From assembly GCF_000010665.1 (NCBI RefSeq), contig NC_012796.1, positions 3,501,501 through 3,565,500 on the forward strand: a DNA stretch of 64,000 nt, given 5' to 3'. This DNA comes from Solidesulfovibrio magneticus RS-1. GTDB lineage: Bacteria > Desulfobacterota > Desulfovibrionia > Desulfovibrionales > Desulfovibrionaceae. The notes under the pieces are model-generated. The model made no database searches. It was given only the letters and a program-made list of their open reading frames with translations, and was not told the DNA's origin. Shown piece after piece: positions 1 through 64,000 of the stretch. Position numbers and translations under genes: made by a program. Positions within the stretch are counted from its first letter, which is position 1, and every line of letters begins with the position of its first letter.

Positions 1-660
1 ACCGACGCCACCTGGCCGCCCATGGAGTTCGTGAACGCCGACAAGAAGATCACCGGCCTTGCCGTCGATCTTATGGAAGCCGCCGGCAAGGAAGCCGGAT
101 TCACCCCGGAATTCAAGGCCGTGGCCTGGGACGGCATCTTCGCCGGTCTGGCCGCCGGCAAGTACGACGCCATCTGCTCCTCGGTCACCATCACCGATGA
201 GCGCAAGAACACCATGGACTTCTCCACCCCGTACATGAAGGTGCGCCAGGCCCTGGTCATCCCCAAGAAGTCCGCCGCCAAGTGCATTGAGGACCTCAAG
301 GGCAAGACCCTGGGCGCCCAGATCAGCACCACCGGCCACTTTGCCGTCAAAAAGACCGAAGGCGTGAAGGATAAGTCCTACGACGAAGTCGGCCTGGCCT
401 TCGAAGACCTGTACAACGGCCGCATCGACGGCGTGGTCTGCGATGATCCGGTCGCCAAGCTGTATGCCCTGAAAAAGGACAACTACAAGGACGCGCTGAA
501 GATCGCCTGCATCATCCCGGCCGACGACGAACTGTACGGCGTGGCCGTGCAGAAGGGCAACAAGGAGACCCTGGAGCTCATCAACAAGGGTCTGGCCGCC
601 GTCACCGCCAAGGGTCTGGACAAGGAAATCCTCAAGAAATGGCTCGGCACGGCCGACTAG
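1..660 (+). CDS. Polar amino-acid ABC transporter substrate-binding protein, 5' truncated
   Basis: The open frame runs in from base 1, so the signal peptide and first residues lie outside the window; 219 codons remain. The text reads as a family-3 periplasmic solute-binding protein: a GLAVDLMEA segment, then a DGIFAGLAAGKYDAICSSVTIT segment and DFSTPYM, the conserved lobe-1 region of HisJ/GlnH-like proteins. The protein captures an amino acid in the periplasm and delivers it to the permease and ATPase encoded directly downstream. Ligand specificity cannot be read from the sequence. An ATG at base 22 is internal, not the true start. Confidence 0.93.
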   Translation, partial: TDATWPPMEFVNADKKITGLAVDLMEAAGKEAGFTPEFKAVAWDGIFAGLAAGKYDAICSSVTITDERKNTMDFSTPYMKVRQALVIPKKSAAKCIEDLKGKTLGAQISTTGHFAVKKTEGVKDKSYDEVGLAFEDLYNGRIDGVVCDDPVAKLYALKKDNYKDALKIACIIPADDELYGVAVQKGNKETLELINKGLAAVTAKGLDKEILKKWLGTAD

Positions 661-681
661 GCCCGACCGGTTAACCGTCTC

Positions 682-715
682 CGTCCGCCGGCCGCCCACG
701 CGGGGCCGGCGGACG
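682..715 (+). promoter_or_regulatory. Intercistronic stem-loop after the binding-protein gene
   Basis: A perfect 12-bp GC stem (682-693 with 704-715) and 10-nt loop lies between the binding-protein stop and the permease start, with no T tract. Such hairpins commonly protect the upstream mRNA of ABC operons so that the binding protein is made in excess. That role is inferred here. Confidence 0.6.
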
Positions 716-734
716 CGCCGCGTGGAAGTGCCGC

Positions 735-1533
735 ATGAAACACCAAGGCAAGTGCGTCGTCGAAGAAACCCAGCCCATCGTCATTGACGTCGGCGACGGG
801 GCCGCCATCCCCAAACCATCCGACAAAGGGCTGGTCTCGGCTTGGTGGCTGTCGTTTATCGGCGCGCTCATCACGCTGGGCTGCCTGCTCTATTTCAAGC
901 CCGATCCGTATTTGCGGATTTTCAAGTTCATCCCGGACGGCATCCTGGTCACCTTCCAGGTCACCGTCAGCGCCATCGCCCTGGCCCTGGTCATCGGACT
1001 CATCACCGGCTTGGGGCGCATCTCGCGCAACAAGTACATCAACCTCGTGGCCTCCACCTATGTCGAGGTGGTGCGCGGGGTGCCGCTTCTGGTGCAGCTT
1101 TTCTACATCTACTACGCCCTTGGGCGTGTGGTGCACGTGCCGGACCTCCTGGCCGCGGTCATCTCCATGAGCGTATGCTACGGGGCCTACATGGGCGAGG
1201 TGTTCCGGGCCGGCATCACGGCCATCGCCGTGGGCCAGACCGAGGCCGCCCGGTCGCTTGGCTTCACCCGGTCCCAGACCATGTACTACGTGATCCTGCC
1301 CCAGGCCTGGCGCACCATTTTGCCGCCGGTCGGCAACGAATTCATCGCGCTGTTAAAGGACACCTCCCTGGTCTCCATCCTGGGCGTGGCCGACCTGCTG
1401 CGCCGGGGCCGCGAGTTCGCCTCGGAATCGTTTCTGTATTTCGAGACGTTCACCATGGTGGCCGTGGTCTACCTGATCATCACCTTGATTCTCTCCAAAC
1501 TGGTGAGTTTCATGGAGGAGCGTCTGTCGCACC

Positions 1534-1547
<14 letters not shown>
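735..1547 (+). CDS. Polar amino-acid ABC transporter permease (HisM/GlnP type)
   Basis: 270-residue inner-membrane permease. A charged N-terminal stretch of about 35 residues precedes the first membrane segment ([18 protein letters not shown]). The ABC-permease EAA loop is visible as [12 protein letters not shown] followed by [18 protein letters not shown], the surface that docks onto the ATPase. Residues [18 protein letters not shown] are typical of polar amino-acid importers. It lies 74 nt after the binding-protein gene and its 3' end overlaps the ATPase gene by 14 nt, which points to translational coupling. A single permease gene implies a homodimeric channel. Confidence 0.93.
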
Positions 1548-2274
<727 letters not shown>

Positions 2275-2301
2275 CTTACCGCGCCCGCCGGACGCGAAAA
2301 A

Positions 2302-2333
2302 GCCGCCCAGGCAGACGCCGGGCGGCTTTTTTT
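2302..2333 (+). terminator. Rho-independent terminator of the first ABC operon
   Basis: GCCGCCC (2302-2308) pairs with GGGCGGC (2320-2326), followed by a run of T. It ends the amino-acid transporter transcript. Confidence 0.85.
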
Positions 2334-2392
2334 GTGGCATGTATCAGCTATCCTTAGATTTAGAAGACTAGCGCGACGATGGAGGCAACTCA

Positions 2393-3040
2393 TCAAGAAC
2401 TCACTATAGCAACACCATGCGCAGCCCTTCTCTCCTCCAACATTCCAGGCAGTGTATACAAATACATTAACATAAGTTCTGTGAAATCCCGAAGTGATTC
2501 AGCAACTTCACGAGAGAGCGGAGCTTCATCGTGAGCAGCCTCATTGCCATCGATCCTAATCTGGTGTGCCCATTCTGCCATTGATGGTGTCAATTTATTC
2601 CCATCAGCTAGACGCTTAATTCTTTGATATAAAGTCCCGCTGCCGTCTTCACTTTGTTCTTTCAACGAAACATCAAGAACTTTTCTAAACATCATTCCTG
2701 CTGCATCATAATTACTCCTTTTCAAATTATCGACTCCCTGAACAAAAAACCGCTTAATATTCTCAGAGACATACTTCGGGGCCTTTACTTGGCTTATCTC
2801 TGGATAAATTCTCTCCACCTTATAACGGCCTATGTCGGTTACGTTCTCTGGAGGTGGCGCACTTATTACATTACTAAACCTAATAAGAACACCTTCTTTA
2901 CAATACGCGCATTGGAAAAAAGACAAGTAGTATACTCGATTATCCTGAGAATTTTTTGAAAGAATAACACTAGAGACAAGCTGAAAAGCTACATTTTTTG
3001 TGCAACAATGAGGACAAACAAGGGCCACTGTATGCGACAT
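2393..3040 (-). CDS. DUF4145 domain protein with zinc ribbon
   Basis: 215 residues. The N-terminus carries two CxxC pairs (CPHC near residue 9 and CAYC near residue 45), which suggests a zinc ribbon. The C-terminal half, with NYDAAGMMFRKVLDVSL and later RIDGNEAAHDE, matches the DUF4145 pattern. ATG 3040 was chosen over the upstream TTG at 3052 because GGAG sits 6 nt before it. The gene is clearly AT-richer than its neighbours (CTT, ATA and AAA codons frequent), suggesting acquisition by transfer. DUF4145 occurs alone or fused to restriction or helicase proteins; no such partner is seen here and the function is unknown. Confidence 0.8.
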   Translation of the reverse strand: MSHTVALVCPHCCTKNVAFQLVSSVILSKNSQDNRVYYLSFFQCAYCKEGVLIRFSNVISAPPPENVTDIGRYKVERIYPEISQVKAPKYVSENIKRFFVQGVDNLKRSNYDAAGMMFRKVLDVSLKEQSEDGSGTLYQRIKRLADGNKLTPSMAEWAHQIRIDGNEAAHDEAPLSREVAESLRDFTELMLMYLYTLPGMLEERRAAHGVAIVSS

Positions 3041-3098
3041 GACATACTCCAAACTTTACAAATTACAGGCAGCAAAGAGAACCCAAAACGCCTCCCCC

Positions 3099-3713
3099 CT
3101 ACTGCGGCCGGCCGCACGGTCCGGCGTGCCCTTCGTGGCTGCCCTGGCGCTGGTAGTCGGTGACGAAGTCGAGGAGCTTTTGGGTATTGGCCACGCTGTG
3201 CTCGTCGCCGACCTTGGCGAAGCAGTCGATGGAACGGGCGTACCAGGCCTTGGCCGCTTCCAGGTCGCCGCGCAGGTGGCTGACGATGCCGAGCTGGTGG
3301 CTGGTCTTGGCTTCGCCGGCCACGTTGCCGCTCTTTTCTTCCAGGGCCAGGGCGCGGATGTACCATTCCATGGCCGTGTCGTTGTCCTCGGCCAGCTGGG
3401 CCACCACGCCGAGCTGGTGGCAGGTGACGGTCATGCCGCCGTCGAGGTCCTCGCGTTCGCTGATGGCCAGGGATTTTTCCAGCCAGGCCCGGGCTTCGTC
3501 GAGTTCGCCGGCTTCCTGGCAGGTCAGGCCCAGGTTGTGGCTGGTCATGGCCACGCCGATGTCGTCGCCAAGGACCTCGAACTGTTCCAGGGCCTTGGCG
3601 AAGCCTTCCCGGGCGGTCTCGATTTCCTTGCGGGACAGGGCTTCCAGGGCGCTCTGGTGCAGGGCCTCGGCCTTGGCGGCCTCCGGGGACAGGTCCGTGT
3701 CGGCGGTGGTCAT
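3099..3713 (-). CDS. Tetratricopeptide repeat protein
   Basis: 204 residues from ATG 3713, which has AAGGAG about 7 nt upstream; an in-frame ATG at 3749 lacks a comparable site. The protein is a string of TPR helices from about residue 15 to 180. Repeats show the Gly/Ala-Leu-Ala pattern, for example GVAMTSHNLGLTCQEAGELDEARAWLEKSLAI and its near copies TCHQLGVVAQ and TSHQLGIVSH. No signal peptide is visible, so it is probably a cytoplasmic scaffold. No catalytic domain is attached and the partner is unknown. Confidence 0.85.
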   Translation of the reverse strand: MTTADTDLSPEAAKAEALHQSALEALSRKEIETAREGFAKALEQFEVLGDDIGVAMTSHNLGLTCQEAGELDEARAWLEKSLAISEREDLDGGMTVTCHQLGVVAQLAEDNDTAMEWYIRALALEEKSGNVAGEAKTSHQLGIVSHLRGDLEAAKAWYARSIDCFAKVGDEHSVANTQKLLDFVTDYQRQGSHEGHAGPCGRPQ

Positions 3714-3833
3714 GGCGTGCTCCTTGTCGGCCGGGGTCCGTGTGATCACCGGCCGGATTGTCGGTCATGTCGATTTTGACCGAAGAGGTGCCGCGTCCTG
3801 GCGCGCCGGGTCAAGCTTTTTTTATGAGGCAAC

Positions 3834-4343
3834 TCACTCGTCGGGCTTGTTTTTCGGGGGTTTGACAAAGTCGAGCACCCTTTGCTCGGCCGCCCTGGCT
3901 GCCTCGTCGGGCAGCGTTTCGGCCGTGGCCCGGTCCACGTATTCGATGGCTCCGCAGGGGCACATGGCGGCGCAGGCCGGCTCCAGGCCGCGCTGGCGGC
4001 GGGCGGCGCACAGGTCGCACTTGACCACGGTCACACCCTTGTCGGTCTCGAAAATCGCCATATAGGGGCAGGCCAGCATGCACTGGCGCGACTGGCAGCC
4101 CCGGCAGAGCATGGGGTCCAGCACCATGGCCCCGTCGCGGTCGCGCACGATGGCTCCGCGCTTGCAGACCTTGGCGCAGTTGGGTTCGGCGCAGTGCCGG
4201 CAATACAGCGGGGCCATGAAGCCGGTGGTCGTGCGGATCATGTGGATGCGCGGCATGTCGTGGACGAAGCGGCAGACGTATTCGCACGTCTCGCAGCCGA
4301 TGCACTTGCCGTAATCAATATACAACGTCTTCTGTTCTTCCAT
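3834..4343 (-). CDS. Four-cluster [4Fe-4S] ferredoxin-type electron carrier (CooF/HycB-like)
   Basis: 169 residues starting at ATG 4343, preceded by GGGAG. Sixteen cysteines form four [4Fe-4S] sites: C14/C17/C20/C24, C48/C51/C56/C60, C80/C83/C88/C92 and C109/C112/C124/C128. This is the layout of HycB, DmsB and CooF electron-transfer subunits. No Tat or Sec signal is seen, so it works in the cytoplasm. It lies directly downstream of the FAD/NAD(P)-oxidoreductase on the same strand, which suggests it shuttles electrons between that flavoprotein and an enzyme encoded elsewhere. No carbon monoxide dehydrogenase, hydrogenase or formate enzyme is present in the window. Confidence 0.87.
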   Translation of the reverse strand: MEEQKTLYIDYGKCIGCETCEYVCRFVHDMPRIHMIRTTTGFMAPLYCRHCAEPNCAKVCKRGAIVRDRDGAMVLDPMLCRGCQSRQCMLACPYMAIFETDKGVTVVKCDLCAARRQRGLEPACAAMCPCGAIEYVDRATAETLPDEAARAAEQRVLDFVKPPKNKPDE

Positions 4344-4363
4344 TGTCACTCCCGCTGCAATCG

Positions 4364-4421
4364 TCCCCCTTTCCCATATGGGGGGTCCGGGGGCCTCAGG
4401 CCCCCGGCCGCCGGAGGCATC
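4364..4421 (-). repeat. Palindromic 3'-flanking repeat, copy A
   Basis: On the minus strand it begins with GATGCCTCCGGCGG at 4421, 11 nt after the stop of the flavoprotein gene. The palindrome CCGGGGGCCTGAGGCCCCCGG follows, then a C-run and a matching AAAGGGGG arm able to form a second hairpin. It occupies most of the gap before the ferredoxin gene. Confidence 0.85.
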
Positions 4422-4432
4422 TTCGTCTTTAA

Positions 4433-5536
4433 TTATCTTCCCCTTACCCTGGGTGCGTCGCGGAAATCGCCGCCGGGGAAGCGTTCGGCTTCGCGGCTGA
4501 TGAGTTCGTCGCCAGTGAATTCGGTCTGGCGGTTCTGGGCCTTGAGGTCGAGCCACTGGGCCAGGGAGCGGGCGGCGCGCAGCCCGGAATAGATGGCCTT
4601 GCCGATCTTGCTTGGGCCGGTGAGGGCATCGCCGGCCACGAACACGTTTTCGATGGCGGTCATGTTGAGCCAGCGCACTTCGCCCTTGCGCACGGATTCA
4701 AGACCAAGTTCCTTGGCGAAAGGCGGCGTGGCCACCTCGCCGATGGCGGCGACGACAAGATCGGCCTCGAAGCCGCGCTCCAGGCCGCCTTGCTTGCAGA
4801 CGATGCCCGTGGCAGCGGTTTCGCCCAGGACGGCCTCGGGCAGGCAGCCTTCGTGCCAGACCACGCCGGCGGCTTCCAGGCGTTCGATCTCCAACCGGCC
4901 ACAGGGGGCTTCGGCCCGGGTACGGCGGTAGAGCATGTCCACCGAGGCCGCGCCCAGGGCGGCCGCTCCGTGGGCCACGTCCACGGCCGAGTGGCCGGCC
5001 CCGATGACCACGACCTTCTTGCCGGCCACGTCCGGGGCCTTGACCCCGGGGGCGCAGTAGTGGGCGGCCCGGATGGGAAAGAGGAACTCCAGGCCCGAGC
5101 ACACCCCGGGCAGGTCCTCGCCGGGGATGCCGAGCTTGCGCGAGCGCCAGGAGCCGGTGGCGATCATGATGGCCTCGTGCTTGGTGATCATCTCACCCAG
5201 GCCCTTGACCTCGGTGCAGAAGTGGTCGCCCTCTTCCTCGAACAGCGGCGCGCTGCAGCAGATCTTGGTATGGGTGTAAAAAACCACGCCGTATTGACGG
5301 GCCATGCGCAGAGTGCCGGCCTCGATGCGCTGGCGCGGGATGCGGTGGCCGGGGATGCCGAAAAGCATGAGCCCGCCGGGTTTGGGCATCTTGTCGTAGA
5401 CCTCGACGGCATGTCCCAGGCACGACAGGTAGCCGGCGGCGGCCAGGCCCGACGGGCCGGCCCCGACGATGCCGATGGACAGGCCGCTTGGCGGCGGCGG
5501 GTCGCCGCACTGGAAATTGAAGTTCATGGGTTCCAT
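4433..5536 (-). CDS. FAD-dependent NAD(P) oxidoreductase, GltD-like
   Basis: 367 residues from ATG 5536, with GGAG upstream. The FAD Rossmann motif GIVGAGPSGLAAAGYL starts near residue 20, the NAD(P) motif VVVIGAGHSAVDVAHG lies near residue 180 and the C-terminal FAD-binding VFVAGDALTGPSKIGKAI near residue 315. These are hallmarks of the glutamate synthase small-subunit family. Unlike true GltD it lacks the N-terminal cysteine-rich Fe-S domain; the adjacent four-cluster ferredoxin may supply that function. Likely reaction: electron exchange between NAD(P)H and ferredoxin. It probably leads a two-gene operon divergent from the EamA gene. Confidence 0.85.
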   Translation of the reverse strand: MEPMNFNFQCGDPPPPSGLSIGIVGAGPSGLAAAGYLSCLGHAVEVYDKMPKPGGLMLFGIPGHRIPRQRIEAGTLRMARQYGVVFYTHTKICCSAPLFEEEGDHFCTEVKGLGEMITKHEAIMIATGSWRSRKLGIPGEDLPGVCSGLEFLFPIRAAHYCAPGVKAPDVAGKKVVVIGAGHSAVDVAHGAAALGAASVDMLYRRTRAEAPCGRLEIERLEAAGVVWHEGCLPEAVLGETAATGIVCKQGGLERGFEADLVVAAIGEVATPPFAKELGLESVRKGEVRWLNMTAIENVFVAGDALTGPSKIGKAIYSGLRAARSLAQWLDLKAQNRQTEFTGDELISREAERFPGGDFRDAPRVRGR

Positions 5537-5655
5537 GGCTGCTCCGGTTTTGGGGCAGCCTACCCCGGAAAATCGGCCGGGTAAACGCCGTAACGCATGA
5601 CTTTTGCAAGTGATTATGCGAACAAGCTCCCCCCGAAGGGGAAAGGAGCCTGGCC

Positions 5656-6546
5656 ATGACGCGAATCTACTGCAAGCTCGTCGGTTCGGCCGTGCTGTGG
5701 GGCGGCACCTGGGTAGCCGGCCGGGTGCTGGCCACCTACATGGGACCGTTTTCGGCGGCGTTTTTGCGTTTCGCCCTGGCCTCGGTGTTCCTCTATTTCC
5801 TGACTGCCCGCATGGAGGGGAAGTTCCCAAGGCTGGCCCGGCGCGACCTGCCCTGGCTGCTGACCTTGGCCGCCACGGGCATCTTTGCCTACAACGCGCT
5901 GTTTTTCGCCGGGCTTCGCACCGTGCCGGCCGGCCGGGCGGCGCTCATCGTGGCTTGCATCCCATCGGTGGTGGCGCTTTTCTCGGGCGTCCTTTTTCGT
6001 GAGCGTTTCACGAAGCTCAAGATCGCCGGCATCGCCACGTCGTTTGCCGGGGTGGGCTGCATCGTTTCCGGCGGCGATCCGGCGTCGCTTTTGGCCAAGG
6101 GGCTTTCGACGGGCGATTTGTGCATTTTCGGCTGTGTGGCTGCCTGGGCCGCCTACACCCTGGCCGGCAAGAAAGCCATGGAGCGGGTGGGCCCGTACAG
6201 CGCCGTGGCCTGGTCATGCATCCTGGGCGCGGCCATGCTCTTGCCGCCGGCGTTGGCCTCGGGCCTGTGGCGCGACGTGGCGGTGGCCGGACCGGTGGCC
6301 TGGGGCTGTGTGGCCTTTTTTGGCATCCTGGCCACGGGCTACGGGTTTTCCTGGTATTACGAAGGGGTCAAGGCCATCGGCCCGACCAAGGCCGGGGTGT
6401 TTATCAACCTCGTGCCGGTGGTGGCGGTGGTGCTTGGCCATGCGCTCTTGGACGAGCCGCTGTCCCCGGCCCTGGCCGTGGGTGGCGCACTGGTGCTGGC
6501 CGGGGTATGGCTCACCAACAGACATCCGGCTTTGGCCAACCGATAA
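5656..6546 (+). CDS. EamA/DMT-family transporter
   Basis: 296 residues with about ten hydrophobic helices in two similar halves, the RhaT/EamA arrangement. Each half carries the family hallmarks: WGGTWVAGRVLATYMGPFSAAFLRF near residue 15 and WAAYTLAGKKAMERVGPYSAVAW near residue 160. AAAGGAG lies about 8 nt before the ATG. It is likely an inner-membrane exporter of metabolites or amino acids; the substrate is not predictable. It is transcribed divergently from the flavoprotein/ferredoxin pair. Confidence 0.9.
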   Translation: MTRIYCKLVGSAVLWGGTWVAGRVLATYMGPFSAAFLRFALASVFLYFLTARMEGKFPRLARRDLPWLLTLAATGIFAYNALFFAGLRTVPAGRAALIVACIPSVVALFSGVLFRERFTKLKIAGIATSFAGVGCIVSGGDPASLLAKGLSTGDLCIFGCVAAWAAYTLAGKKAMERVGPYSAVAWSCILGAAMLLPPALASGLWRDVAVAGPVAWGCVAFFGILATGYGFSWYYEGVKAIGPTKAGVFINLVPVVAVVLGHALLDEPLSPALAVGGALVLAGVWLTNRHPALANR

Positions 6547-6613
6547 CGGCCTTGCCTTCCCCACAACGAGAGGCTAGAGAGCATTACTCGCCTCAAGTTG
6601 CGGAGCCTACTGC

Positions 6614-7531
6614 ATGGAATTGCCCACTGCCCCGGCAACGATCCTCATCGTTGACGACGCCCCTTCCAATCTGGCTGTTTTGACCGAAGCCCTGCGCAGC
6701 GAATACGAAGTACGCATCGCTTCCAGCGGCTCCCAGGCCCTGCGTCTGGTGGAAGAGAGTGCGCCGGACCTTATTTTGCTCGACATCCTCATGCCCGACA
6801 TGGACGGCTACGAAGTCTGCCGCCGCTTCAAGGCCCGGGCGGCCACCCGCAACATCCCCATCATTTTCCTGACGGCCAAGGGCGACGTGGCCGACGAGAC
6901 GCTGGGGCTGGCGTTGGGGGCCGTGGACTACATCGTCAAACCGGTGAGCGTCCCCATCGTCCAGGCCCGGGTGCGCACCCATGTGGAACTCAAGCGCCGG
7001 GGCGATCTGCTGGAGACGCTGTCCATGCGCGACGGCCTGACCGGCATCGCCAACCGCCGCCGCTTCAACGACTGCCTCAACCGGGCCTGGCGGCAGGCCA
7101 TGCGTGGGGCGACGCCGCTGAGTCTGCTCATGGCCGACATCGATTGTTTCAAGGCCTACAACGACACCTACGGCCACATGGCCGGCGACGAATGCCTCAA
7201 GGCCGTGGCCGCCACCCTGGCCGGAGTGCTCAAGCGCCCGGGGGATCTGGCGGCGCGGTTTGGCGGCGAGGAGTTCGTCGTCATCCTGGAAGAGACCGAC
7301 CTGGCCGGGGCCATGCATCTGGCCGAGGCCATGCGTCTGGCCGTGTCCGACCTGGGCCTGACCCACGACGGCTCGTGCATTTCCAAGGTGGTCACCATCA
7401 CCCTGGGCGCGGCCTGCTGCGTGCCCAAGGCCGGAGGCAGCGCCGAGAATCTGCTGTGCCTGGCCGACCGCAAGCTCTACGAAGCCAAGATGGCCGGCCG
7501 CAACCGGGTGCTTGGCACGCAGCTCGTTTAG
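6614..7531 (+). CDS. Response regulator diguanylate cyclase (REC-GGDEF)
   Basis: 305 residues. Residues 8-125 are a receiver domain with acidic pocket VDD and phospho-acceptor D57 in [11 protein letters not shown]. Residues 135-300 are a GGDEF domain with intact GGEEF active site (217-221) and substrate loop [14 protein letters not shown]. An RPGD motif at 208-211, five residues before GGEEF, is a textbook inhibitory I-site, so product feedback is expected. It makes cyclic di-GMP from two GTP when phosphorylated. No cognate kinase is adjacent; the hybrid kinase at 20745-22667 is one possible partner in the window. Confidence 0.92.
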
Positions 7532-7765
7532 CCGGCAAAGCCCCGTCCCCGCCTTCCCGCTGACGCCGGTCTCCCGGCGCGCTGGGACACGACCGTCCCT
7601 GTTCCTCCCTTCCATTGCCCGGACGCCGGCCTTGATCGACAGGGGCTTGTCTGTTACTTTTTTTGCTTGCGAATTGCCGTTTCGCCAGTCGCGCCGGCCC
7701 GCCGGCGACGCCAGGATATGGCTTTTGTCACCACGTCCGCCACCTTCAACCCCCGGGAGCGAACC

Positions 7766-8518
7766 ATGCGCAAACGTTTTGGCCTTCTTCTGGCCGCCCT
7801 GGCCGCCTTTGTCCTGTGCTTCGGCGGCCTGGCCCAGGCCGAGGAAAAAGTCTACGTCAACGGCATCGATTTCGGCTTTCCGCCCTTCGGCTTCGTCGAC
7901 AAGGCCGGCAAACCCACCGGCTTCGACGTCGAATCCCTGGACTGGATCGCCAAAAAGATGGGCTTCAAGGTCAAACACCAGCCCATGGATTGGGACGGCA
8001 TCATCCCCGCCCTTTTGGCCAAAAAGATCGACATCATCGCTTCCGGCATGAGCGCCACCGCCGAACGCGCCCAGAAAGTCGATTTCTCCATCCCCTACTA
8101 CGAAGTCACCCAGGTCCTGGTCGTCGGCGACAAGGAAGCCACGCCCTTTGCCGAGATCCTCAAGTCCGGCAAAAAGATCGGCGTCCAGCGCGGCACCGTC
8201 ACCGCCAAGCTCCTCGAAGGCTTCGTCGGCCAGCCCGGCTACAAGTTCGAGCTCGTGCCCTACGACTCCACCGACCTGTCCATGGAAGACGTGAAGATCG
8301 GCCGCATCGCCGGCTCCGGCATGGACAGCACCATCGCCGCCGAAGTCATGAAGGCCCCCGGCTTCAAAATCGCCGGCACCTTCGACGCCGCTCCCGAAAA
8401 GTACGGCTACGCCATGCGCAAGGAAGACAAGGAGTTCCAGGCCAAGGTCAACGAGGGCCTCAAGCTCCTCATGGCCGACCCCTACTGGAAGGAACTCAAG
8501 GCCAAGTACGGCATCTAG
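7766..8518 (+). CDS. Polar amino-acid ABC transporter substrate-binding protein
   Basis: 250 residues from ATG 7766, preceded by GGGAG. A Sec signal peptide occupies residues 1-25 (MRKRFGLL then hydrophobic, ending AQA before EEKVYV). The mature protein is a family-3 solute-binding domain: DFGFPPFGFVDKAGKPTGFDV, then MDWDGIIPALLAKKIDIIASGMS and DFSIPYYE. It is paralogous to the truncated binding protein at the window start. It delivers an amino acid to the two permeases and ATPase downstream. The 234-bp gap before it probably holds its promoter, but no convincing boxes were found. Confidence 0.93.
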   Translation: MRKRFGLLLAALAAFVLCFGGLAQAEEKVYVNGIDFGFPPFGFVDKAGKPTGFDVESLDWIAKKMGFKVKHQPMDWDGIIPALLAKKIDIIASGMSATAERAQKVDFSIPYYEVTQVLVVGDKEATPFAEILKSGKKIGVQRGTVTAKLLEGFVGQPGYKFELVPYDSTDLSMEDVKIGRIAGSGMDSTIAAEVMKAPGFKIAGTFDAAPEKYGYAMRKEDKEFQAKVNEGLKLLMADPYWKELKAKYGI

Positions 8519-8541
8519 CAAGCCCGCTTTCCCGCAACGCT

Positions 8542-8572
8542 CCCGGGCCGCGCGCCATACGCGCGGCCCGGG
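8542..8572 (+). promoter_or_regulatory. Intercistronic stem-loop after the second binding-protein gene
   Basis: A perfect 13-bp GC stem (8542-8554 with 8560-8572) closes a 5-nt loop between the binding-protein stop and the permease start. There is no T tract. Position and form match the hairpin at 682-715, suggesting the same mRNA-stabilising or partial-termination role. Confidence 0.6.
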
Positions 8573-8593
8573 GCGCTCCCCCGGACGTATTTC

Positions 8594-9307
8594 ATGGAAG
8601 GATTTATCACCGCCGCGCAGGCCAGCTGGGAGGCCATGCCCTACATTCTCGGCGGGCTGTGGTGGACGGCAGGGCTTATTCTCGGAGCCATGCTCGTGGG
8701 CTTTGTCCTCGGCGTGCCCCTGGCCGTGCTCCATGTCTATGGCCATCCGCTCACCCGCAAGGCCGTGGCCGGCTACGTTTGGCTGTTTCGCGGCGTGCCC
8801 ATCCTCGTGCAGCTCTACCTCTTTTACTTCGGCATCATGGCTTACCTGAGCGAAATCCCGGCCCTGTCGTTTCTGCCGCTGTCCTCGGGATTCCTCTCGG
8901 CGGTCATCGTGCTGGGGCTGACCAGCGCCGCCTACCAGTCACAAATTTTCCGCGGAGCCATGGCCAGCCTGCCCGCCGGCCAGCTCAAGGCCGCCCGGGC
9001 TCTGGGCATGAGCGACGCCGTGGCCATCCGCTCCATCATCCTGCCCCAGGCCCTGCGCCTGGCCATCCCGGCCTGGTCCAACGAATACTCGATCCTGCTC
9101 AAGGACTCCGCCCTGGCCTTTACCATCGGCGTCCTGGAAGTCATGGCCCGCACCCGCTCCGTGGCCGCCACCACACACCAGCCGCTGCCGCTTTCCATCC
9201 TGGCCGGAGCGCTCTTTTTCTTCCTCACCTGGGCCGGCATCAAAACCCTCAAACGCCTCGAAGCCAAGGTGCGCATCCCCGGATACGCGCACCAGGGAAG
9301 CCTGTAG
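8594..9307 (+). CDS. Amino-acid ABC transporter permease
   Basis: 237 residues with five or so membrane segments. The family signature YVWLFRGVPILVQLYLFYFG lies near residue 55 and the ATPase-docking loop is KAARALGMSDAVAIRSIILPQALRL near residue 135. It is the first of two permease genes in this operon. With the permease at 10106-10798 it probably forms a HisQM-like heterodimeric channel. Its stop is 1 nt before the ATPase start, a tightly coupled arrangement. Confidence 0.92.
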   Translation: MEGFITAAQASWEAMPYILGGLWWTAGLILGAMLVGFVLGVPLAVLHVYGHPLTRKAVAGYVWLFRGVPILVQLYLFYFGIMAYLSEIPALSFLPLSSGFLSAVIVLGLTSAAYQSQIFRGAMASLPAGQLKAARALGMSDAVAIRSIILPQALRLAIPAWSNEYSILLKDSALAFTIGVLEVMARTRSVAATTHQPLPLSILAGALFFFLTWAGIKTLKRLEAKVRIPGYAHQGSL

Positions 9308-9308
9308 C

Positions 9309-10097
9309 ATGGACGATCCGGTCATTTTGCGCGTGGAAAACATCGTCAAGACCATCGGCGGCCAACGCATCCTGGACGATGTCTCGTTTTCCGTCAAAAA
9401 GGGGCACTTAAAAGTCCTCATCGGCCCCTCCGGAGCCGGCAAGTCCACGCTTTTATCCTGCATCAATTTCCTGTCGCCCCCGGACTCCGGGACCATCTCC
9501 CTGGACGGCAAGGCCGTGGACGGCAAAAGCAGGAAAGAACTGCTGGCCCTGCGCCAGCAAGTGGGCATGATCTTTCAGGACTTCAACCTGTTTGACCACC
9601 TCTCGGCCCTGGAAAACGTCCGGGTGGCGCTTGTGAAGGTCAAGGGCCTGGACAAGCGGGCCGCCACCAACCGGGCCATGGAAGAACTTGCCCGGGTCGG
9701 GCTGGCCGACAAGTCCACCCTCTACCCGGCCCAGCTCTCCGGCGGCCAGAAACAGCGCGTGTCCGTGGCCCGGGCCCTGGCCATGGACCCCAAGGTGCTG
9801 CTGCTCGACGAACCCACCTCGGCGCTGGACCCGGAACTCATCGGCGAAGTGCTCACCGTCATCCGCGATCTGGCCGACCTCGGCATGACCATGGTCATGG
9901 CCACCCACCAGATCAGCTTTTCCGCCTCCCTGGCCGACGAATTCCTGTTCATGGAACGCGGACGCATCGTGGAACGCGGCGCGCCCTCCCAACTGCTCGC
10001 CCGCGACTCCGGCAGCCGCACCCAGTCATTTTGCGCCAAGCTCAGCGAACTGGCCGGCGACGGCCACTGCGAAATCGCCCCGGCTCCCCGGGCCTAA
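9309..10097 (+). CDS. Amino-acid ABC transporter ATP-binding protein
   Basis: 262 residues. Walker A GPSGAGKST, Q-loop IFQDFNLFDHL, signature LSGGQKQRVSVARAL, Walker [15 protein letters not shown] and H-loop ATHQISF are all intact. It energises the second polar amino-acid importer. The gene is wedged between the two permease genes, 1 nt after one and 8 nt before the other. The C-terminus extends about 15 residues beyond the usual GlnQ end. Confidence 0.94.
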   Translation: MDDPVILRVENIVKTIGGQRILDDVSFSVKKGHLKVLIGPSGAGKSTLLSCINFLSPPDSGTISLDGKAVDGKSRKELLALRQQVGMIFQDFNLFDHLSALENVRVALVKVKGLDKRAATNRAMEELARVGLADKSTLYPAQLSGGQKQRVSVARALAMDPKVLLLDEPTSALDPELIGEVLTVIRDLADLGMTMVMATHQISFSASLADEFLFMERGRIVERGAPSQLLARDSGSRTQSFCAKLSELAGDGHCEIAPAPRA

Positions 10098-10105
10098 GGA
10101 CGCCC

Positions 10106-10798
10106 ATGGACGATTTTTTCGCCTTCGCCTGGGAGCGCATCATCCCGGCCCTGGACGCCGGACTGTGGACCAGCATCCTGCTCATCGTGCCGGCCTCGCT
10201 TTTTGGCGTGGCCATCGGCGTGTCCGTGGGCGCGCTACGGGTCTACGGCCCGCGCCCGGTGGTCAAAACCCTGGACGCCTATGTGTCGCTGTTTCGCGGC
10301 ACGCCGCTGGTCGTGCAGCTCTATTTCTGGTACTTCGCCCTGCCCTATGTGCGCATCGGCGATTTCGCCCTGGTGTTGTCGCCCATGTGGGCCGCCATTG
10401 TCGGTTTCGCCCTGTGCAGCGGCGCCTACCAGTCCGAATACATCCGGGGGGGGCTGCTTTCCATCAAACGCGGCCAGCTGCGCGCCGCCCAGGCCCTGGG
10501 CATGACGCCCTTCCAGTCCGTCACCTCCGTGGTGCTGCCCCAGGCCTTCCGCCGGGCGCTGCCGGGCTGCGGCAACGAAATCATCTACCTCATCAAATAC
10601 TCGTCCCTGGCCTCCATCATCACCGTCAGCGACCTGACCGGCATGGGACGCAGCCTGGCCAAGTCCAGCTTCCGCAATACCGAAGTCTTCATCGTCGTGG
10701 GGCTGTACTACCTGGCCCTGGTCACCATCGCCTCTTTCCTTCTCAAAATCGCCGAAAAGAAACTGGAGATCCCAGGCTTCGAAAGCAAACGCGAGTAG
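10106..10798 (+). CDS. Amino-acid ABC transporter permease (second subunit)
   Basis: 230 residues from ATG 10106, 8 nt after the ATPase stop. YVSLFRGTPLVVQLYFWYF and the EAA-type loop RAAQALGMTPFQSVTSVVLPQAFRRALPGCGNE mark it as a polar amino-acid permease. It is the last gene of the binding protein-permease-ATPase-permease operon. Copy B of the palindromic repeat begins 12 nt after its stop; no classical T-tract terminator is seen. Confidence 0.92.
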   Translation: MDDFFAFAWERIIPALDAGLWTSILLIVPASLFGVAIGVSVGALRVYGPRPVVKTLDAYVSLFRGTPLVVQLYFWYFALPYVRIGDFALVLSPMWAAIVGFALCSGAYQSEYIRGGLLSIKRGQLRAAQALGMTPFQSVTSVVLPQAFRRALPGCGNEIIYLIKYSSLASIITVSDLTGMGRSLAKSSFRNTEVFIVVGLYYLALVTIASFLLKIAEKKLEIPGFESKRE

Positions 10799-10810
10799 GA
10801 GGAAGACGAA

Positions 10811-10872
10811 GATGCCTCCGGCGGCCGGGGGCCTGAGGCCCCCGGACCCCCCAAATGGTTTAAGGGGGATGG
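10811..10872 (+). repeat. Palindromic 3'-flanking repeat, copy B
   Basis: Starts with GATGCCTCCGGCGG 12 nt after the permease stop, followed by CCGGGGGCCTGAGGCCCCCGG, then CCCCCC and a TTTAAGGGGGATGG arm. Its palindrome is identical to that of copy A. It faces copy C, 43 bp downstream, in inverted orientation. Confidence 0.85.
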
Positions 10873-10915
10873 GCGAGAATATGTCGGCCCTCGTGGGTGA
10901 TGTAATCGCCGTCGA

Positions 10916-10982
10916 ACCCCCTTGAAAAATTTCTTCAGTCGGGGGGGTTGGGGGCCTCAGGCCCCCAGCCGCCGGAGGCATC
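10916..10982 (-). repeat. Palindromic 3'-flanking repeat, copy C (inverted relative to B)
   Basis: On the minus strand it starts GATGCCTCCGGCGG at 10982, with palindrome TGGGGGCCTGAGGCCCCCA, then a C-run and a distal CAAGGGGG arm. It is the only copy with no gene ending in its own orientation just before it; it lies upstream of the plus-strand oxidase gene. Confidence 0.82.
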
Positions 10983-11026
10983 TTCCTCTCCGTTTTCCCC
11001 TCTCCTCTCCAAAAAGGACACACACC

Positions 11027-12388
11027 ATGGACGCCGCATTGCTGGGCGCGCTGGGGCGCGAACTGGGGCCGGGCTTTGTTTATGACGCCGCGGCCAGGGA
11101 CGCCGCCGCCAAGGACGACGCCGGTTTGGTCATCCCGCCCGAGGCGGTGTTTTTTCCGGCCGATGCCGGGGACGTGAGCCGGCTGATGGTGCTGGCCGGC
11201 CAGCACGGTTTTGCCGTGACGCCGCGCGGGGCCGGCACGGGGCTGGCGGGCGGTTGTCTGGCGGTTGCGGGCGGCGTGGTGGTCGATTTGTCGCGCATGG
11301 CCCGCATTGAGCGGTTGGACACGGCCAATTTGTGCGCCGTGGTCCAGGCCGGGGTGGTGACCCAGACCTTGCGCCAGGCGGCCAAGGACGCGGGGCTTTT
11401 TTATCCGCCCGATCCGGCGAGCCTGACCACCTGCACCCTTGGCGGCAACGCCGCCACCAACGCCGGCGGTCCGGCCTGCGTGAAATACGGCGTCACCCGC
11501 GATTACGTGCTGGGGCTGACGGCCGTCTTGCCCGACGGCGAGGTGGTCCGTTGCGGCACGGCCACGCGCAAGGGCGTGGTGGGCTACGACCTGACCGGGC
11601 TTATGGTCGGCTCGGAGGGGACGCTGGGGATCATCACCGAGCTGACGGTGAAGCTTATTCCGCATCCGCGCCAGGTCCGCGCGGCGGCGGCGCTTTTCCC
11701 TGACGCGCGTGCGGCCGTGGCGGCCGTGGCGGCGGTGATGGCCGCCGGTGTTTCGCCTTGCGCCCTGGAGCTCATGGACCGGGCTTGCCTGGGCATCGTG
11801 GCCGAGCTGTTGCCCTTTGATCTGCCCGGCCCGGAAGCGGCCCTGCTGCTTTTCGAGGCTGACGGCGATCCGGATCAGGCGGCGCGGGACATCGGGCGCA
11901 TGGAGGCCGTGTGCCGCGATGGCGGAGCGCTGGCCGTGCTGCCGGCGGAGAATAGCGCCAAGCGCGAGGAGCTGTGGGGCATTCGTCGCCAGATTTCCAC
12001 CCGCATCCACGAGAGCGCGCCTTTTTATCTGTCCGAGGACGTGGCCGTGCCCATCGCCCGCATCCCGGACCTCATCGACGCCTTGCCGGCCCTGGGCCAG
12101 CGTCATGGGCTGGCGGTCTACGCCTTCGGCCATGCCGGCGACGGCAACATCCATGTCAACATCACGGGCGAAGCCGGCAGCCGCGACCGGGCCCTGGCCC
12201 TGGCCAGGGACCTTATCGCCGAGGTGCTGGCCCTTGGCGGCACCATGTCCGGCGAGCACGGCATCGGCATCGCCAAACGGCCGTTTATCGACATGGAGCT
12301 GTCGGCGCGAAGCCTGTCACTGCAACGCGGCATCAAGGCCGCGTTCGATCCGGCCGGGATCATGAACCCGGGGAAAGTGCTGCCCTAA
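11027..12388 (+). CDS. glcD: FAD-linked 2-hydroxyacid oxidase/dehydrogenase (GlcD/D-lactate dehydrogenase family)
   Basis: 453 residues from ATG 11027, preceded by AAAAAGGA. The N-terminal FAD-binding type-4 domain shows the PP-loop PRGAGTGLAGGCL near residue 65 and GGNAATNAGGP near residue 143. The C-terminal catalytic domain contains YAFGHAGDGNIHVN and the closing SGEHGIGIAK, features of GlcD and D-lactate dehydrogenases. Expected reaction: oxidation of glycolate or D-lactate with electrons passed to the membrane pool or an Fe-S partner. No Fe-S subunit (GlcF/LutA) is adjacent, so the electron acceptor and exact substrate are open. Lactate is a principal substrate of such sulfate reducers, which makes D-lactate attractive. 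Confidence 0.85.
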   Translation: MDAALLGALGRELGPGFVYDAAARDAAAKDDAGLVIPPEAVFFPADAGDVSRLMVLAGQHGFAVTPRGAGTGLAGGCLAVAGGVVVDLSRMARIERLDTANLCAVVQAGVVTQTLRQAAKDAGLFYPPDPASLTTCTLGGNAATNAGGPACVKYGVTRDYVLGLTAVLPDGEVVRCGTATRKGVVGYDLTGLMVGSEGTLGIITELTVKLIPHPRQVRAAAALFPDARAAVAAVAAVMAAGVSPCALELMDRACLGIVAELLPFDLPGPEAALLLFEADGDPDQAARDIGRMEAVCRDGGALAVLPAENSAKREELWGIRRQISTRIHESAPFYLSEDVAVPIARIPDLIDALPALGQRHGLAVYAFGHAGDGNIHVNITGEAGSRDRALALARDLIAEVLALGGTMSGEHGIGIAKRPFIDMELSARSLSLQRGIKAAFDPAGIMNPGKVLP

Positions 12389-12442
12389 GCGGCGTTCGGC
12401 GCATCAGAAACACGCCGGCCGGTCGGGCCACGAAGCGGCGCG

Positions 12443-13009
12443 CTAGCCCAAGGCCTCGGCCCCGACGGCCTTTCGCAGATAGCAGACCTCAAAGGGGAGA
12501 GACTCGAAACGCGCCGCGCGAACGGCCCGAAAGCCCAGGGTTTCGTACCACTGCCGCAGCTCGTGCTGTTTGGCGATGATGCCGATTTCGACCTGCTCCG
12601 CGCCGACCTGCCCGGCCAGGGAGCAGGCCCGGCCGACCAGCAGCCGACCCAGCCCCAGGCGGCGGCAGGCGGGGGCCACGGCCAGTCGTTCCAGGATGCT
12701 GACCCCCTCGACCGGCCGGCGCAGGCCCACGCAGCCGCAAAGCGTTCCCCCGTCAAAGGCCAGCAACATGGTCGTGCCAAGCTCCATGCCGCGCTCAATG
12801 CGCTCCCGGGTCATGAGCGAGGGATGGGTCGGGCAGTTGCCGGCATTGAGGTCGAAACGCCGGGCCACGTCGCCGAAGGCCAGGACAATCAGCGCCGCGA
12901 TGTCCCCGGCCTCGCCCATGTCGGCCTGGCGCACCATCCACGGCTTGCCCTCGCCGCCTCCCATGGCCGCATCCCGCGCCTCCGGCGGCGGGCTTGCCCG
13001 CTCATCCAT
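12443..13009 (-). CDS. GNAT-family N-acetyltransferase
   Basis: 188 residues from ATG 13009, 4 nt after the stop of the TPR-methyltransferase gene, implying coupling. Acetyl-CoA binding motif A is RLAVAPACRRLGLGRLLV (about residue 110), followed by EIGIIAKQHELRQWYETLGF, the common GNAT ending. Later in-frame ATGs near residues 16 and 25 are possible starts; the first 25 residues look non-conserved. The substrate is unknown. Context next to a TPR-methyltransferase suggests protein or glycan modification, but that is inference. Confidence 0.82.
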   Translation of the reverse strand: MDERASPPPEARDAAMGGGEGKPWMVRQADMGEAGDIAALIVLAFGDVARRFDLNAGNCPTHPSLMTRERIERGMELGTTMLLAFDGGTLCGCVGLRRPVEGVSILERLAVAPACRRLGLGRLLVGRACSLAGQVGAEQVEIGIIAKQHELRQWYETLGFRAVRAARFESLPFEVCYLRKAVGAEALG

Positions 13010-13013
13010 GCGA

Positions 13014-15371
13014 TCAGCCCGTCCTTTGCACCCAGAACTGGTACATATTGAGAAACGTGTCCGGGTTGTCGGCCTCAAAGGCGTGCCAATTGCTAAGATT
13101 GACGGCGGCCGGATCATCCGGGAAGCGGGAGTGGTAGGCCGCGACCACTTCCGGCTCGGCTTCCAGGCCAATGACGCGAAGGCCGTTTTCCAGACAGAAG
13201 GTCTTGATCTCCAGCAGGTCCAGGCAATGTTCCTGGACATGAAACAGGAGGTCGCGGCAGCCGCTGGCGCTGAAAAAATCCCCCAGCAGAAAGCGGCCCC
13301 AGCTCGGTTCCCAAGGCATGTCCAACAGTTCCTGGCGAAAGGCCCGGATGGTCTCGGGCGTGGCGGACAGGCCCCGGTCGGCGATCATCTGGCGCACCTT
13401 GGTGATGCCGCGCCGGGCCAGGCGACTGTAAAGCCCGATGCGCATGACCCCGCCCGGGCGCACTAGGGGGACAAGCGTCCGCCAGCCCCCGGCCGGATCG
13501 GCCAGATGGTGCAGCACGCCGGAAGACTCCACCAGATCGAAGTCGCGCCCCAGCCCGCCCAGACGCAGCAGGTCGGCCTGGGCGTATTCGATGTTGCCCA
13601 CGCCCTGTTCCAGGGCCTTGCGCCGGGCGTAGCACAGACTGGTGAGGCTCAGGTCCACGGCCAGCACCCGCGCGCCGAGATAGGCCCGGGCTGTTTCCAG
13701 GGAATGCTGCCCCGTACCGCAGCCGGCCACCAGCACATCAAGAAACGGCCCGTCGGGCACGCCGGCCAGATCGGCCTGGGGGAAGCGTTCGCGTAAATTG
13801 GCGGCCAGTGTCACCGGCGCTTCGGCCGGGGCCGGCAACACCCAGCGGGGATAAGGATTTTCCTCGTACTGCCGCCGTACCAGCCGGGACACGTCGTCCT
13901 CGATGGGGGTCAGCGCCGGAATGCGGCCGCGCAGCTCCTGCTCGGCCGCCGGCTCGACAAGCTGCTGCGTCAGGACGCGGCCCACGGCCTCGGGCCAGGG
14001 GCGATCCAGCAGCCCGGCATGGCCGGGCACGGCCCGAAGCGGCCCGTAGGCGGCGGCGGCCAGCACCCAGGACGGCGCAATGAGTCCGCAGCCGGCCAGG
14101 GCGTCGGCCAGGCAGTCCCGCAGCACGGCCACGGCCACTTCCTCCTCGGCTGACACATGAAACACATATTCGTTGACCCGGCACTGCCGGGCCAGGGCGG
14201 CGTGGAAGGCCGTCACCCGCTCATCGGCGGGCGTGACGTCGCGGACGTGGGGTTCGTCGGCGGCGGCCTGGGCCAGCAGGCAGGACCGGGCCAGGGTCAG
14301 GAATCGCTCCAGGGCCGGGGAAGAAGCCGGGCCGGCGTCGAGCCAGGCGCGCAGCAGCGTGTCCCCGGCCACGGCCCCGGGCCTGGCCGGTCCGTAGAGA
14401 TCCTGGGGTGTGAGCCGTCCGGGCCAGGCGGCCAGCGCCCGCTCCAGACAGCCGGCGATGACCGGATCGGCTTCCAGCATGGGCGAGACCACGCCCGCCA
14501 CCTCGACGCTCCGGGTCCAAGGGTCGGTCAGGGCGGCCAGAAGCCGCTCGCGCCGAGGCGTGCCGGCAGCCGGGGCCGGCTGGCCGCGCAAACAGGCAAC
14601 AAAGAGCCGGCGCAGTTCCGGCCCCGGCGTCAGGTCCAGGCCGGCCTCGACCACGGTCAGGGCGTCGGCCGGGTAGCCGCGCGCGATGAGCGTATTGGCC
14701 AGCAGGATACGGGCCTCGACCAGTCCGGGTTCCAGGCGCAGCGCCCGCCGGGCGTAGTCCTCGGCCTCGGCGGCGCGCCCCAGGGCCGTCAAGGCCACGC
14801 CGCAGTTGGCCAGGGCGTAGGCGTAGTCCGGGCACAGGGCCAGGGCCGCCTGGTAACGCGGCACGGCCTCGGCCGGCCGGCCCAGGGCGTAAAGGGTATT
14901 GGCGAGATTGTAGAGGGTGCGCGGCTGGTCCGGAGCGATGGCCAGGGAGGCCTCGTATTCCTGGCACGCTTCTTCCAGTTGGCCTTGGGATTCCAGGGCG
15001 TTGCCCCGGTTGTTCCTGGCCCCCACGGCCTCGGGATCGATGTCCAGGGCCCGGTCGAAACACGCCATGGCTTCCTCCGTTCGCCCCAGGCCGAAAAGCG
15101 CCAGCCCGAGATTGCTGTGCAGCCCCGCCTGCTGCGGGGCGATGGTCAAGGCGCGCCGTAGCGGGGAAATGGCCTGCTCGTTTCGCCCCTGGCGCAGCAT
15201 GGCGGCGCTCAGGACGGTCCAGCCGTAGGCGTCGCCTGGGTGCAGCACGGTGAGTTTCGTTGCCCGCTCGACGATTTCGCCCAACCGCCCTTCCTGAAAA
15301 AGGAGGGCCACGGCCTGTTTTTCCGCCTGCTCCACGCCCTGCGCCGCCGCTCGTGTCCCCTCGGTCCGCAT
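13014..15371 (-). CDS. TPR-methyltransferase fusion protein
   Basis: About 785 residues from ATG 15371; an upstream in-frame start at 15449 adds 26 unconserved residues. Roughly the first 250 residues are TPR repeats (GLHSNLGLALFGLGRTEEAM, ARNNRGNALESQGQLEEA, LYNLANTLYALGRPAEAV). A middle linker of about 250 residues follows. The C-terminal part is a class I SAM-dependent methyltransferase: motif I VLVAGCGTGQHS, acidic VLAVDLS, motif IV ESSGVLHHLADP and post-motif LVRPGGVMRIGLYS. TPRs probably recruit the protein or glycan substrate. Similar fusions are often found near surface-glycan or flagellin modification loci. No direct partner other than the coupled acetyltransferase is visible. Confidence 0.85.
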   Translation of the reverse strand: MRTEGTRAAAQGVEQAEKQAVALLFQEGRLGEIVERATKLTVLHPGDAYGWTVLSAAMLRQGRNEQAISPLRRALTIAPQQAGLHSNLGLALFGLGRTEEAMACFDRALDIDPEAVGARNNRGNALESQGQLEEACQEYEASLAIAPDQPRTLYNLANTLYALGRPAEAVPRYQAALALCPDYAYALANCGVALTALGRAAEAEDYARRALRLEPGLVEARILLANTLIARGYPADALTVVEAGLDLTPGPELRRLFVACLRGQPAPAAGTPRRERLLAALTDPWTRSVEVAGVVSPMLEADPVIAGCLERALAAWPGRLTPQDLYGPARPGAVAGDTLLRAWLDAGPASSPALERFLTLARSCLLAQAAADEPHVRDVTPADERVTAFHAALARQCRVNEYVFHVSAEEEVAVAVLRDCLADALAGCGLIAPSWVLAAAAYGPLRAVPGHAGLLDRPWPEAVGRVLTQQLVEPAAEQELRGRIPALTPIEDDVSRLVRRQYEENPYPRWVLPAPAEAPVTLAANLRERFPQADLAGVPDGPFLDVLVAGCGTGQHSLETARAYLGARVLAVDLSLTSLCYARRKALEQGVGNIEYAQADLLRLGGLGRDFDLVESSGVLHHLADPAGGWRTLVPLVRPGGVMRIGLYSRLARRGITKVRQMIADRGLSATPETIRAFRQELLDMPWEPSWGRFLLGDFFSASGCRDLLFHVQEHCLDLLEIKTFCLENGLRVIGLEAEPEVVAAYHSRFPDDPAAVNLSNWHAFEADNPDTFLNMYQFWVQRTG

Positions 15372-15675
15372 CCGCCACCCCGCCCGGTTGCCGTTGCCGC
15401 CGCTCTCCGTCCGCCCACACGCGCCGCCGGTCCGGCCACGCGCAGGCAAAGGACAAACGCAGGCTGGTCCGGGATTCCCGTGAGCCTAACACGGTTTTGC
15501 GCCGCCACCAAGGGGCCGGGCCGCCTACAGCGGCGAAGGCGAAGCAAAAGACTTGCCTGCGGCGGCCTTGAGCAGCCCCTTGCCGCGCCGCCGGGGCGGG
15601 CCGCGCGGCAAGGGCGGGTTGCGTGGCAATCGGGCGGGCTGCAGGAGGCAGGAGAAGGCCGGAGGCGGCCGGCGA
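15372..15675. other. Intergenic region upstream of the TPR-methyltransferase gene
   Basis: A 304-bp GC-rich stretch between two same-strand genes. It should hold the 3' end of the GGDEF gene transcript and the promoter of the TPR-methyltransferase gene. Several imperfect CCGCC/GGCGG inverted repeats are present, but no T-tract terminator, clear -35/-10 boxes or credible small ORF was recognised. Confidence 0.4.
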
Positions 15676-17145
15676 TCAGGCGGCCATGGCCCGGTCGCGG
15701 CCGGCGTTCTTGGCCTTGTACAGGGCGTCGTCGGCCCGGATCAGCAGGCTGTCCACGCAGTCGCCCGGGGCAAAAGCGGCCACGCCCAGGCTCACGGTCT
15801 GGACCGTGCCTGTCTCGAAGCGCTCACCCCGTACGGCCAAGCGCAGGCGCTCGGCCAGGACCAGGGCCGAGGCGGCGTCGGTTTCCGGGCACAGGACGAG
15901 AAATTCCTCGCCGCCCCAGCGGCCCACCATGTCGCTGGCCCGCACGGTCGCCTGGGCCGCTTCGGCCAGGGTTTTCAGCACCTTGTCCCCGACCAGATGG
16001 CCGTGGGCGTCGTTGACGGCCTTGAAGAGGTCCACATCGAACAGGATGACGGCAAAGGGCCGGTTGTAGCGCTCGGCCCGGTCGGCCTCCTGACGCAGCA
16101 CGGCGTCGAGATGGGTGCGGTTGGCCAGACCGGTCAGGGGATCGGTGCGGGAGCGGCGCTCCAGCTCGGCGTAAAGCTTGTTGATGCGCAGGTTCCAGGC
16201 CACGACGATGGCCACGATGAGGGCAAAGCCTGCCGCAATGCGGCCGATGAGCCCGTAATCGGTCATGGTCTCGACGTTGATGGACACGTGGCGGTTGACG
16301 ATCTCCTCGCGCTCGGCCGGGGTGATGGTACGCACGGCCTTGCTGAGGATGTCGCGAAGGCGCGGCATGTCCTTGGAGACGCCGATGCGCAGGGCGTTGT
16401 CGTAGCCCGGCAGCTTGCCGGCGATCTTGAGGTTGAAAAGCCCTTCCTTCTTGATGGTGTAGGCGGCCACCACCAGGGAACGCAGGGTCATGTCGGCCTT
16501 GCGCTCGGACACCATGTCCAGGGCCTCGCGCTCCGAGGCGCTGTTTAAGATGCGCAGGTTGGGATAGTCCCGGCGCACCCGCTCTTCCATGGAGGTGCCG
16601 GAGGGAAAGACGATGGTCTCTCCGGTCAGCTCGGCCGGATCGGCGATGAAGAAATGCTCCTCGCGGGTGATGAAGACATTGGCGTCGGTGAAAAGCGGCG
16701 GGGTGAAAAGCAGCCACTCGTCCCGGGCCGGGGTCTGGTTGAGAAAAGCCAAAAGCCGGCAGCGGCCGTCCTTGGAGGCGGCCACGGACTCGTCCCAATT
16801 GGCCGTGGGCACGATGCGGTAACGCAGCCCGGCCACCTCGGCCGCCAGCCGGAACAGGTCGGCCCCCACGCCCTCATACTGCCCCCGGGCGTTTAAACGC
16901 TCGAAAGGCGGCCAGTCCGGGTCCACGCAGACCGTCACCGGCCCGAGATCGCGGATATAGGCCCGCTCCTCGGGGGTGAAATTCGCCAGTTCGGCCCGGG
17001 CCGGACCGGCCAGACAGGCCAGAAAGCCCAGCCAGGCCAGACACGTCAGCAAGACGAAAGCCAGGAGGCCGCATCTCGGAGGAAAAGGCCCCGGACGCCG
17101 CGCCAGACCTGGGCGCGCAACGCCAGGGGCGCGAAAACCCTTCAA
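15676..17145 (-). CDS. Periplasmic binding-domain diguanylate cyclase
   Basis: 489 residues. A signal sequence/first membrane helix lies at residues 25-50 (GLLAFVLLTCLAWLGFLACLAG). A family-3 solute-binding sensor domain follows (about 55-300), containing CVDPDWPPFE and a YEGVGADLFRLAAEVAG segment. A membrane helix IAAGFALIVAIVVAWNL (about 302-320) leads to a cytoplasmic GGDEF domain with intact GGEEF and an RASD I-site five residues before it. It probably senses an amino acid or similar ligand outside and makes cyclic di-GMP inside. The ligand domain resembles BvgS-type sensors. Confidence 0.9.
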   Translation of the reverse strand: MKGFRAPGVARPGLARRPGPFPPRCGLLAFVLLTCLAWLGFLACLAGPARAELANFTPEERAYIRDLGPVTVCVDPDWPPFERLNARGQYEGVGADLFRLAAEVAGLRYRIVPTANWDESVAASKDGRCRLLAFLNQTPARDEWLLFTPPLFTDANVFITREEHFFIADPAELTGETIVFPSGTSMEERVRRDYPNLRILNSASEREALDMVSERKADMTLRSLVVAAYTIKKEGLFNLKIAGKLPGYDNALRIGVSKDMPRLRDILSKAVRTITPAEREEIVNRHVSINVETMTDYGLIGRIAAGFALIVAIVVAWNLRINKLYAELERRSRTDPLTGLANRTHLDAVLRQEADRAERYNRPFAVILFDVDLFKAVNDAHGHLVGDKVLKTLAEAAQATVRASDMVGRWGGEEFLVLCPETDAASALVLAERLRLAVRGERFETGTVQTVSLGVAAFAPGDCVDSLLIRADDALYKAKNAGRDRAMAA

Positions 17146-17386
17146 GAACCACCTCCGCTCCGACTTCGAGCCGCCAGGGCTGGCCGTCTGCCGGCAGCCG
17201 TATCGAAAGCGATTGCTCCGCCGCCAAACGGCGATACAGGACTATGCATGGTTTCAGACATACCCGGTAGGGAGATGGGCGGCAAGACCAAATGCCGCCA
17301 AAGCCCCCTGGCCCGTCCCGCCACGGTTGCCGGCCGGGGCAAGAAGAGCTAGAGATTCCCGGAACCTGACCGCCAAGGAGGCCGCC

Positions 17387-19138
17387 ATGCCCGCCCTTCG
17401 CCTGGCCCTGTGCCAGCTCAATCCCACCGTCGGCGACGTGGCCGCCAACGCCGCCGACGTCGTCTCCCGCTTGACGGCGGCCCGGGACGGCGGGGCCGAC
17501 ATCGTCGTTTTCCCGGAGATGGTCGTGGCCGGCTATCCGCCCGAGGATTTGCTGCTCAAGCCCGATTTCGTGGCCGCCTGCATGGCCGCCGCCAGGGACA
17601 TCGCCCGGGAGAGCCAGGGGCTGACGGCGATATTTGGCTGCCCCTGGTTTGAGGGCGACCTCGTAAACGCCGCCATTGTCGCCCATGACGGGGCCGTGGC
17701 CGGGATCGTTGCCAAGCGGTTTTTGCCCAATTACGGCGTGTTCGACGAGAACCGCTATTTCGCCGCCGGCCAGGGAACCACGGTCTTCGACCGGGGGGGC
17801 CTTATTTTCGGCGTGTCCGTGTGCGAGGACATCTGGTATCCCGACGGTCCGCCCACCGAGCAGGCCAAACATGGCGGGGCGCGGCTTTTGATCAACATTT
17901 CCGCCTCGCCCTACCACATGGGCAAGGGGACGTCCCGGGAGCGGATGCTGGCCACCCGAGCGGCGGACAACGGGGCCTTTGTGGCCTACGCCAACCTGGT
18001 CGGCGGCCAGGACGAGCTGGTCTTCGACGGCCACAGCCTGGTCTTCGCCCCGGACGGCGCGCTCCTGGCCCGGGGACGGCAATTCGACGAGGACATGGTC
18101 TGGTGTGATCTTGACGTCGATCTGCCCACCCGCCAGCGCTTGCTTGATCCGCGTTGCCGCAAATGGGAGCCGGCCCCGGCCTGCCGCCCGGTCCGCACGG
18201 CCCTTTCTCCCCTGGCCGCGCCGGCCCGGCCGGCCCTGGCCCAGGCGACCATGGCCGCTCCCCTGGAGCCGGTGGCCGAAGTCTATCGCGCCCTGGTCAC
18301 GGCCACTCGGGATTACGTCCGCAAGTCCGGCTTTTGCGGCGTGGCGCTGGGACTTTCCGGCGGCATCGATTCGTCGCTGACAGCCATCATCGCCGCCGAC
18401 GCCCTGGGGCCGGAAAACGTGCTGGGCGTAGCCATGCCCACCCGATTTTCCTCGGACGACAGCCTTGAGGACGCCCAGGCCCTGGCCGAGCGCCTGGGCA
18501 TTGAGCTCAAGACCGTGGTCATCGAGCCGATCTTCCAGGCCTTCCTCGACGCCCTGGGTCCCATCTTCGGCGACCGGCCCTTTGACGTCACCGAGGAAAA
18601 CCTCCAGCCGCGGGTTCGCGGCACGCTGCTCATGGCCCTGTCCAACAAGTTCGGCCGGCTGGTGCTGACCACGGGCAACAAGTCCGAGGTGGGCGTGGGC
18701 TACTCCACCCTCTACGGCGACACGGCCGGCGGCTACGCCGTCATAAAGGACGTGCCCAAGACCCTGGTCTACGCCCTGTCGCGCTGGCGCAACGAACAGG
18801 CGGGCCTCGACGTCATCCCCGAGCGGGTGCTGGTCAAGCCGCCCACGGCCGAGCTGCGGCCCAACCAGAAGGATTCCGACTCCCTGCCCGAATATGACGT
18901 GCTGGACCCGACCCTGCAGGCCTACGTGGAGCTGGGGTTGTCCCCGGCGGCCATGCTGGAGCGCGGCCTGGACCCGGCCGTGGTGGACCGGGTGACACGG
19001 CTGGTGGACCGCAATGAATACAAGCGCCGCCAAAGCCCGCCCGGCCCCAAGATCACCTCCCGAGCCTTCGGCAAGGACTGGCGGCTGCCCATCGTCAACC
19101 GCTACGCCCCGGATTGCGGCCCCTGCCCAACCTCGTAA
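17387..19138 (+). CDS. nadE: Glutamine-dependent NAD synthetase
   Basis: 583 residues from ATG 17387, with AAGGAG 7 nt upstream. The N-terminal nitrilase-type glutaminase domain has the Glu-Lys-Cys triad in VVFPEMVV, AKRFLPNYGVFDE and VSVCEDIWYP. The C-terminal synthetase domain has the ATP pyrophosphatase P-loop LGLSGGIDSS near residue 325 and LTTGNKSEVGVGYSTLYGD. It converts deamido-NAD to NAD using glutamine as nitrogen donor, the last step of NAD synthesis in the cytoplasm. It stands alone, divergent from the GGDEF sensor gene; nadK is 40 kb away. Confidence 0.96.
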   Translation: MPALRLALCQLNPTVGDVAANAADVVSRLTAARDGGADIVVFPEMVVAGYPPEDLLLKPDFVAACMAAARDIARESQGLTAIFGCPWFEGDLVNAAIVAHDGAVAGIVAKRFLPNYGVFDENRYFAAGQGTTVFDRGGLIFGVSVCEDIWYPDGPPTEQAKHGGARLLINISASPYHMGKGTSRERMLATRAADNGAFVAYANLVGGQDELVFDGHSLVFAPDGALLARGRQFDEDMVWCDLDVDLPTRQRLLDPRCRKWEPAPACRPVRTALSPLAAPARPALAQATMAAPLEPVAEVYRALVTATRDYVRKSGFCGVALGLSGGIDSSLTAIIAADALGPENVLGVAMPTRFSSDDSLEDAQALAERLGIELKTVVIEPIFQAFLDALGPIFGDRPFDVTEENLQPRVRGTLLMALSNKFGRLVLTTGNKSEVGVGYSTLYGDTAGGYAVIKDVPKTLVYALSRWRNEQAGLDVIPERVLVKPPTAELRPNQKDSDSLPEYDVLDPTLQAYVELGLSPAAMLERGLDPAVVDRVTRLVDRNEYKRRQSPPGPKITSRAFGKDWRLPIVNRYAPDCGPCPTS

Positions 19139-19449
19139 GGCATCGGCCGCTTCCGACGACGTCGCCACCTGATGGCCGTGCCAGCGCGCCGAAGTTTGCT
19201 CACGTGCCGGCACGGCTACCGCAAGCGGCGGCGGCGGGACCGTTTCGCCCCGGTTCCCGGACTCGTACACGCCCTGCGGCCAGGGCCAGGCGGTTTCGCC
19301 GGCCTTGCCTGCCGCCCCTGCCTGACTCACCCGATATCGCGTTTCCCCACGTTCCCGGCCCCGGCCGGGAATTTCCTTATGACGCCTAAAGTTCCCCCCG
19401 GTTACGGCCGATGACGACGTAAAGGGATAATTTAACGGGGCGGACAGCC
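19139..19449 (+). other. Intergenic region with flagellar-type promoter
   Basis: A 311-bp gap between nadE and the flagellin-like gene. The first 240 bp show no convincing ORF or terminator. The last 65 bp contain a sigma-28-like promoter (19387-19414) and a short leader with two GGA motifs (19423-19427 and 19440-19444), the second at the ribosome-binding position. Confidence 0.5.
19387..19414 (+). promoter_or_regulatory. Sigma-28 (FliA)-type promoter of the flagellin-like gene
   Basis: TAAA at 19387, a 16-bp spacer, then GCCGATGA at 19407, against the FliA consensus TAAA-N15-GCCGATAA. The predicted start of transcription lies about 30 nt before the ATG. Spacing is one base longer than consensus, as it is in the promoter-like site before flgM. 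Confidence 0.65.
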
Positions 19450-20265
19450 ATGGCGCTGAGCGATTACGAACGCAGCCTGCTCATCGACACCTCGATGCAG
19501 ATGATGCAGCAAAGCCTGTTGAGCAACTTCCTGTTCCAGTCGGGACCGGTGGGGCAAAGCCTGCGCGATATGATGCTCGCCCCGCGCAACGTCGTGCCGC
19601 GCACCAACCCCTTTGACGAGGCCATCACCGGCACCCTGCGGGCCGACGTGCGCACCACGCTGCAAAATGCCGCCAACGTCTCGGAAGCAGCCGCCATGGT
19701 CGGCATCGCCAACGAGAGCGTATCCACCATCAAGAGCAACCTGGAGGAGATGAAGGCCATCATCGAATCCATCAGCACCACGCCAACAGCCGCCCAGACC
19801 AGCACCTACAATTCCCTGCGCAGTGAGATATTAAGCCTCATTCCGCAAACGGAGTATAACGGCATATCGCTGCTTGACGGCACGAAGTGGAACACGGACC
19901 AGATCGATTCAAACGGCAACGTCTACATACAGGCCTACAAAAACGGCGGTTTCAACGTCAATTTCCAGGACTTCAACGCCCTGAACTTCACGCAGCTCAC
20001 CAGCGCCAATCTAAATAACGCCGCCAACCGGGCCACGGAACTGTCAAGAGTCACCAACAAGCTCACCAGCACCACCATCATCAACGACATCTACACCAAC
20101 CGCCAAAGCGGGCTGGAATACCAGGCCGAAAACCTCAAGGGACAGTCCGAACTGCTGGAACAGGCCGTGGAAGCCCGGCGCCAACAGCCCACCACCTCCA
20201 CCGAAGACATCCTGCTCAACCTGCTGCTGCGCGACACCGGCTCGCTGCTCGACACGTCGAGTTAG
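19450..20265 (+). CDS. Flagellin-like protein of unknown role
   Basis: 271 residues. Residues 60-145 read like the coiled D1 region of flagellin: TLRADVRTTLQNAANVSEAA, then SNLEEMKAIIESI, and SEILSLIPQTEYNGISLLDG, close to the flagellin ending TEFNGxxLLDG. The first 55 residues do not match the usual D0 helix beyond the opening MALS, and the C-terminus (ending TSTEDILLNLLLRDTGSLLDTSS) lacks a recognisable flagellin C-terminal D0. No signal peptide is seen. Third codon positions are slightly less GC than in neighbours. The sigma-28-type promoter supports a flagellar function. It could be a cap, junction or minor filament component, or a decayed flagellin; this remains unproven. Confidence 0.65.
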   Translation: MALSDYERSLLIDTSMQMMQQSLLSNFLFQSGPVGQSLRDMMLAPRNVVPRTNPFDEAITGTLRADVRTTLQNAANVSEAAAMVGIANESVSTIKSNLEEMKAIIESISTTPTAAQTSTYNSLRSEILSLIPQTEYNGISLLDGTKWNTDQIDSNGNVYIQAYKNGGFNVNFQDFNALNFTQLTSANLNNAANRATELSRVTNKLTSTTIINDIYTNRQSGLEYQAENLKGQSELLEQAVEARRQQPTTSTEDILLNLLLRDTGSLLDTSS

Positions 20266-20280
20266 GAAGAAACCGGAAGG

Positions 20281-20350
20281 GATGCCTCCGGCGGCTGGGG
20301 GCCTGAGGCCCCCAGCCCCCCCCCATATGGAGAAAGGTTTAAGGGGGTTT
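20281..20350 (+). repeat. Palindromic 3'-flanking repeat, copy D
   Basis: GATGCCTCCGGCGG begins 15 nt after the flagellin-like gene's stop. The palindrome CTGGGGGCCTGAGGCCCCCAG follows; both outer positions change together relative to copy A, so pairing is kept. A C-run and GGTTTAAGGGGG arm complete the second hairpin. Confidence 0.85.
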
Positions 20351-20401
20351 CGGCGTGGGATGGCTCTCTGTCGGCCGAGAAGTCCAAGAGGGCTCGGGGC
20401 C

Positions 20402-20668
20402 TCAGCGCAGCTGGCTGTCCTTGTTGCCGCGCCGGTTGTAGAGGCTGGCCGCGCCGTCGTCGGCGTCGCGTTCCTCCTGGCAGGCCACGCACAGCCGCAC
20501 CCCGGGCAGGGCCTTGCGCCGGGCCTCGGGGATGGCCTCGCCGCATGCCTCGCAGACAAGCAAACTTTCGCCGCGCGGCAACCGGCTGCGCGCCCGGGCC
20601 GCCTCGTCTTCCACGGAATGGGCGATCTGGTCCTGCACCGCGCCGTCCGCTGTCCAACCACCGGCCAT
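20402..20668 (-). CDS. DksA/TraR-type C4 zinc-finger protein (YbiI-like)
   Basis: 88 residues from ATG 20668, with GGAGGAG upstream. The conserved zinc finger is CEACGEAIPEARRKALPGVRLCVACQ (cysteines near 43, 46, 64 and 67), typical of the TraR/YbiI branch of DksA proteins. Its short length means the DksA coiled coil is mostly missing. Such proteins may bind the RNA polymerase secondary channel or simply zinc. It lies 76 nt downstream of the histidine-kinase gene's end on the same strand in reverse order (kinase at higher coordinates ends 20745), so the two could be co-transcribed. Confidence 0.85.
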   Translation of the reverse strand: MAGGWTADGAVQDQIAHSVEDEAARARSRLPRGESLLVCEACGEAIPEARRKALPGVRLCVACQEERDADDGAASLYNRRGNKDSQLR

Positions 20669-20744
20669 GTTCACTCCTCCCCCGCGCCATCCATGCCGCG
20701 AAACAAAGCCCCTGACAAGCCCGGCCAGACCAGAGGGAAACGGT

Positions 20745-22667
20745 CTATCCCCTGCCCCGCCCCACGGCCAGGGCGGCCTCGATGGCACGACCCAGCGCGG
20801 CCTTTTCCACGGGCTTGGACAGGTAGACGTCGGCTCCGGCGGCCAGACAACGGTCACGGTCCTCGGTAAAGGCGCAGGCCGTCATGACGACGATGGGAAC
20901 CCCGGCCTTGGCCGCGAAGCGAGGTTCGCCGCGAATGGCCCGGATGGCCGTCAGGCCGTCCATCTCGGGCATTTGCAGGTCCATGACCACCAGATCGAAA
21001 TCCGCCTCGACCAGGGCGGCCAGGGCCAGCGCGCCGTTGGCCACGTCCGTGACGACATGCCCCAGACGCCGCAGCAACTGGCGACAGGCCAGACGGCTGA
21101 TGGCGTCGTCCTCGGCCACCAGCACCCGCAGTCCAGTCGGCGCGAGTGCTGCGGCATCACGGTCCGGCAACGGACAGGACGCGGCCAGCCGGTATTCGAA
21201 GGTCAGATAGACGTCGGCCCCCTCCCCCTCTCGGCTGTCGATGGTCACCTCGCCGCCCAAAAGACGCATCAATTCCCGGACAATGGACAATCCCAGGCCG
21301 ACACCGGACGGCCCCGCCGCGACCTGCTGGCCTTGCTCCTGGGAAAACACCGTGCACAGACGCGGCAGGAAGCCTTCGGAAACGCCCGGGCCGTCGTCGG
21401 AAACCAGACAACGCACCAGGGCCTTATCACCCCGTGCACGGACAAGCCGGAACTCGATCCGCACCCCGCCCTTGGTGGTGAACTTGACGGCATTGCCGAT
21501 GATGTTGTTGAGCACCCGGCGCAATTTCTGGGAATCGCCGGTCACCTGTTCCGGCAAGGCTTCGTCCAGGAAGAGGCTCCAGGCCAGCCCCTTGGCCAGG
21601 GCCAGGGCGGCCAGGGGGGCGCAGGCTTCCTTGATGACGGCCGGCAACGAAAACGCCTCCTGGACGGTTTCCAGACGGCCGGATTCGATGCGGGAGAGGT
21701 CCAAAAGGTCCGAGACCAGCGCGCCAAGATGGCGCGCCGACGCCAGGGCAGCCCCCAGGCAATCCCGGTCCGCAGGGGTGAGCTCGGCTTCTTCCAGCAC
21801 CTGCAACATGCCGAGCAGGCCATTTAAGGGCGTGCGCACCTCATGGCTCATGGTGGCCAAAAACAGGCTCTTGGCCGCATTGGCTTCATCGGCCCGACGC
21901 CGGGCGGCAATGAGCGCCGCTTCCGCCTGCTTGGCGGCGGTGACGTCCTGGATGATGCCGAACACCGTGCCGGCGGCGGGGTCGTAGGTGGCCCGTGAGT
22001 GGATGTCGATGAGCGCCCCGTCGGTTGGCCGCCGTATCTGGAAATCCACAGCATAGGGTTCGCCGTGTGCGAGCAACGCCGTCCAACTGGCGTTGAGCAT
22101 CTGGCGATACTGGGGCAAGGGCCGGTCCTTGGCCTCGTCCAGGGTCATCTCTTTGTCGCCAAGCCCATAGATGCGCCGCGCCCCTTCGGAGGTGGAGAGC
22201 GCGCCGGTGGCCACATCCACTTCCCAGTTGCCGGTCATGGCCACGAGTTCGGCCCGCTGGAGGCGCTTGCGACTGGCTTCCAGCTCCTCGGTCCGGGCTG
22301 AGAGGGCGGCCAGGCGCTCGTGATTGCTTCGGTGAAGCCGGCACACGAGAAGGGCCAGCAACGGCATGGTGGCCAGAAAAACGATCAGTCGCTGGACATT
22401 GACCGGGCTGTAGCGAAAAAGCGCTTCTGGCTGGGACCAGTCCACCAGCACATAGCCCAAAGCAATGGCCACGCTGCAAAAACCGGCCAGACAACCGCCG
22501 AGAAAGGCCGACAGGGCGATAGATAGGGCAAAAATGAGGACCGGATTGGGAATCGTGAGGCCATAGACCTTGCACAGGCTGAGCACAACGACGGTCAGCA
22601 CGGTCAAGAGTATTCCGGTCCAGGTTCGCAGCATGGCCGTCAATCCGTTTTCTTGTCTCTGCAGCAT
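20745..22667 (-). CDS. Hybrid sensor histidine kinase (membrane-PAS-HisKA-HATPase-REC)
   Basis: 640 residues; ATG 22634 (residue 12) is an alternative start, and neither has a strong ribosome-binding site. Three or four membrane helices occupy residues 15-110, with no large periplasmic domain. A PAS fold follows (about 140-245), ending DVTAAKQAEAAL. The HisKA phospho-site is H275 in ATMSHEVRTPLNG. The ATPase domain shows NNIIGNAVKF, DDGPGVS and GVGLGLSIV. A C-terminal receiver has D563 in VVMDLQMPEMDG and the KP signature SKPVEKAAL. It probably senses an internal or membrane signal and relays phosphate through an unlinked Hpt protein. Confidence 0.9.
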   Translation of the reverse strand: MLQRQENGLTAMLRTWTGILLTVLTVVVLSLCKVYGLTIPNPVLIFALSIALSAFLGGCLAGFCSVAIALGYVLVDWSQPEALFRYSPVNVQRLIVFLATMPLLALLVCRLHRSNHERLAALSARTEELEASRKRLQRAELVAMTGNWEVDVATGALSTSEGARRIYGLGDKEMTLDEAKDRPLPQYRQMLNASWTALLAHGEPYAVDFQIRRPTDGALIDIHSRATYDPAAGTVFGIIQDVTAAKQAEAALIAARRRADEANAAKSLFLATMSHEVRTPLNGLLGMLQVLEEAELTPADRDCLGAALASARHLGALVSDLLDLSRIESGRLETVQEAFSLPAVIKEACAPLAALALAKGLAWSLFLDEALPEQVTGDSQKLRRVLNNIIGNAVKFTTKGGVRIEFRLVRARGDKALVRCLVSDDGPGVSEGFLPRLCTVFSQEQGQQVAAGPSGVGLGLSIVRELMRLLGGEVTIDSREGEGADVYLTFEYRLAASCPLPDRDAAALAPTGLRVLVAEDDAISRLACRQLLRRLGHVVTDVANGALALAALVEADFDLVVMDLQMPEMDGLTAIRAIRGEPRFAAKAGVPIVVMTACAFTEDRDRCLAAGADVYLSKPVEKAALGRAIEAALAVGRGRG

Positions 22668-23031
22668 ACCAGACTATGCATGTTGCAAAACTGAAAAATT
22701 TCCGGCCAAAATCCAAGGCCGTTGCCATCGGGTTGACGTTGACCGGAAGCTGCCGTCTGGCCTCAGCCTGACCGCATCCTGAAAAGATCACGTAACCATA
22801 CTTATGATTCAACTGTCTATCTTTTCCACCACTACTGTGCGCCAATCTCGCCCCTTTCGCAACCGGAAAGCCACTTTACCAGACCGACGGTCAAAATACA
22901 TTTTTTTTGTCCGGTGAAGCTCCATGGCAATTGTCGAGAACATCGGGATATTGCATAATGCCGGACAGGACAATCTTTGGGGCGACATCGGCTCTTCGTA
23001 AACAAAAATCCCCAAACTGGCGACACCCTGG
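22668..23031. other. Divergent intergenic region between kinase and GGDEF genes
   Basis: 364 bp, visibly AT-richer than the surroundings (A/T runs near 22690, 22900 and 23005). It should hold both divergent promoters. GACTATGCATG at 22672-22682 also occurs at 17240-17250 upstream of the other GGDEF gene. A minus-strand ORF of 38 codons (22809-22925) would encode a very basic peptide; it has no good ribosome-binding site and is not called as a gene. Confidence 0.4.
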
Positions 23032-23901
23032 ATGCGTATGTCACCCAATATCCTTTGGCAGCCGAGCACGACGCAAAAGTGTTTTTTGACCGCCGCCTGC
23101 TTCGTGCTGATCGACCTCATCGCCCGCCTCCACTACGTCACCGGCTTCGCCTACGAGTTCAACAGCCTCTATACATTGCCCTTGCTGGTCTCGGCCTGGT
23201 GTCTGGGCAACATCGCCTGCGTTTGCACCACCGTATTTTGCCTGGCCGAGTGGGCGTATACGGACATCCGCCTGGACGGCGGCCAGTCGGGGCTTTTGCC
23301 CCTTGTCTGCAACACCACGACCCGGGCCGTGACCATCGGCTGCGTCATCGTACTCATGAAACGGCTGCGCCGGGCCTTGCAGCAGGAATGGGACAACTCG
23401 CGCCAGGACCTGCTCAGCGGGCTGTGGAACCGACGCTATTTTTTGGAATTGGGCGCGACCATCCTGACCTTTGCCAAACGCCATGACCTGCCCGTCACCA
23501 TGGCCTTCATGGACCTCGACCGCTTCAAGGAGGTCAACGACACCTTGGGCCACGCCGTGGGCGACGACCTGCTGCGGACCGTGGCCGCCGCCATGCGGGC
23601 CCATTTCCGGTACGAGGACCTGCTGGCGCGGCTTGGCGGCGACGAGTTCGCGGCCATCATGCCGGGTATGACGGCGCAGGACGCCCAGACTCGTCTGGAA
23701 TCCTTGCGCGACAAGATCCGGGAAGCCATGGACCAGCGGCGTTGGCCGGTCACGCTGAGCATCGGCGCGGTCTCTTTCGTCGTGGTCGAAGGCGGCATCG
23801 AGGACATGGTGAGCGCCGCCGACGCCGTCATGTACGAGGCAAAGGCGGCCGGCCGGGACCGCCTCGTGCTGCACACCTACCCGCCTGCTCCGGCCGCCTG
23901 A
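23032..23901 (+). CDS. Membrane diguanylate cyclase (GGDEF)
   Basis: 289 residues. Residues 15-110 hold about three membrane helices (CFLTAACFVLIDLIARLHYV, LYTLPLLVSAWCLGNIACVCTTVFCLA, NTTTRAVTIGCVIVLM). The C-terminal GGDEF domain begins near residue 125 (DLLSGLWNRRYFLE), with DLDRFKEVNDTLGH and intact GGDEF. An RYED sequence five residues before the active site fits the I-site RxxD. It synthesises cyclic di-GMP at the membrane. The ribosome-binding site before ATG 23032 is weak; the in-frame ATG two codons on is equally possible. It is divergent from the hybrid kinase. Confidence 0.88.
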   Translation: MRMSPNILWQPSTTQKCFLTAACFVLIDLIARLHYVTGFAYEFNSLYTLPLLVSAWCLGNIACVCTTVFCLAEWAYTDIRLDGGQSGLLPLVCNTTTRAVTIGCVIVLMKRLRRALQQEWDNSRQDLLSGLWNRRYFLELGATILTFAKRHDLPVTMAFMDLDRFKEVNDTLGHAVGDDLLRTVAAAMRAHFRYEDLLARLGGDEFAAIMPGMTAQDAQTRLESLRDKIREAMDQRRWPVTLSIGAVSFVVVEGGIEDMVSAADAVMYEAKAAGRDRLVLHTYPPAPAA

Positions 23902-23979
23902 CCTCGTCGCCCGAGCCGGCCGCCGGACTTGGCTGGCGGACTCCTCCTCTCGCCCTGGCACAACCGACGCCGACAACGT

Positions 23980-24008
23980 AAAAAAGGGGACCCCTTTCGG
24001 AGTCCCCT
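23980..24008 (-). terminator. Rho-independent terminator of rpoC
   Basis: On the minus strand AGGGGAC pairs with GTCCCCT (24002-24008 with 23985-23991), followed by six T. It lies 27 nt after the rpoC stop and closes the long ribosomal/RNA polymerase operon. Confidence 0.85.
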
Positions 24009-24034
24009 GGCTTGTCGTTTGACGCCCTGAACGG

Positions 24035-28201
<4,167 letters not shown>

Positions 28202-28394
28202 ACGGTCACCTCGTATGGCGGGAGGACTTCCCCGCGGCTGCGCCGCCGGATGGCCGGCGGGCTGGTTGGGACGTGAAGCTTATGTCGAAGGCCCGGGGCG
28301 TTTGAGGGCGAGCGGACCAGGGGGCGGCCCCGCGCCAGGCCGCTTTCGGGAGATCATCCCAAAGGCGGCCGGCGCAGGGGTCCCGGGTGCGCCG

Positions 28395-32504
<4,110 letters not shown>

Positions 32505-32662
32505 TGTGTCCTCTGTTGCAGGGCTACGACGTTGGAAAGATGCGTGGCGTGCGGGACGCCTGTCATTGGCCTTGCGGAGCGCGCGTCGCGCCTGGTTTGT
32601 CCCTGAACCTCGGGTCTACCCCACCGAGGGGGGAAGCGGAAAGCGAAAAATCACAAAAAGGG

Positions 32663-32699
32663 AAAAAGAGCGCCCCGCCCCTCGCGGAGGGGGCGCTCT
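32663..32699 (-). terminator. Terminator or attenuator between rplL and rpoB
   Basis: On the minus strand AGAGCGCCCC pairs with GGGGCGCTCT (32690-32699 with 32667-32676), followed by TTTT. It lies 30 nt after the rplL stop and 160 nt before rpoB. In Escherichia coli a partial terminator at this same junction lowers rpoB relative to ribosomal genes; the same use is likely here. Confidence 0.75.
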
Positions 32700-32729
32700 T
32701 TGTAGTCACAAGCGGCCGAAAACGGCAAG

Positions 32730-33119
32730 CTACTTGATTTCGCAGGTGGCTCCGGACTCTTCGAGCTGCTTCTTGGCGTCCTCGGCTTCGGCCTTGGAGA
32801 CGGCTTCCTTGATGGAGGAAGGCAGCTCGTCGACCTTGGCCTTGGCTTCCTTGAGGCCCAGACCGGTCAGGGCGCGCACGACCTTGATGACGGCGATCTT
32901 GTTGCCGCCGGCATTGGTCAGGATGACGTCGAACTCGGTCTTCTCTTCCTCGGCCGGAGCGGCTTCGCCAGCGGCCGGAGCGGCCATCATCATGCCCATG
33001 GCCGGGGCGGCGGCGGAAACGCCGAACTTCTCTTCGAGCTCCTTGATGAACTGGGAGAGCTCAAGGACGGTCATATTGGCAATGAAATCGACAACTTGCT
33101 CTTTGGTGATCTCGGACAT
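32730..33119 (-). CDS. rplL: 50S ribosomal protein L7/L12
   Basis: 129 residues. The N-terminal dimerisation helix ([23 protein letters not shown]) is followed by an Ala/Met/Gly-rich hinge and the C-terminal domain [35 protein letters not shown] with the factor-binding [11 protein letters not shown] region. It forms the mobile ribosomal stalk that recruits translation GTPases. GAGGA lies before ATG 33119, and rplJ ends 42 nt upstream. Confidence 0.97.
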
Positions 33120-33161
33120 GGAATGTTCCTCCTAAAAGGTTCGCTTTGGCGGAAGCAGGCT

Positions 33162-33683
33162 TTAGGCCGCTTCCTTTTTTTCCTTGATGGCCGTAAGGGC
33201 GTACAGCGCGCCGCGAATGACGTTCGCGAACAGGCTGACGAAGTTCGTGGGCACGGCGTTCATGGTGCCAAGGGTCATGGCAAGGAGTTCCGGCTTGCTC
33301 GGCAGCTTGGAAAGCTCGGCGACGCCGGCGGCGTCGATGATCTTTCCGGAGAGACAGGCGAGCTTGACAGAGAACTTCTTGCTGGTCTTGGCGTAATCCA
33401 CAAGGACCTTGGCGGCGACGACGGGGTCTTCGTACCCGAAGGCGATGCCGTTGTTCTCGATGAGATGGTCCTTGAGGGCGTCATGGACGCCATTTTTCAC
33501 CGCCAGCCGGGCCAGGGTGTTTTTCACGACCTGATAGTCGATCCCTGCGGCGCGGAGCTTGCTGCGCAGTTCCGTCAGCTCCTCCACCGTCATGCCACGA
33601 AAGTCGGTGACCACCACGATGCCGGCCCGGTCCGCCCTTGCGCGCAGTTTTTCGATAATCTCGTTTTTTTGCGCACGTTGCAC
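33162..33683 (-). CDS. rplJ: 50S ribosomal protein L10
   Basis: 173 residues starting at GTG 33683 with the peptide (M)[12 protein letters not shown]. The start is decided by a perfect GGAGGT 7 nt upstream; a more distal in-frame GTG at 33698 would place that site inside the gene. The L10 core [18 protein letters not shown] is intact, and the C-terminal helix ends [15 protein letters not shown], which binds L12 dimers. L10 with L12 normally represses its own mRNA through the leader described at 33684-33809. Confidence 0.96.
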
Positions 33684-33809
33684 GGTACCTACCTCCACAT
33701 GCGGGTTGGCGGGCCTTCAAGTGAGCCAAAGCGGGGTCTCGGCGGGAAATTAAGGGGAACGTCCCCACCCGCTGTCTTTGACTCGCCTTCGATGCCCTGT
33801 TGTATATCG
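33684..33809 (-). promoter_or_regulatory. Leader region of rplJ (candidate L10 autoregulatory leader)
   Basis: A 126-bp non-coding stretch between the attenuator and the GTG of rplJ, including the Shine-Dalgarno GGAGGT at 33691-33696. Several short inverted repeats could fold (for example GGGGA with TCCCC near 33755-33770). L10 leaders are widespread at this position; no covariance-model match could be tested here. Confidence 0.45.
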
Positions 33810-33851
33810 AAAAATCGTCCCGGCCAGAGGACGCACCTCTGGCACGGGACG
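33810..33851 (-). terminator. Attenuator/terminator between rplA and rplJ
   Basis: On the minus strand CGTCCCG...CCAGAGG pairs across a 5-nt loop with CCTCTGG...CGGGACG (33836-33851 with 33816-33830, one bulge), then T5. It sits 27 nt after rplA. It probably lets only part of the rplKA transcription enter rplJL. Confidence 0.75.
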
Positions 33852-33878
33852 GATCATGCTTTATCGGATCGGAAGCGG

Positions 33879-34586
33879 TTAGCCCTCAAGCAGCTTGCGC
33901 ACCGACTGGGTGTCCACCTTGATGCCGGGACCCATGGTGGTGGCCAGGGCCATGGCCTGGAGATAGGTGCCCTTGGCGGCCGAGGGCTTCAGGCGCATGA
34001 CGGCGTCGATGACGGCGCGGAAGTTGTCGAGCAGCTTCTCGGGGCCAAAGGACCGCTTGCCCAGGGGCACATGAAGCACGCCGGCCTTGTCGACCTTGAA
34101 CTCGACCTTGCCGGCCTTGAGTTCGGACACGGCCTTGCCGATGTCAAAGGAGACGGTGCCGGTCTTGGCGTTGGGCATGAGGCCGCGGGGGCCGAGGATC
34201 TTGCCGATCTTGCCCACGGAAGCCATCATGTCCGGGGTGGCCACGGCGCTGTCGAAATCCAGGAAGCCGTTTTTCACCTTTTCAATGAGGTCGTCGCCGC
34301 CGACGAAGTCGGCTCCGGCCTCGCGGGCTTCGGTTTCCTTGTCGCCTTTGCAGAAAGCGGCCACGCGGATGGTCTTGCCCAGGCCATGGGGCAGCGACAC
34401 CGCGCCGCGCACCATCTGGTCGGAGTACTTGGGGTTGACGCCGAGGTTGAGCGCCACGTCGACGGTTTCGTCGAACTTGGCCTTGCCCGTCTGAACGGTC
34501 AGGGCCATGGCTTCGCTCACTTCATATTTCGCCGTGAGGTCGATGTCCTTGATCGCCTCGCGATAATTCTTCCCGTGCTTGGCCAT
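33879..34586 (-). CDS. rplA: 50S ribosomal protein L1
   Basis: 235 residues. Landmarks are [33 protein letters not shown] at the start, the domain II segment [14 protein letters not shown], and the ending [24 protein letters not shown] precedes the ATG. L1 binds 23S rRNA at the exit side and in many bacteria represses the rplK-rplA mRNA. rplK ends 29 nt upstream. Confidence 0.97.
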
Positions 34587-34615
34587 TGCGGAAATTCCTT
34601 TTGCGGTCGTGCCGG

Positions 34616-35038
<423 letters not shown>

Positions 35039-35068
35039 TGCGATTATCCTTACAAAAAGGGCCAGGCC

Positions 35069-35632
35069 CTAATTTTTGCTTACCTGCACGAAATCGAGTT
35101 CCACCGGGGTCTGACGGCCGAAGATGGAGACCGAAACGCGAAGCTTGCCCTTGTCGTAGTTGACGTCTTCGACAACGCCGTTGAACCCGCCGAAGGGGCC
35201 GTCGATGACCCGGACATCATCTCCCCGCTCAAAGTGGTACTTGGGCCGGGGCTGCTCCTGACGGCTGACCATCAGGCTGAGGATCTTCTGGGCCTCGCTG
35301 TCGCGCATGGGGGTCGGCTGGTTTTTGCCCCCGATAAAGCCGGTCACCCGAGGAATGGACTGGACCAGGTGCCAGGAATTGTCGTCCATGGCCATCTTGA
35401 CCATGACGTAGCCGGGATAGAACTTGCGCGTGGACGTTTTCTTCTCGCCCTTGACCAGTTCGATGATCTTCTCGGTCGGGACGACCACTTCCTTGATGCT
35501 GCCGCCATCCTGGCCGGTGCGCATCATTTCCCGCAGCGTCAGCTCCACCCGGTTCTCGAAGCCCGAGTAGGTGTGGACGATATACCAGCGAGCGTTGGAT
35601 TGCTCGTCGACGACGCCGTCGTTTTCAGCCAT
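35069..35632 (-). CDS. nusG: Transcription termination/antitermination factor NusG
   Basis: 187 residues from ATG 35632 (AENDGVVDEQSNARWYIVHTYSGFE). The NGN domain and the C-terminal KOW motif (FERGDDVRVIDGPFGGFNGVVEDVNYDKGKLRV) are complete. It contacts RNA polymerase and links it to Rho or the ribosome. It follows secE by 14 nt. Confidence 0.97.
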   Translation of the reverse strand: MAENDGVVDEQSNARWYIVHTYSGFENRVELTLREMMRTGQDGGSIKEVVVPTEKIIELVKGEKKTSTRKFYPGYVMVKMAMDDNSWHLVQSIPRVTGFIGGKNQPTPMRDSEAQKILSLMVSRQEQPRPKYHFERGDDVRVIDGPFGGFNGVVEDVNYDKGKLRVSVSIFGRQTPVELDFVQVSKN

Positions 35633-35646
35633 GATAGTGGTGTCCG

Positions 35647-35946
35647 TTACGAAAGGATGAGCGCGACGAGCCGGGAAAGGGCCATATCGACGACGCCCAG
35701 GTAGATGGCCATGACGACGCTGAAAACCAGGACCGCGATCCCGGTCTTCACCGTTTCTTCGCGGGTGGGCCAAGTGACCTTGCGCAGCTCGCCCTTGGCC
35801 TGTTCGAAGAATTCCTTGGCCTGATCAACGCGGCCGGTCAGGGAAACCCCGTCCTTGCCGGCCTCTTCCCGGACCTTGCCGGAAGAGGCCTTGGCCTTGG
35901 CGGGCTTTTCCGCGCCGTCGGCCGCCTGGGTCTTGTCTTTGGCCAT
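35647..35946 (-). CDS. secE: Protein translocase subunit SecE
   Basis: 99 residues. A Lys/Ala-rich N-terminal extension of about 40 residues precedes the conserved EFFEQAKGELRKVTWPTREETVKTG and one membrane helix (IAVLVFSVVMAIYLGVVDMALSRL). This is the single-helix SecE form. It clamps the SecY channel. tRNA-Trp ends 22 bp upstream on the same strand. Confidence 0.96.
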   Translation of the reverse strand: MAKDKTQAADGAEKPAKAKASSGKVREEAGKDGVSLTGRVDQAKEFFEQAKGELRKVTWPTREETVKTGIAVLVFSVVMAIYLGVVDMALSRLVALILS

Positions 35947-35967
35947 GACCTACGCCTTGCTTGAAAA

Positions 35968-36043
35968 TGGCAGGGCAGGAGGGATTCGAACCCCCAGCCC
36001 TCGGATTTGGAGTCCGATGCTCTACCGTTAGAGCTACTGCCCT
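35968..36043 (-). tRNA. tRNA-Trp (anticodon CCA)
   Basis: 76 nt with the 3' CCA encoded. The acceptor stem AGGGCAG/CTGCCCT pairs fully, the anticodon loop is CTCCAAA and the T-loop is GGTTCGAATCC. It lies between rpmG and secE, the usual bacterial order. Confidence 0.97.
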
Positions 36044-36061
36044 GCGTTTAACGACCGGAAC

Positions 36062-36211
36062 CTACTTCGTTTCCTTGTGGACCGTGTGCTTACGGTCGAA
36101 AGGACAATACTTCTTCAGTTCCATACGGCCGGTCGTGTTCTTCTTGTTCTTTTCCGTGGCGTAGTTCTTGCGCTTGCACTCGGTGCACTGCAGCTGGACG
36201 TTGATCCGCAT
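36062..36211 (-). CDS. rpmG: 50S ribosomal protein L33
   Basis: 49 residues ([20 protein letters not shown]...), ending [16 protein letters not shown]. It has two zinc cysteines in the first CxxC (residues 9 and 12) but the distal site reads CPFD, with one cysteine. GGAG lies 9 nt before ATG 36211, inside the last codons of tuf, whose stop is 3 nt upstream. Translation is therefore probably coupled to tuf. Confidence 0.95.
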
Positions 36212-36214
36212 CGC

Positions 36215-37408
<1,194 letters not shown>

Positions 37409-37458
37409 GTCATCCCCCTGCAGCTGGTGCTCTTCAGGATTTTTAGTGGTCGAAGATA

Positions 37459-37534
37459 TGGAGCCCACGGCCGGATTCGAACCGGCGACCTCTTCCTTAC
37501 CAAGGAAGTGCTCTGCCGACTGAGCTACGTGGGC
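37459..37534 (-). tRNA. tRNA-Thr (anticodon GGT)
   Basis: 76 nt with encoded CCA; acceptor GCCCACG/CGTGGGC, anticodon loop TTGGTAA, T-loop GGTTCGAATCC. It directly precedes tuf. Confidence 0.97.
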
Positions 37535-37563
37535 TTCGTCTAGCGGTAGGACACGGGCGGCTT

Positions 37564-37640
37564 TGGAGCGGGAAACGAGACTCGAACTCGCAACCCTCAG
37601 CTTGGAAGGCTGATGCTCTAGCCAATTGAGCTATTCCCGC
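37564..37640 (-). tRNA. tRNA-Gly (anticodon TCC)
   Basis: 77 nt with encoded CCA; acceptor GCGGGAA/TTCCCGC, anticodon loop CTTCCAA within the stem TCAGC/GCTGA, T-loop AGTTCGAGTCT. Confidence 0.97.
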
Positions 37641-37700
37641 GTATGTCACATGTAGTTCATGCGACAGGCTCTACCTGTCTCCTACTGCATTCGCGCTATA

Positions 37701-37786
37701 TGGTGGAGGGGGGAGGATTTGAACCTCCGAAGGCATACGCCGACAGATTTACAGTCTGTTCCCTTTGGCCACTCGGGAACCCCTCC
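37701..37786 (-). tRNA. tRNA-Tyr (anticodon GTA)
   Basis: 86 nt with encoded CCA and the long variable arm expected of bacterial tRNA-Tyr; acceptor GGAGGGG, anticodon loop CTGTAAA within CAGA/TCTG. Confidence 0.97.
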
Positions 37787-37792
37787 GAACCT

Positions 37793-37868
37793 TGGAGCTG
37801 GCGATGGGACTCGAACCCGCAACCTGCTGATTACAAATCAGCTGCTCTGCCAGTTGAGCTACGCCAGC
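37793..37868 (-). tRNA. tRNA-Thr (anticodon TGT)
   Basis: 76 nt with encoded CCA; acceptor GCTGGCG/CGCCAGC, anticodon loop TTTGTAA. First gene of the tRNA-tuf transcription unit. Confidence 0.97.
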
Positions 37869-37883
37869 CAACCGAGAAGCGGG

Positions 37884-37912
37884 TAACTAGCGAAACTCGT
37901 CGTTGCGGTCAA
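37884..37912 (-). promoter_or_regulatory. Candidate promoter of the tRNA-tuf operon
   Basis: On the minus strand TTGACC (37907-37912), a 17-bp spacer, and TAGTTA (37884-37889). The -35 box is strong and the -10 box poor. It begins 16 bp upstream of the first tRNA, as expected for a stable-RNA operon. Confidence 0.45.
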
Positions 37913-38046
37913 GCCTTTTTTTGTCACCAGATCGCCGCGTGTGGTTTCACCCAGACGCGAAGCAGAGTTATTAGACCCAACCCGGACCCTTGGCAAGGCT
38001 TTTTTTGCATTTCCCACATTTTTCTTTTCCCTCCCCCACGCCAACA

Positions 38047-38075
38047 TTGTCACAAGCACCCTCCTCCCCTATATT
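38047..38075 (+). promoter_or_regulatory. Sigma-70-type promoter of ftsH
   Basis: TTGTCA (38047-38052), a 17-bp spacer and TATATT (38070-38075), 45 bp before the ftsH ATG. It is the best housekeeping promoter match in the window. The 252-bp gap also holds the divergent tRNA operon promoter. Confidence 0.65.
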
Positions 38076-38120
38076 CAGACCAAATACCGCCCATTCCCAC
38101 CTCTCACCTTCGAGCGCTTC

Positions 38121-39959
38121 ATGAAAAATATGGAAAAACACCATCGATTCTCCCTGTGGTACGTGCTCATCGCCATCTGGGGCGTGCTGCTGCTTAACAA
38201 CCTCATCGTCACCAGCTACGGCCCCAAGAATCTGCCCTACTCAGAATTCCTCACTCGTTTGCAAGCCGGCGACATCACCGAGGTTTCCATCACCGGCGAC
38301 GTCATCGCCGGGGCCATGAAGGCCACGGGCAAGGACGGCGAAAACGACGCCACCCAGGAATTCGTCACCCGCCGGGTGGACACCGACCTCTCCAACGAAC
38401 TGGCCAAGCACAACGTGGTCTTCCGGGCCCAACCCGAATCCACCTTCCTGCGCGACATCCTGTCCTGGATCGTTCCCATCCTGCTCTTTTTCGGCATCTG
38501 GTACTTCATGATGCAACGCCTCAACCCCGGCCAGGGCGTCATGGCTTTTGGCAAGAACAAGGCCCGGGTCTACGCCGAAAAGGACATCGAGACGCGGTTT
38601 TCCGACGTAGCCGGCTGCGACGAGGCCAAGACCGAACTGGAAGAGATCGTCGATTATCTCAAAACCCCGGAGCGCTTCCAGCGACTGGGCGGCCAGATGC
38701 CCAAGGGAGTGCTCTTGGTCGGCCCGCCGGGCACGGGCAAAACGTTGCTGGCCCGGGCCGTGGCTGGCGAGGCGCAAGTCCCGTTTTTTTCCATCTCCGG
38801 CTCGGAATTCGTGGAGATGTTCGTGGGCGTGGGGGCGGCCCGGGTGCGCGAACTCTTTGTCCAGGCCAAGGAGAAGGCCCCGTGCATCATCTTCATCGAC
38901 GAGCTCGACGCCATCGGCAAATCCCGCTCCGGGGCCATCGTCGGCGGCCACGACGAGCGGGAACAGACCCTCAATCAGCTGCTTGTCGAGATGGACGGCT
39001 TCGATCCCCGGGTCGGGGTCATCATCATGGCAGCCACCAACCGGCCCGAGACCCTGGATCCGGCCCTGTTGCGGGCCGGACGCTTCGACCGGCAAGTGCT
39101 TGTGGATCGGCCGGACGTCATCGGCCGTGAGCAGATCCTTCGCGTCCACGCCAAAAAGGTGGCCCTGGCCCCGGAGGTCGATCTTTCCATCATTGCCCGC
39201 AAGACCCCGGGCTTTTCCGGGGCCGATCTGGCCAACGCCATCAACGAGGCCGCCCTGCTCGCCGCCCGCAAGGACAAAGACGCCGTGGGCATGGACGACC
39301 TGGAAGAAGCCGTGGACCGCATCATGGGCGGGCTGGAAAAAAAGAACCGGGTGATCAATCCCCAGGAAAAAAAGGTGGTGGCCTACCACGAGGCCGGCCA
39401 CGCCATCGTGGCCACCTTCACCCCCGGGGCCGATGCGGTCCATAAAATCTCCATCGTGCCGCGCGGCATCGGGGCCCTGGGCTGGACCCAACAATTGCCC
39501 ACCGAGGACCGCTACCTCATGACCCAGACCGAGCTGCTCGGCAAAATCGACGTACTTCTCGGCGGTCGGGCGGCCGAACGGCTCGTTTTCGGCGACGTGT
39601 CCACGGGCGCGCACAACGACCTGCAACGGGCAACCGACATCGCCATGGCCATGGTCACGGAATACGGCATGGGGCAAACCCTGGGCCAGGCCACCTACCC
39701 GCGCCAAAACCGGCCGGTGTTTCTCTCGGCCGACCAGAGCGGCCTGGCCGGGCGGGAATATTCCGAAGCCACGGCAGCCCGGGTGGACGCCGAGGTCAAA
39801 ACCATCCTGGAAACCGCCTACGAGCGGGTGACGGCGCTCCTCACCGGCCACATGGCGGTGCTCGACCGGGTGGCCGGCGAATTGTTGGAGCGTGAAGTGC
39901 TCGACGAAACCGAATTCAAGGCGCTTTTGGGCGACGCGCCCCCCACTGCCGCCGCTTAG
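38121..39959 (+). CDS. ftsH: ATP-dependent zinc metalloprotease FtsH
   Basis: 612 residues from ATG 38121 (a second ATG at codon 4 is possible; neither has a strong ribosome-binding site). Two membrane helices ([18 protein letters not shown] and [19 protein letters not shown]) flank a short periplasmic domain. The AAA module has Walker A GPPGTGKT, pore loop [13 protein letters not shown] and Walker [13 protein letters not shown]. The protease site is HEAGH, with a downstream Asp ligand in the DLQRATDIA region. It degrades unneeded or damaged membrane and cytosolic proteins. Confidence 0.97.
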
Positions 39960-39969
39960 GAGTGCTGTC

Positions 39970-41181
39970 ATGACGGTCCCGCCTTCGATGTGCGCGGCAT
40001 TGCTGGCCGCTTTGCTCCTCGTGCCGACCCTGGGGCCGGCCCAGTCGCTTCACGTCAACGGCGATCCGTACATGACCGTGACCGACGCCGCCCAAGCGCG
40101 TCTCGCGGACGGGCGGAAACAGCGCGCGCCGGCCCTGGCCGTCGGCGATTCGGTCTTTGTGCTGGAGGTCAAGGACGGCTGGGCGACGGTGGCCCGGCCC
40201 GATCCCCGACAACCGAATTTCCCGGGCCGCCTGTACCGCCTGCCTCTGGCGGCCCTGGCCGCGCAGCCCGGCAAGACCCAGGCGCACCGTCCGGCCTGGG
40301 CCCCGGCCCCGGGCGACCCGGCCCTGGCCGAGCGGGACATCGTAGCCTACGAGGACGAGCCGTGGATCATGGTGCGGGCAAGCGCGGCCAAGCCCCGGCG
40401 CGTGGCCAAGGGGGCCAGCCCGGCCGTGTCGGCCGACGGGACGCTTTTGGCGTATTGCCCAGAGGCGGAAGGCGGCGTGACCGTGGTCGATCTGACGGGC
40501 AAGGCCAAGCCCCGTCGGTTTCCGACCACGCCGCAGGCCGTGCGCGAAATCCATTTTTCGCCCCAGGGCCTGATGCTGGCCTGGCGTGTCGATGACCGCC
40601 GCGTCCCTGGAAACCCGCGCGACCGCATCGAAAGCGTGAACCTCGCCGCGCCCGAGGCCAAACCAGCCGTGGTCGTTGCCTGGTTGCCCGTCACCACGGC
40701 GTTCGACGGATTCGGCGCAGACGGCAAGACGTTGGCGTTTTTCGTCTACGAGGGCGAGGCCAACCAGTTGCGCCTGGTTGATGCGGGCGGCCGTGTGCTG
40801 CGCCAGACGCCGATTTCGGCCTTTCTCGACCCAACCCTGGATTCCAGCGGCGACAAGTATCTGCCAAGTCCGACAAACGACACGCTGGTGCTGGCCGCAA
40901 GCGACGTCAACCCCTCGCCGGCCATGGAGCGCTGGCTCAATGACTCCGGCAGCGCACTGTTTCTGTGCGACCTGGGCAGCGCCACGAGCTATCGCCTCAC
41001 GCCCCGGGACCTTGTCGCGGTCACCCCGACCTGGACGCCGGACGGCCAGCGCATCTATTTTTCGGGCCTGCCGGAAAAGCCCGCCAACGGGACGCACCAC
41101 CTCTACCGCATGAACGCGGACGGCACGGGGCTGACGGAATTGGGGAAGGGATTCGCGCCGAGCGTGGGGACGCGGCCGTAG
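39970..41181 (+). CDS. Secreted TolB-like beta-propeller protein
   Basis: 403 residues from ATG 39970; its AGGAG overlaps the ftsH stop, so it is probably coupled to ftsH. A signal peptide covers residues 1-24 (ALLAALLLVPTLGPAQS). WD40-like PD40 repeats are visible: AVSADGTLLAYCPEAEGGV, REIHFSPQGLMLAWR, VTPTWTPDGQRIYFSGL and the ending MNADGTGLTEL. An SH3-like section (VGDSVFVLEVKDGWATVARPD) precedes the propeller. It is likely a periplasmic scaffold; the specific role is unknown. Confidence 0.75.
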   Translation: MTVPPSMCAALLAALLLVPTLGPAQSLHVNGDPYMTVTDAAQARLADGRKQRAPALAVGDSVFVLEVKDGWATVARPDPRQPNFPGRLYRLPLAALAAQPGKTQAHRPAWAPAPGDPALAERDIVAYEDEPWIMVRASAAKPRRVAKGASPAVSADGTLLAYCPEAEGGVTVVDLTGKAKPRRFPTTPQAVREIHFSPQGLMLAWRVDDRRVPGNPRDRIESVNLAAPEAKPAVVVAWLPVTTAFDGFGADGKTLAFFVYEGEANQLRLVDAGGRVLRQTPISAFLDPTLDSSGDKYLPSPTNDTLVLAASDVNPSPAMERWLNDSGSALFLCDLGSATSYRLTPRDLVAVTPTWTPDGQRIYFSGLPEKPANGTHHLYRMNADGTGLTELGKGFAPSVGTRP

Positions 41182-41288
41182 CGTCGCGGCCCTGTCCGCG
41201 CCGGGCTTGACCGTCGCCGAGCGACGAGGACGCTACGCGGCCGCGCGTCAATAATGTCCAGGGTGAGGCCGAGGCAAACGGGCCGGAA

Positions 41289-42149
41289 TTACGGCTTTCG
41301 CCCCTCCACCACCCGCTCCAGGCCGGCCAGATCGCGGCGCACGACGACGTCGGTAAATCCTGCCTCGGCCAGGAAGGCGGCGGCGGCCGGTCCCTGCTTC
41401 CAGCCGATCTCGACCAGCAGCGTCCCGCCCGGGGCCAGTCGCGACAAGGCGGCCCGGGCCACCGTGGGCACGGCCTCAAGCCCTGTCTCGCCCGGGGTCA
41501 GGGCGCTGGACGGCTCAAACTCCCGCACTTCGCGGGAGCACTCCCGGTATTCAGCGGCGCTGACGTAGGGCGGATTGGACACGACCAGCCCGTAGCCCTC
41601 GCCATGGGCCGGCAGATCGGCGAAGTCGGCTTCAAAAAAGGTCAGGCGTTGGGCCACCTGATGCCGGACGGCGTTTTGCCGGGCCACGGCCAGGGCCTCG
41701 GGGCTCAGGTCCAGGGCCAGGCCCGTCGCGCCGGGAAAACGCACGGCCAGGGTCACGGCCAGACAGCCCGAGCCGGTTCCGAGGTCGGCAAACGACGTCA
41801 GCTCGCCGGCCGGGAACAGTTCCAGCGACCGGTCGATGATGAGCTCCGTCTCCGGGCGCGGGATGAGCGTGGCCGGGGTGACGGCGAAATCCAGGCCGTA
41901 GAATTCGCGCTCGCCCAGGATGTAGGCGACGGGTTCGCCCTTGCCCCGGCGGGCGACCAGGGGACGCACGAGGTCGAGTTCTTCCGGGGTCAGGGGCCGG
42001 TCCATGGCCAGAATGAGGCCGAGGCGGTCCAGGCCCAGGGCCTGGGACAACAGGAGCTGGGCCGAGAGCCTGGGACTGTCCAGGCCCCGGCCCTCGAAAA
42101 AGGCTTCGCTCTTGGCCAGGATCTCGCGAACCGTGGGCGCTTTCGCCAT
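41289..42149 (-). CDS. prmC: Peptide chain release factor N5-glutamine methyltransferase
   Basis: 286 residues from ATG 42149, preceded by GGAGGGAG. The SAM site FADLGTGSGCLAVTLA, the acidic ALDLSPEAL and the catalytic NPPYV are all present, as is the N-terminal substrate domain with IPRPETELI. It methylates the glutamine of the GGQ motif in release factors. Its substrate gene prfA is directly upstream on the same strand. Confidence 0.96.
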   Translation of the reverse strand: MAKAPTVREILAKSEAFFEGRGLDSPRLSAQLLLSQALGLDRLGLILAMDRPLTPEELDLVRPLVARRGKGEPVAYILGEREFYGLDFAVTPATLIPRPETELIIDRSLELFPAGELTSFADLGTGSGCLAVTLAVRFPGATGLALDLSPEALAVARQNAVRHQVAQRLTFFEADFADLPAHGEGYGLVVSNPPYVSAAEYRECSREVREFEPSSALTPGETGLEAVPTVARAALSRLAPGGTLLVEIGWKQGPAAAAFLAEAGFTDVVVRRDLAGLERVVEGRKP

Positions 42150-42240
42150 CTTCTCCCTCCAATGCGCCGGGGCGCGCGTGCCCGGGCCGCTCACAACAGC
42201 CCAGGTACGCGCGCCCCTGAGAACACGGCTACGCCCCCAG

Positions 42241-42293
42241 CTCCCCGGGTGGGGTTTCCAAAGGGGCTCAGCCCCTTTGGCCGCCGGAGGCAC
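42241..42293 (-). repeat. Palindromic 3'-flanking repeat, copy E
   Basis: On the minus strand it starts GTGCCTCCGGCGG at 42293, 17 nt after the prfA stop. The palindrome is CCAAAGGGGCTGAGCCCCTTTGG, wholly different in arm sequence from copies A-D yet perfectly paired. It fills most of the prfA-prmC gap. Confidence 0.82.
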
Positions 42294-42310
42294 TCTTCTC
42301 TCTTCCCCTT

Positions 42311-43384
42311 TTACGCAGCATCCGCCTGCGCCTTCAGGGCCTCGGCCTGGTAGTGGCCGATGAGCGCGCCGCACAGTTCGTCGAGGTCGCCTTCCAGGAC
42401 GGCGTCGAGGCGGTAGAGCGTCAGGTTGATGCGGTGGTCGGTGACGCGGCCTTGGGGAAAGTTGTAGGTGCGGATGCGTTCCGAGCGGTCGCCGGTGCCG
42501 ACCTGGGAGCGGCGGGCGGCTTCCTGTTCGGCCCGTTGCTTGTCCTGTTCGACCTGGAGCAGGCGAGAGCGCAGAACCTTGAGGGCCTTGGCCTTGTTTT
42601 TGTGCTGGGACTTTTCGTCCTGGCAGATGACCACCAGCCCGGAGGGGATGTGGGTGACGCGCACGGCCGAGTCGGTGGTGTTGACGCTCTGGCCGCCGGG
42701 ACCGCTGGAGCGGTAGACGTCGATGCGCAGCTCGTTGGGGTCGATGGCGACATCGACTTCCTCGGCTTCGGGCATGATGGCCACGGTAACGGCCGAGGTG
42801 TGGATACGGCCCTGGGATTCGGTGGCCGGCACGCGCTGGACACGGTGGGCGCCGGATTCGTATTTGAGGCGGCTGTAGACCTTGTCGCCGGAGATGGAGG
42901 CGATGACTTCCTTGAAGCCCCCGGAGCCGGTCTCGGACTGGCTCATGATCTCGACCTTCCAGCGCTTGGTCTCGGCGTAGCGGGTGTACATGCGGAAGAG
43001 GTCGCCGGCGAAAAGGGCCGCTTCGTCGCCGCCGGTGCCGGCCCGGATTTCCAGCAGGATGTTTTTTTCATCCATGGGATCCTTGGGCAAAAGCAGCACC
43101 TTGAGCCGGGCTTCCAGTTCGACCTGGGCTTCCTTGAGGGCCTTGGTCTCGGCCTGGGCCAGCTCGCGGATCTCGGGATCGGGGTCCTGGGCCATTTCCT
43201 GGTTGTCTTCCAGGTCCTGGGCGATCTTTTTGTACTCCCGGAAGGCGGCCACCACATCGCTGAGGTCGGAGTGGGTCTTGGACAGCTTACGGAAGCGCTC
43301 CTGGTCGGAGACGACGTCGGGCGCGGACAGTTGGCGTTCCAGATCCTCGTACTTGCGTTCGAGGCTTTCGAGCTTGGCGAACAT
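42311..43384 (-). CDS. prfA: Peptide chain release factor 1
   Basis: 357 residues. The GGQ peptidyl-hydrolysis motif appears in [17 protein letters not shown], and the tripeptide PAT in [15 protein letters not shown] identifies it as RF1 (UAA/UAG) rather than RF2. It is part of the run rpmE-DUF1385-prfA-prmC, a common order in delta-type proteobacteria. PrmC encoded downstream modifies it. Confidence 0.97.
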
Positions 43385-43547
43385 GGGGCTTCTCCGGGGC
43401 GGGGCGTTTGGGGCGACGGTCGTCTCGCGCAGAGTCCGACCGGGCGTCGCGCGCCAAAGCGGTGGTGTTTAATACGATTCGCAATAAAGGCGTTCGTGGT
43501 TTCGCCCGAGGGGCGACGCTCGGTCCGGGGACGCGGCCGCCGCGCTA

Positions 43548-44504
43548 TCAGGCGACGGGACGCTCGGCCACCGCGCCGTCCAGGGCGGCCAGGGCCACCT
43601 CGATCTGGGCGTCGTCGGGTTCCTTGGTGGTGAGCATCTGCATGAAAAGCCCGGGGGCCGAGATCAGGCGGCAGACGATGTTCGTGTGGAACTTGCCGGC
43701 CAGTTTGATGACCTCGTAGGCCAGGGCGCTGACCGGAACCATGAGCACAAGCTTCATGACCACGATATAGGCCTGCTTGAGCACACTGTTGTCCGGCACG
43801 TAAAACGTCATGAGCCAGGGCACGAGAAAGGCGTAAAGCACAATGGAGATGGCCAGGACGAAAAGCAGGAAGGCTGTGCCGCAACGCGGATGCAGGCGGG
43901 AAAAGCCCCGCGCGCCTTCGGGGGTCAGCGGCGCGCCCTGCTCATAGGCCCAGATGACCTTGTGTTCGGCCCCGTGGTACTGAAACACCCGACGGATGTC
44001 CGGCAGATAGGAGATGGCCGCCACGTAGCCCAGGAACAGGAGCATCTTGAAAAGCCCGTCCCAGACGTGGAAGCTTAAGTCCTCCACGCCGCCGGAAAGG
44101 CCCATGCCGCGCATCCCCAGCGAAAACAGGTGGGGTGTGACGACGAAAAGCAGCAAGGCGAAGCCGATGGAGGCGGCCAGGGTCAACCCCATGGCCCACG
44201 GCCCCATCTCCACGCCGTCTTCTTCGTCCTCAAGAGCGACCTGGGCCGAATAATTGAGCGCCTTGATGCCGTTGACCAACGTCTCCAGAAGCACCGGAAA
44301 ACCGCGCAACAGCGGCTTTTTGAGCCACTTGGAGGCGGTCAGCGAGAACCAGGGGCGCACATCGAGCAGGATGTCGCCGCCGGGCTTGCGCACGGCGATA
44401 GCCAGCCGCTCCCGGTCGCGCATCATGACTCCCTCCATGACAGCCTGGCCGCCAACGGTGGGCGAAGCGACGAGAAGCGGCAAAAGACGCAGCAAACGTT
44501 TCAT
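43548..44504 (-). CDS. DUF1385 membrane protein
   Basis: 318 residues from ATG 44504; a TTG five codons earlier is an alternative. The family's opening VGGQAVMEGVMMR and central FQYHGAEHKVIWAYE (two histidines) and LHPRCGTAFLLFVLAISI are clear. Four membrane helices are evident. It is an inner-membrane protein of unknown function that is often next to rpmE and prfA in this lineage, as here. The conserved HGAEH and HPRCGT motifs suggest metal binding, which is an inference. Confidence 0.88.
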   Translation of the reverse strand: MKRLLRLLPLLVASPTVGGQAVMEGVMMRDRERLAIAVRKPGGDILLDVRPWFSLTASKWLKKPLLRGFPVLLETLVNGIKALNYSAQVALEDEEDGVEMGPWAMGLTLAASIGFALLLFVVTPHLFSLGMRGMGLSGGVEDLSFHVWDGLFKMLLFLGYVAAISYLPDIRRVFQYHGAEHKVIWAYEQGAPLTPEGARGFSRLHPRCGTAFLLFVLAISIVLYAFLVPWLMTFYVPDNSVLKQAYIVVMKLVLMVPVSALAYEVIKLAGKFHTNIVCRLISAPGLFMQMLTTKEPDDAQIEVALAALDGAVAERPVA

Positions 44505-44568
44505 GGCCGGGGTCCGCAAGGGGCCGCCGGGCGGGTGGTCCGCCCGACGGTCTCGGGCATAGGCCGCA

Positions 44569-44784
44569 CTAGGCCTTTTTCTCGAAATTGGCGTACTTTT
44601 TCCGGAAGCGGTCGATGCGGCCGGCGGTGTCGAGGAAGCGCTGCTTGCCAGTGAAAAACGGATGGCAGTTGGAGCAGACTTCGACCTGGACCAGCTCGCC
44701 CTTGGTGGACAGGGCCTGGGCTTCGAAACCGCAGTGGCAGCGGATGGTGGCCTTGAACGTCTTGGGATGGATATCTTTCTTCAT
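44569..44784 (-). CDS. rpmE: 50S ribosomal protein L31
   Basis: 71 residues of the zinc-containing type, with CHC near residue 16 and [24 protein letters not shown] near residue 37. GGAG lies before ATG 44784. It leads the rpmE-DUF1385-prfA-prmC operon, divergent from thiC. Confidence 0.97.
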
Positions 44785-44948
44785 GGCTCGACTCCTTGAA
44801 TGTCCCTTCCGGGAAAGCGAGATGAACTAACGCCTTTTTATGCCCTTGGCAAGCCCTTCGTGGCACATGATTTCAAACCGACCGGCTTGGACTTTGCCGC
44901 CCGCCGTGGTAGACAACTCCCCAACTCCACCTGCGACAAGGAAGCAGC

Positions 44949-46262
44949 ATGTCCATCTTCAGCAAAAACACCCAGCTCGCCGCTATTTTCCGCGCCCATT
45001 CCAGCCAGCTCGCCGCCGCCGAAGGCCTGTCCCCGGAAACCATCGAGGCGGGAGTCGCCGCCGGAACCATGGTCATCCTGGCCAACCCGGCCCACAAGGA
45101 CGTCACCCCGACCATTATCGGCCAGCCGGCCAAGGTCAAGGTCAACGCCAACATCGGCACCTCCATGTTCGTCACCGACGTGGCCATGGAAATGGATAAG
45201 GTCCGGCTGTGCAAGACCGCCGGAGCCCACGCGCTTATGGACCTGTCCACGGCCGGCGACCTGCACGCCATTCGCGGCGACATCCTGGCCGCCACCGACC
45301 TGCCGCTGGGCACCGTGCCCCTGTATGGCGTGGCCCAGCGCCACATCGCCAAGGGCGGCGACCCCAGCGACTTCACCGTGGCCGAGATCCTGGCCGAAAT
45401 CGCCCGGCAGGCCGAACAAGGCGTGGACTTCATGACCCTGCACTGCGGCATCACCCGTCGGGGCGTGGAACTGGCTTCCGAAGGCGGCCGGGTCACCGGC
45501 ATCGTGTCGCGCGGCGGCTCCATCCTGGGCCGCTGGATGCGGCGTCACGGCGAGGAAAACCCCTTTTTGACGCACTACGACGACATTCTCGACATCTGTC
45601 TGGCCCACAACGTCACCATCAGCCTGGGCGACGGCCTGCGGCCCGGCTGCGGGGCCGACGCCGGCGACGGAGCCCAGTGGGAAGAGGTCATCAATCTCGG
45701 CCGACTGGCCGTGCGGGCCATGGAACGCGGCGTGCAAACCATGATCGAAGGCCCCGGGCATGTGCCCTTGCACCTCGTCCAAGGCCAGATCCAGGGCATC
45801 AAACGGCTCACCCACGGCGCGCCGCTCTATGTCCTTGGCCCGCTAACCACCGACTGCGCGCCGGGCTACGACCACATCGCCGGTGCCATCGGCGGGGCGC
45901 TGGCCGCCTACTTCGGCGCGGATTTCCTGTGCTACCTGACCCCGGCCGAACACCTGACGCTGCCCAATGTCGAGGACGTGCGGGCCGGCATCAAGGCCAG
46001 CCTCATCGCGGCCCAGAGCGCCGAAACCGCCCTGGGCCGCCCCCACGCCGCCGGCCGCGACCTGGCCATGAGCCAGGCCCGGGCCGACCTCGACTGGGAA
46101 GCCATGACCGAACTGTCGCTGGACCCGGACATGGTGCGCGCCCGGCGGGCCAAGCACAGCCAGGAAAAGGAATGCGCCATGTGCGGGGCCATGTGCGCCA
46201 TGCGCATGATGAACACCGACGCCTTCGAGTGCCCCACGACGGGTGAGACCAAGACGAAATAA
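44949..46262 (+). CDS. thiC: Phosphomethylpyrimidine synthase
   Basis: 437 residues, the short form of ThiC. AAGGAAG precedes ATG 44949. Family marks include NANIGTS near residue 55, [12 protein letters not shown] near 160, [14 protein letters not shown] near 225 and [13 protein letters not shown] near 265. The C-terminal radical-SAM cluster cysteines are C409, C412 and C416 (CAMCGAMC), spaced CX2CX3C rather than the CX2CX4C of enterobacterial ThiC. It converts aminoimidazole ribotide to hydroxymethylpyrimidine phosphate for thiamine. The 164-bp upstream region shows no TPP riboswitch that I could recognise. Confidence 0.95.
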
Positions 46263-46288
46263 TCCGACGGCAACCCCGGGAGAGCGCC

Positions 46289-47038
46289 ATGCATACCCTG
46301 GTCCTCGTGCGCCACGGCCAAAGCGTGTGGAACCTCGAAAACCGGTTCACCGGCTGGACCGACGTGGGCCTGACGCCCCAGGGCCGGGAGGAAGCCGCCC
46401 AGGCGGCAAACCTCCTTCGCGACGGCGGCTACGACTTCGACGCCTGCCTGACCTCGGTGCTCTCCCGGGCCGTCATGACCCTCGACATCCTCCTGACCGG
46501 CCTCGACCGCCTGTGGCTGCCGGTCACCAAATCCTGGCGCTTAAACGAACGCCACTACGGCGGGCTCCAGGGCCTTAACAAGGCCGAAATGGCCGCCCAG
46601 TACGGCGAGGAGCAGGTGTTCGTCTGGCGCCGAAGCTACGACACTCCGCCCCCGGCCCTGGACCCCGCCGACGAACGCTTCCCCGGCCGCGACCGGCGCT
46701 ATGCAACCCTCACCGACGCCGAACTGCCGCGCTGCGAATCGCTCAAGGACACCGTGGCCCGGGTCATGCCCTTCTGGCACGACGTCATGGCCCCGGCCAT
46801 CGCCTCGGGCACGCGGCTGCTCGTGGCCGCCCACGGCAACTCCCTGCGCGCCCTGGTCAAATACCTCGACGCCATCGGCGACGACGCCATAAGCGAATGC
46901 AATATCCCAACAGGCGTGCCGCTTATCTACAAACTCGACGCCTCCCTCAAACCCCTCGAACACTTCTACCTCGGCGACGCCGAAGCCGTGGCCCGCAAAG
47001 CCGCCGCCGTGGCCGCCCAGGGCAAGGCGAAGGGATAA
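46289..47038 (+). CDS. gpmA: 2,3-bisphosphoglycerate-dependent phosphoglycerate mutase
   Basis: 249 residues, standard size. The phospho-histidine motif is [27 protein letters not shown], followed by [21 protein letters not shown] and the second histidine in [17 protein letters not shown]. It interconverts 3- and 2-phosphoglycerate in glycolysis. It lies 26 nt after thiC with its own GGGAG, so the two are probably co-transcribed although functionally unrelated. Confidence 0.96.
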
Positions 47039-47051
47039 GAAAAACGAGGAA

Positions 47052-47112
47052 GATGCCTCCGGCGTCCGGGAGGGGGTGACCCCCTCCCGGACCCTCCCTG
47101 AAAGGGGGATGG
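47052..47112 (+). repeat. Palindromic 3'-flanking repeat, copy F
   Basis: GATGCCTCCGGCG begins 13 nt after the gpmA stop. The palindrome GTCCGGGAGGGGG/CCCCCTCCCGGAC with TGA loop is longer than in other copies and again fully paired. A CCCTCC...AAAGGGGGATGG tail matches that of copy B. Confidence 0.82.
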
Positions 47113-47160
47113 TTGGAGGCGTGAGAGAGCAAAGGGAGCGGCGGGTTGGCTGCGTCCTAC

Positions 47161-47198
47161 AAAAAGCCCCCTGGCGCGGTTGCGGCAAGGGGCTTTTT
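47161..47198. terminator. Bidirectional terminator between gpmA and der
   Basis: AAAAAGCCCC (47161-47170) pairs with GGGGCTTTTT (47189-47198), giving a T tract on both strands. It serves gpmA on plus and der on minus. Confidence 0.85.
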
Positions 47199-47216
47199 CG
47201 CGGTCGGGCGTCCCTT

Positions 47217-47238
47217 AAAAATACAACAGTATTTTTTT
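47217..47238 (+). terminator. AT-rich secondary hairpin
   Basis: AAAAATAC (47217-47224) pairs with GTATTTTT (47229-47236) followed by more T. It is weak alone, but together with the preceding terminator it may block read-through. Confidence 0.4.
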
Positions 47239-47303
47239 AGGAATAATAATGGGTTTGGTTTGTTGTCTACGAACCGCCATAGGCGCTTTTCGCGGTCGCT
47301 CCT

Positions 47304-48638
47304 CTACCGCTCGTCCTTGGGCTTGTGGCTGGCCCGGCAGACGACCTTGACCGGGGCCGTGGCGATGCCAAAGAGCTTGCGCAGGCTGTTTTCCAGGTAT
47401 TTGATGTAGGAATCGCGCACTCGCTCGGTGTCGCTGACGAAAAAGACGAAGGTCGGCGGCGCGTCGGCGGCCTGGGTCAGGTAGTAGAACTTCGCCCGCC
47501 GGCCGTTGACCAGGGGCGGCTGGTGCTTGTCCAGCGAGGCCCGCATGGCCCGGTTGAGCTCGCCCGTGCCGATGCGGATCTGACACTCGGCCCAGATGGC
47601 CTCGGCCTGGGGCAGCACCTTGGCCACGCCCTTGCCCTTGGCCGCCGACATATAGAGCACCGGCACGTGGGAACACATGCGCAGTTCCCGGGCGATGTCC
47701 TTTTGCAGGGCCAGCATGTCCTTTTGGGGCACGAGGTCGGTCTTGTTGACGGCCACCAAAAACGCCTTGCGCTCGCTGTCCAGAAACGAAATGAGCCGCT
47801 TGTCCTGGACGCCGACGCCGCCGGTGGCGTCGATGACGACCACGGCCACATCGGCCCGCTTGGCGCTGGAAAGGGCCTTGGCCACGCTGTAGCGCTCCAG
47901 GCCGTCGGTGATGCGGGTGCGCTTGCGCACGCCGGCCGTGTCCACGAACAGGTAGCGCTTGCCTTTTTGATGCACCACCACGTCCACGGCGTCGCGGGTG
48001 GTGCCGGCGATGTCGCTGACGATGAGCCGCGATTCGCCGACCAGGGCGTTAATGAGCGACGACTTGCCGGCGTTGGGCCGGCCGAGCACGGCCAGACGCA
48101 GCACGGTCTGGACCAGGGGCGCGTCCGGGTCGTACGGCTCGGCTTCGGGCAGGCGCTCGGCGATGGCCTCGGCCAGCTCGGCCATGCCCTGGCCGTGGGC
48201 GGCGGAAATGGCCAGAAGCGGCAGGCCCCAGGCGTGGAAGTCGGCGGTCATGGCGGCCACGCGCTCCAGGCCGTCGACCTTGTTGACGGCCACGATGACG
48301 GGCTTGCCCAGCCGGCGCAGACGCTCGGCCAGATCGTCTTCCAAGGCGGTGCGGCCGGCCTTGCCGTCCACGAGAAACAGCACCACGTCGGCCGTGACCA
48401 GGGCGGCCTCGGCCTGTTCGACGATTTGTCTGGCCAGGCTTTCCTCGGCCTCGTAGTCCATGCCGCCGGTATCGACCAGGGTGACAAAGCGGCCTTCGAT
48501 CTCGGCCGGGGCCTCCAACCGGTCCCGGGTGACGCCGGGGAGGTCATGGGTGATGGCCCGGCGACCACGGGTCAGCCGGTTGAAAAGCGTGGACTTGCCT
48601 ACGTTTGGCCGTCCGACGATGGCCACGATAGGGGGCAT
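47304..48638 (-). CDS. der: Ribosome biogenesis GTPase Der (EngA)
   Basis: 444 residues with the diagnostic tandem G domains. The first has GRPNVGKST, DTGG and NKVD; the second, from about residue 175, has GRPNAGKSS, DTAGV and NKTD. The C-terminal KH-like domain (FYYLTQAADAPPTFVFFVSD) is complete. AAGGAG precedes the ATG. It assists 50S subunit assembly. Confidence 0.97.
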   Translation of the reverse strand: MPPIVAIVGRPNVGKSTLFNRLTRGRRAITHDLPGVTRDRLEAPAEIEGRFVTLVDTGGMDYEAEESLARQIVEQAEAALVTADVVLFLVDGKAGRTALEDDLAERLRRLGKPVIVAVNKVDGLERVAAMTADFHAWGLPLLAISAAHGQGMAELAEAIAERLPEAEPYDPDAPLVQTVLRLAVLGRPNAGKSSLINALVGESRLIVSDIAGTTRDAVDVVVHQKGKRYLFVDTAGVRKRTRITDGLERYSVAKALSSAKRADVAVVVIDATGGVGVQDKRLISFLDSERKAFLVAVNKTDLVPQKDMLALQKDIARELRMCSHVPVLYMSAAKGKGVAKVLPQAEAIWAECQIRIGTGELNRAMRASLDKHQPPLVNGRRAKFYYLTQAADAPPTFVFFVSDTERVRDSYIKYLENSLRKLFGIATAPVKVVCRASHKPKDER

Positions 48639-48986
48639 GGGATCTCCTTGAGGGACTGGGGGGCGGCCTGGCGCGGGGGATGGTCCCCGGCCGCCGGAGC
48701 GGGTCTGGCGTGCCGGCCGGTCGGGGCTCGGTCAGGCCGGCTGCATTCGCCGACGCGAACCAGTCTCTTCATCATGGCTTGGGGGGACATGTCAACAGCC
48801 ATTATGCAACGCTTCGGGGCCGGTCAAGCCCACGGCGTCCGCCAGGCCGGGAACCGGGCAAGAGTTTCGGATCGTCCCCATCCCCTTGAGCCAACGGATT
48901 TGGCTGGATCTGGCGGCGGCGGAGCGGTCCGGGAGAGGTTTCCCTCTCCCGGACATCGGCGTGTGTTTCGTGGGGTTGTTGCCGGC
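48639..48986 (-). other. Intergenic region upstream of der
   Basis: 348 bp without a credible gene. It should hold the der promoter; TTGACC at 48822-48827 and CATAAT at 48801-48806 (minus strand) are only 15 bp apart, a poor spacing. A perfect 12-bp hairpin (48927-48938 with 48943-48954) lies 32 nt after the end of the Pro/Gly-rich gene and may end its transcript, although it lacks a T tract. Confidence 0.45.
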
Positions 48987-49748
48987 TCAATACGGCGGCG
49001 GCGGCGGGCAGGGCCCCTTGACCGGGACGTAGACCACGCGGTCGCCCTGGTACTGTTCGATATAGCAGGTGTTGTTGACGTTATAGTAGGTCATGCCGGC
49101 AATGGTGACGGCGGCGGCGGCAGCGGGCAGGGCCCACAGCCAAGGGCCGGGCGCGATGGGCGGCGGCGGTCCCCAGGGGCGCGGTCCGGGCACCGGCACG
49201 GGGGCTGGAACCGGCACGGGCGCGATGGGCCGGGGGCCATAGCCGGGGCCGGGCACCGGGACCGGCGCGATGGGTCGGGGACCGTAGCCCGGGCCGGGGA
49301 CGGGAACCGGCGCGGGCGGCCGCACTCCAGGGCCGGGGACCGGGCCGGCCACGGGCGGCCGCGGCGCGATGCCCGGCGCCACCGGCACCGGACCGGGCAT
49401 GGGCGCGAAATTGGGTTTGGCCATGCCGCCGGGCGCGGGCGGCCGGACCGTGGGCGTGGGTCCCATGGGCGGGCCGCCGCCGAAGCGCAGACCGCCGCTT
49501 GGCGGGGCCATGGCTCCCGGCGCGCCGCCGAATCCGCCCGGGCGTGGCCCGCCGCCAAAGCCGCCGGGGCGGGGGCCTCCCCCGCCGCCGCCGCGCGGAC
49601 CGCCACCGCCGCCGCCCCGGGCCTGGGCCTCGGGCGTCAGCAGATGGGACAGGGCCACGATGCCGGGAACATCGAAGACCAGGGTCAGGGCCGCGGCCAG
49701 GGCCAGGATGGTCCCGGCCAGCCGGGCGCGTCGGGTGGGGCTATTCAT
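48987..49748 (-). CDS. Pro/Gly-rich membrane-anchored protein of unknown function
   Basis: 253 residues. An N-terminal hydrophobic helix (residues 11-35) is followed by a Gly/Arg-rich block (45-78) and a Pro-rich block (93-200) containing two exact copies of a 15-residue unit at 148-162 and 163-177. A second hydrophobic helix lies at 203-220. The short tail YYNVNNTCYIEQYQGDRVVY has two cysteines (228, 247). The start overlaps the end of the DUF2092 gene by 8 nt, indicating coupling. I recognise no family; an envelope protein spanning peptidoglycan is plausible. The low-complexity middle makes homology calls unreliable. Confidence 0.65.
   Translation of the reverse strand: MNSPTRRARLAGTILALAAALTLVFDVPGIVALSHLLTPEAQARGGGGGGPRGGGGGGPRPGGFGGGPRPGGFGGAPGAMAPPSGGLRFGGGPPMGPTPTVRPPAPGGMAKPNFAPMPGPVPVAPGIAPRPPVAGPVPGPGVRPPAPVPVPGPGYGPRPIAPVPVPGPGYGPRPIAPVPVPAPVPVPGPRPWGPPPPIAPGPWLWALPAAAAAVTIAGMTYYNVNNTCYIEQYQGDRVVYVPVKGPCPPPPPY
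49218..49307 (-). repeat. Coding tandem repeat, two 45-bp units
   Basis: Two consecutive 45-bp units encode the same Pro/Gly/Tyr/Arg-rich 15-residue peptide in the Pro-rich protein. Further partial units flank them. Such tandem DNA can change copy number by slippage. Confidence 0.7.
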
Positions 49749-50541
49749 GGCCGCCTCCCTGGGCCGCCTGGCCCTCGGCCAGAGGTTTGAGTTCGATGCG
49801 CCGCAGCTCCTTGCCGGGCTTGAAGGTGAAAAGATCGGCCGGCAGCTTGGGCGTCATGTTCCAGTCGGAGAAGGCGGCGGCGTATTGGGGCCAGCCCATG
49901 ACGTGCTTATCGGTGATGACCACCTTGCGCGGCAGCGGGGTCTTGTCCTTTTCCACCCACAGCTGCCAGTCGGCGTTTTTCTGGGTGAAGGCCAGATGGT
50001 CGCAGGCCACTCCGCCGGCGGTGTGCACGCCCACGCAGTCGCCGGTGCGCACATTGGCCAGGATTTCCCGGCATGGGTCGGCGTAGAGCAGGTCGGACAG
50101 CGGCGCGACGATGCCGTAGGTGTCGGCCAGCATGGCGATGGTCGCGTCGATGGTTGGCGGCGCGTCCACCACGGCGTAGACGCCCCGGTCGTAGTCGGCC
50201 ATGGTCACGGTCTTGCCGTCGTAGACCATCTCCCGGTCGCGCTCGTCGCCGGTGACCCGGGAATAGAGCTTGTCCGGGCGTTTGACGGCCACGTCGGCGA
50301 AGCGGGTGAGCTGCACGGTCTGGCCGCTGGGGTAGACCTGTTCCTCGTTTATTTCCACGGAGAAGGTGAAGGTTTTCTTGCCGGCCAGAAAGGCGCACAT
50401 GGCCTCCACCGGGGCCTTGGCCTCGGGGGTGATGTCCGCGGCCTTGGCCGGTTCGGCCGGGGCGGTCTGGGCGGCTGCCCGGCCGGCCGGCACGGCGGCC
50501 AGCCAGGCGCACAGGACCGCCGTCCACAGGATGCGTCGCAT
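49741..50541 (-). CDS. DUF2092 periplasmic protein
   Basis: 266 residues from ATG 50541 with AAGGAGGT upstream. A signal peptide covers residues 1-25 (RRILWTAVLCAWLAAVPAGRAAAQ). The mature part matches the DUF2092 pattern: MCAFLAGKKTFTFSVEI, RPDKLYSRVTGD, MVYDGKTVTMAD, and DHLAFTQKNADWQLWVEK. The LolA/LppX-like fold suggested for this family implies lipid or hydrophobic-ligand handling, which is an inference. It is translationally coupled to the Pro/Gly-rich protein. Confidence 0.82.
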   Translation of the reverse strand: MRRILWTAVLCAWLAAVPAGRAAAQTAPAEPAKAADITPEAKAPVEAMCAFLAGKKTFTFSVEINEEQVYPSGQTVQLTRFADVAVKRPDKLYSRVTGDERDREMVYDGKTVTMADYDRGVYAVVDAPPTIDATIAMLADTYGIVAPLSDLLYADPCREILANVRTGDCVGVHTAGGVACDHLAFTQKNADWQLWVEKDKTPLPRKVVITDKHVMGWPQYAAAFSDWNMTPKLPADLFTFKPGKELRRIELKPLAEGQAAQGGGHE

Positions 50542-50665
50542 GGATACCTCCTTGGGTTGCCGGCCCGCCGCGTTTCGGGCGAACCGATTGGGCATTGTGC
50601 GACACTAGGAGCCGGCCCGGGGGGGTGTCAAGAAAAGCGAGGCGGCGGGCAAGGTTCCGCCCCTC

Positions 50666-50695
50666 TTGCCGGCTCTCGCCGGGTTGGTTTACACT
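50666..50695 (+). promoter_or_regulatory. Candidate sigma-70-type promoter
   Basis: TTGCCG (50666-50671), an 18-bp spacer and TACACT (50690-50695), just before the 50713 gene. The leader would be only about 10 nt, so GGAGGG lies at the very 5' end of the message. Confidence 0.4.
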
Positions 50696-50712
50696 ACTTT
50701 GACGGAGGGAAC

Positions 50713-51543
50713 ATGCTTCGGGAACTGTTCGCTTTGTGGCGCGACCGGGGTGCGCGTCTGGCCCGCAGCCTGGGCCAGGACCGGGAGGCCGTGTCCATCG
50801 CCGCCCGCCACCGCCGCTGCCGGGCGGCCTGGGAACCGCATCTGGCCGCCACCAGGCGGCTGGTCCTCGACGCCGCCGTCTTGGCCCCGGAACGCGACAC
50901 CGCCGTGGTCCTGGGTTCCGGGGCCTGCCTGGACGTGCCCGTGGCCGAGCTGGCCGAACAGTTTGCCCAGGTGGTGCTGGTCGATGCCCACCACCCCTGG
51001 CAGGCCCGTGCCCTGGCCAAGGGGTTGCCTAACGTGCGATTGGTCGCCGCCGACGTGACGGGTCTGGCCGGGGTCGCCCGCGACGTCGCCAAGGGCCGGG
51101 CCGCCCTGCCCTCCCCCGTGCCCCTGCCTGATCCGCTGCCCGGCATTGCCCCGGACTTCACGGCCTCGGTCAATCTGGCCTCCCAGCTGGCCATCCCGTT
51201 TTATTCACGCCTGGGCCGCCGCCTGCCCGACGAGGCCCGGCAGGCCTTTTACACGGGAATCGTCATGGCCCATGGCGACTGGCTGGCCGGGCTGCCCGGC
51301 CGGGTCTGCCTGTGCTGCGACACGGCCTGGGAGCGAGTGGACGGCGACAAGGTGCTCGAAAGCTGCGACGCCCTGGAAGGCGTGGCCCTGCCGCCGCCGG
51401 ACCGGACCTGGACCTGGGCCATTGCCCCGCGCCCCGAGGAATCCCCGGCCTATGACCGGCAAAACCGGGTGGCCGGCTATCTCGACTTCGCCGCCGCCTG
51501 GCGCGGCCGCAAGGCTTCCGAAATGCCGGCGGCCATGGCATGA
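50713..51543 (+). CDS. Putative SAM-dependent methyltransferase-like protein
   Basis: 276 residues from ATG 50713, with GGAGGG 7 nt upstream. A Rossmann-like segment DTAVVLGSGACLDVPVAELA then VVLVDAHH and LVAADVTG resembles SAM-binding motifs I, II and III. SVNLASQLAIPFYSRL may be the catalytic loop. No signal peptide is present. Substrate and family are not recognised; the gene stands alone between a divergent DUF2092 operon and the sulfotransferase-like gene 57 nt downstream. Confidence 0.6.
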   Translation: MLRELFALWRDRGARLARSLGQDREAVSIAARHRRCRAAWEPHLAATRRLVLDAAVLAPERDTAVVLGSGACLDVPVAELAEQFAQVVLVDAHHPWQARALAKGLPNVRLVAADVTGLAGVARDVAKGRAALPSPVPLPDPLPGIAPDFTASVNLASQLAIPFYSRLGRRLPDEARQAFYTGIVMAHGDWLAGLPGRVCLCCDTAWERVDGDKVLESCDALEGVALPPPDRTWTWAIAPRPEESPAYDRQNRVAGYLDFAAAWRGRKASEMPAAMA

Positions 51544-51600
51544 TCCTGATGCGGCGCTTGGCCCGGGCCGTTTGACCACAACCACTTTCGGCGAGGCCTT

Positions 51601-52971
51601 ATGAGCGAGTCCGTGCTTTCCGGTTACGTCCTGGTCGCCCCGCAGGAATCGACGTTCACCTATCTGGTCGATCGGGGCGGCGCGGTGGTCCATACCTGGA
51701 AAAGCGACTTCAACGCCGGGCTGACGGCCACGCTCACCGAGGACGGCCATCTTTTCCGGGCCGGCAAGGTGGCCAACGACCATTACATCCATGGTTCCGG
51801 CGGCGTCATCGAAGAATACGACTGGGACGGCAACCTGGTCTGGCAGTATTTCTACAACGACGCCGAGGAATTCCAGCACCACGATTTCACCGTCCTGCCA
51901 AACGGCAACGTGCTGTTTATCGCCGCCGAGATCATCACCGCCGACGAAGCCCTGGCCCTGGGCCGCGATCCCGCCAAGCTGCGCGACGGCTATCTCGTGG
52001 CCGACAAGCTCGTGGAAGTGAAGCCGGACGGCCTTTCCGGCGGCGAGGTGGTCTGGGAGTGGCGGGCCATCGACCACATCGTCCAGGACGTGACCCCCGG
52101 CAAGGGCACGTACGGCAACGTGGCCGCCCACCCGGAACTCGTGGACTTCAACTACGAGGGCCGGCCGTCCTTCCCGGACGGCTGGACCCACATGAACAGC
52201 GTGGACTACGACGAAGACACCGGACAGGTGCTCGTTAGCGTGCGCAACTACAACGAAATCTGGATCATCGACCACACGACCACCACGGCCGAGGCCGCCG
52301 GCCATACGGGCGGAGACTGGGGCCACGGCGGCGACCTGCTCTACCGCTGGGGCAATCCCGAGGCCTACCGGGCCGGAACCCGGGCCGACCGGGAGCTTAA
52401 CGGCCAGCACGACGCCAAGTGGATCGACGACGGCCTGCCCGGGGCCGGCAATATCCTGGTTTTCGACAACGGGGCCGAGCGCCTGGGCGGCAAGTATTCC
52501 CGGGTGCTGGAACTGGCCGTGCCCACGGCCGGGGACGGGATCTATTATCTGTCCTCCGACGGAACCTACGGCCCGGCCGAAGCGAGCTGGTCCTACACGG
52601 CGCAGACGCCGACCACGTATTATTCCGCCCGCATGAGCGGCGCCCAGCGCCTGCCCGACGGCAACACCCTCACCACCGTGGGCGACGCCGGGACCTTGGT
52701 GGAAGTGACGCCCGAGGGCGACACGGCCTGGGTCTACGACGCCGACCGCACCGTGCTCGAAGGCGCGGCTCCGGGCTCGGAGACGTCGGTCTTTTACGCC
52801 AGCTGGTATCCCGAGGATTACGCCGGCCTGGCCGGCAAGGCGTTGATCCCCCAGGATGCGACCCTGGGGATGCTTGCGCGCTACGCCACCAATGCCGTGG
52901 AAACGACTCTGGGGACGTCCAAGGCGCTCATGGCCGGCTCGCCCGCTGCGCTGGCCGCCTTTTCGGCCTGA
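51601..52971 (+). CDS. Arylsulfotransferase (ASST)-like beta-propeller protein
   Basis: 456 residues. The opening SGYVLVAPQESTFTYLVDRGGAVVHTW, then HHDFTVLPNGNVLFIAAE, WTHMNSVDYDEDTGQVLVSVRNYNEIWIID and ARMSGAQRLPDGNTLTTVGDAGTLVEV are the repeated blades of the ASST family, with candidate catalytic histidines in HHDF, WTHMN and NGQHDAKW. Periplasmic ASSTs carry signal peptides; none is visible here, so the protein may be cytoplasmic or use another route. In family members the reaction transfers sulfate between phenols. GAGG precedes the ATG. Confidence 0.82.
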   Translation: MSESVLSGYVLVAPQESTFTYLVDRGGAVVHTWKSDFNAGLTATLTEDGHLFRAGKVANDHYIHGSGGVIEEYDWDGNLVWQYFYNDAEEFQHHDFTVLPNGNVLFIAAEIITADEALALGRDPAKLRDGYLVADKLVEVKPDGLSGGEVVWEWRAIDHIVQDVTPGKGTYGNVAAHPELVDFNYEGRPSFPDGWTHMNSVDYDEDTGQVLVSVRNYNEIWIIDHTTTTAEAAGHTGGDWGHGGDLLYRWGNPEAYRAGTRADRELNGQHDAKWIDDGLPGAGNILVFDNGAERLGGKYSRVLELAVPTAGDGIYYLSSDGTYGPAEASWSYTAQTPTTYYSARMSGAQRLPDGNTLTTVGDAGTLVEVTPEGDTAWVYDADRTVLEGAAPGSETSVFYASWYPEDYAGLAGKALIPQDATLGMLARYATNAVETTLGTSKALMAGSPAALAAFSA

Positions 52972-53216
52972 CGCCGTTTCCGCTTCTCCAGGCAAACGGC
53001 GCAATGAACAGAGCCTGATTGATTGGTCTGTCTTTCAAACAGCACGGCTGGTTATATTTCCCGCCCAGCATGAGGTGTTTTCCCCTGGCATCGCGTCCGG
53101 GAGAGAATGCGACGCCAGCTCGATGGTTCTGCACCGCTAAAGACGTCCGGCCGCAGGTCACGCACAATAAAAAAGGGCCGCTCAGGCGGCCCCGTACAAC
53201 GCGAAGCTGAATACGA
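52972..53216. other. Intergenic region after the sulfotransferase-like gene
   Basis: 245 bp. CGCCGTTT (52972-52979) pairs with AAACGGCG (52994-53001), a stem-loop directly after the stop but without a T tract. The remainder shows no ORF of note until the minus-strand terminator at 53167-53192. Confidence 0.4.
53167..53192 (-). terminator. Terminator of the small secreted-peptide gene
   Basis: On the minus strand GGGCCGC pairs with GCGGCCC across CTGA (53186-53192 with 53175-53181), then TTTTTTATT. It lies 25 nt after the stop. Confidence 0.85.
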
Positions 53217-53393
53217 CTAGTCGAGCCAGATCAGGAAAAAGTCGACGGTCTCAAACTTGCCGTTGTTGTTGCCAAGGGCATCGACGATGCTCTGATACAG
53301 CGTCGATGCCGGATCAGCCGCCATGGCGGCGGTTGGAGCCAAACACATCCCCAGAGTCAAGGCCAACAGTGCAGCGGAAATCCACTTTTTCAT
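53217..53393 (-). CDS. Small secreted peptide, 58 residues
   Basis: ATG 53393 has AGGAGGAG immediately upstream, an excellent ribosome-binding site. Residues 1-25 (MKKWISAALLALTLGMCLAPTAAMA) form a textbook Sec signal peptide with an AMA cleavage site. The mature peptide would be about 33 residues, acidic, with an ALGNNNGKFETVDFFLIWLD tail. The single cysteine is inside the signal and not in a lipobox. A clear terminator follows. No family is recognised, but the gene signals are all good. Confidence 0.75.
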   Translation of the reverse strand: MKKWISAALLALTLGMCLAPTAAMAADPASTLYQSIVDALGNNNGKFETVDFFLIWLD

Positions 53394-53521
53394 GCTCCTC
53401 CTCCTTGGTTCGTGCAGCAACAATACAACTTCCACGATCACTTCATAGACAATGTTCATGATTTTGGCAAGCCAATACCGCATCAGTTCTTTACAATCCT
53501 GTCACAAACCCGCCAAAAGAG

Positions 53522-53560
53522 ACGGCCGCCGCCGGAGTGCGCGACTCCGGCGGCGGCCGT
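53522..53560 (-). terminator. Long perfect stem-loop after the coiled-coil gene
   Basis: A perfect 17-bp stem (53522-53538 with 53544-53560) and GCGCG loop, 22 nt after the stop of the gene on the minus strand. Only TCTTTT follows, so it may act as an mRNA end-protector as much as a terminator. Confidence 0.65.
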
Positions 53561-53582
53561 TTGCCGACACCCTGCACCAGGA

Positions 53583-53957
53583 TTACTTGTTCTTGTATTC
53601 CTTGCGCTTCACTTCGTAGAGTTCGTCAAGGTAATCGGCCTTGATCTTGAATTCCTCGGCCTTGCCGAGCAGGCTTTTGAGGGCCGCGTCCGCCTCGGCC
53701 AGGGCCGCGTCGGCCGCGCCGGCCGCCTTGCGGGCGATGCGCTCGTTTTCCGCCGCCCGGACCTCTTCCATCACCTTGCGGTACTCGGTCTCGGCCTTGC
53801 GCAGCTCCTTGGCCAGCTGCTCCGGCATCATGGAGTCATAATCCTGGGCCGCCGCCTGCCCGGGGGCAAAAAGCGCCAACACGACCAAACAGCAAACCGC
53901 CGCAACAAAACCGGCAACGCGTCCGCCGCGTCCCGTCAACATGTCGATTCGACCCAT
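53583..53957 (-). CDS. Periplasmic coiled-coil protein of unknown function
   Basis: 124 residues from ATG 53957, chosen for GAGG 6 nt upstream. A hydrophobic signal (GFVAAVCCLVVLALFAPGQAAAQ) ends near residue 37. The rest is almost all charged heptad helix (QLAKELRKAETEYRKVMEEVRAAENERIARKAA, ending VKRKEYKNK). Coiled coils of this form occur in small envelope stress or adaptor proteins, but no family is recognised. It is divergent from gatB. Confidence 0.7.
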   Translation of the reverse strand: MGRIDMLTGRGGRVAGFVAAVCCLVVLALFAPGQAAAQDYDSMMPEQLAKELRKAETEYRKVMEEVRAAENERIARKAAGAADAALAEADAALKSLLGKAEEFKIKADYLDELYEVKRKEYKNK

Positions 53958-54181
53958 GGCATGCCTCGCGTCCTGTAATATGGTGGGACATCCCCGCCGC
54001 CAGCCGGCGCAGGCGGGCGCGTCCATGCCCGTTGTAGGCCCGCCGCTCCAAAATTACAACCGTTTGCCGGACCAAGTTGCGCCTTGGCGTGCCATTGACC
54101 GGCTTGCCGGAAGCGGGGTACACCCGCCAGCGAAATTTCGCCCCGCGCAGGCTTGCGCGGCCGCTGCAAGGAGCCCCTTTC

Positions 54182-55612
54182 ATGGCCAGGTACGAAACGG
54201 TCATCGGCGTCGAGGTCCACGCCCAGCTCAAAACCAAAAGCAAAATCTTTTGCTCCTGTTCCACCCGCTTTGGCGTTGATCCCAACGAAAATGTCTGCCC
54301 AGTCTGCTCGGGCATGCCCGGCGTGTTGCCGGTCTTAAACGCCACGGTCGTCGAGTATGCCGCCAAGATGGGCCTGGCCACGGGCTGCGTCGTCAATCCG
54401 GTCTCGGTCTTTGCCCGTAAGAACTATTTCTATCCCGATCTGCCCAAGGGCTACCAGACTTCCCAGTTCGAGCAGCCCATCTGCGAGCACGGCCATGTGG
54501 ACATCACCGTGGACGGCACGGCCAAGCGAATCGGCATCACCCGCATCCACATGGAAGAGGACGCCGGCAAGAACATCCACTCCGCCGCCGACAACCTAAG
54601 CTACGTGGACCTCAACCGGGCCTGCGTGCCGCTTATCGAGATCGTCTCCGAACCGGACATGCGCGGCCCCGAGGAAGTCGTGGCCTACTTAAAGGCCCTG
54701 CGCGCCATCCTCGTCTACCTCGACGTGTGCGACGGCAACATGGAAGAAGGCTCCTTCCGTTGCGACGCCAACGTGAGCTTGCGCCCGGTGGGCCAGGCCG
54801 AGTTCGGCACCCGGGCGGAGCTCAAAAACCTCAACAGCTTCCGCCACGTCCAAAAAGCCATTGAATACGAGGTGGAACGCCAGGCCGACATCCTCGACGA
54901 CGGCGGGAAGGTCATCCAGGAAACCCGCCTCTACGACGCCGCCAAAAACACCACCGCCTCCATGCGCGGCAAGGAAGAGGCCCACGACTACCGCTATTTC
55001 CCGGACCCCGACCTCGTGCCCGTGCGCATCGAGGCCGCCACCCTGGATAAATGGCGCGCCGAACTGCCTGAGCTGCCCGAAGCCCGCCGCGCCCGCTTCG
55101 TCGCCGATTTCGGCCTGTCCGACTACGACGCCGAAGTGCTCACCGCCGAGCGCGACATGGCCGAATACTTCGAAGCCGCCGTGGCCGCCGGGGCCGACCC
55201 CAAAAAGGCCGCCAACTGGATGCAAAGCGAGCTTTTGCGCGAACTCAACCAGGCTGGCGTCGCCGCCCGGGACGCCAAGCTCACCCCCGAGAAACTGGCC
55301 TCCCTCGTAAAGCTCATCGACTCCGGCGAAATCTCCGGCAAGATCGCCAAGCAAATCTTCCCCGACCTTTTTGCCCAGGGCCTTGACCCGGCCGATTACG
55401 TGCGTCAAAAGGGCCTGTCGCAGATTTCCGATTCCAACGCTCTGGAATCTGCCGTGGAGGCCGTGCTGGCCGCCAACCCGGCCGAGGTGGAAGCCTTCCG
55501 GGGCGGCAAGACCAAGCTCATGGGCTTTTTCGTGGGGCAGATCATGAAGGCGACCAAGGGTCAGGCCAACCCGGGGCTCGTCAACGAACTGCTGCAAAAA
55601 AAGCTCGGCTAG
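54182..55612 (+). CDS. gatB: Asp-tRNA(Asn)/Glu-tRNA(Gln) amidotransferase subunit B
   Basis: 476 residues from ATG 54182, with AAGGAG upstream. [23 protein letters not shown] is the conserved N-terminus; the zinc-site cysteines are in FCSC and CPVCSGMPG. The kinase-type core has HMEEDAGKN and the C-terminal YqeY-like tRNA-binding tail is present. It activates Glu-tRNA(Gln) or Asp-tRNA(Asn) for amidation. gatA and gatC are not adjacent, so the complex is encoded at more than one locus. Confidence 0.97.
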
Positions 55613-55641
55613 GGCCGCGCTCCGAAGACGAAAGGAATCCC

Positions 55642-55673
55642 GGCCGCGGTGAACGCGGCCTGCCGCCCTTTTT
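55642..55673 (+). terminator. Possible gatB terminator
   Basis: GGCCGCG (55642-55648) pairs with CGCGGCC (55654-55660), with a T5 run at 55669-55673, 8 nt beyond the stem. The gap makes it a weak terminator. Confidence 0.4.
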
Positions 55674-55896
55674 GCTCGGACGCGGCGCAGCCTCATGACG
55701 CGGCGAACCGCCCGGAGCGTTGCGCGGAAGGGTTTTGCGCGTGGCTTGTGGCGACGCCTTTTGGGCGGCCGCCCGGGCCAGGGTGAAACGCAACACGCCA
55801 AATTTGCGACTGATGCTGCCCTGGCCGCCAGGGCCTGCCCGACCGCCCGGAGGCGGCGCGGGGCGCGTTTTGGACACTCTTATCCCGGAAGCCGCC

Positions 55897-56940
55897 ATGA
55901 CCGACCATATCGCCTTTTCCGTCGACAAACAGGCCCTGCTCCTCCTTGACCAGCGTTTCCTGCCCGACCGCGAGGAATGCTTCGTGGTGCGCAACACCGC
56001 CGACACCGTCTACGCCCTGCAAACCATGGTGGTTCGCGGCGCGCCGGCCATCGGCGTCACTGCCGCCTACGGCTGCTGGCTGGCCGGACGCGAAGCGGCC
56101 GAAGCCGGAGACGCCTGGAAGGACCGCCTGCGGGAACTCCTCGTCGAGCTGGAACAGGCCCGCCCCACCGCCGTCAACCTGCGCTGGGCCGTGGAACGGA
56201 TGCGGGAAAAATGGGCGTCCATGGGCGACGTCTCCCTGGAGACGCTGCTCTCGACCTGGCTGGGTCTGGCCCAGGACATGCACAGCGAAGACATCGAGAT
56301 CAACAAGGCCATGGGCAGAAACGGGGCCGACCTCATTGCCGACGGCGACACCGTGCTCACCCACTGCAATGCCGGCGCCCTGGCCACGGCCGGCTACGGC
56401 ACGGCCCTGGGCGTCATCCGGGCCGCCTTCGAGCAGGGCAAGCGCATCCAGGTCATCGCCGACGAGACCCGGCCGTTTTTGCAGGGCGCGCGCCTGACCG
56501 CCTATGAGCTGGCCAAGGAAGGCATCCCGGTGACCGTCGCCTGCGACAACGCCGTGGGCCATCTCATGAAGCGCGGCATGGTCCAAAAGGTCGTGGTCGG
56601 CGCGGACCGCATCGCCGCCAACGGCGACGCCGCCAACAAGATCGGCACCTACACCGTGGCCCTGGCCGCCAAGGCCCACGGCGTGCCCTTCTACGTGGCC
56701 GCTCCGGCTTCCACCTTCGACCTGCGCATCGCCACGGGCGACGAGATCCCCATCGAGGACCGCACCCCGCGCGAAGTCACCCATGTGGGCGAACACCGCA
56801 TCACCCCGGAAAACGTCCCGGTCTACAACTACGCCTTCGACGTCACCCCGGCCGAACTCATCGCCGGCATCATCACCGAGCGCGGTGTCCTGACCGCGCC
56901 CTATGTCGAGTCCATTCGCGCCGTCATCGGCGGGAAGTAG
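55897..56940 (+). CDS. mtnA: S-methyl-5-thioribose-1-phosphate isomerase
   Basis: 347 residues from ATG 55897 (weak GGAAG upstream). An open frame extends further upstream without family similarity. [15 protein letters not shown] near residue 50, the catalytic cysteine in [11 protein letters not shown] near residue 155 and the catalytic aspartate in [20 protein letters not shown] near residue 235 identify the enzyme. It converts methylthioribose-1-phosphate to the ribulose isomer in methionine salvage, and in some bacteria serves 5-deoxyribose salvage. thi4 begins 31 nt downstream, so they are likely co-transcribed. Confidence 0.95.
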
Positions 56941-56971
56941 TACGCAACCCAAAGCGAAAAGGACCCAACAG

Positions 56972-57763
56972 ATGTCTCTCGACGAACGCATCATCACCCA
57001 GGCCATCCTGGAGACCTATTTCGAGAAGTTCAAATCGAGCCTTGATCTTGACGTCGCCATCGTCGGCGGCGGCCCCTCGGGCATGACCGCCGCCCGGCTT
57101 TTGGCCGCCGACGGCTTCAACGTCGCCCTGTTCGAACGCAAGCTGTCCCTTGGCGGCGGCATGTGGGGCGGCGGCATGACGTTTAACATGATCGTCGTCC
57201 AGGAAGAGAGCGTGCACCTGCTCACCGACGTGGGCGTGCCGGTCAAACGCTACAAGGACAACTACTTCACCGCCGACGCCGTGGCCGCCACCACCACCCT
57301 GGCCTCGGCCGCCTGCCTGGCCGGCGCCAAGATCTTCAACTGCATGAGCGTCGAGGACGTCATGCTGCGCGAGGAAAACGGCGTCAAACGCGTCACCGGC
57401 ATCGTCATCAACTCCTCGCCCGTGGAAATCGCCGGCCTGCACGTCGATCCCGTGGTGCTGGGGTCCAAATACCTCGTCGAGGCCACCGGCCACGCCGTGG
57501 AAGTGCTGCAAACCCTGGTGCGCAAAAACGACGTGCGCCTCAACACGCCCTCGGGCGGCATCGAGGGCGAACAGTCCATGTGGGCCGACACGGCCGAGAT
57601 CAACACCGTCAAGAACACCCGCGAGATCTTCCCCGGACTGTACGTGGCCGGCATGGCCGCCAACGCCAGCTACGGCTCCTACCGCATGGGGCCGATCTTC
57701 GGCGGCATGCTGCTGTCGGGCGAAAAGGTCGCCGCCGACATCGCGGCGAAGCTGAAAGGCTAG
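56972..57763 (+). CDS. thi4: Thiazole synthase, sulfide-dependent Thi4 type
   Basis: 263 residues from ATG 56972. The FAD/NAD Rossmann motif VAIVGGGPSGMTAARLLA is at residues 28-45 and GGGMWGGGMTFN at 61-72. The position of the suicide cysteine of yeast Thi4 is here H157 in GLHVDP, as in methanogen enzymes that use free sulfide catalytically. It builds the thiazole of thiamine from NAD, glycine and sulfide with iron. A sulfide-producing cell makes this biochemistry natural. It follows mtnA by 31 nt; thiC for the pyrimidine half is 11 kb away. Databases often misname this family ribose-1,5-bisphosphate isomerase. Confidence 0.93.
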   Translation: MSLDERIITQAILETYFEKFKSSLDLDVAIVGGGPSGMTAARLLAADGFNVALFERKLSLGGGMWGGGMTFNMIVVQEESVHLLTDVGVPVKRYKDNYFTADAVAATTTLASAACLAGAKIFNCMSVEDVMLREENGVKRVTGIVINSSPVEIAGLHVDPVVLGSKYLVEATGHAVEVLQTLVRKNDVRLNTPSGGIEGEQSMWADTAEINTVKNTREIFPGLYVAGMAANASYGSYRMGPIFGGMLLSGEKVAADIAAKLKG

Positions 57764-57823
57764 CAGACCAGGGCAGGCGAAAACCGCTCCCGTTCCCGAA
57801 ACCGGAAAACGCTCCCTCCACAG

Positions 57824-57858
57824 AAAAGGGCCGCGGCATTGCGCTGCGGCCCTTTTTT
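57824..57858 (+). terminator. Terminator of the mtnA-thi4 unit
   Basis: AAAAGGGCCGC (57824-57834) pairs with GCGGCCCTTTT (57846-57856), with a T6 run on plus. It lies 60 nt after thi4. Confidence 0.85.
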
Positions 57859-57879
57859 ATGGAGTCTCGCCCCGCCTTT

Positions 57880-57928
57880 CCCTTTGCAGGGGTCCGGGGG
57901 GATCATCCCCCCGGCCGCCGGAGGCCTC
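57880..57928 (-). repeat. Palindromic 3'-flanking repeat, copy G
   Basis: On the minus strand it starts GAGGCCTCCGGCGG at 57928, 8 nt after the stop of the DUF89 gene. Palindrome CCGGGGGGATGATCCCCCCGG; then ACCCCTGCAAAGGG. Central GGATGATCC differs from the other copies but pairs perfectly. Confidence 0.8.
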
Positions 57929-57936
57929 TTTCCCCC

Positions 57937-59697
57937 CTACCCACAATCGATCCCCGCGTCGCAAAACCGCCCAACGCCGTATTCGCGTCGACGGAAGAAC
58001 TTTTCCGGGTCCGGGCCGATGATCTGCATTTCCCGGTGGCGCTGCTGCATGGACAGGGCGATGCGCATCTCCTTGGTGCAGCCGGTGGAGAAGGTGGCGT
58101 CCTTGCCGGCCCAGACCGGCGGCGCCTTGCGGCCGATGAGCTCGAAGCTCTTTTCGATGTCGAAGTGGGTCTGGAACCGCCACACATCAATAAGGCCGCT
58201 GCGCTGCACCTTTTCCCACATGAACATCAAATCGTCGGCGTCCATGCCCTCTTCGAAGTGCTCGGCCGGATTGATGATGTAGACCCCGGGCAGCTTGCGG
58301 CGCAGGTAGGCCACAAAGGCCGTGACCAGCTCGATGGCCACCTTGGTCTGGCCCGGTACCGAGCCGATGATGGCGCTGTAGAACATCACTGACCGGCCGG
58401 CCGTCTTGGCTTGGCGCATGCCGAGGATGATCTCCTCGGCCTTGGCCGTGATCTCGGCCTCGGTAAAGGACACCGCTCCGGGAGCGCGGGGCTTGAAGTC
58501 GAAACGCAGCCCGTCGCCGGGCAGGCGGTAGAAGGCGGCCACGTCCCGGGTGAACTGGTGGCTGGTGAGGATGAGCCGACGATGGTTGCGTTCGCCCTTG
58601 GCCACCACGAGATCGGCCTCTTTCCAGGCCCGGGCAAAGGTCACGGACACGCGGTAGAGATTAAGCCGCTCGCGGGTGCCGTCGGAGATGACGGTGAGCG
58701 GATTTTCGCGGATCACCTGCAGCAGCTCGTTTTTGGTGATGCGCTGGTCGGTGAGGAAATGGGCGTCGGCCAGGGCCGTGTCCAGGATGGGGTCGCCGTC
58801 GGTGTCCCAGATGGTCGGGGCCTCGAAGTAGAAACCCTCCTTGAAGGCCAGCATGACCCGGTGGCCCATGCGCAACAGCGTGCGCACGGCCAGCAGGTCG
58901 AACATGACCCCGCCGGCGGTATCGATGAGATAAAGGATCTTGAGCCTGGCCCCGCGCCGGGGATCGAGCATGGTCTCCAGCCGGGAAAATTCCGGCGGGA
59001 AGCTTTCCATGACCGCGTCCAGGGCTTCCGGGCCGGGACAGGCCCCGTCGCCCTCCCAGACTTCGGGCATGACGGACATGGCGAACAGCCGCTTGAGCTC
59101 CAGCAGGTCCAGGACATGGCGCAGCTCGGGGATGGAGCCGCAGCCGGGCAGATCGGTCGGGCAGGCGTGGAGCATGCCGCGAAAGGTTTCGCTTTGGATG
59201 AAGGCGAAGGCCCGGCGGTTGGCGGCCCGGCGGCGTTCCCGGTAGGGGTCGTCCAGGCCCGACTGGGTGAGGAAAATGGTGTTGAGGCGCTTGCCCAGGC
59301 GCGAGGGAATCAGCGTAGGTTTGACCAGGGCCTGGCGGTACTTGAGCTGGCACAGGGTGCGGATCTTGCGCCGGGTGTAGTCGTCGGGGACAAACGCGTC
59401 GATGAGCCCGTCGATGCGGGCCAGGCGGGCGTCGTACTCGGCCACCACCAGCGGATCGGCCTGCTCGGTGAGCAGATGGCCGAACATGGCGTCGGTGCAG
59501 GGCACGTAGATCTGGTCCGGGGCCAGGGCCACCATGAAGCGCAGCTGCTCGGGGGAGGCGTTTTTTTCCGGGTCGATGGAGTGTTCGAGGTTGTTCTCGG
59601 TCATGAAATGCAAAAGCCAGGCGTCGAGGATGGGATCGACGCCGTAGCGCGGGGCTTGGCCGGGGACGGGCAGAACGGAGGGGACTTCCTGGATCAT
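57937..59697 (-). CDS. DUF89/ARMT1-like protein coupled to NAD kinase
   Basis: 586 residues, about twice the usual bacterial DUF89 length. The family core lies at about residues 253-385: LKILYLIDTAGGVMFDLLAV, VMLAFKEGFYFEAPT, LTVISDGTR and ADLVVAKGERNHRRL, aligned by eye with the DUF89 pattern DNAGE..FD, K..P..ND and ADLIIAKGQGN. The usual DN metal ligands read D259-T260 here, so the metal site may be altered. Residues 1-250 and 400-586 have no recognised domain. DUF89 proteins are metal-dependent phosphatases that clear damaged sugar phosphates or nucleotides. The ATG overlaps the nadK stop by 4 bp, indicating translational coupling. Confidence 0.7.
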   Translation of the reverse strand: MIQEVPSVLPVPGQAPRYGVDPILDAWLLHFMTENNLEHSIDPEKNASPEQLRFMVALAPDQIYVPCTDAMFGHLLTEQADPLVVAEYDARLARIDGLIDAFVPDDYTRRKIRTLCQLKYRQALVKPTLIPSRLGKRLNTIFLTQSGLDDPYRERRRAANRRAFAFIQSETFRGMLHACPTDLPGCGSIPELRHVLDLLELKRLFAMSVMPEVWEGDGACPGPEALDAVMESFPPEFSRLETMLDPRRGARLKILYLIDTAGGVMFDLLAVRTLLRMGHRVMLAFKEGFYFEAPTIWDTDGDPILDTALADAHFLTDQRITKNELLQVIRENPLTVISDGTRERLNLYRVSVTFARAWKEADLVVAKGERNHRRLILTSHQFTRDVAAFYRLPGDGLRFDFKPRAPGAVSFTEAEITAKAEEIILGMRQAKTAGRSVMFYSAIIGSVPGQTKVAIELVTAFVAYLRRKLPGVYIINPAEHFEEGMDADDLMFMWEKVQRSGLIDVWRFQTHFDIEKSFELIGRKAPPVWAGKDATFSTGCTKEMRIALSMQQRHREMQIIGPDPEKFFRRREYGVGRFCDAGIDCG

Positions 59698-60557
59698 GGG
59701 CGGTTAATAAATCCCTTGAGCCGCAGGCGCTCGAAATAGCTTTCCCCCGGGCGCTTGGCCAGACGCAGGCAGCGGTCGGCCTTGGTGACGAGCACCACGT
59801 CGTGGTCGTCCAGGGCAAAGAGTTCCTGGCCGTCGCAGGTCAGGTACATGTTGGTTTCCGGGGCCGACAGGGCCAGGCGCACCGGCGCGTCGGCCGGCAC
59901 GACCACGGGTTTGAAGTCGCTTAAAAACGGGCAGATGGGCACCACGCACAGGACGTCCAGGCCCGGGTAGATGAGCGGCCCGCCGGCCGAGACGCAGTAG
60001 GCGGTGGAGCCGGTGGGGGTGGAAATGACCACGCCGTCGGCCCGAAGCGTGCAGACGTCGGTATCGCCAAGGGTCACGTCAAAGGCGGCCAGCCGGGCCA
60101 TGGCCCCGCGGCTGATCACGGCGTCGTTGACCGAGATGGTGGAAAAGACCGTCTCGCCCCGGCGGATGACGGCCACCTCGATCATGAGGCGGCGGGTCTC
60201 AACAAAGCCGTTGCGCAGGATGTCGCCGAGCACCGCTTCCCAGTCGGCGAGGCCGGCCGAGGTCATAAAGCCCACCCGGCCGAGGTTGATGCCCAGTAGC
60301 GGCACGCCGTCGACCACGCGCTTGCGGGCGGCCGAGAGCATGGTGCCGTCGCCGCCAAGGATGAGCGCCAGGTCCGGCGGCGCGGCCACCACGGCCCCGG
60401 CCGGCAGGACCGCGTGGGCGGCGTCGGGCAGATTTTCCCGCACGAGACACACGACGTCCCGGGCGGCAAGCCATTGGGCCACGGTCCAGGCCATGGCCCG
60501 GGCCTGGTCGTGGTCGGCTTTGTAGATGACGAGAACAGTGCGTATGGAAGGCGACAT
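59694..60557 (-). CDS. nadK: NAD kinase
   Basis: 287 residues from ATG 60557. The catalytic GGDGT lies in LALILGGDGTMLSAAR near residue 73, followed by GINLGRVGFMT, the NDAV segment and the diphosphate-binding STPTGSTAYCVSAGGP. It phosphorylates NAD to NADP. Its last codon overlaps the DUF89-like gene. nadE is also in the window, but far away. Confidence 0.96.
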   Translation of the reverse strand: MSPSIRTVLVIYKADHDQARAMAWTVAQWLAARDVVCLVRENLPDAAHAVLPAGAVVAAPPDLALILGGDGTMLSAARKRVVDGVPLLGINLGRVGFMTSAGLADWEAVLGDILRNGFVETRRLMIEVAVIRRGETVFSTISVNDAVISRGAMARLAAFDVTLGDTDVCTLRADGVVISTPTGSTAYCVSAGGPLIYPGLDVLCVVPICPFLSDFKPVVVPADAPVRLALSAPETNMYLTCDGQELFALDDHDVVLVTKADRCLRLAKRPGESYFERLRLKGFINRP

Positions 60558-60689
60558 GATGTGGGTCCGGTTGTTGTTGCCCCGATCAGGCCGGGGGAAG
60601 CGTGTTATAAGGCAAAGGGGCAGGCGATACAAGGAAGGCGGCCCCGGGTTTCCCGGCGATTGGGCATGGATTTTTTTTGCCGCTCCCTC

Positions 60690-60716
60690 TAAAGGTTAGG
60701 GCGAAGCGTCCGATAA
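60690..60716 (+). promoter_or_regulatory. Sigma-28 (FliA)-type promoter of the DVU0524-like gene and flgM
   Basis: TAAA (60690-60693), a 15-bp spacer and TCCGATAA (60709-60716) match the FliA consensus TAAA-N15-GCCGATAA with one mismatch. The predicted message starts about 20 nt before the GTG start codon. Confidence 0.75.
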
Positions 60717-60741
60717 GACCCCAGAGAAGGAGCCATTCGCC

Positions 60742-61158
60742 GTGACCGCCATCCCTTATCAGGTCAGCGCCATGCTGCGCACCTACGGACGGCAGGTGAC
60801 CACGGCCCGGCGGCTGGCCCGGTTCCGTCGGTCGCTGCAGCCCGTCGATGACGAGGAAACCCAGATTTCCCGGGAGGCCAAGCGCCGGGAACTGGTGGGG
60901 CGGGTGGCGGCCGAGATCGTGGAGAACTGCATCGTGGCCGGCAGTGAAACGCCGGTGGTCGAGGAGCTCAAGGCCGAACTGGAAGAGGAACTCGGCTTCC
61001 CCGTGGTGTTCGCCTATCCTCCTGAAGAACAGGAAATGCAGATTTTTCGCAAGGACCCGGGGAGACAGGCCGAACCTCTTGTCGGCGAGGCCAAGGCGGC
61101 CGCCATGCGGCGGTTGTGGGAATTGGCTCTGGAAAAAGTTGACGCAACCATGCTCTAA
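60742..61158 (+). CDS. DVU0524-family FlgM-associated protein
   Basis: 138 residues starting at GTG 60742, with AAGGAG about 9 nt upstream. The protein is basic at the N-terminus (YGRQVTTARRLARFRRSL) and then mainly helical and acidic (SREAKRRELVGRVAAEIVENCIVAG, VVEELKAELEEELGFPVVFAYPPE). It occupies the same place, next to flgM, as DVU0524 of D. vulgaris. No enzymatic motif is visible. With a sigma-28-type promoter before it and flgM 58 bp after it, a role in regulating FlgM or export is likely but unproven. Confidence 0.75.
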   Translation: MTAIPYQVSAMLRTYGRQVTTARRLARFRRSLQPVDDEETQISREAKRRELVGRVAAEIVENCIVAGSETPVVEELKAELEEELGFPVVFAYPPEEQEMQIFRKDPGRQAEPLVGEAKAAAMRRLWELALEKVDATML

Positions 61159-61183
61159 TCATCGGTCCCCCCGCTGCCGATAA
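61156..61183 (+). promoter_or_regulatory. Second sigma-28-type promoter, directly upstream of flgM
   Basis: TAAT (61156-61159), overlapping the TAA stop of the preceding gene, a 16-bp spacer and a perfect GCCGATAA (61176-61183). The spacer length equals that of the promoter at 19387. Confidence 0.65.
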
Positions 61184-61216
61184 GTACAGTGCGGATAACG
61201 CGGGAGGGGGGTCGCC

Positions 61217-61540
61217 ATGGACATCAAGAACATCTTCGGAATCAATCAGCCCTATGGGCAAAATCGTGTCGGGCGTAGCGACTCCGGCGAATCTTCAAGC
61301 GTTTCGCGTGGCAAGGCGGGCAGTTCCGGCGGCGCGTCCGGTTCGTCGGCCGACCGGGTGACGCTTTCCGACGGCGGCAGGCTCGTATCCGTGGCCACCC
61401 GAACGGCCCAGGAAGCCCCGGAATCGCGGGCCGACAAGGTCGCCGCCCTCAAGGCCCAGGTGGAGGCCGGCACCTACCAGCCGGACTCCAAGAAAATCGC
61501 CGAGAAGCTGCTGACCATGGAGTCGGAGTTGTTCGGCTAG
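61217..61540 (+). CDS. flgM: Anti-sigma-28 factor FlgM
   Basis: 107 residues; GGGAGGGGGG precedes the ATG. The N-terminal half is Ser/Gly-rich and disordered, as needed for export through the flagellum. The C-terminal sigma-binding helices are SRADKVAALKAQVEAGTYQPDSKKIAEKLL. It holds FliA inactive until the hook-basal body is finished, when FlgM is secreted. The likely FliA-dependent promoters upstream make a feedback loop. Confidence 0.92.
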   Translation: MDIKNIFGINQPYGQNRVGRSDSGESSSVSRGKAGSSGGASGSSADRVTLSDGGRLVSVATRTAQEAPESRADKVAALKAQVEAGTYQPDSKKIAEKLLTMESELFG

Positions 61541-61552
61541 GCCGCACGCGCC

Positions 61553-61588
61553 AAAAAACGCGCCGCGAAGCCCTCGGGCGACGCGGCG
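61553..61588 (-). terminator. Terminator of the flgL-csrA-fliW unit
   Basis: On the minus strand CGCCGCG pairs with CGCGGCG (61582-61588 with 61561-61567), then CG and T6 (61553-61558). It lies 67 nt beyond the fliW stop. Confidence 0.7.
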
Positions 61589-61613
61589 ACGCGAACTAAC
61601 GGACAAGTATTTC

Positions 61614-61666
61614 CTGACGCCTTTTCGGACCGCCTCGGCGGGTCCGGGAAGGCGTCAGCTCTTTTT
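61614..61666 (+). terminator. Terminator of flgM overlapping the end of fliW
   Basis: An 18-bp stem with two GU pairs (61614-61631 with 61641-61658), followed on plus by CTCTTTTT. The T run is also the Lys-Lys-Ser end of fliW on the opposite strand, so one sequence serves both purposes. Confidence 0.7.
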
Positions 61667-62113
61667 GGGAGTGGCCATGCCCGGCGTATAATGGGCCGGG
61701 TAGCGGGAGTCGGTCTGGGGAATCTGCAGGCCGACGCGGGCCTCGTTGTTGACCACGATGGGGCCGCTGAGATTTAAGGTGGTACGCTCGGGCATCCCCT
61801 GGGGGATGGTCACGGTGACCAGGACAGTGGCCTGCTCCCGGGAGTCGATGCCTAAAAGCCGCCGGTCCGCCTCGCCGATGACCACTTCGTATTCGGTCAT
61901 AAACGAGTAGGGATCGGCCACGAGCAGCCCCAGCGACGGGTTGTCGAGGCTTTGCAGCACCAAAAACGGGGAGTCCTCGCGCACCTGGATAAGGGTGAAT
62001 TCCCGCTGATCCCCGAAGCCAATGAGGCCTCTGGGGAATTGCAGCACCCGTTCTTCCGGCAACGTCAAGCGCCCAAGGCGCGTTTCCACTATTCGTTCGT
62101 TTTTTTTGGCCAT
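61655..62113 (-). CDS. fliW: Flagellar assembly factor FliW
   Basis: 152 residues from ATG 62113. [33 protein letters not shown] and [23 protein letters not shown] are the conserved family text. FliW binds flagellin and CsrA, releasing CsrA's block on flagellin mRNA when flagellin is low. Its start overlaps csrA by 25 nt, indicating coupled synthesis of the two partners. Confidence 0.95.
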
Positions 62114-62328
62114 AACTTCGCCGCCGCCAGGACATCGGAATCCATGGCGCAAAGCGCCTGCCGATTCTGTTCAAGCACCCGCAGATAAACCTCTTCGCGA
62201 TACACCTGCATGTCGTCGGGCACTTCCAGCCCGATCTTGATCTGCTTGCCCTGGACTCCCAGGACGGTGATCTTGATATGGTCTCCGAGGTGCAGGCTTT
62301 CGCCCGGCCTCCGGGTCAAGATGAGCAT
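62089..62328 (-). CDS. csrA: Carbon storage/translational regulator CsrA
   Basis: 79 residues from ATG 62328. [48 protein letters not shown] is the complete RNA-binding core. The C-terminal tail is about 20 residues longer than that of Escherichia coli CsrA, as common in FliW-regulated forms. It blocks translation at GGA sites. It overlaps fliW and follows flgL by 115 bp. Confidence 0.97.
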
Positions 62329-62443
62329 GAACGCCCACGCCCCCACTTGTGTTTCTGGACGCGAAAAATGCCGTCTTCGCGCCCGGTTATCGACCCTTCT
62401 AGCCGTGAGGGCCGGCCTTTGTCAACGCCTGGGGCCGCGGCTG

Positions 62444-63973
62444 CTAAATATAGCTGACCAGGGACAGGTTCATCACCGTACTCGAGGACTTGAGCACGGC
62501 CTGATAGGCCAGCTCCTGCTGGGCCAGCTTGGTGATGAGCTCGGTCAAGTCGGCGTCCTCGGTCTTGCTCAGGGTATCCCCAGCGTTCTCGGCCAGGGTG
62601 TCGACCATGACGCCGGCCGCCGTCACCCGGTTTTCCCGCGCGCCAACCGAGGCGGCCACGGTGAGCACCTGCTCCTGGGACGCCGTCAGCTGGTCCAGGG
62701 CTTCCTGGCAACCCTGCTGGTTGTTGGTTTCGAGGTAGCCCACGAGCTTGCCCACGGTCTCGAACAGGTTGGCATCGACCGAGCCTTCGAAGGTCACGGC
62801 CTGCCCGTTGTAGACGCCGCCGAAGATGTCCTTGCCCACGCCGTTGACCGTGACCGAGTCCGTGGGGGAAATGGCCACACTGATGTCGGCGGTGCTGGGC
62901 TGGATGAAAAACTGGCTGCCGGAAACCACGGTGCCGGCGCTGTCGAGGGTCAGCGAGCCGCCGGGCACGGGCAGGCTCACCGTCGTGCCGCTGGGCGTGC
63001 CCGAGGTGTTGCCCGACACCCAGGAGCGGCCGCCGTCGGTGCTGTAGGAATAGGCAAAGGGCGCGCTGAAATCGCAGTCCTCGTCCAGACGCACGGCGAC
63101 GTTGCCGGAAAATACCCCGGCCGCCGAGGCCGTGGCCCCGGAGTTGGTCGCGTCGATGACGGTCACGCCGTCGTTGGTGTTGCCGTTGTAGACCGCCGTG
63201 GGCCGGATCCACATCCAGGTGCCGTTTTCGTCCTCGTGGTCGGCGCAGGCCGTGACGGTGTCCAGGGCGTCGTTGTCCAGGGTCATGGTCACGCCGCCGA
63301 GGTTGAGTTCCTGGGGATCGTCGGTGGTGGCGGTATTGTAGGAGCCGGTGGTCCAGGTGGTCCCGCCGTCGGCGGAGTAGGAAAACGCCGGCTGGTGTCC
63401 GGCGGTGTCGGTGCCCATGAACTGCACCAGCAGCGTGGAATTGCTGGAGCCGGTGAGGGTGAAGCCGCCGTTGGAAGCGGCGACCGCCGCATTGAAGGTC
63501 TCGTCGTTGGAGTTCATCCACAGGGCCTCGGAGAAGGCTTCGGTATCCACCTTCTGGCCGGCGAACAGGGACTGCCCGCTGTACTCGGTGTTGGCCAGGG
63601 AGATGAGCTGCTGGAAATACTGGCGCACGGCCGAGGCGATCTCTCCCCGGTTCTCCTCGGTGACGGACCCCGTGGCCCCCTGCTCGGCATAGCCCTTGAT
63701 GGAGGTGATGAGCGTGCTGACCGAGGTCAGCGCGCTGTCGGACTGGGTCAGCCAGCCTTCGGCGCTGGTGATGTTGCGCTTGTACTGGGTGAGCTGGCTG
63801 ATGTCGCAGCGCGTCTGGAGCACCAAGGCCGCGCCGTTGGGATCGTCGGAGGGCGCGTTGATGCGCTTTTGGGTGGACGACTGGAGATTGGTCTCCATGA
63901 GCCGGCTCAAGGCGGCATTGTTTTGCCGGACGATGGAGCCGTAGATGCTTTGCTGGGCGACGCGCATGACCAT
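62444..63973 (-). CDS. flgL: Flagellar hook-associated protein 3 (hook-filament junction)
   Basis: 509 residues from ATG 63973, with GGAGG 6 nt upstream. The N-terminal flagellin-like helix is RVAQQSIYGSIVRQNNAALSRLMETNLQSSTQKRINAPSDDPNGAALV, and the C-terminus ends with the matching helix ELAYQAVLKSSSTVMNLSLVSYI. A central insertion of about 200 residues, rich in Gly, Ser and Thr and with repeated YSTDGGxxW patterns (FSYSADGGTTWTTG and YSYSTDGGRSWVSG), makes it far larger than the 317-residue enterobacterial protein. It joins hook and filament. The gene continues a flagellar operon lying outside the window. Confidence 0.93.
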   Translation of the reverse strand: MVMRVAQQSIYGSIVRQNNAALSRLMETNLQSSTQKRINAPSDDPNGAALVLQTRCDISQLTQYKRNITSAEGWLTQSDSALTSVSTLITSIKGYAEQGATGSVTEENRGEIASAVRQYFQQLISLANTEYSGQSLFAGQKVDTEAFSEALWMNSNDETFNAAVAASNGGFTLTGSSNSTLLVQFMGTDTAGHQPAFSYSADGGTTWTTGSYNTATTDDPQELNLGGVTMTLDNDALDTVTACADHEDENGTWMWIRPTAVYNGNTNDGVTVIDATNSGATASAAGVFSGNVAVRLDEDCDFSAPFAYSYSTDGGRSWVSGNTSGTPSGTTVSLPVPGGSLTLDSAGTVVSGSQFFIQPSTADISVAISPTDSVTVNGVGKDIFGGVYNGQAVTFEGSVDANLFETVGKLVGYLETNNQQGCQEALDQLTASQEQVLTVAASVGARENRVTAAGVMVDTLAENAGDTLSKTEDADLTELITKLAQQELAYQAVLKSSSTVMNLSLVSYI

Positions 63974-64000
63974 GGTGAACCTCCGGGAGCCTAGTTTTTG

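What the first reader, a model, noticed from the sequence alone, without database searches (positions are those of the whole stretch)
4364..57928. Seven-copy palindromic repeat placed just after stop codons, with compensatory stem changes
Copies A (4364-4421), B (10811-10872), C (10916-10982), D (20281-20350), E (42241-42293), F (47052-47112) and G (57880-57928) share a purine-rich lead and a GATGCCTCCGGCGG-like head, then a palindrome, then a C-run and AAAGGGGG-type arm. The palindrome arms differ between copies (CCGGGGGCC, CTGGGGGCC, CCAAAGGGGC, GTCCGGGAGGGGG, CCGGGGGGAT), yet both arms change together. In six copies the head starts 8-17 nt after a stop codon and points the same way as the gene just ended. 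Paired variation suggests selection on an RNA or cruciform structure; fixed sense placement suggests a 3'-UTR role (processing, protection, termination) or a mobile element that targets gene ends.
Basis: seen in the sequence. Interest (0 to 1): 0.78.

Follow-up and report, generated by a model that had tools for sequence, protein, structure and literature searches.

The report
Stop-codon-hugging palindromic mobile DNA repeat
A short palindromic DNA repeat with one fixed 'head' of 12-15 letters is scattered hundreds of times through this sulfate-reducing bacterium, mostly just behind the ends of genes, and the same head marks repeats in some bacteria of other phyla, so it looks like a little-described kind of mobile DNA rather than a gene-specific RNA signal.

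Summary
The seven copies are real and belong to a family of about 360 in the window's genome (359 exact GCCTCCGGCGG; 16 for the reversed pattern). In 111 sampled copies, 74 heads lie within 30 nt behind a same-strand stop; random placement in the same gaps gives 26, at most 38. The unit is about 75 bp: purine lead, head GATGCCTCCGGCGGC, perfect palindrome, C-run and G-run. It is no T-run terminator (1 of 84) and can sit between operon genes (prfA-prmC). The 'paired variation' is mostly turnover of discrete stem types: types are clade-specific, orthologous sites keep an element with a different stem, and at one site with near-identical flanks the whole cassette differs between close species. 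Sense G-U and A-C mismatches are equal (10:12), yet stems change slowly. The head is high-copy in Desulfoluna (930), an Aminicenantes MAG (128), Victivallis (89), weakly in a Bacteroidia MAG (16); the preference for stops is weaker in Desulfoluna and Aminicenantes. RAYT transposases are missing from several high-copy genomes. Best reading: a REP-like, RAYT-independent palindromic mobile cassette, mobiliser unknown. Rfam Clostridiales-2 matches weakly, below cutoff.

The parts
4364..4421 (-). copy A, 11 nt after the TAA of gene 4433-5536 (-), between two tandem genes; site empty in G001 and G003
10811..10872 (+). copy B, 12 nt after the TAG of gene 10106-10798 (+)
10916..10982 (-). copy C, antisense partner, tail-to-tail with B, upstream of gene 11027-12388 (+)
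20281..20350 (+). copy D, 15 nt after the TAG of gene 19450-20265 (+); whole intergenic cassette differs in G006
42241..42293 (-). copy E, 16 nt after the TAA of prfA (42311-43384, -) and before prmC (41289-42149, -); site occupied in all 10 genus genomes seen, 5 stem types, one flipped
47052..47112 (+). copy F, 13 nt after the TAA of phosphoglycerate mutase (46289-47038, +); by eye a GC hairpin with five T lies about 120 nt behind the stop
57880..57928 (-). copy G, 8 nt after the TAG of gene 57937-59697 (-)
10799..10810 (+). purine-rich lead of copy B, filling the space between stop and head (typical of the family in this genome)
10811..10825 (+). head GATGCCTCCGGCGGC of copy B

Best explanation
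A high-copy, REP-like palindromic mobile DNA cassette of about 75-100 bp. Its near-invariant head is most likely the recognition site of an unidentified trans-acting mobiliser; the palindrome behind it is a replaceable hairpin module. Cassettes come to lie close behind stop codons, would be carried in the 3' untranslated part of the transcript, and are over time replaced by cassettes of the locally dominant stem type. Shown: the genome-wide family, its placement in this genome, clade-specific stems, site-by-site presence and absence, one clean cassette difference, and the high-copy head in other phyla. Inferred: recognition of the head, insertion (rather than retention) near stops, spread by copying, transcription.
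For: 359 vs 16 control; 139-400 in the 13 other genus members; 10 or more in only 6 of 297 phylum genomes, own included. 74 of 111 heads within 30 nt behind a sense stop, null mean 26, maximum 38 of 2,000. Purine content at the first base after the stop 0.84 in 76 element genes, 0.42 in 501 controls. One stem type: 40 and 32 copies in G004 and G011, 0 in 12 others; another: own 148, G008 141, G006 121, G012 36, G007 30, G005 28, G013 18, 0 in 7 others. Sites A and B/C empty in 2 of 6 genomes. Different cassettes of 146 and 89 nt between identical runs of 74 and 43 nt in own and G008. In G008 5 of 15 orthologous heads are changed, 4 by deletion. 930, 128, 89 and 16 copies in Desulfoluna, Aminicenantes, Victivallis and Bacteroidia genomes, reversed control 0-2.
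Against: No mobiliser was found (only Y1_Tnp was searched for) and no target-site duplication. 13 of 15 own-G008 orthologous pairs have identical stems, one a single change, one a compensated pair, so turnover is not fast. Stems change less than flanks, which hints at use by the host or palindrome repair. Outside the genus the sense bias is weak: Desulfoluna 17 sense to 14 antisense, Aminicenantes 4 to 8 among copies with a called upstream gene. Counts in two phyla rest on MAGs.
Confidence: 0.62

Rival explanations
1. A functional 3'-UTR RNA element kept by selection at each gene (mRNA protection, translation-termination control), as reported for some REPs close to stops.
For: Placement behind stops; stems change 1.1% vs about 6% in flanks, with one compensated pair at own_big 80099; site E occupied in all 10 genomes seen; two hairpins in the sense fold of most window copies.
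Against: Sense G-U equals A-C (10:12). 5 of 15 orthologous heads are changed in G008. Orthologous genes may lack it (F in 3 of 13; A and B/C in 2 of 6). Few genes have it (359 heads; 756 genes called per 858 kb). Sense fold z-scores lie between -1.1 and -2.2 for 6 of 7 copies; F is -5.8.
Confidence: 0.2
2. A transcription terminator (unusual, without T-run, or bidirectional).
For: Hairpin behind genes; convergent ends with an element have fewer T-run terminators downstream (7 of 41) than ends without (24 of 66; Fisher p 0.048), tandem ends 5 of 43 vs 34 of 175 (p 0.27).
Against: T-run terminator inside 1 of 84 elements. Elements lie between tandem genes: prfA-prmC, and site A, where relatives without it have about 24 nt between the genes. 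A terminator-like hairpin lies further downstream at G and, by eye, at F.
Confidence: 0.08
3. A classical REP family spread by a RAYT (Y1 transposase).
For: High-copy extragenic palindromes with a conserved foot sequence; 11 tail-to-tail pairs within 400 nt in the sampled tiles; Y1_Tnp matches in 8 of 16 genomes, own included.
Against: Y1_Tnp not found in G010 (400 copies, 100% complete), G022 (198, 100%), G004 (139, 100%), nor in the Victivallis, Aminicenantes and Halodesulfovibrio genomes, whose completeness is not told. The four own matches are partial, at two places, two with an inner TGA. No GTAG or CGTC tag.
Confidence: 0.06
4. Coordinated arm changes come from template-switch repair of palindromes alone, without mobility or selection.
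For: Near-perfect stems with no wobble bias; slow stem change.
Against: Does not explain one dominant stem per clade, differences in lead and tail too, or the same high-copy head in other phyla.
Confidence: 0.04

Closest known systems
REP / REPIN elements with RAYT (TnpA-REP); GTAG- and CGTC-tagged superfamilies (PMC3733652, passages read)
   Same: Short palindrome with a conserved unpaired tag at one end, hundreds of extragenic copies, inverted pairs, often close to stops
   Different: Tag is 12-15 nt, GATGCCTCCGGCGGC, not GTAG or CGTC; no Y1 transposase in several high-copy genomes; stems swap as modules; same tag in several phyla
E. coli REPs within 15 nt of a stop, said to lower translation of the upstream gene (PMC12306157, passages read)
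   Same: Placement close behind the stop
   Different: Here 74 of 111 sampled heads lie within 30 nt of the stop; the paper puts 446 of 4,072 E. coli REPs within 15 nt; no functional data here
Rfam RF02937 Clostridiales-2 RNA
   Same: Weak matches in several high-copy genomes (own 8, G066 15, G063 9, G064 1, G062 1) and none in 14 controls or in low-copy G014 and G019; in the loci read (L166, L167, L299, L301, L302) they lie on the strand opposite the head
   Different: All far below the gathering score (best 30.9 vs 58.6 bits); none in high-copy G059 and G061; none over cutoff in 8 further genomes, six of them labelled Firmicutes or Clostridia. The paper I recall as its source was not held
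Intrinsic terminators
   Same: GC hairpin after a gene
   Different: No T-run; found between tandem genes

Membership tests
REP (RAYT-associated) | GTAG or CGTC (or, recalled, GGAG) tetranucleotide 5' of the hairpin | tested here: not met
   GCCTCCGGCG is the same in all 7 window copies; GGAG occurs only on the other strand, 3' of the hairpin
REP (RAYT-associated) | RAYT / Y1 transposase in the genome | tested here: not met
   PF01797 absent from 8 of 16 genomes, among them high-copy G010, G022, G004, G059, G061, G063
REP (RAYT-associated) | high-copy extragenic palindrome | tested here: met
   359 copies; of 129 exact cores in 858 kb, 121 intergenic, 114 of these with a stem
Rfam RF02937 Clostridiales-2 | score above 58.6 bits | tested here: not met
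   0 of 9 and 0 of 8 genomes over cutoff
Intrinsic terminator | hairpin followed at once by a T-run | tested here: not met
   1 of 84
MITE | terminal inverted repeats and target-site duplication | tested here: inconclusive
   No duplication seen at the one clean cassette difference, where both alleles are occupied; no clean empty site at close range was found
3'-UTR regulatory RNA | covariation beyond that of DNA palindromes (sense G-U excess) | tested here: not met
   G-U 10, A-C 12; small numbers
3'-UTR regulatory RNA | effect on transcript or translation | not testable with these tools
   needs RNA data or mutants

The most novel reading that the evidence does not exclude
A new class of horizontally spread bacterial mobile cassettes: one invariant 12-15-nt head, read by an unknown, RAYT-independent enzyme, carries interchangeable hairpin modules to the ends of genes; existing cassettes are exchanged as units, so each lineage rewrites the 3' ends of hundreds of genes with its own hairpin.
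Probability: 0.37. Interest if true: 0.8.

Novelty: new variant of a known kind. Interest (0 to 1): 0.6.

Why it matters
It would show that REP-like repeats exist without RAYT and cross phyla, and that gene 3' ends in a whole genus are being rewritten by a mobile hairpin. The steep copy-number differences (for example 400 in G010, 1 in G019, both complete) and the clean cassette difference make the missing mobiliser findable by gene presence and absence. It also warns that 'compensatory' stem changes between repeats need not mean RNA selection.

Tried and rejected
Considered and set aside: intrinsic terminator; REP/RAYT; DNA-uptake signal (heads are seldom without a hairpin and seldom in genes; not tested further); a small ORF from the ATG in the head (the three letters before GCC vary, 46 of 111 GAT); antisense copies as ribosome-binding sites: several put GGAGG 9-12 nt before an ATG (L132, L139, L144, L155, L159, L302), but heads near starts are not above chance (7 vs null 9.7). 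Plasmid and phage collections gave no match to copy B at E 0.001. A purine average was spoiled by letter case (printed 0.0); the position-wise counts there and one search are used. In one search minus-strand loci were read on the wrong strand; one search replaces it, except that G003 at site F is read (plus strand). My first reading that the cassette at own_big 203052 begins exactly at the stop was wrong: one search shows that the called gene runs 10 nt into the differing segment, so the last codons and the stop (TAA in own, TGA in G008) differ too. Literature: the head sequence gave 24 papers with unrelated titles; further searches. Only listings were seen, except passages of PMC3733652 and PMC12306157. 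The library lacks most subscription papers, so this does not show that the repeat is unpublished.

Full report
What is there. The seven copies are present as described. Each reads: purine-rich lead, GATGCCTCCGGCGGC-type head, a perfect palindrome, then a C-run and G-run that pair in the fold of most copies. Six sit 8-16 nt behind a stop codon in the sense of the gene; C is antisense and faces B tail to tail. The genome (5,315,620 bp; the contig sizes are those I recall for Desulfovibrio magneticus RS-1, recall only) holds 359 exact heads (GCCTCCGGCGG) against 16 for the reversed pattern.

Placement. I fetched 40 further tiles, chosen around heads listed, and called genes with a home-made Markov caller (858 kb with the window). 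Of 129 exact cores 121 were intergenic, and 114 of these had a stem. Without duplicates and copies lacking a neighbour, 111 remained: 74 heads lie within 30 nt behind a same-strand stop, against a mean of 25.9 and a maximum of 38 in 2,000 random placements in the same gaps; in convergent gaps 37 of 41 heads are nearer the sense stop than the tail is to the other; tandem gaps have 44 sense and 23 antisense (p 0.014); 3 are divergent. Purines begin at the first base after the stop (0.84 in 76 element genes, 0.42 in 501 controls), and element genes use TGA less often (13 of 76 vs 185 of 501). Some gene calls are surely wrong.

Not a plain terminator. A T-run terminator lies inside 1 of 84 elements. 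Copy E separates prfA from prmC, and copy A lies between two genes that are about 24 nt apart in relatives without it. At site F three relatives without an element have a GC hairpin with a T-run soon behind the stop. Convergent ends with an element have fewer T-run terminators (7 of 41 vs 24 of 66, p 0.048; tandem 5 of 43 vs 34 of 175, p 0.27), which leaves room for some role.

Stem turnover. Orthologous sites: F occupied in 10 of 13 genomes; E in 10 of 10 seen, 9 sense and 1 flipped; A and B/C in 4 of 6; D in 4 of 4 close orthologs, absent behind a 46%-identical homologue in G011; G in 2 of 3, with a headless hairpin in G004. Stems at one site differ between clades. One stem type has 40 copies in G004, 32 in G011 and none in 12 others; another has 148, 141 and 121 in own, G008 and G006, 18-36 in four more and none in 7. 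D differs wholly between own and G006 although the upstream protein is 99% identical. At own_big 203052 (tile numbering, own C2 3401501 on), own and G008 are identical over 74 nt, then differ over 146 and 89 nt, then are identical over 43 nt; the difference starts 10 nt before the end of the called gene, so it takes in the last codons and the stop. Import from a third strain could also explain this. Some elements carry two or three hairpins behind one head.

Selection or not. In 236 stem-bearing elements sense G-U and A-C mismatches are 10 and 12: no RNA-type bias, on small numbers. In 15 own-G008 orthologous pairs substitutions are 5.6-6.5% in flanks, 2.4% plus four deletions in heads, 1.1% (3 of 282) in stems; two of the three stem changes are one compensated pair. 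Pairs were chosen by a recognisable head in own, so the head figure counts mainly the G008 branch. Left out: the swapped site, own 94690 and 190976 (no anchors), own 83140 and 112978 (poor stems), and G008 copies at 104721, 187817 and 23572 without a matching own stretch. Stems are kept while heads decay: this fits a head needed for copying and a hairpin kept by use or by palindrome repair.

Spread. Heads number 139-400 in 13 of 13 other genus members and 0-198 in the 21 other family members sampled; only 6 of 297 phylum genomes, own included, have 10 or more of the 12-letter head. High counts outside: Desulfoluna spongiiphila 930, Candidatus Aminicenantes MAG 128, Victivallis vadensis 89, Bacteroidia MAG 16, reversed control 0-2. 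An ORF of 90 codons or more ends within 40 nt before the head in Victivallis 3 of 5, Aminicenantes 7 of 16, Desulfoluna 9 of 20, Halodesulfovibrio 2 of 3, Bacteroidia 0 of 2; the mirror control on the tail side gives 0, 5, 3, 0 and 0, so Aminicenantes shows little preference. With gene calls, Desulfoluna has 17 sense and 14 antisense copies and Aminicenantes 4 and 8, with 7 of its 21 inside called genes. Desulfoluna and Aminicenantes share one element type over 39 nt. Of 103 longer-head matches in viral contigs 13 had a stem, about eight of them convincing by eye.

Known families. Y1_Tnp is absent from 8 of 16 genomes, several of them high-copy, so RAYT is not the general mobiliser; no other mobiliser family was searched. 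No Rfam family reached its cutoff at an element in the searches made; RF02937 Clostridiales-2 matches weakly but repeatedly, on the opposite strand where read, and not in high-copy G059 and G061.

Verdict. A REP-like palindromic mobile cassette with a new tag and unknown mobiliser (0.62). Selection on a 3'-UTR RNA remains the main rival (0.2).

Noticed in passing
G008 loci L417-L425 and own L407-L411 (own_big 63213, 77770, 78592); window about 47200-47320: MITE-like insertions of about 95-104 nt in G008 with ends like GTGTCGCGTCC...GGACGCGACAC; by eye a relative lies downstream of copy F in the window.
   Followed up: no
window 12978-12987: An eighth exact head with only a 5-bp stem (GCGGG-CTTG-CCCGC) between called genes; perhaps a decayed copy.
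   Followed up: no
L132 3501, L139 3501, L144 3501, L155 19680, L159 3501, L302 near 1549; site E in G010: Antisense copies whose reverse-complement head puts GGAGG 9-12 nt before an ATG, so the element may serve as ribosome-binding site; as a class not above chance.
   Followed up: partly
L139, L143, L155, L166, L181: Two or three different hairpins in a row behind one head, spaced by ACCC-type linkers.
   Followed up: partly
L321, L341, L344, L351, L358, L405: Viral contigs that carry apparently true copies of the repeat.
   Followed up: partly
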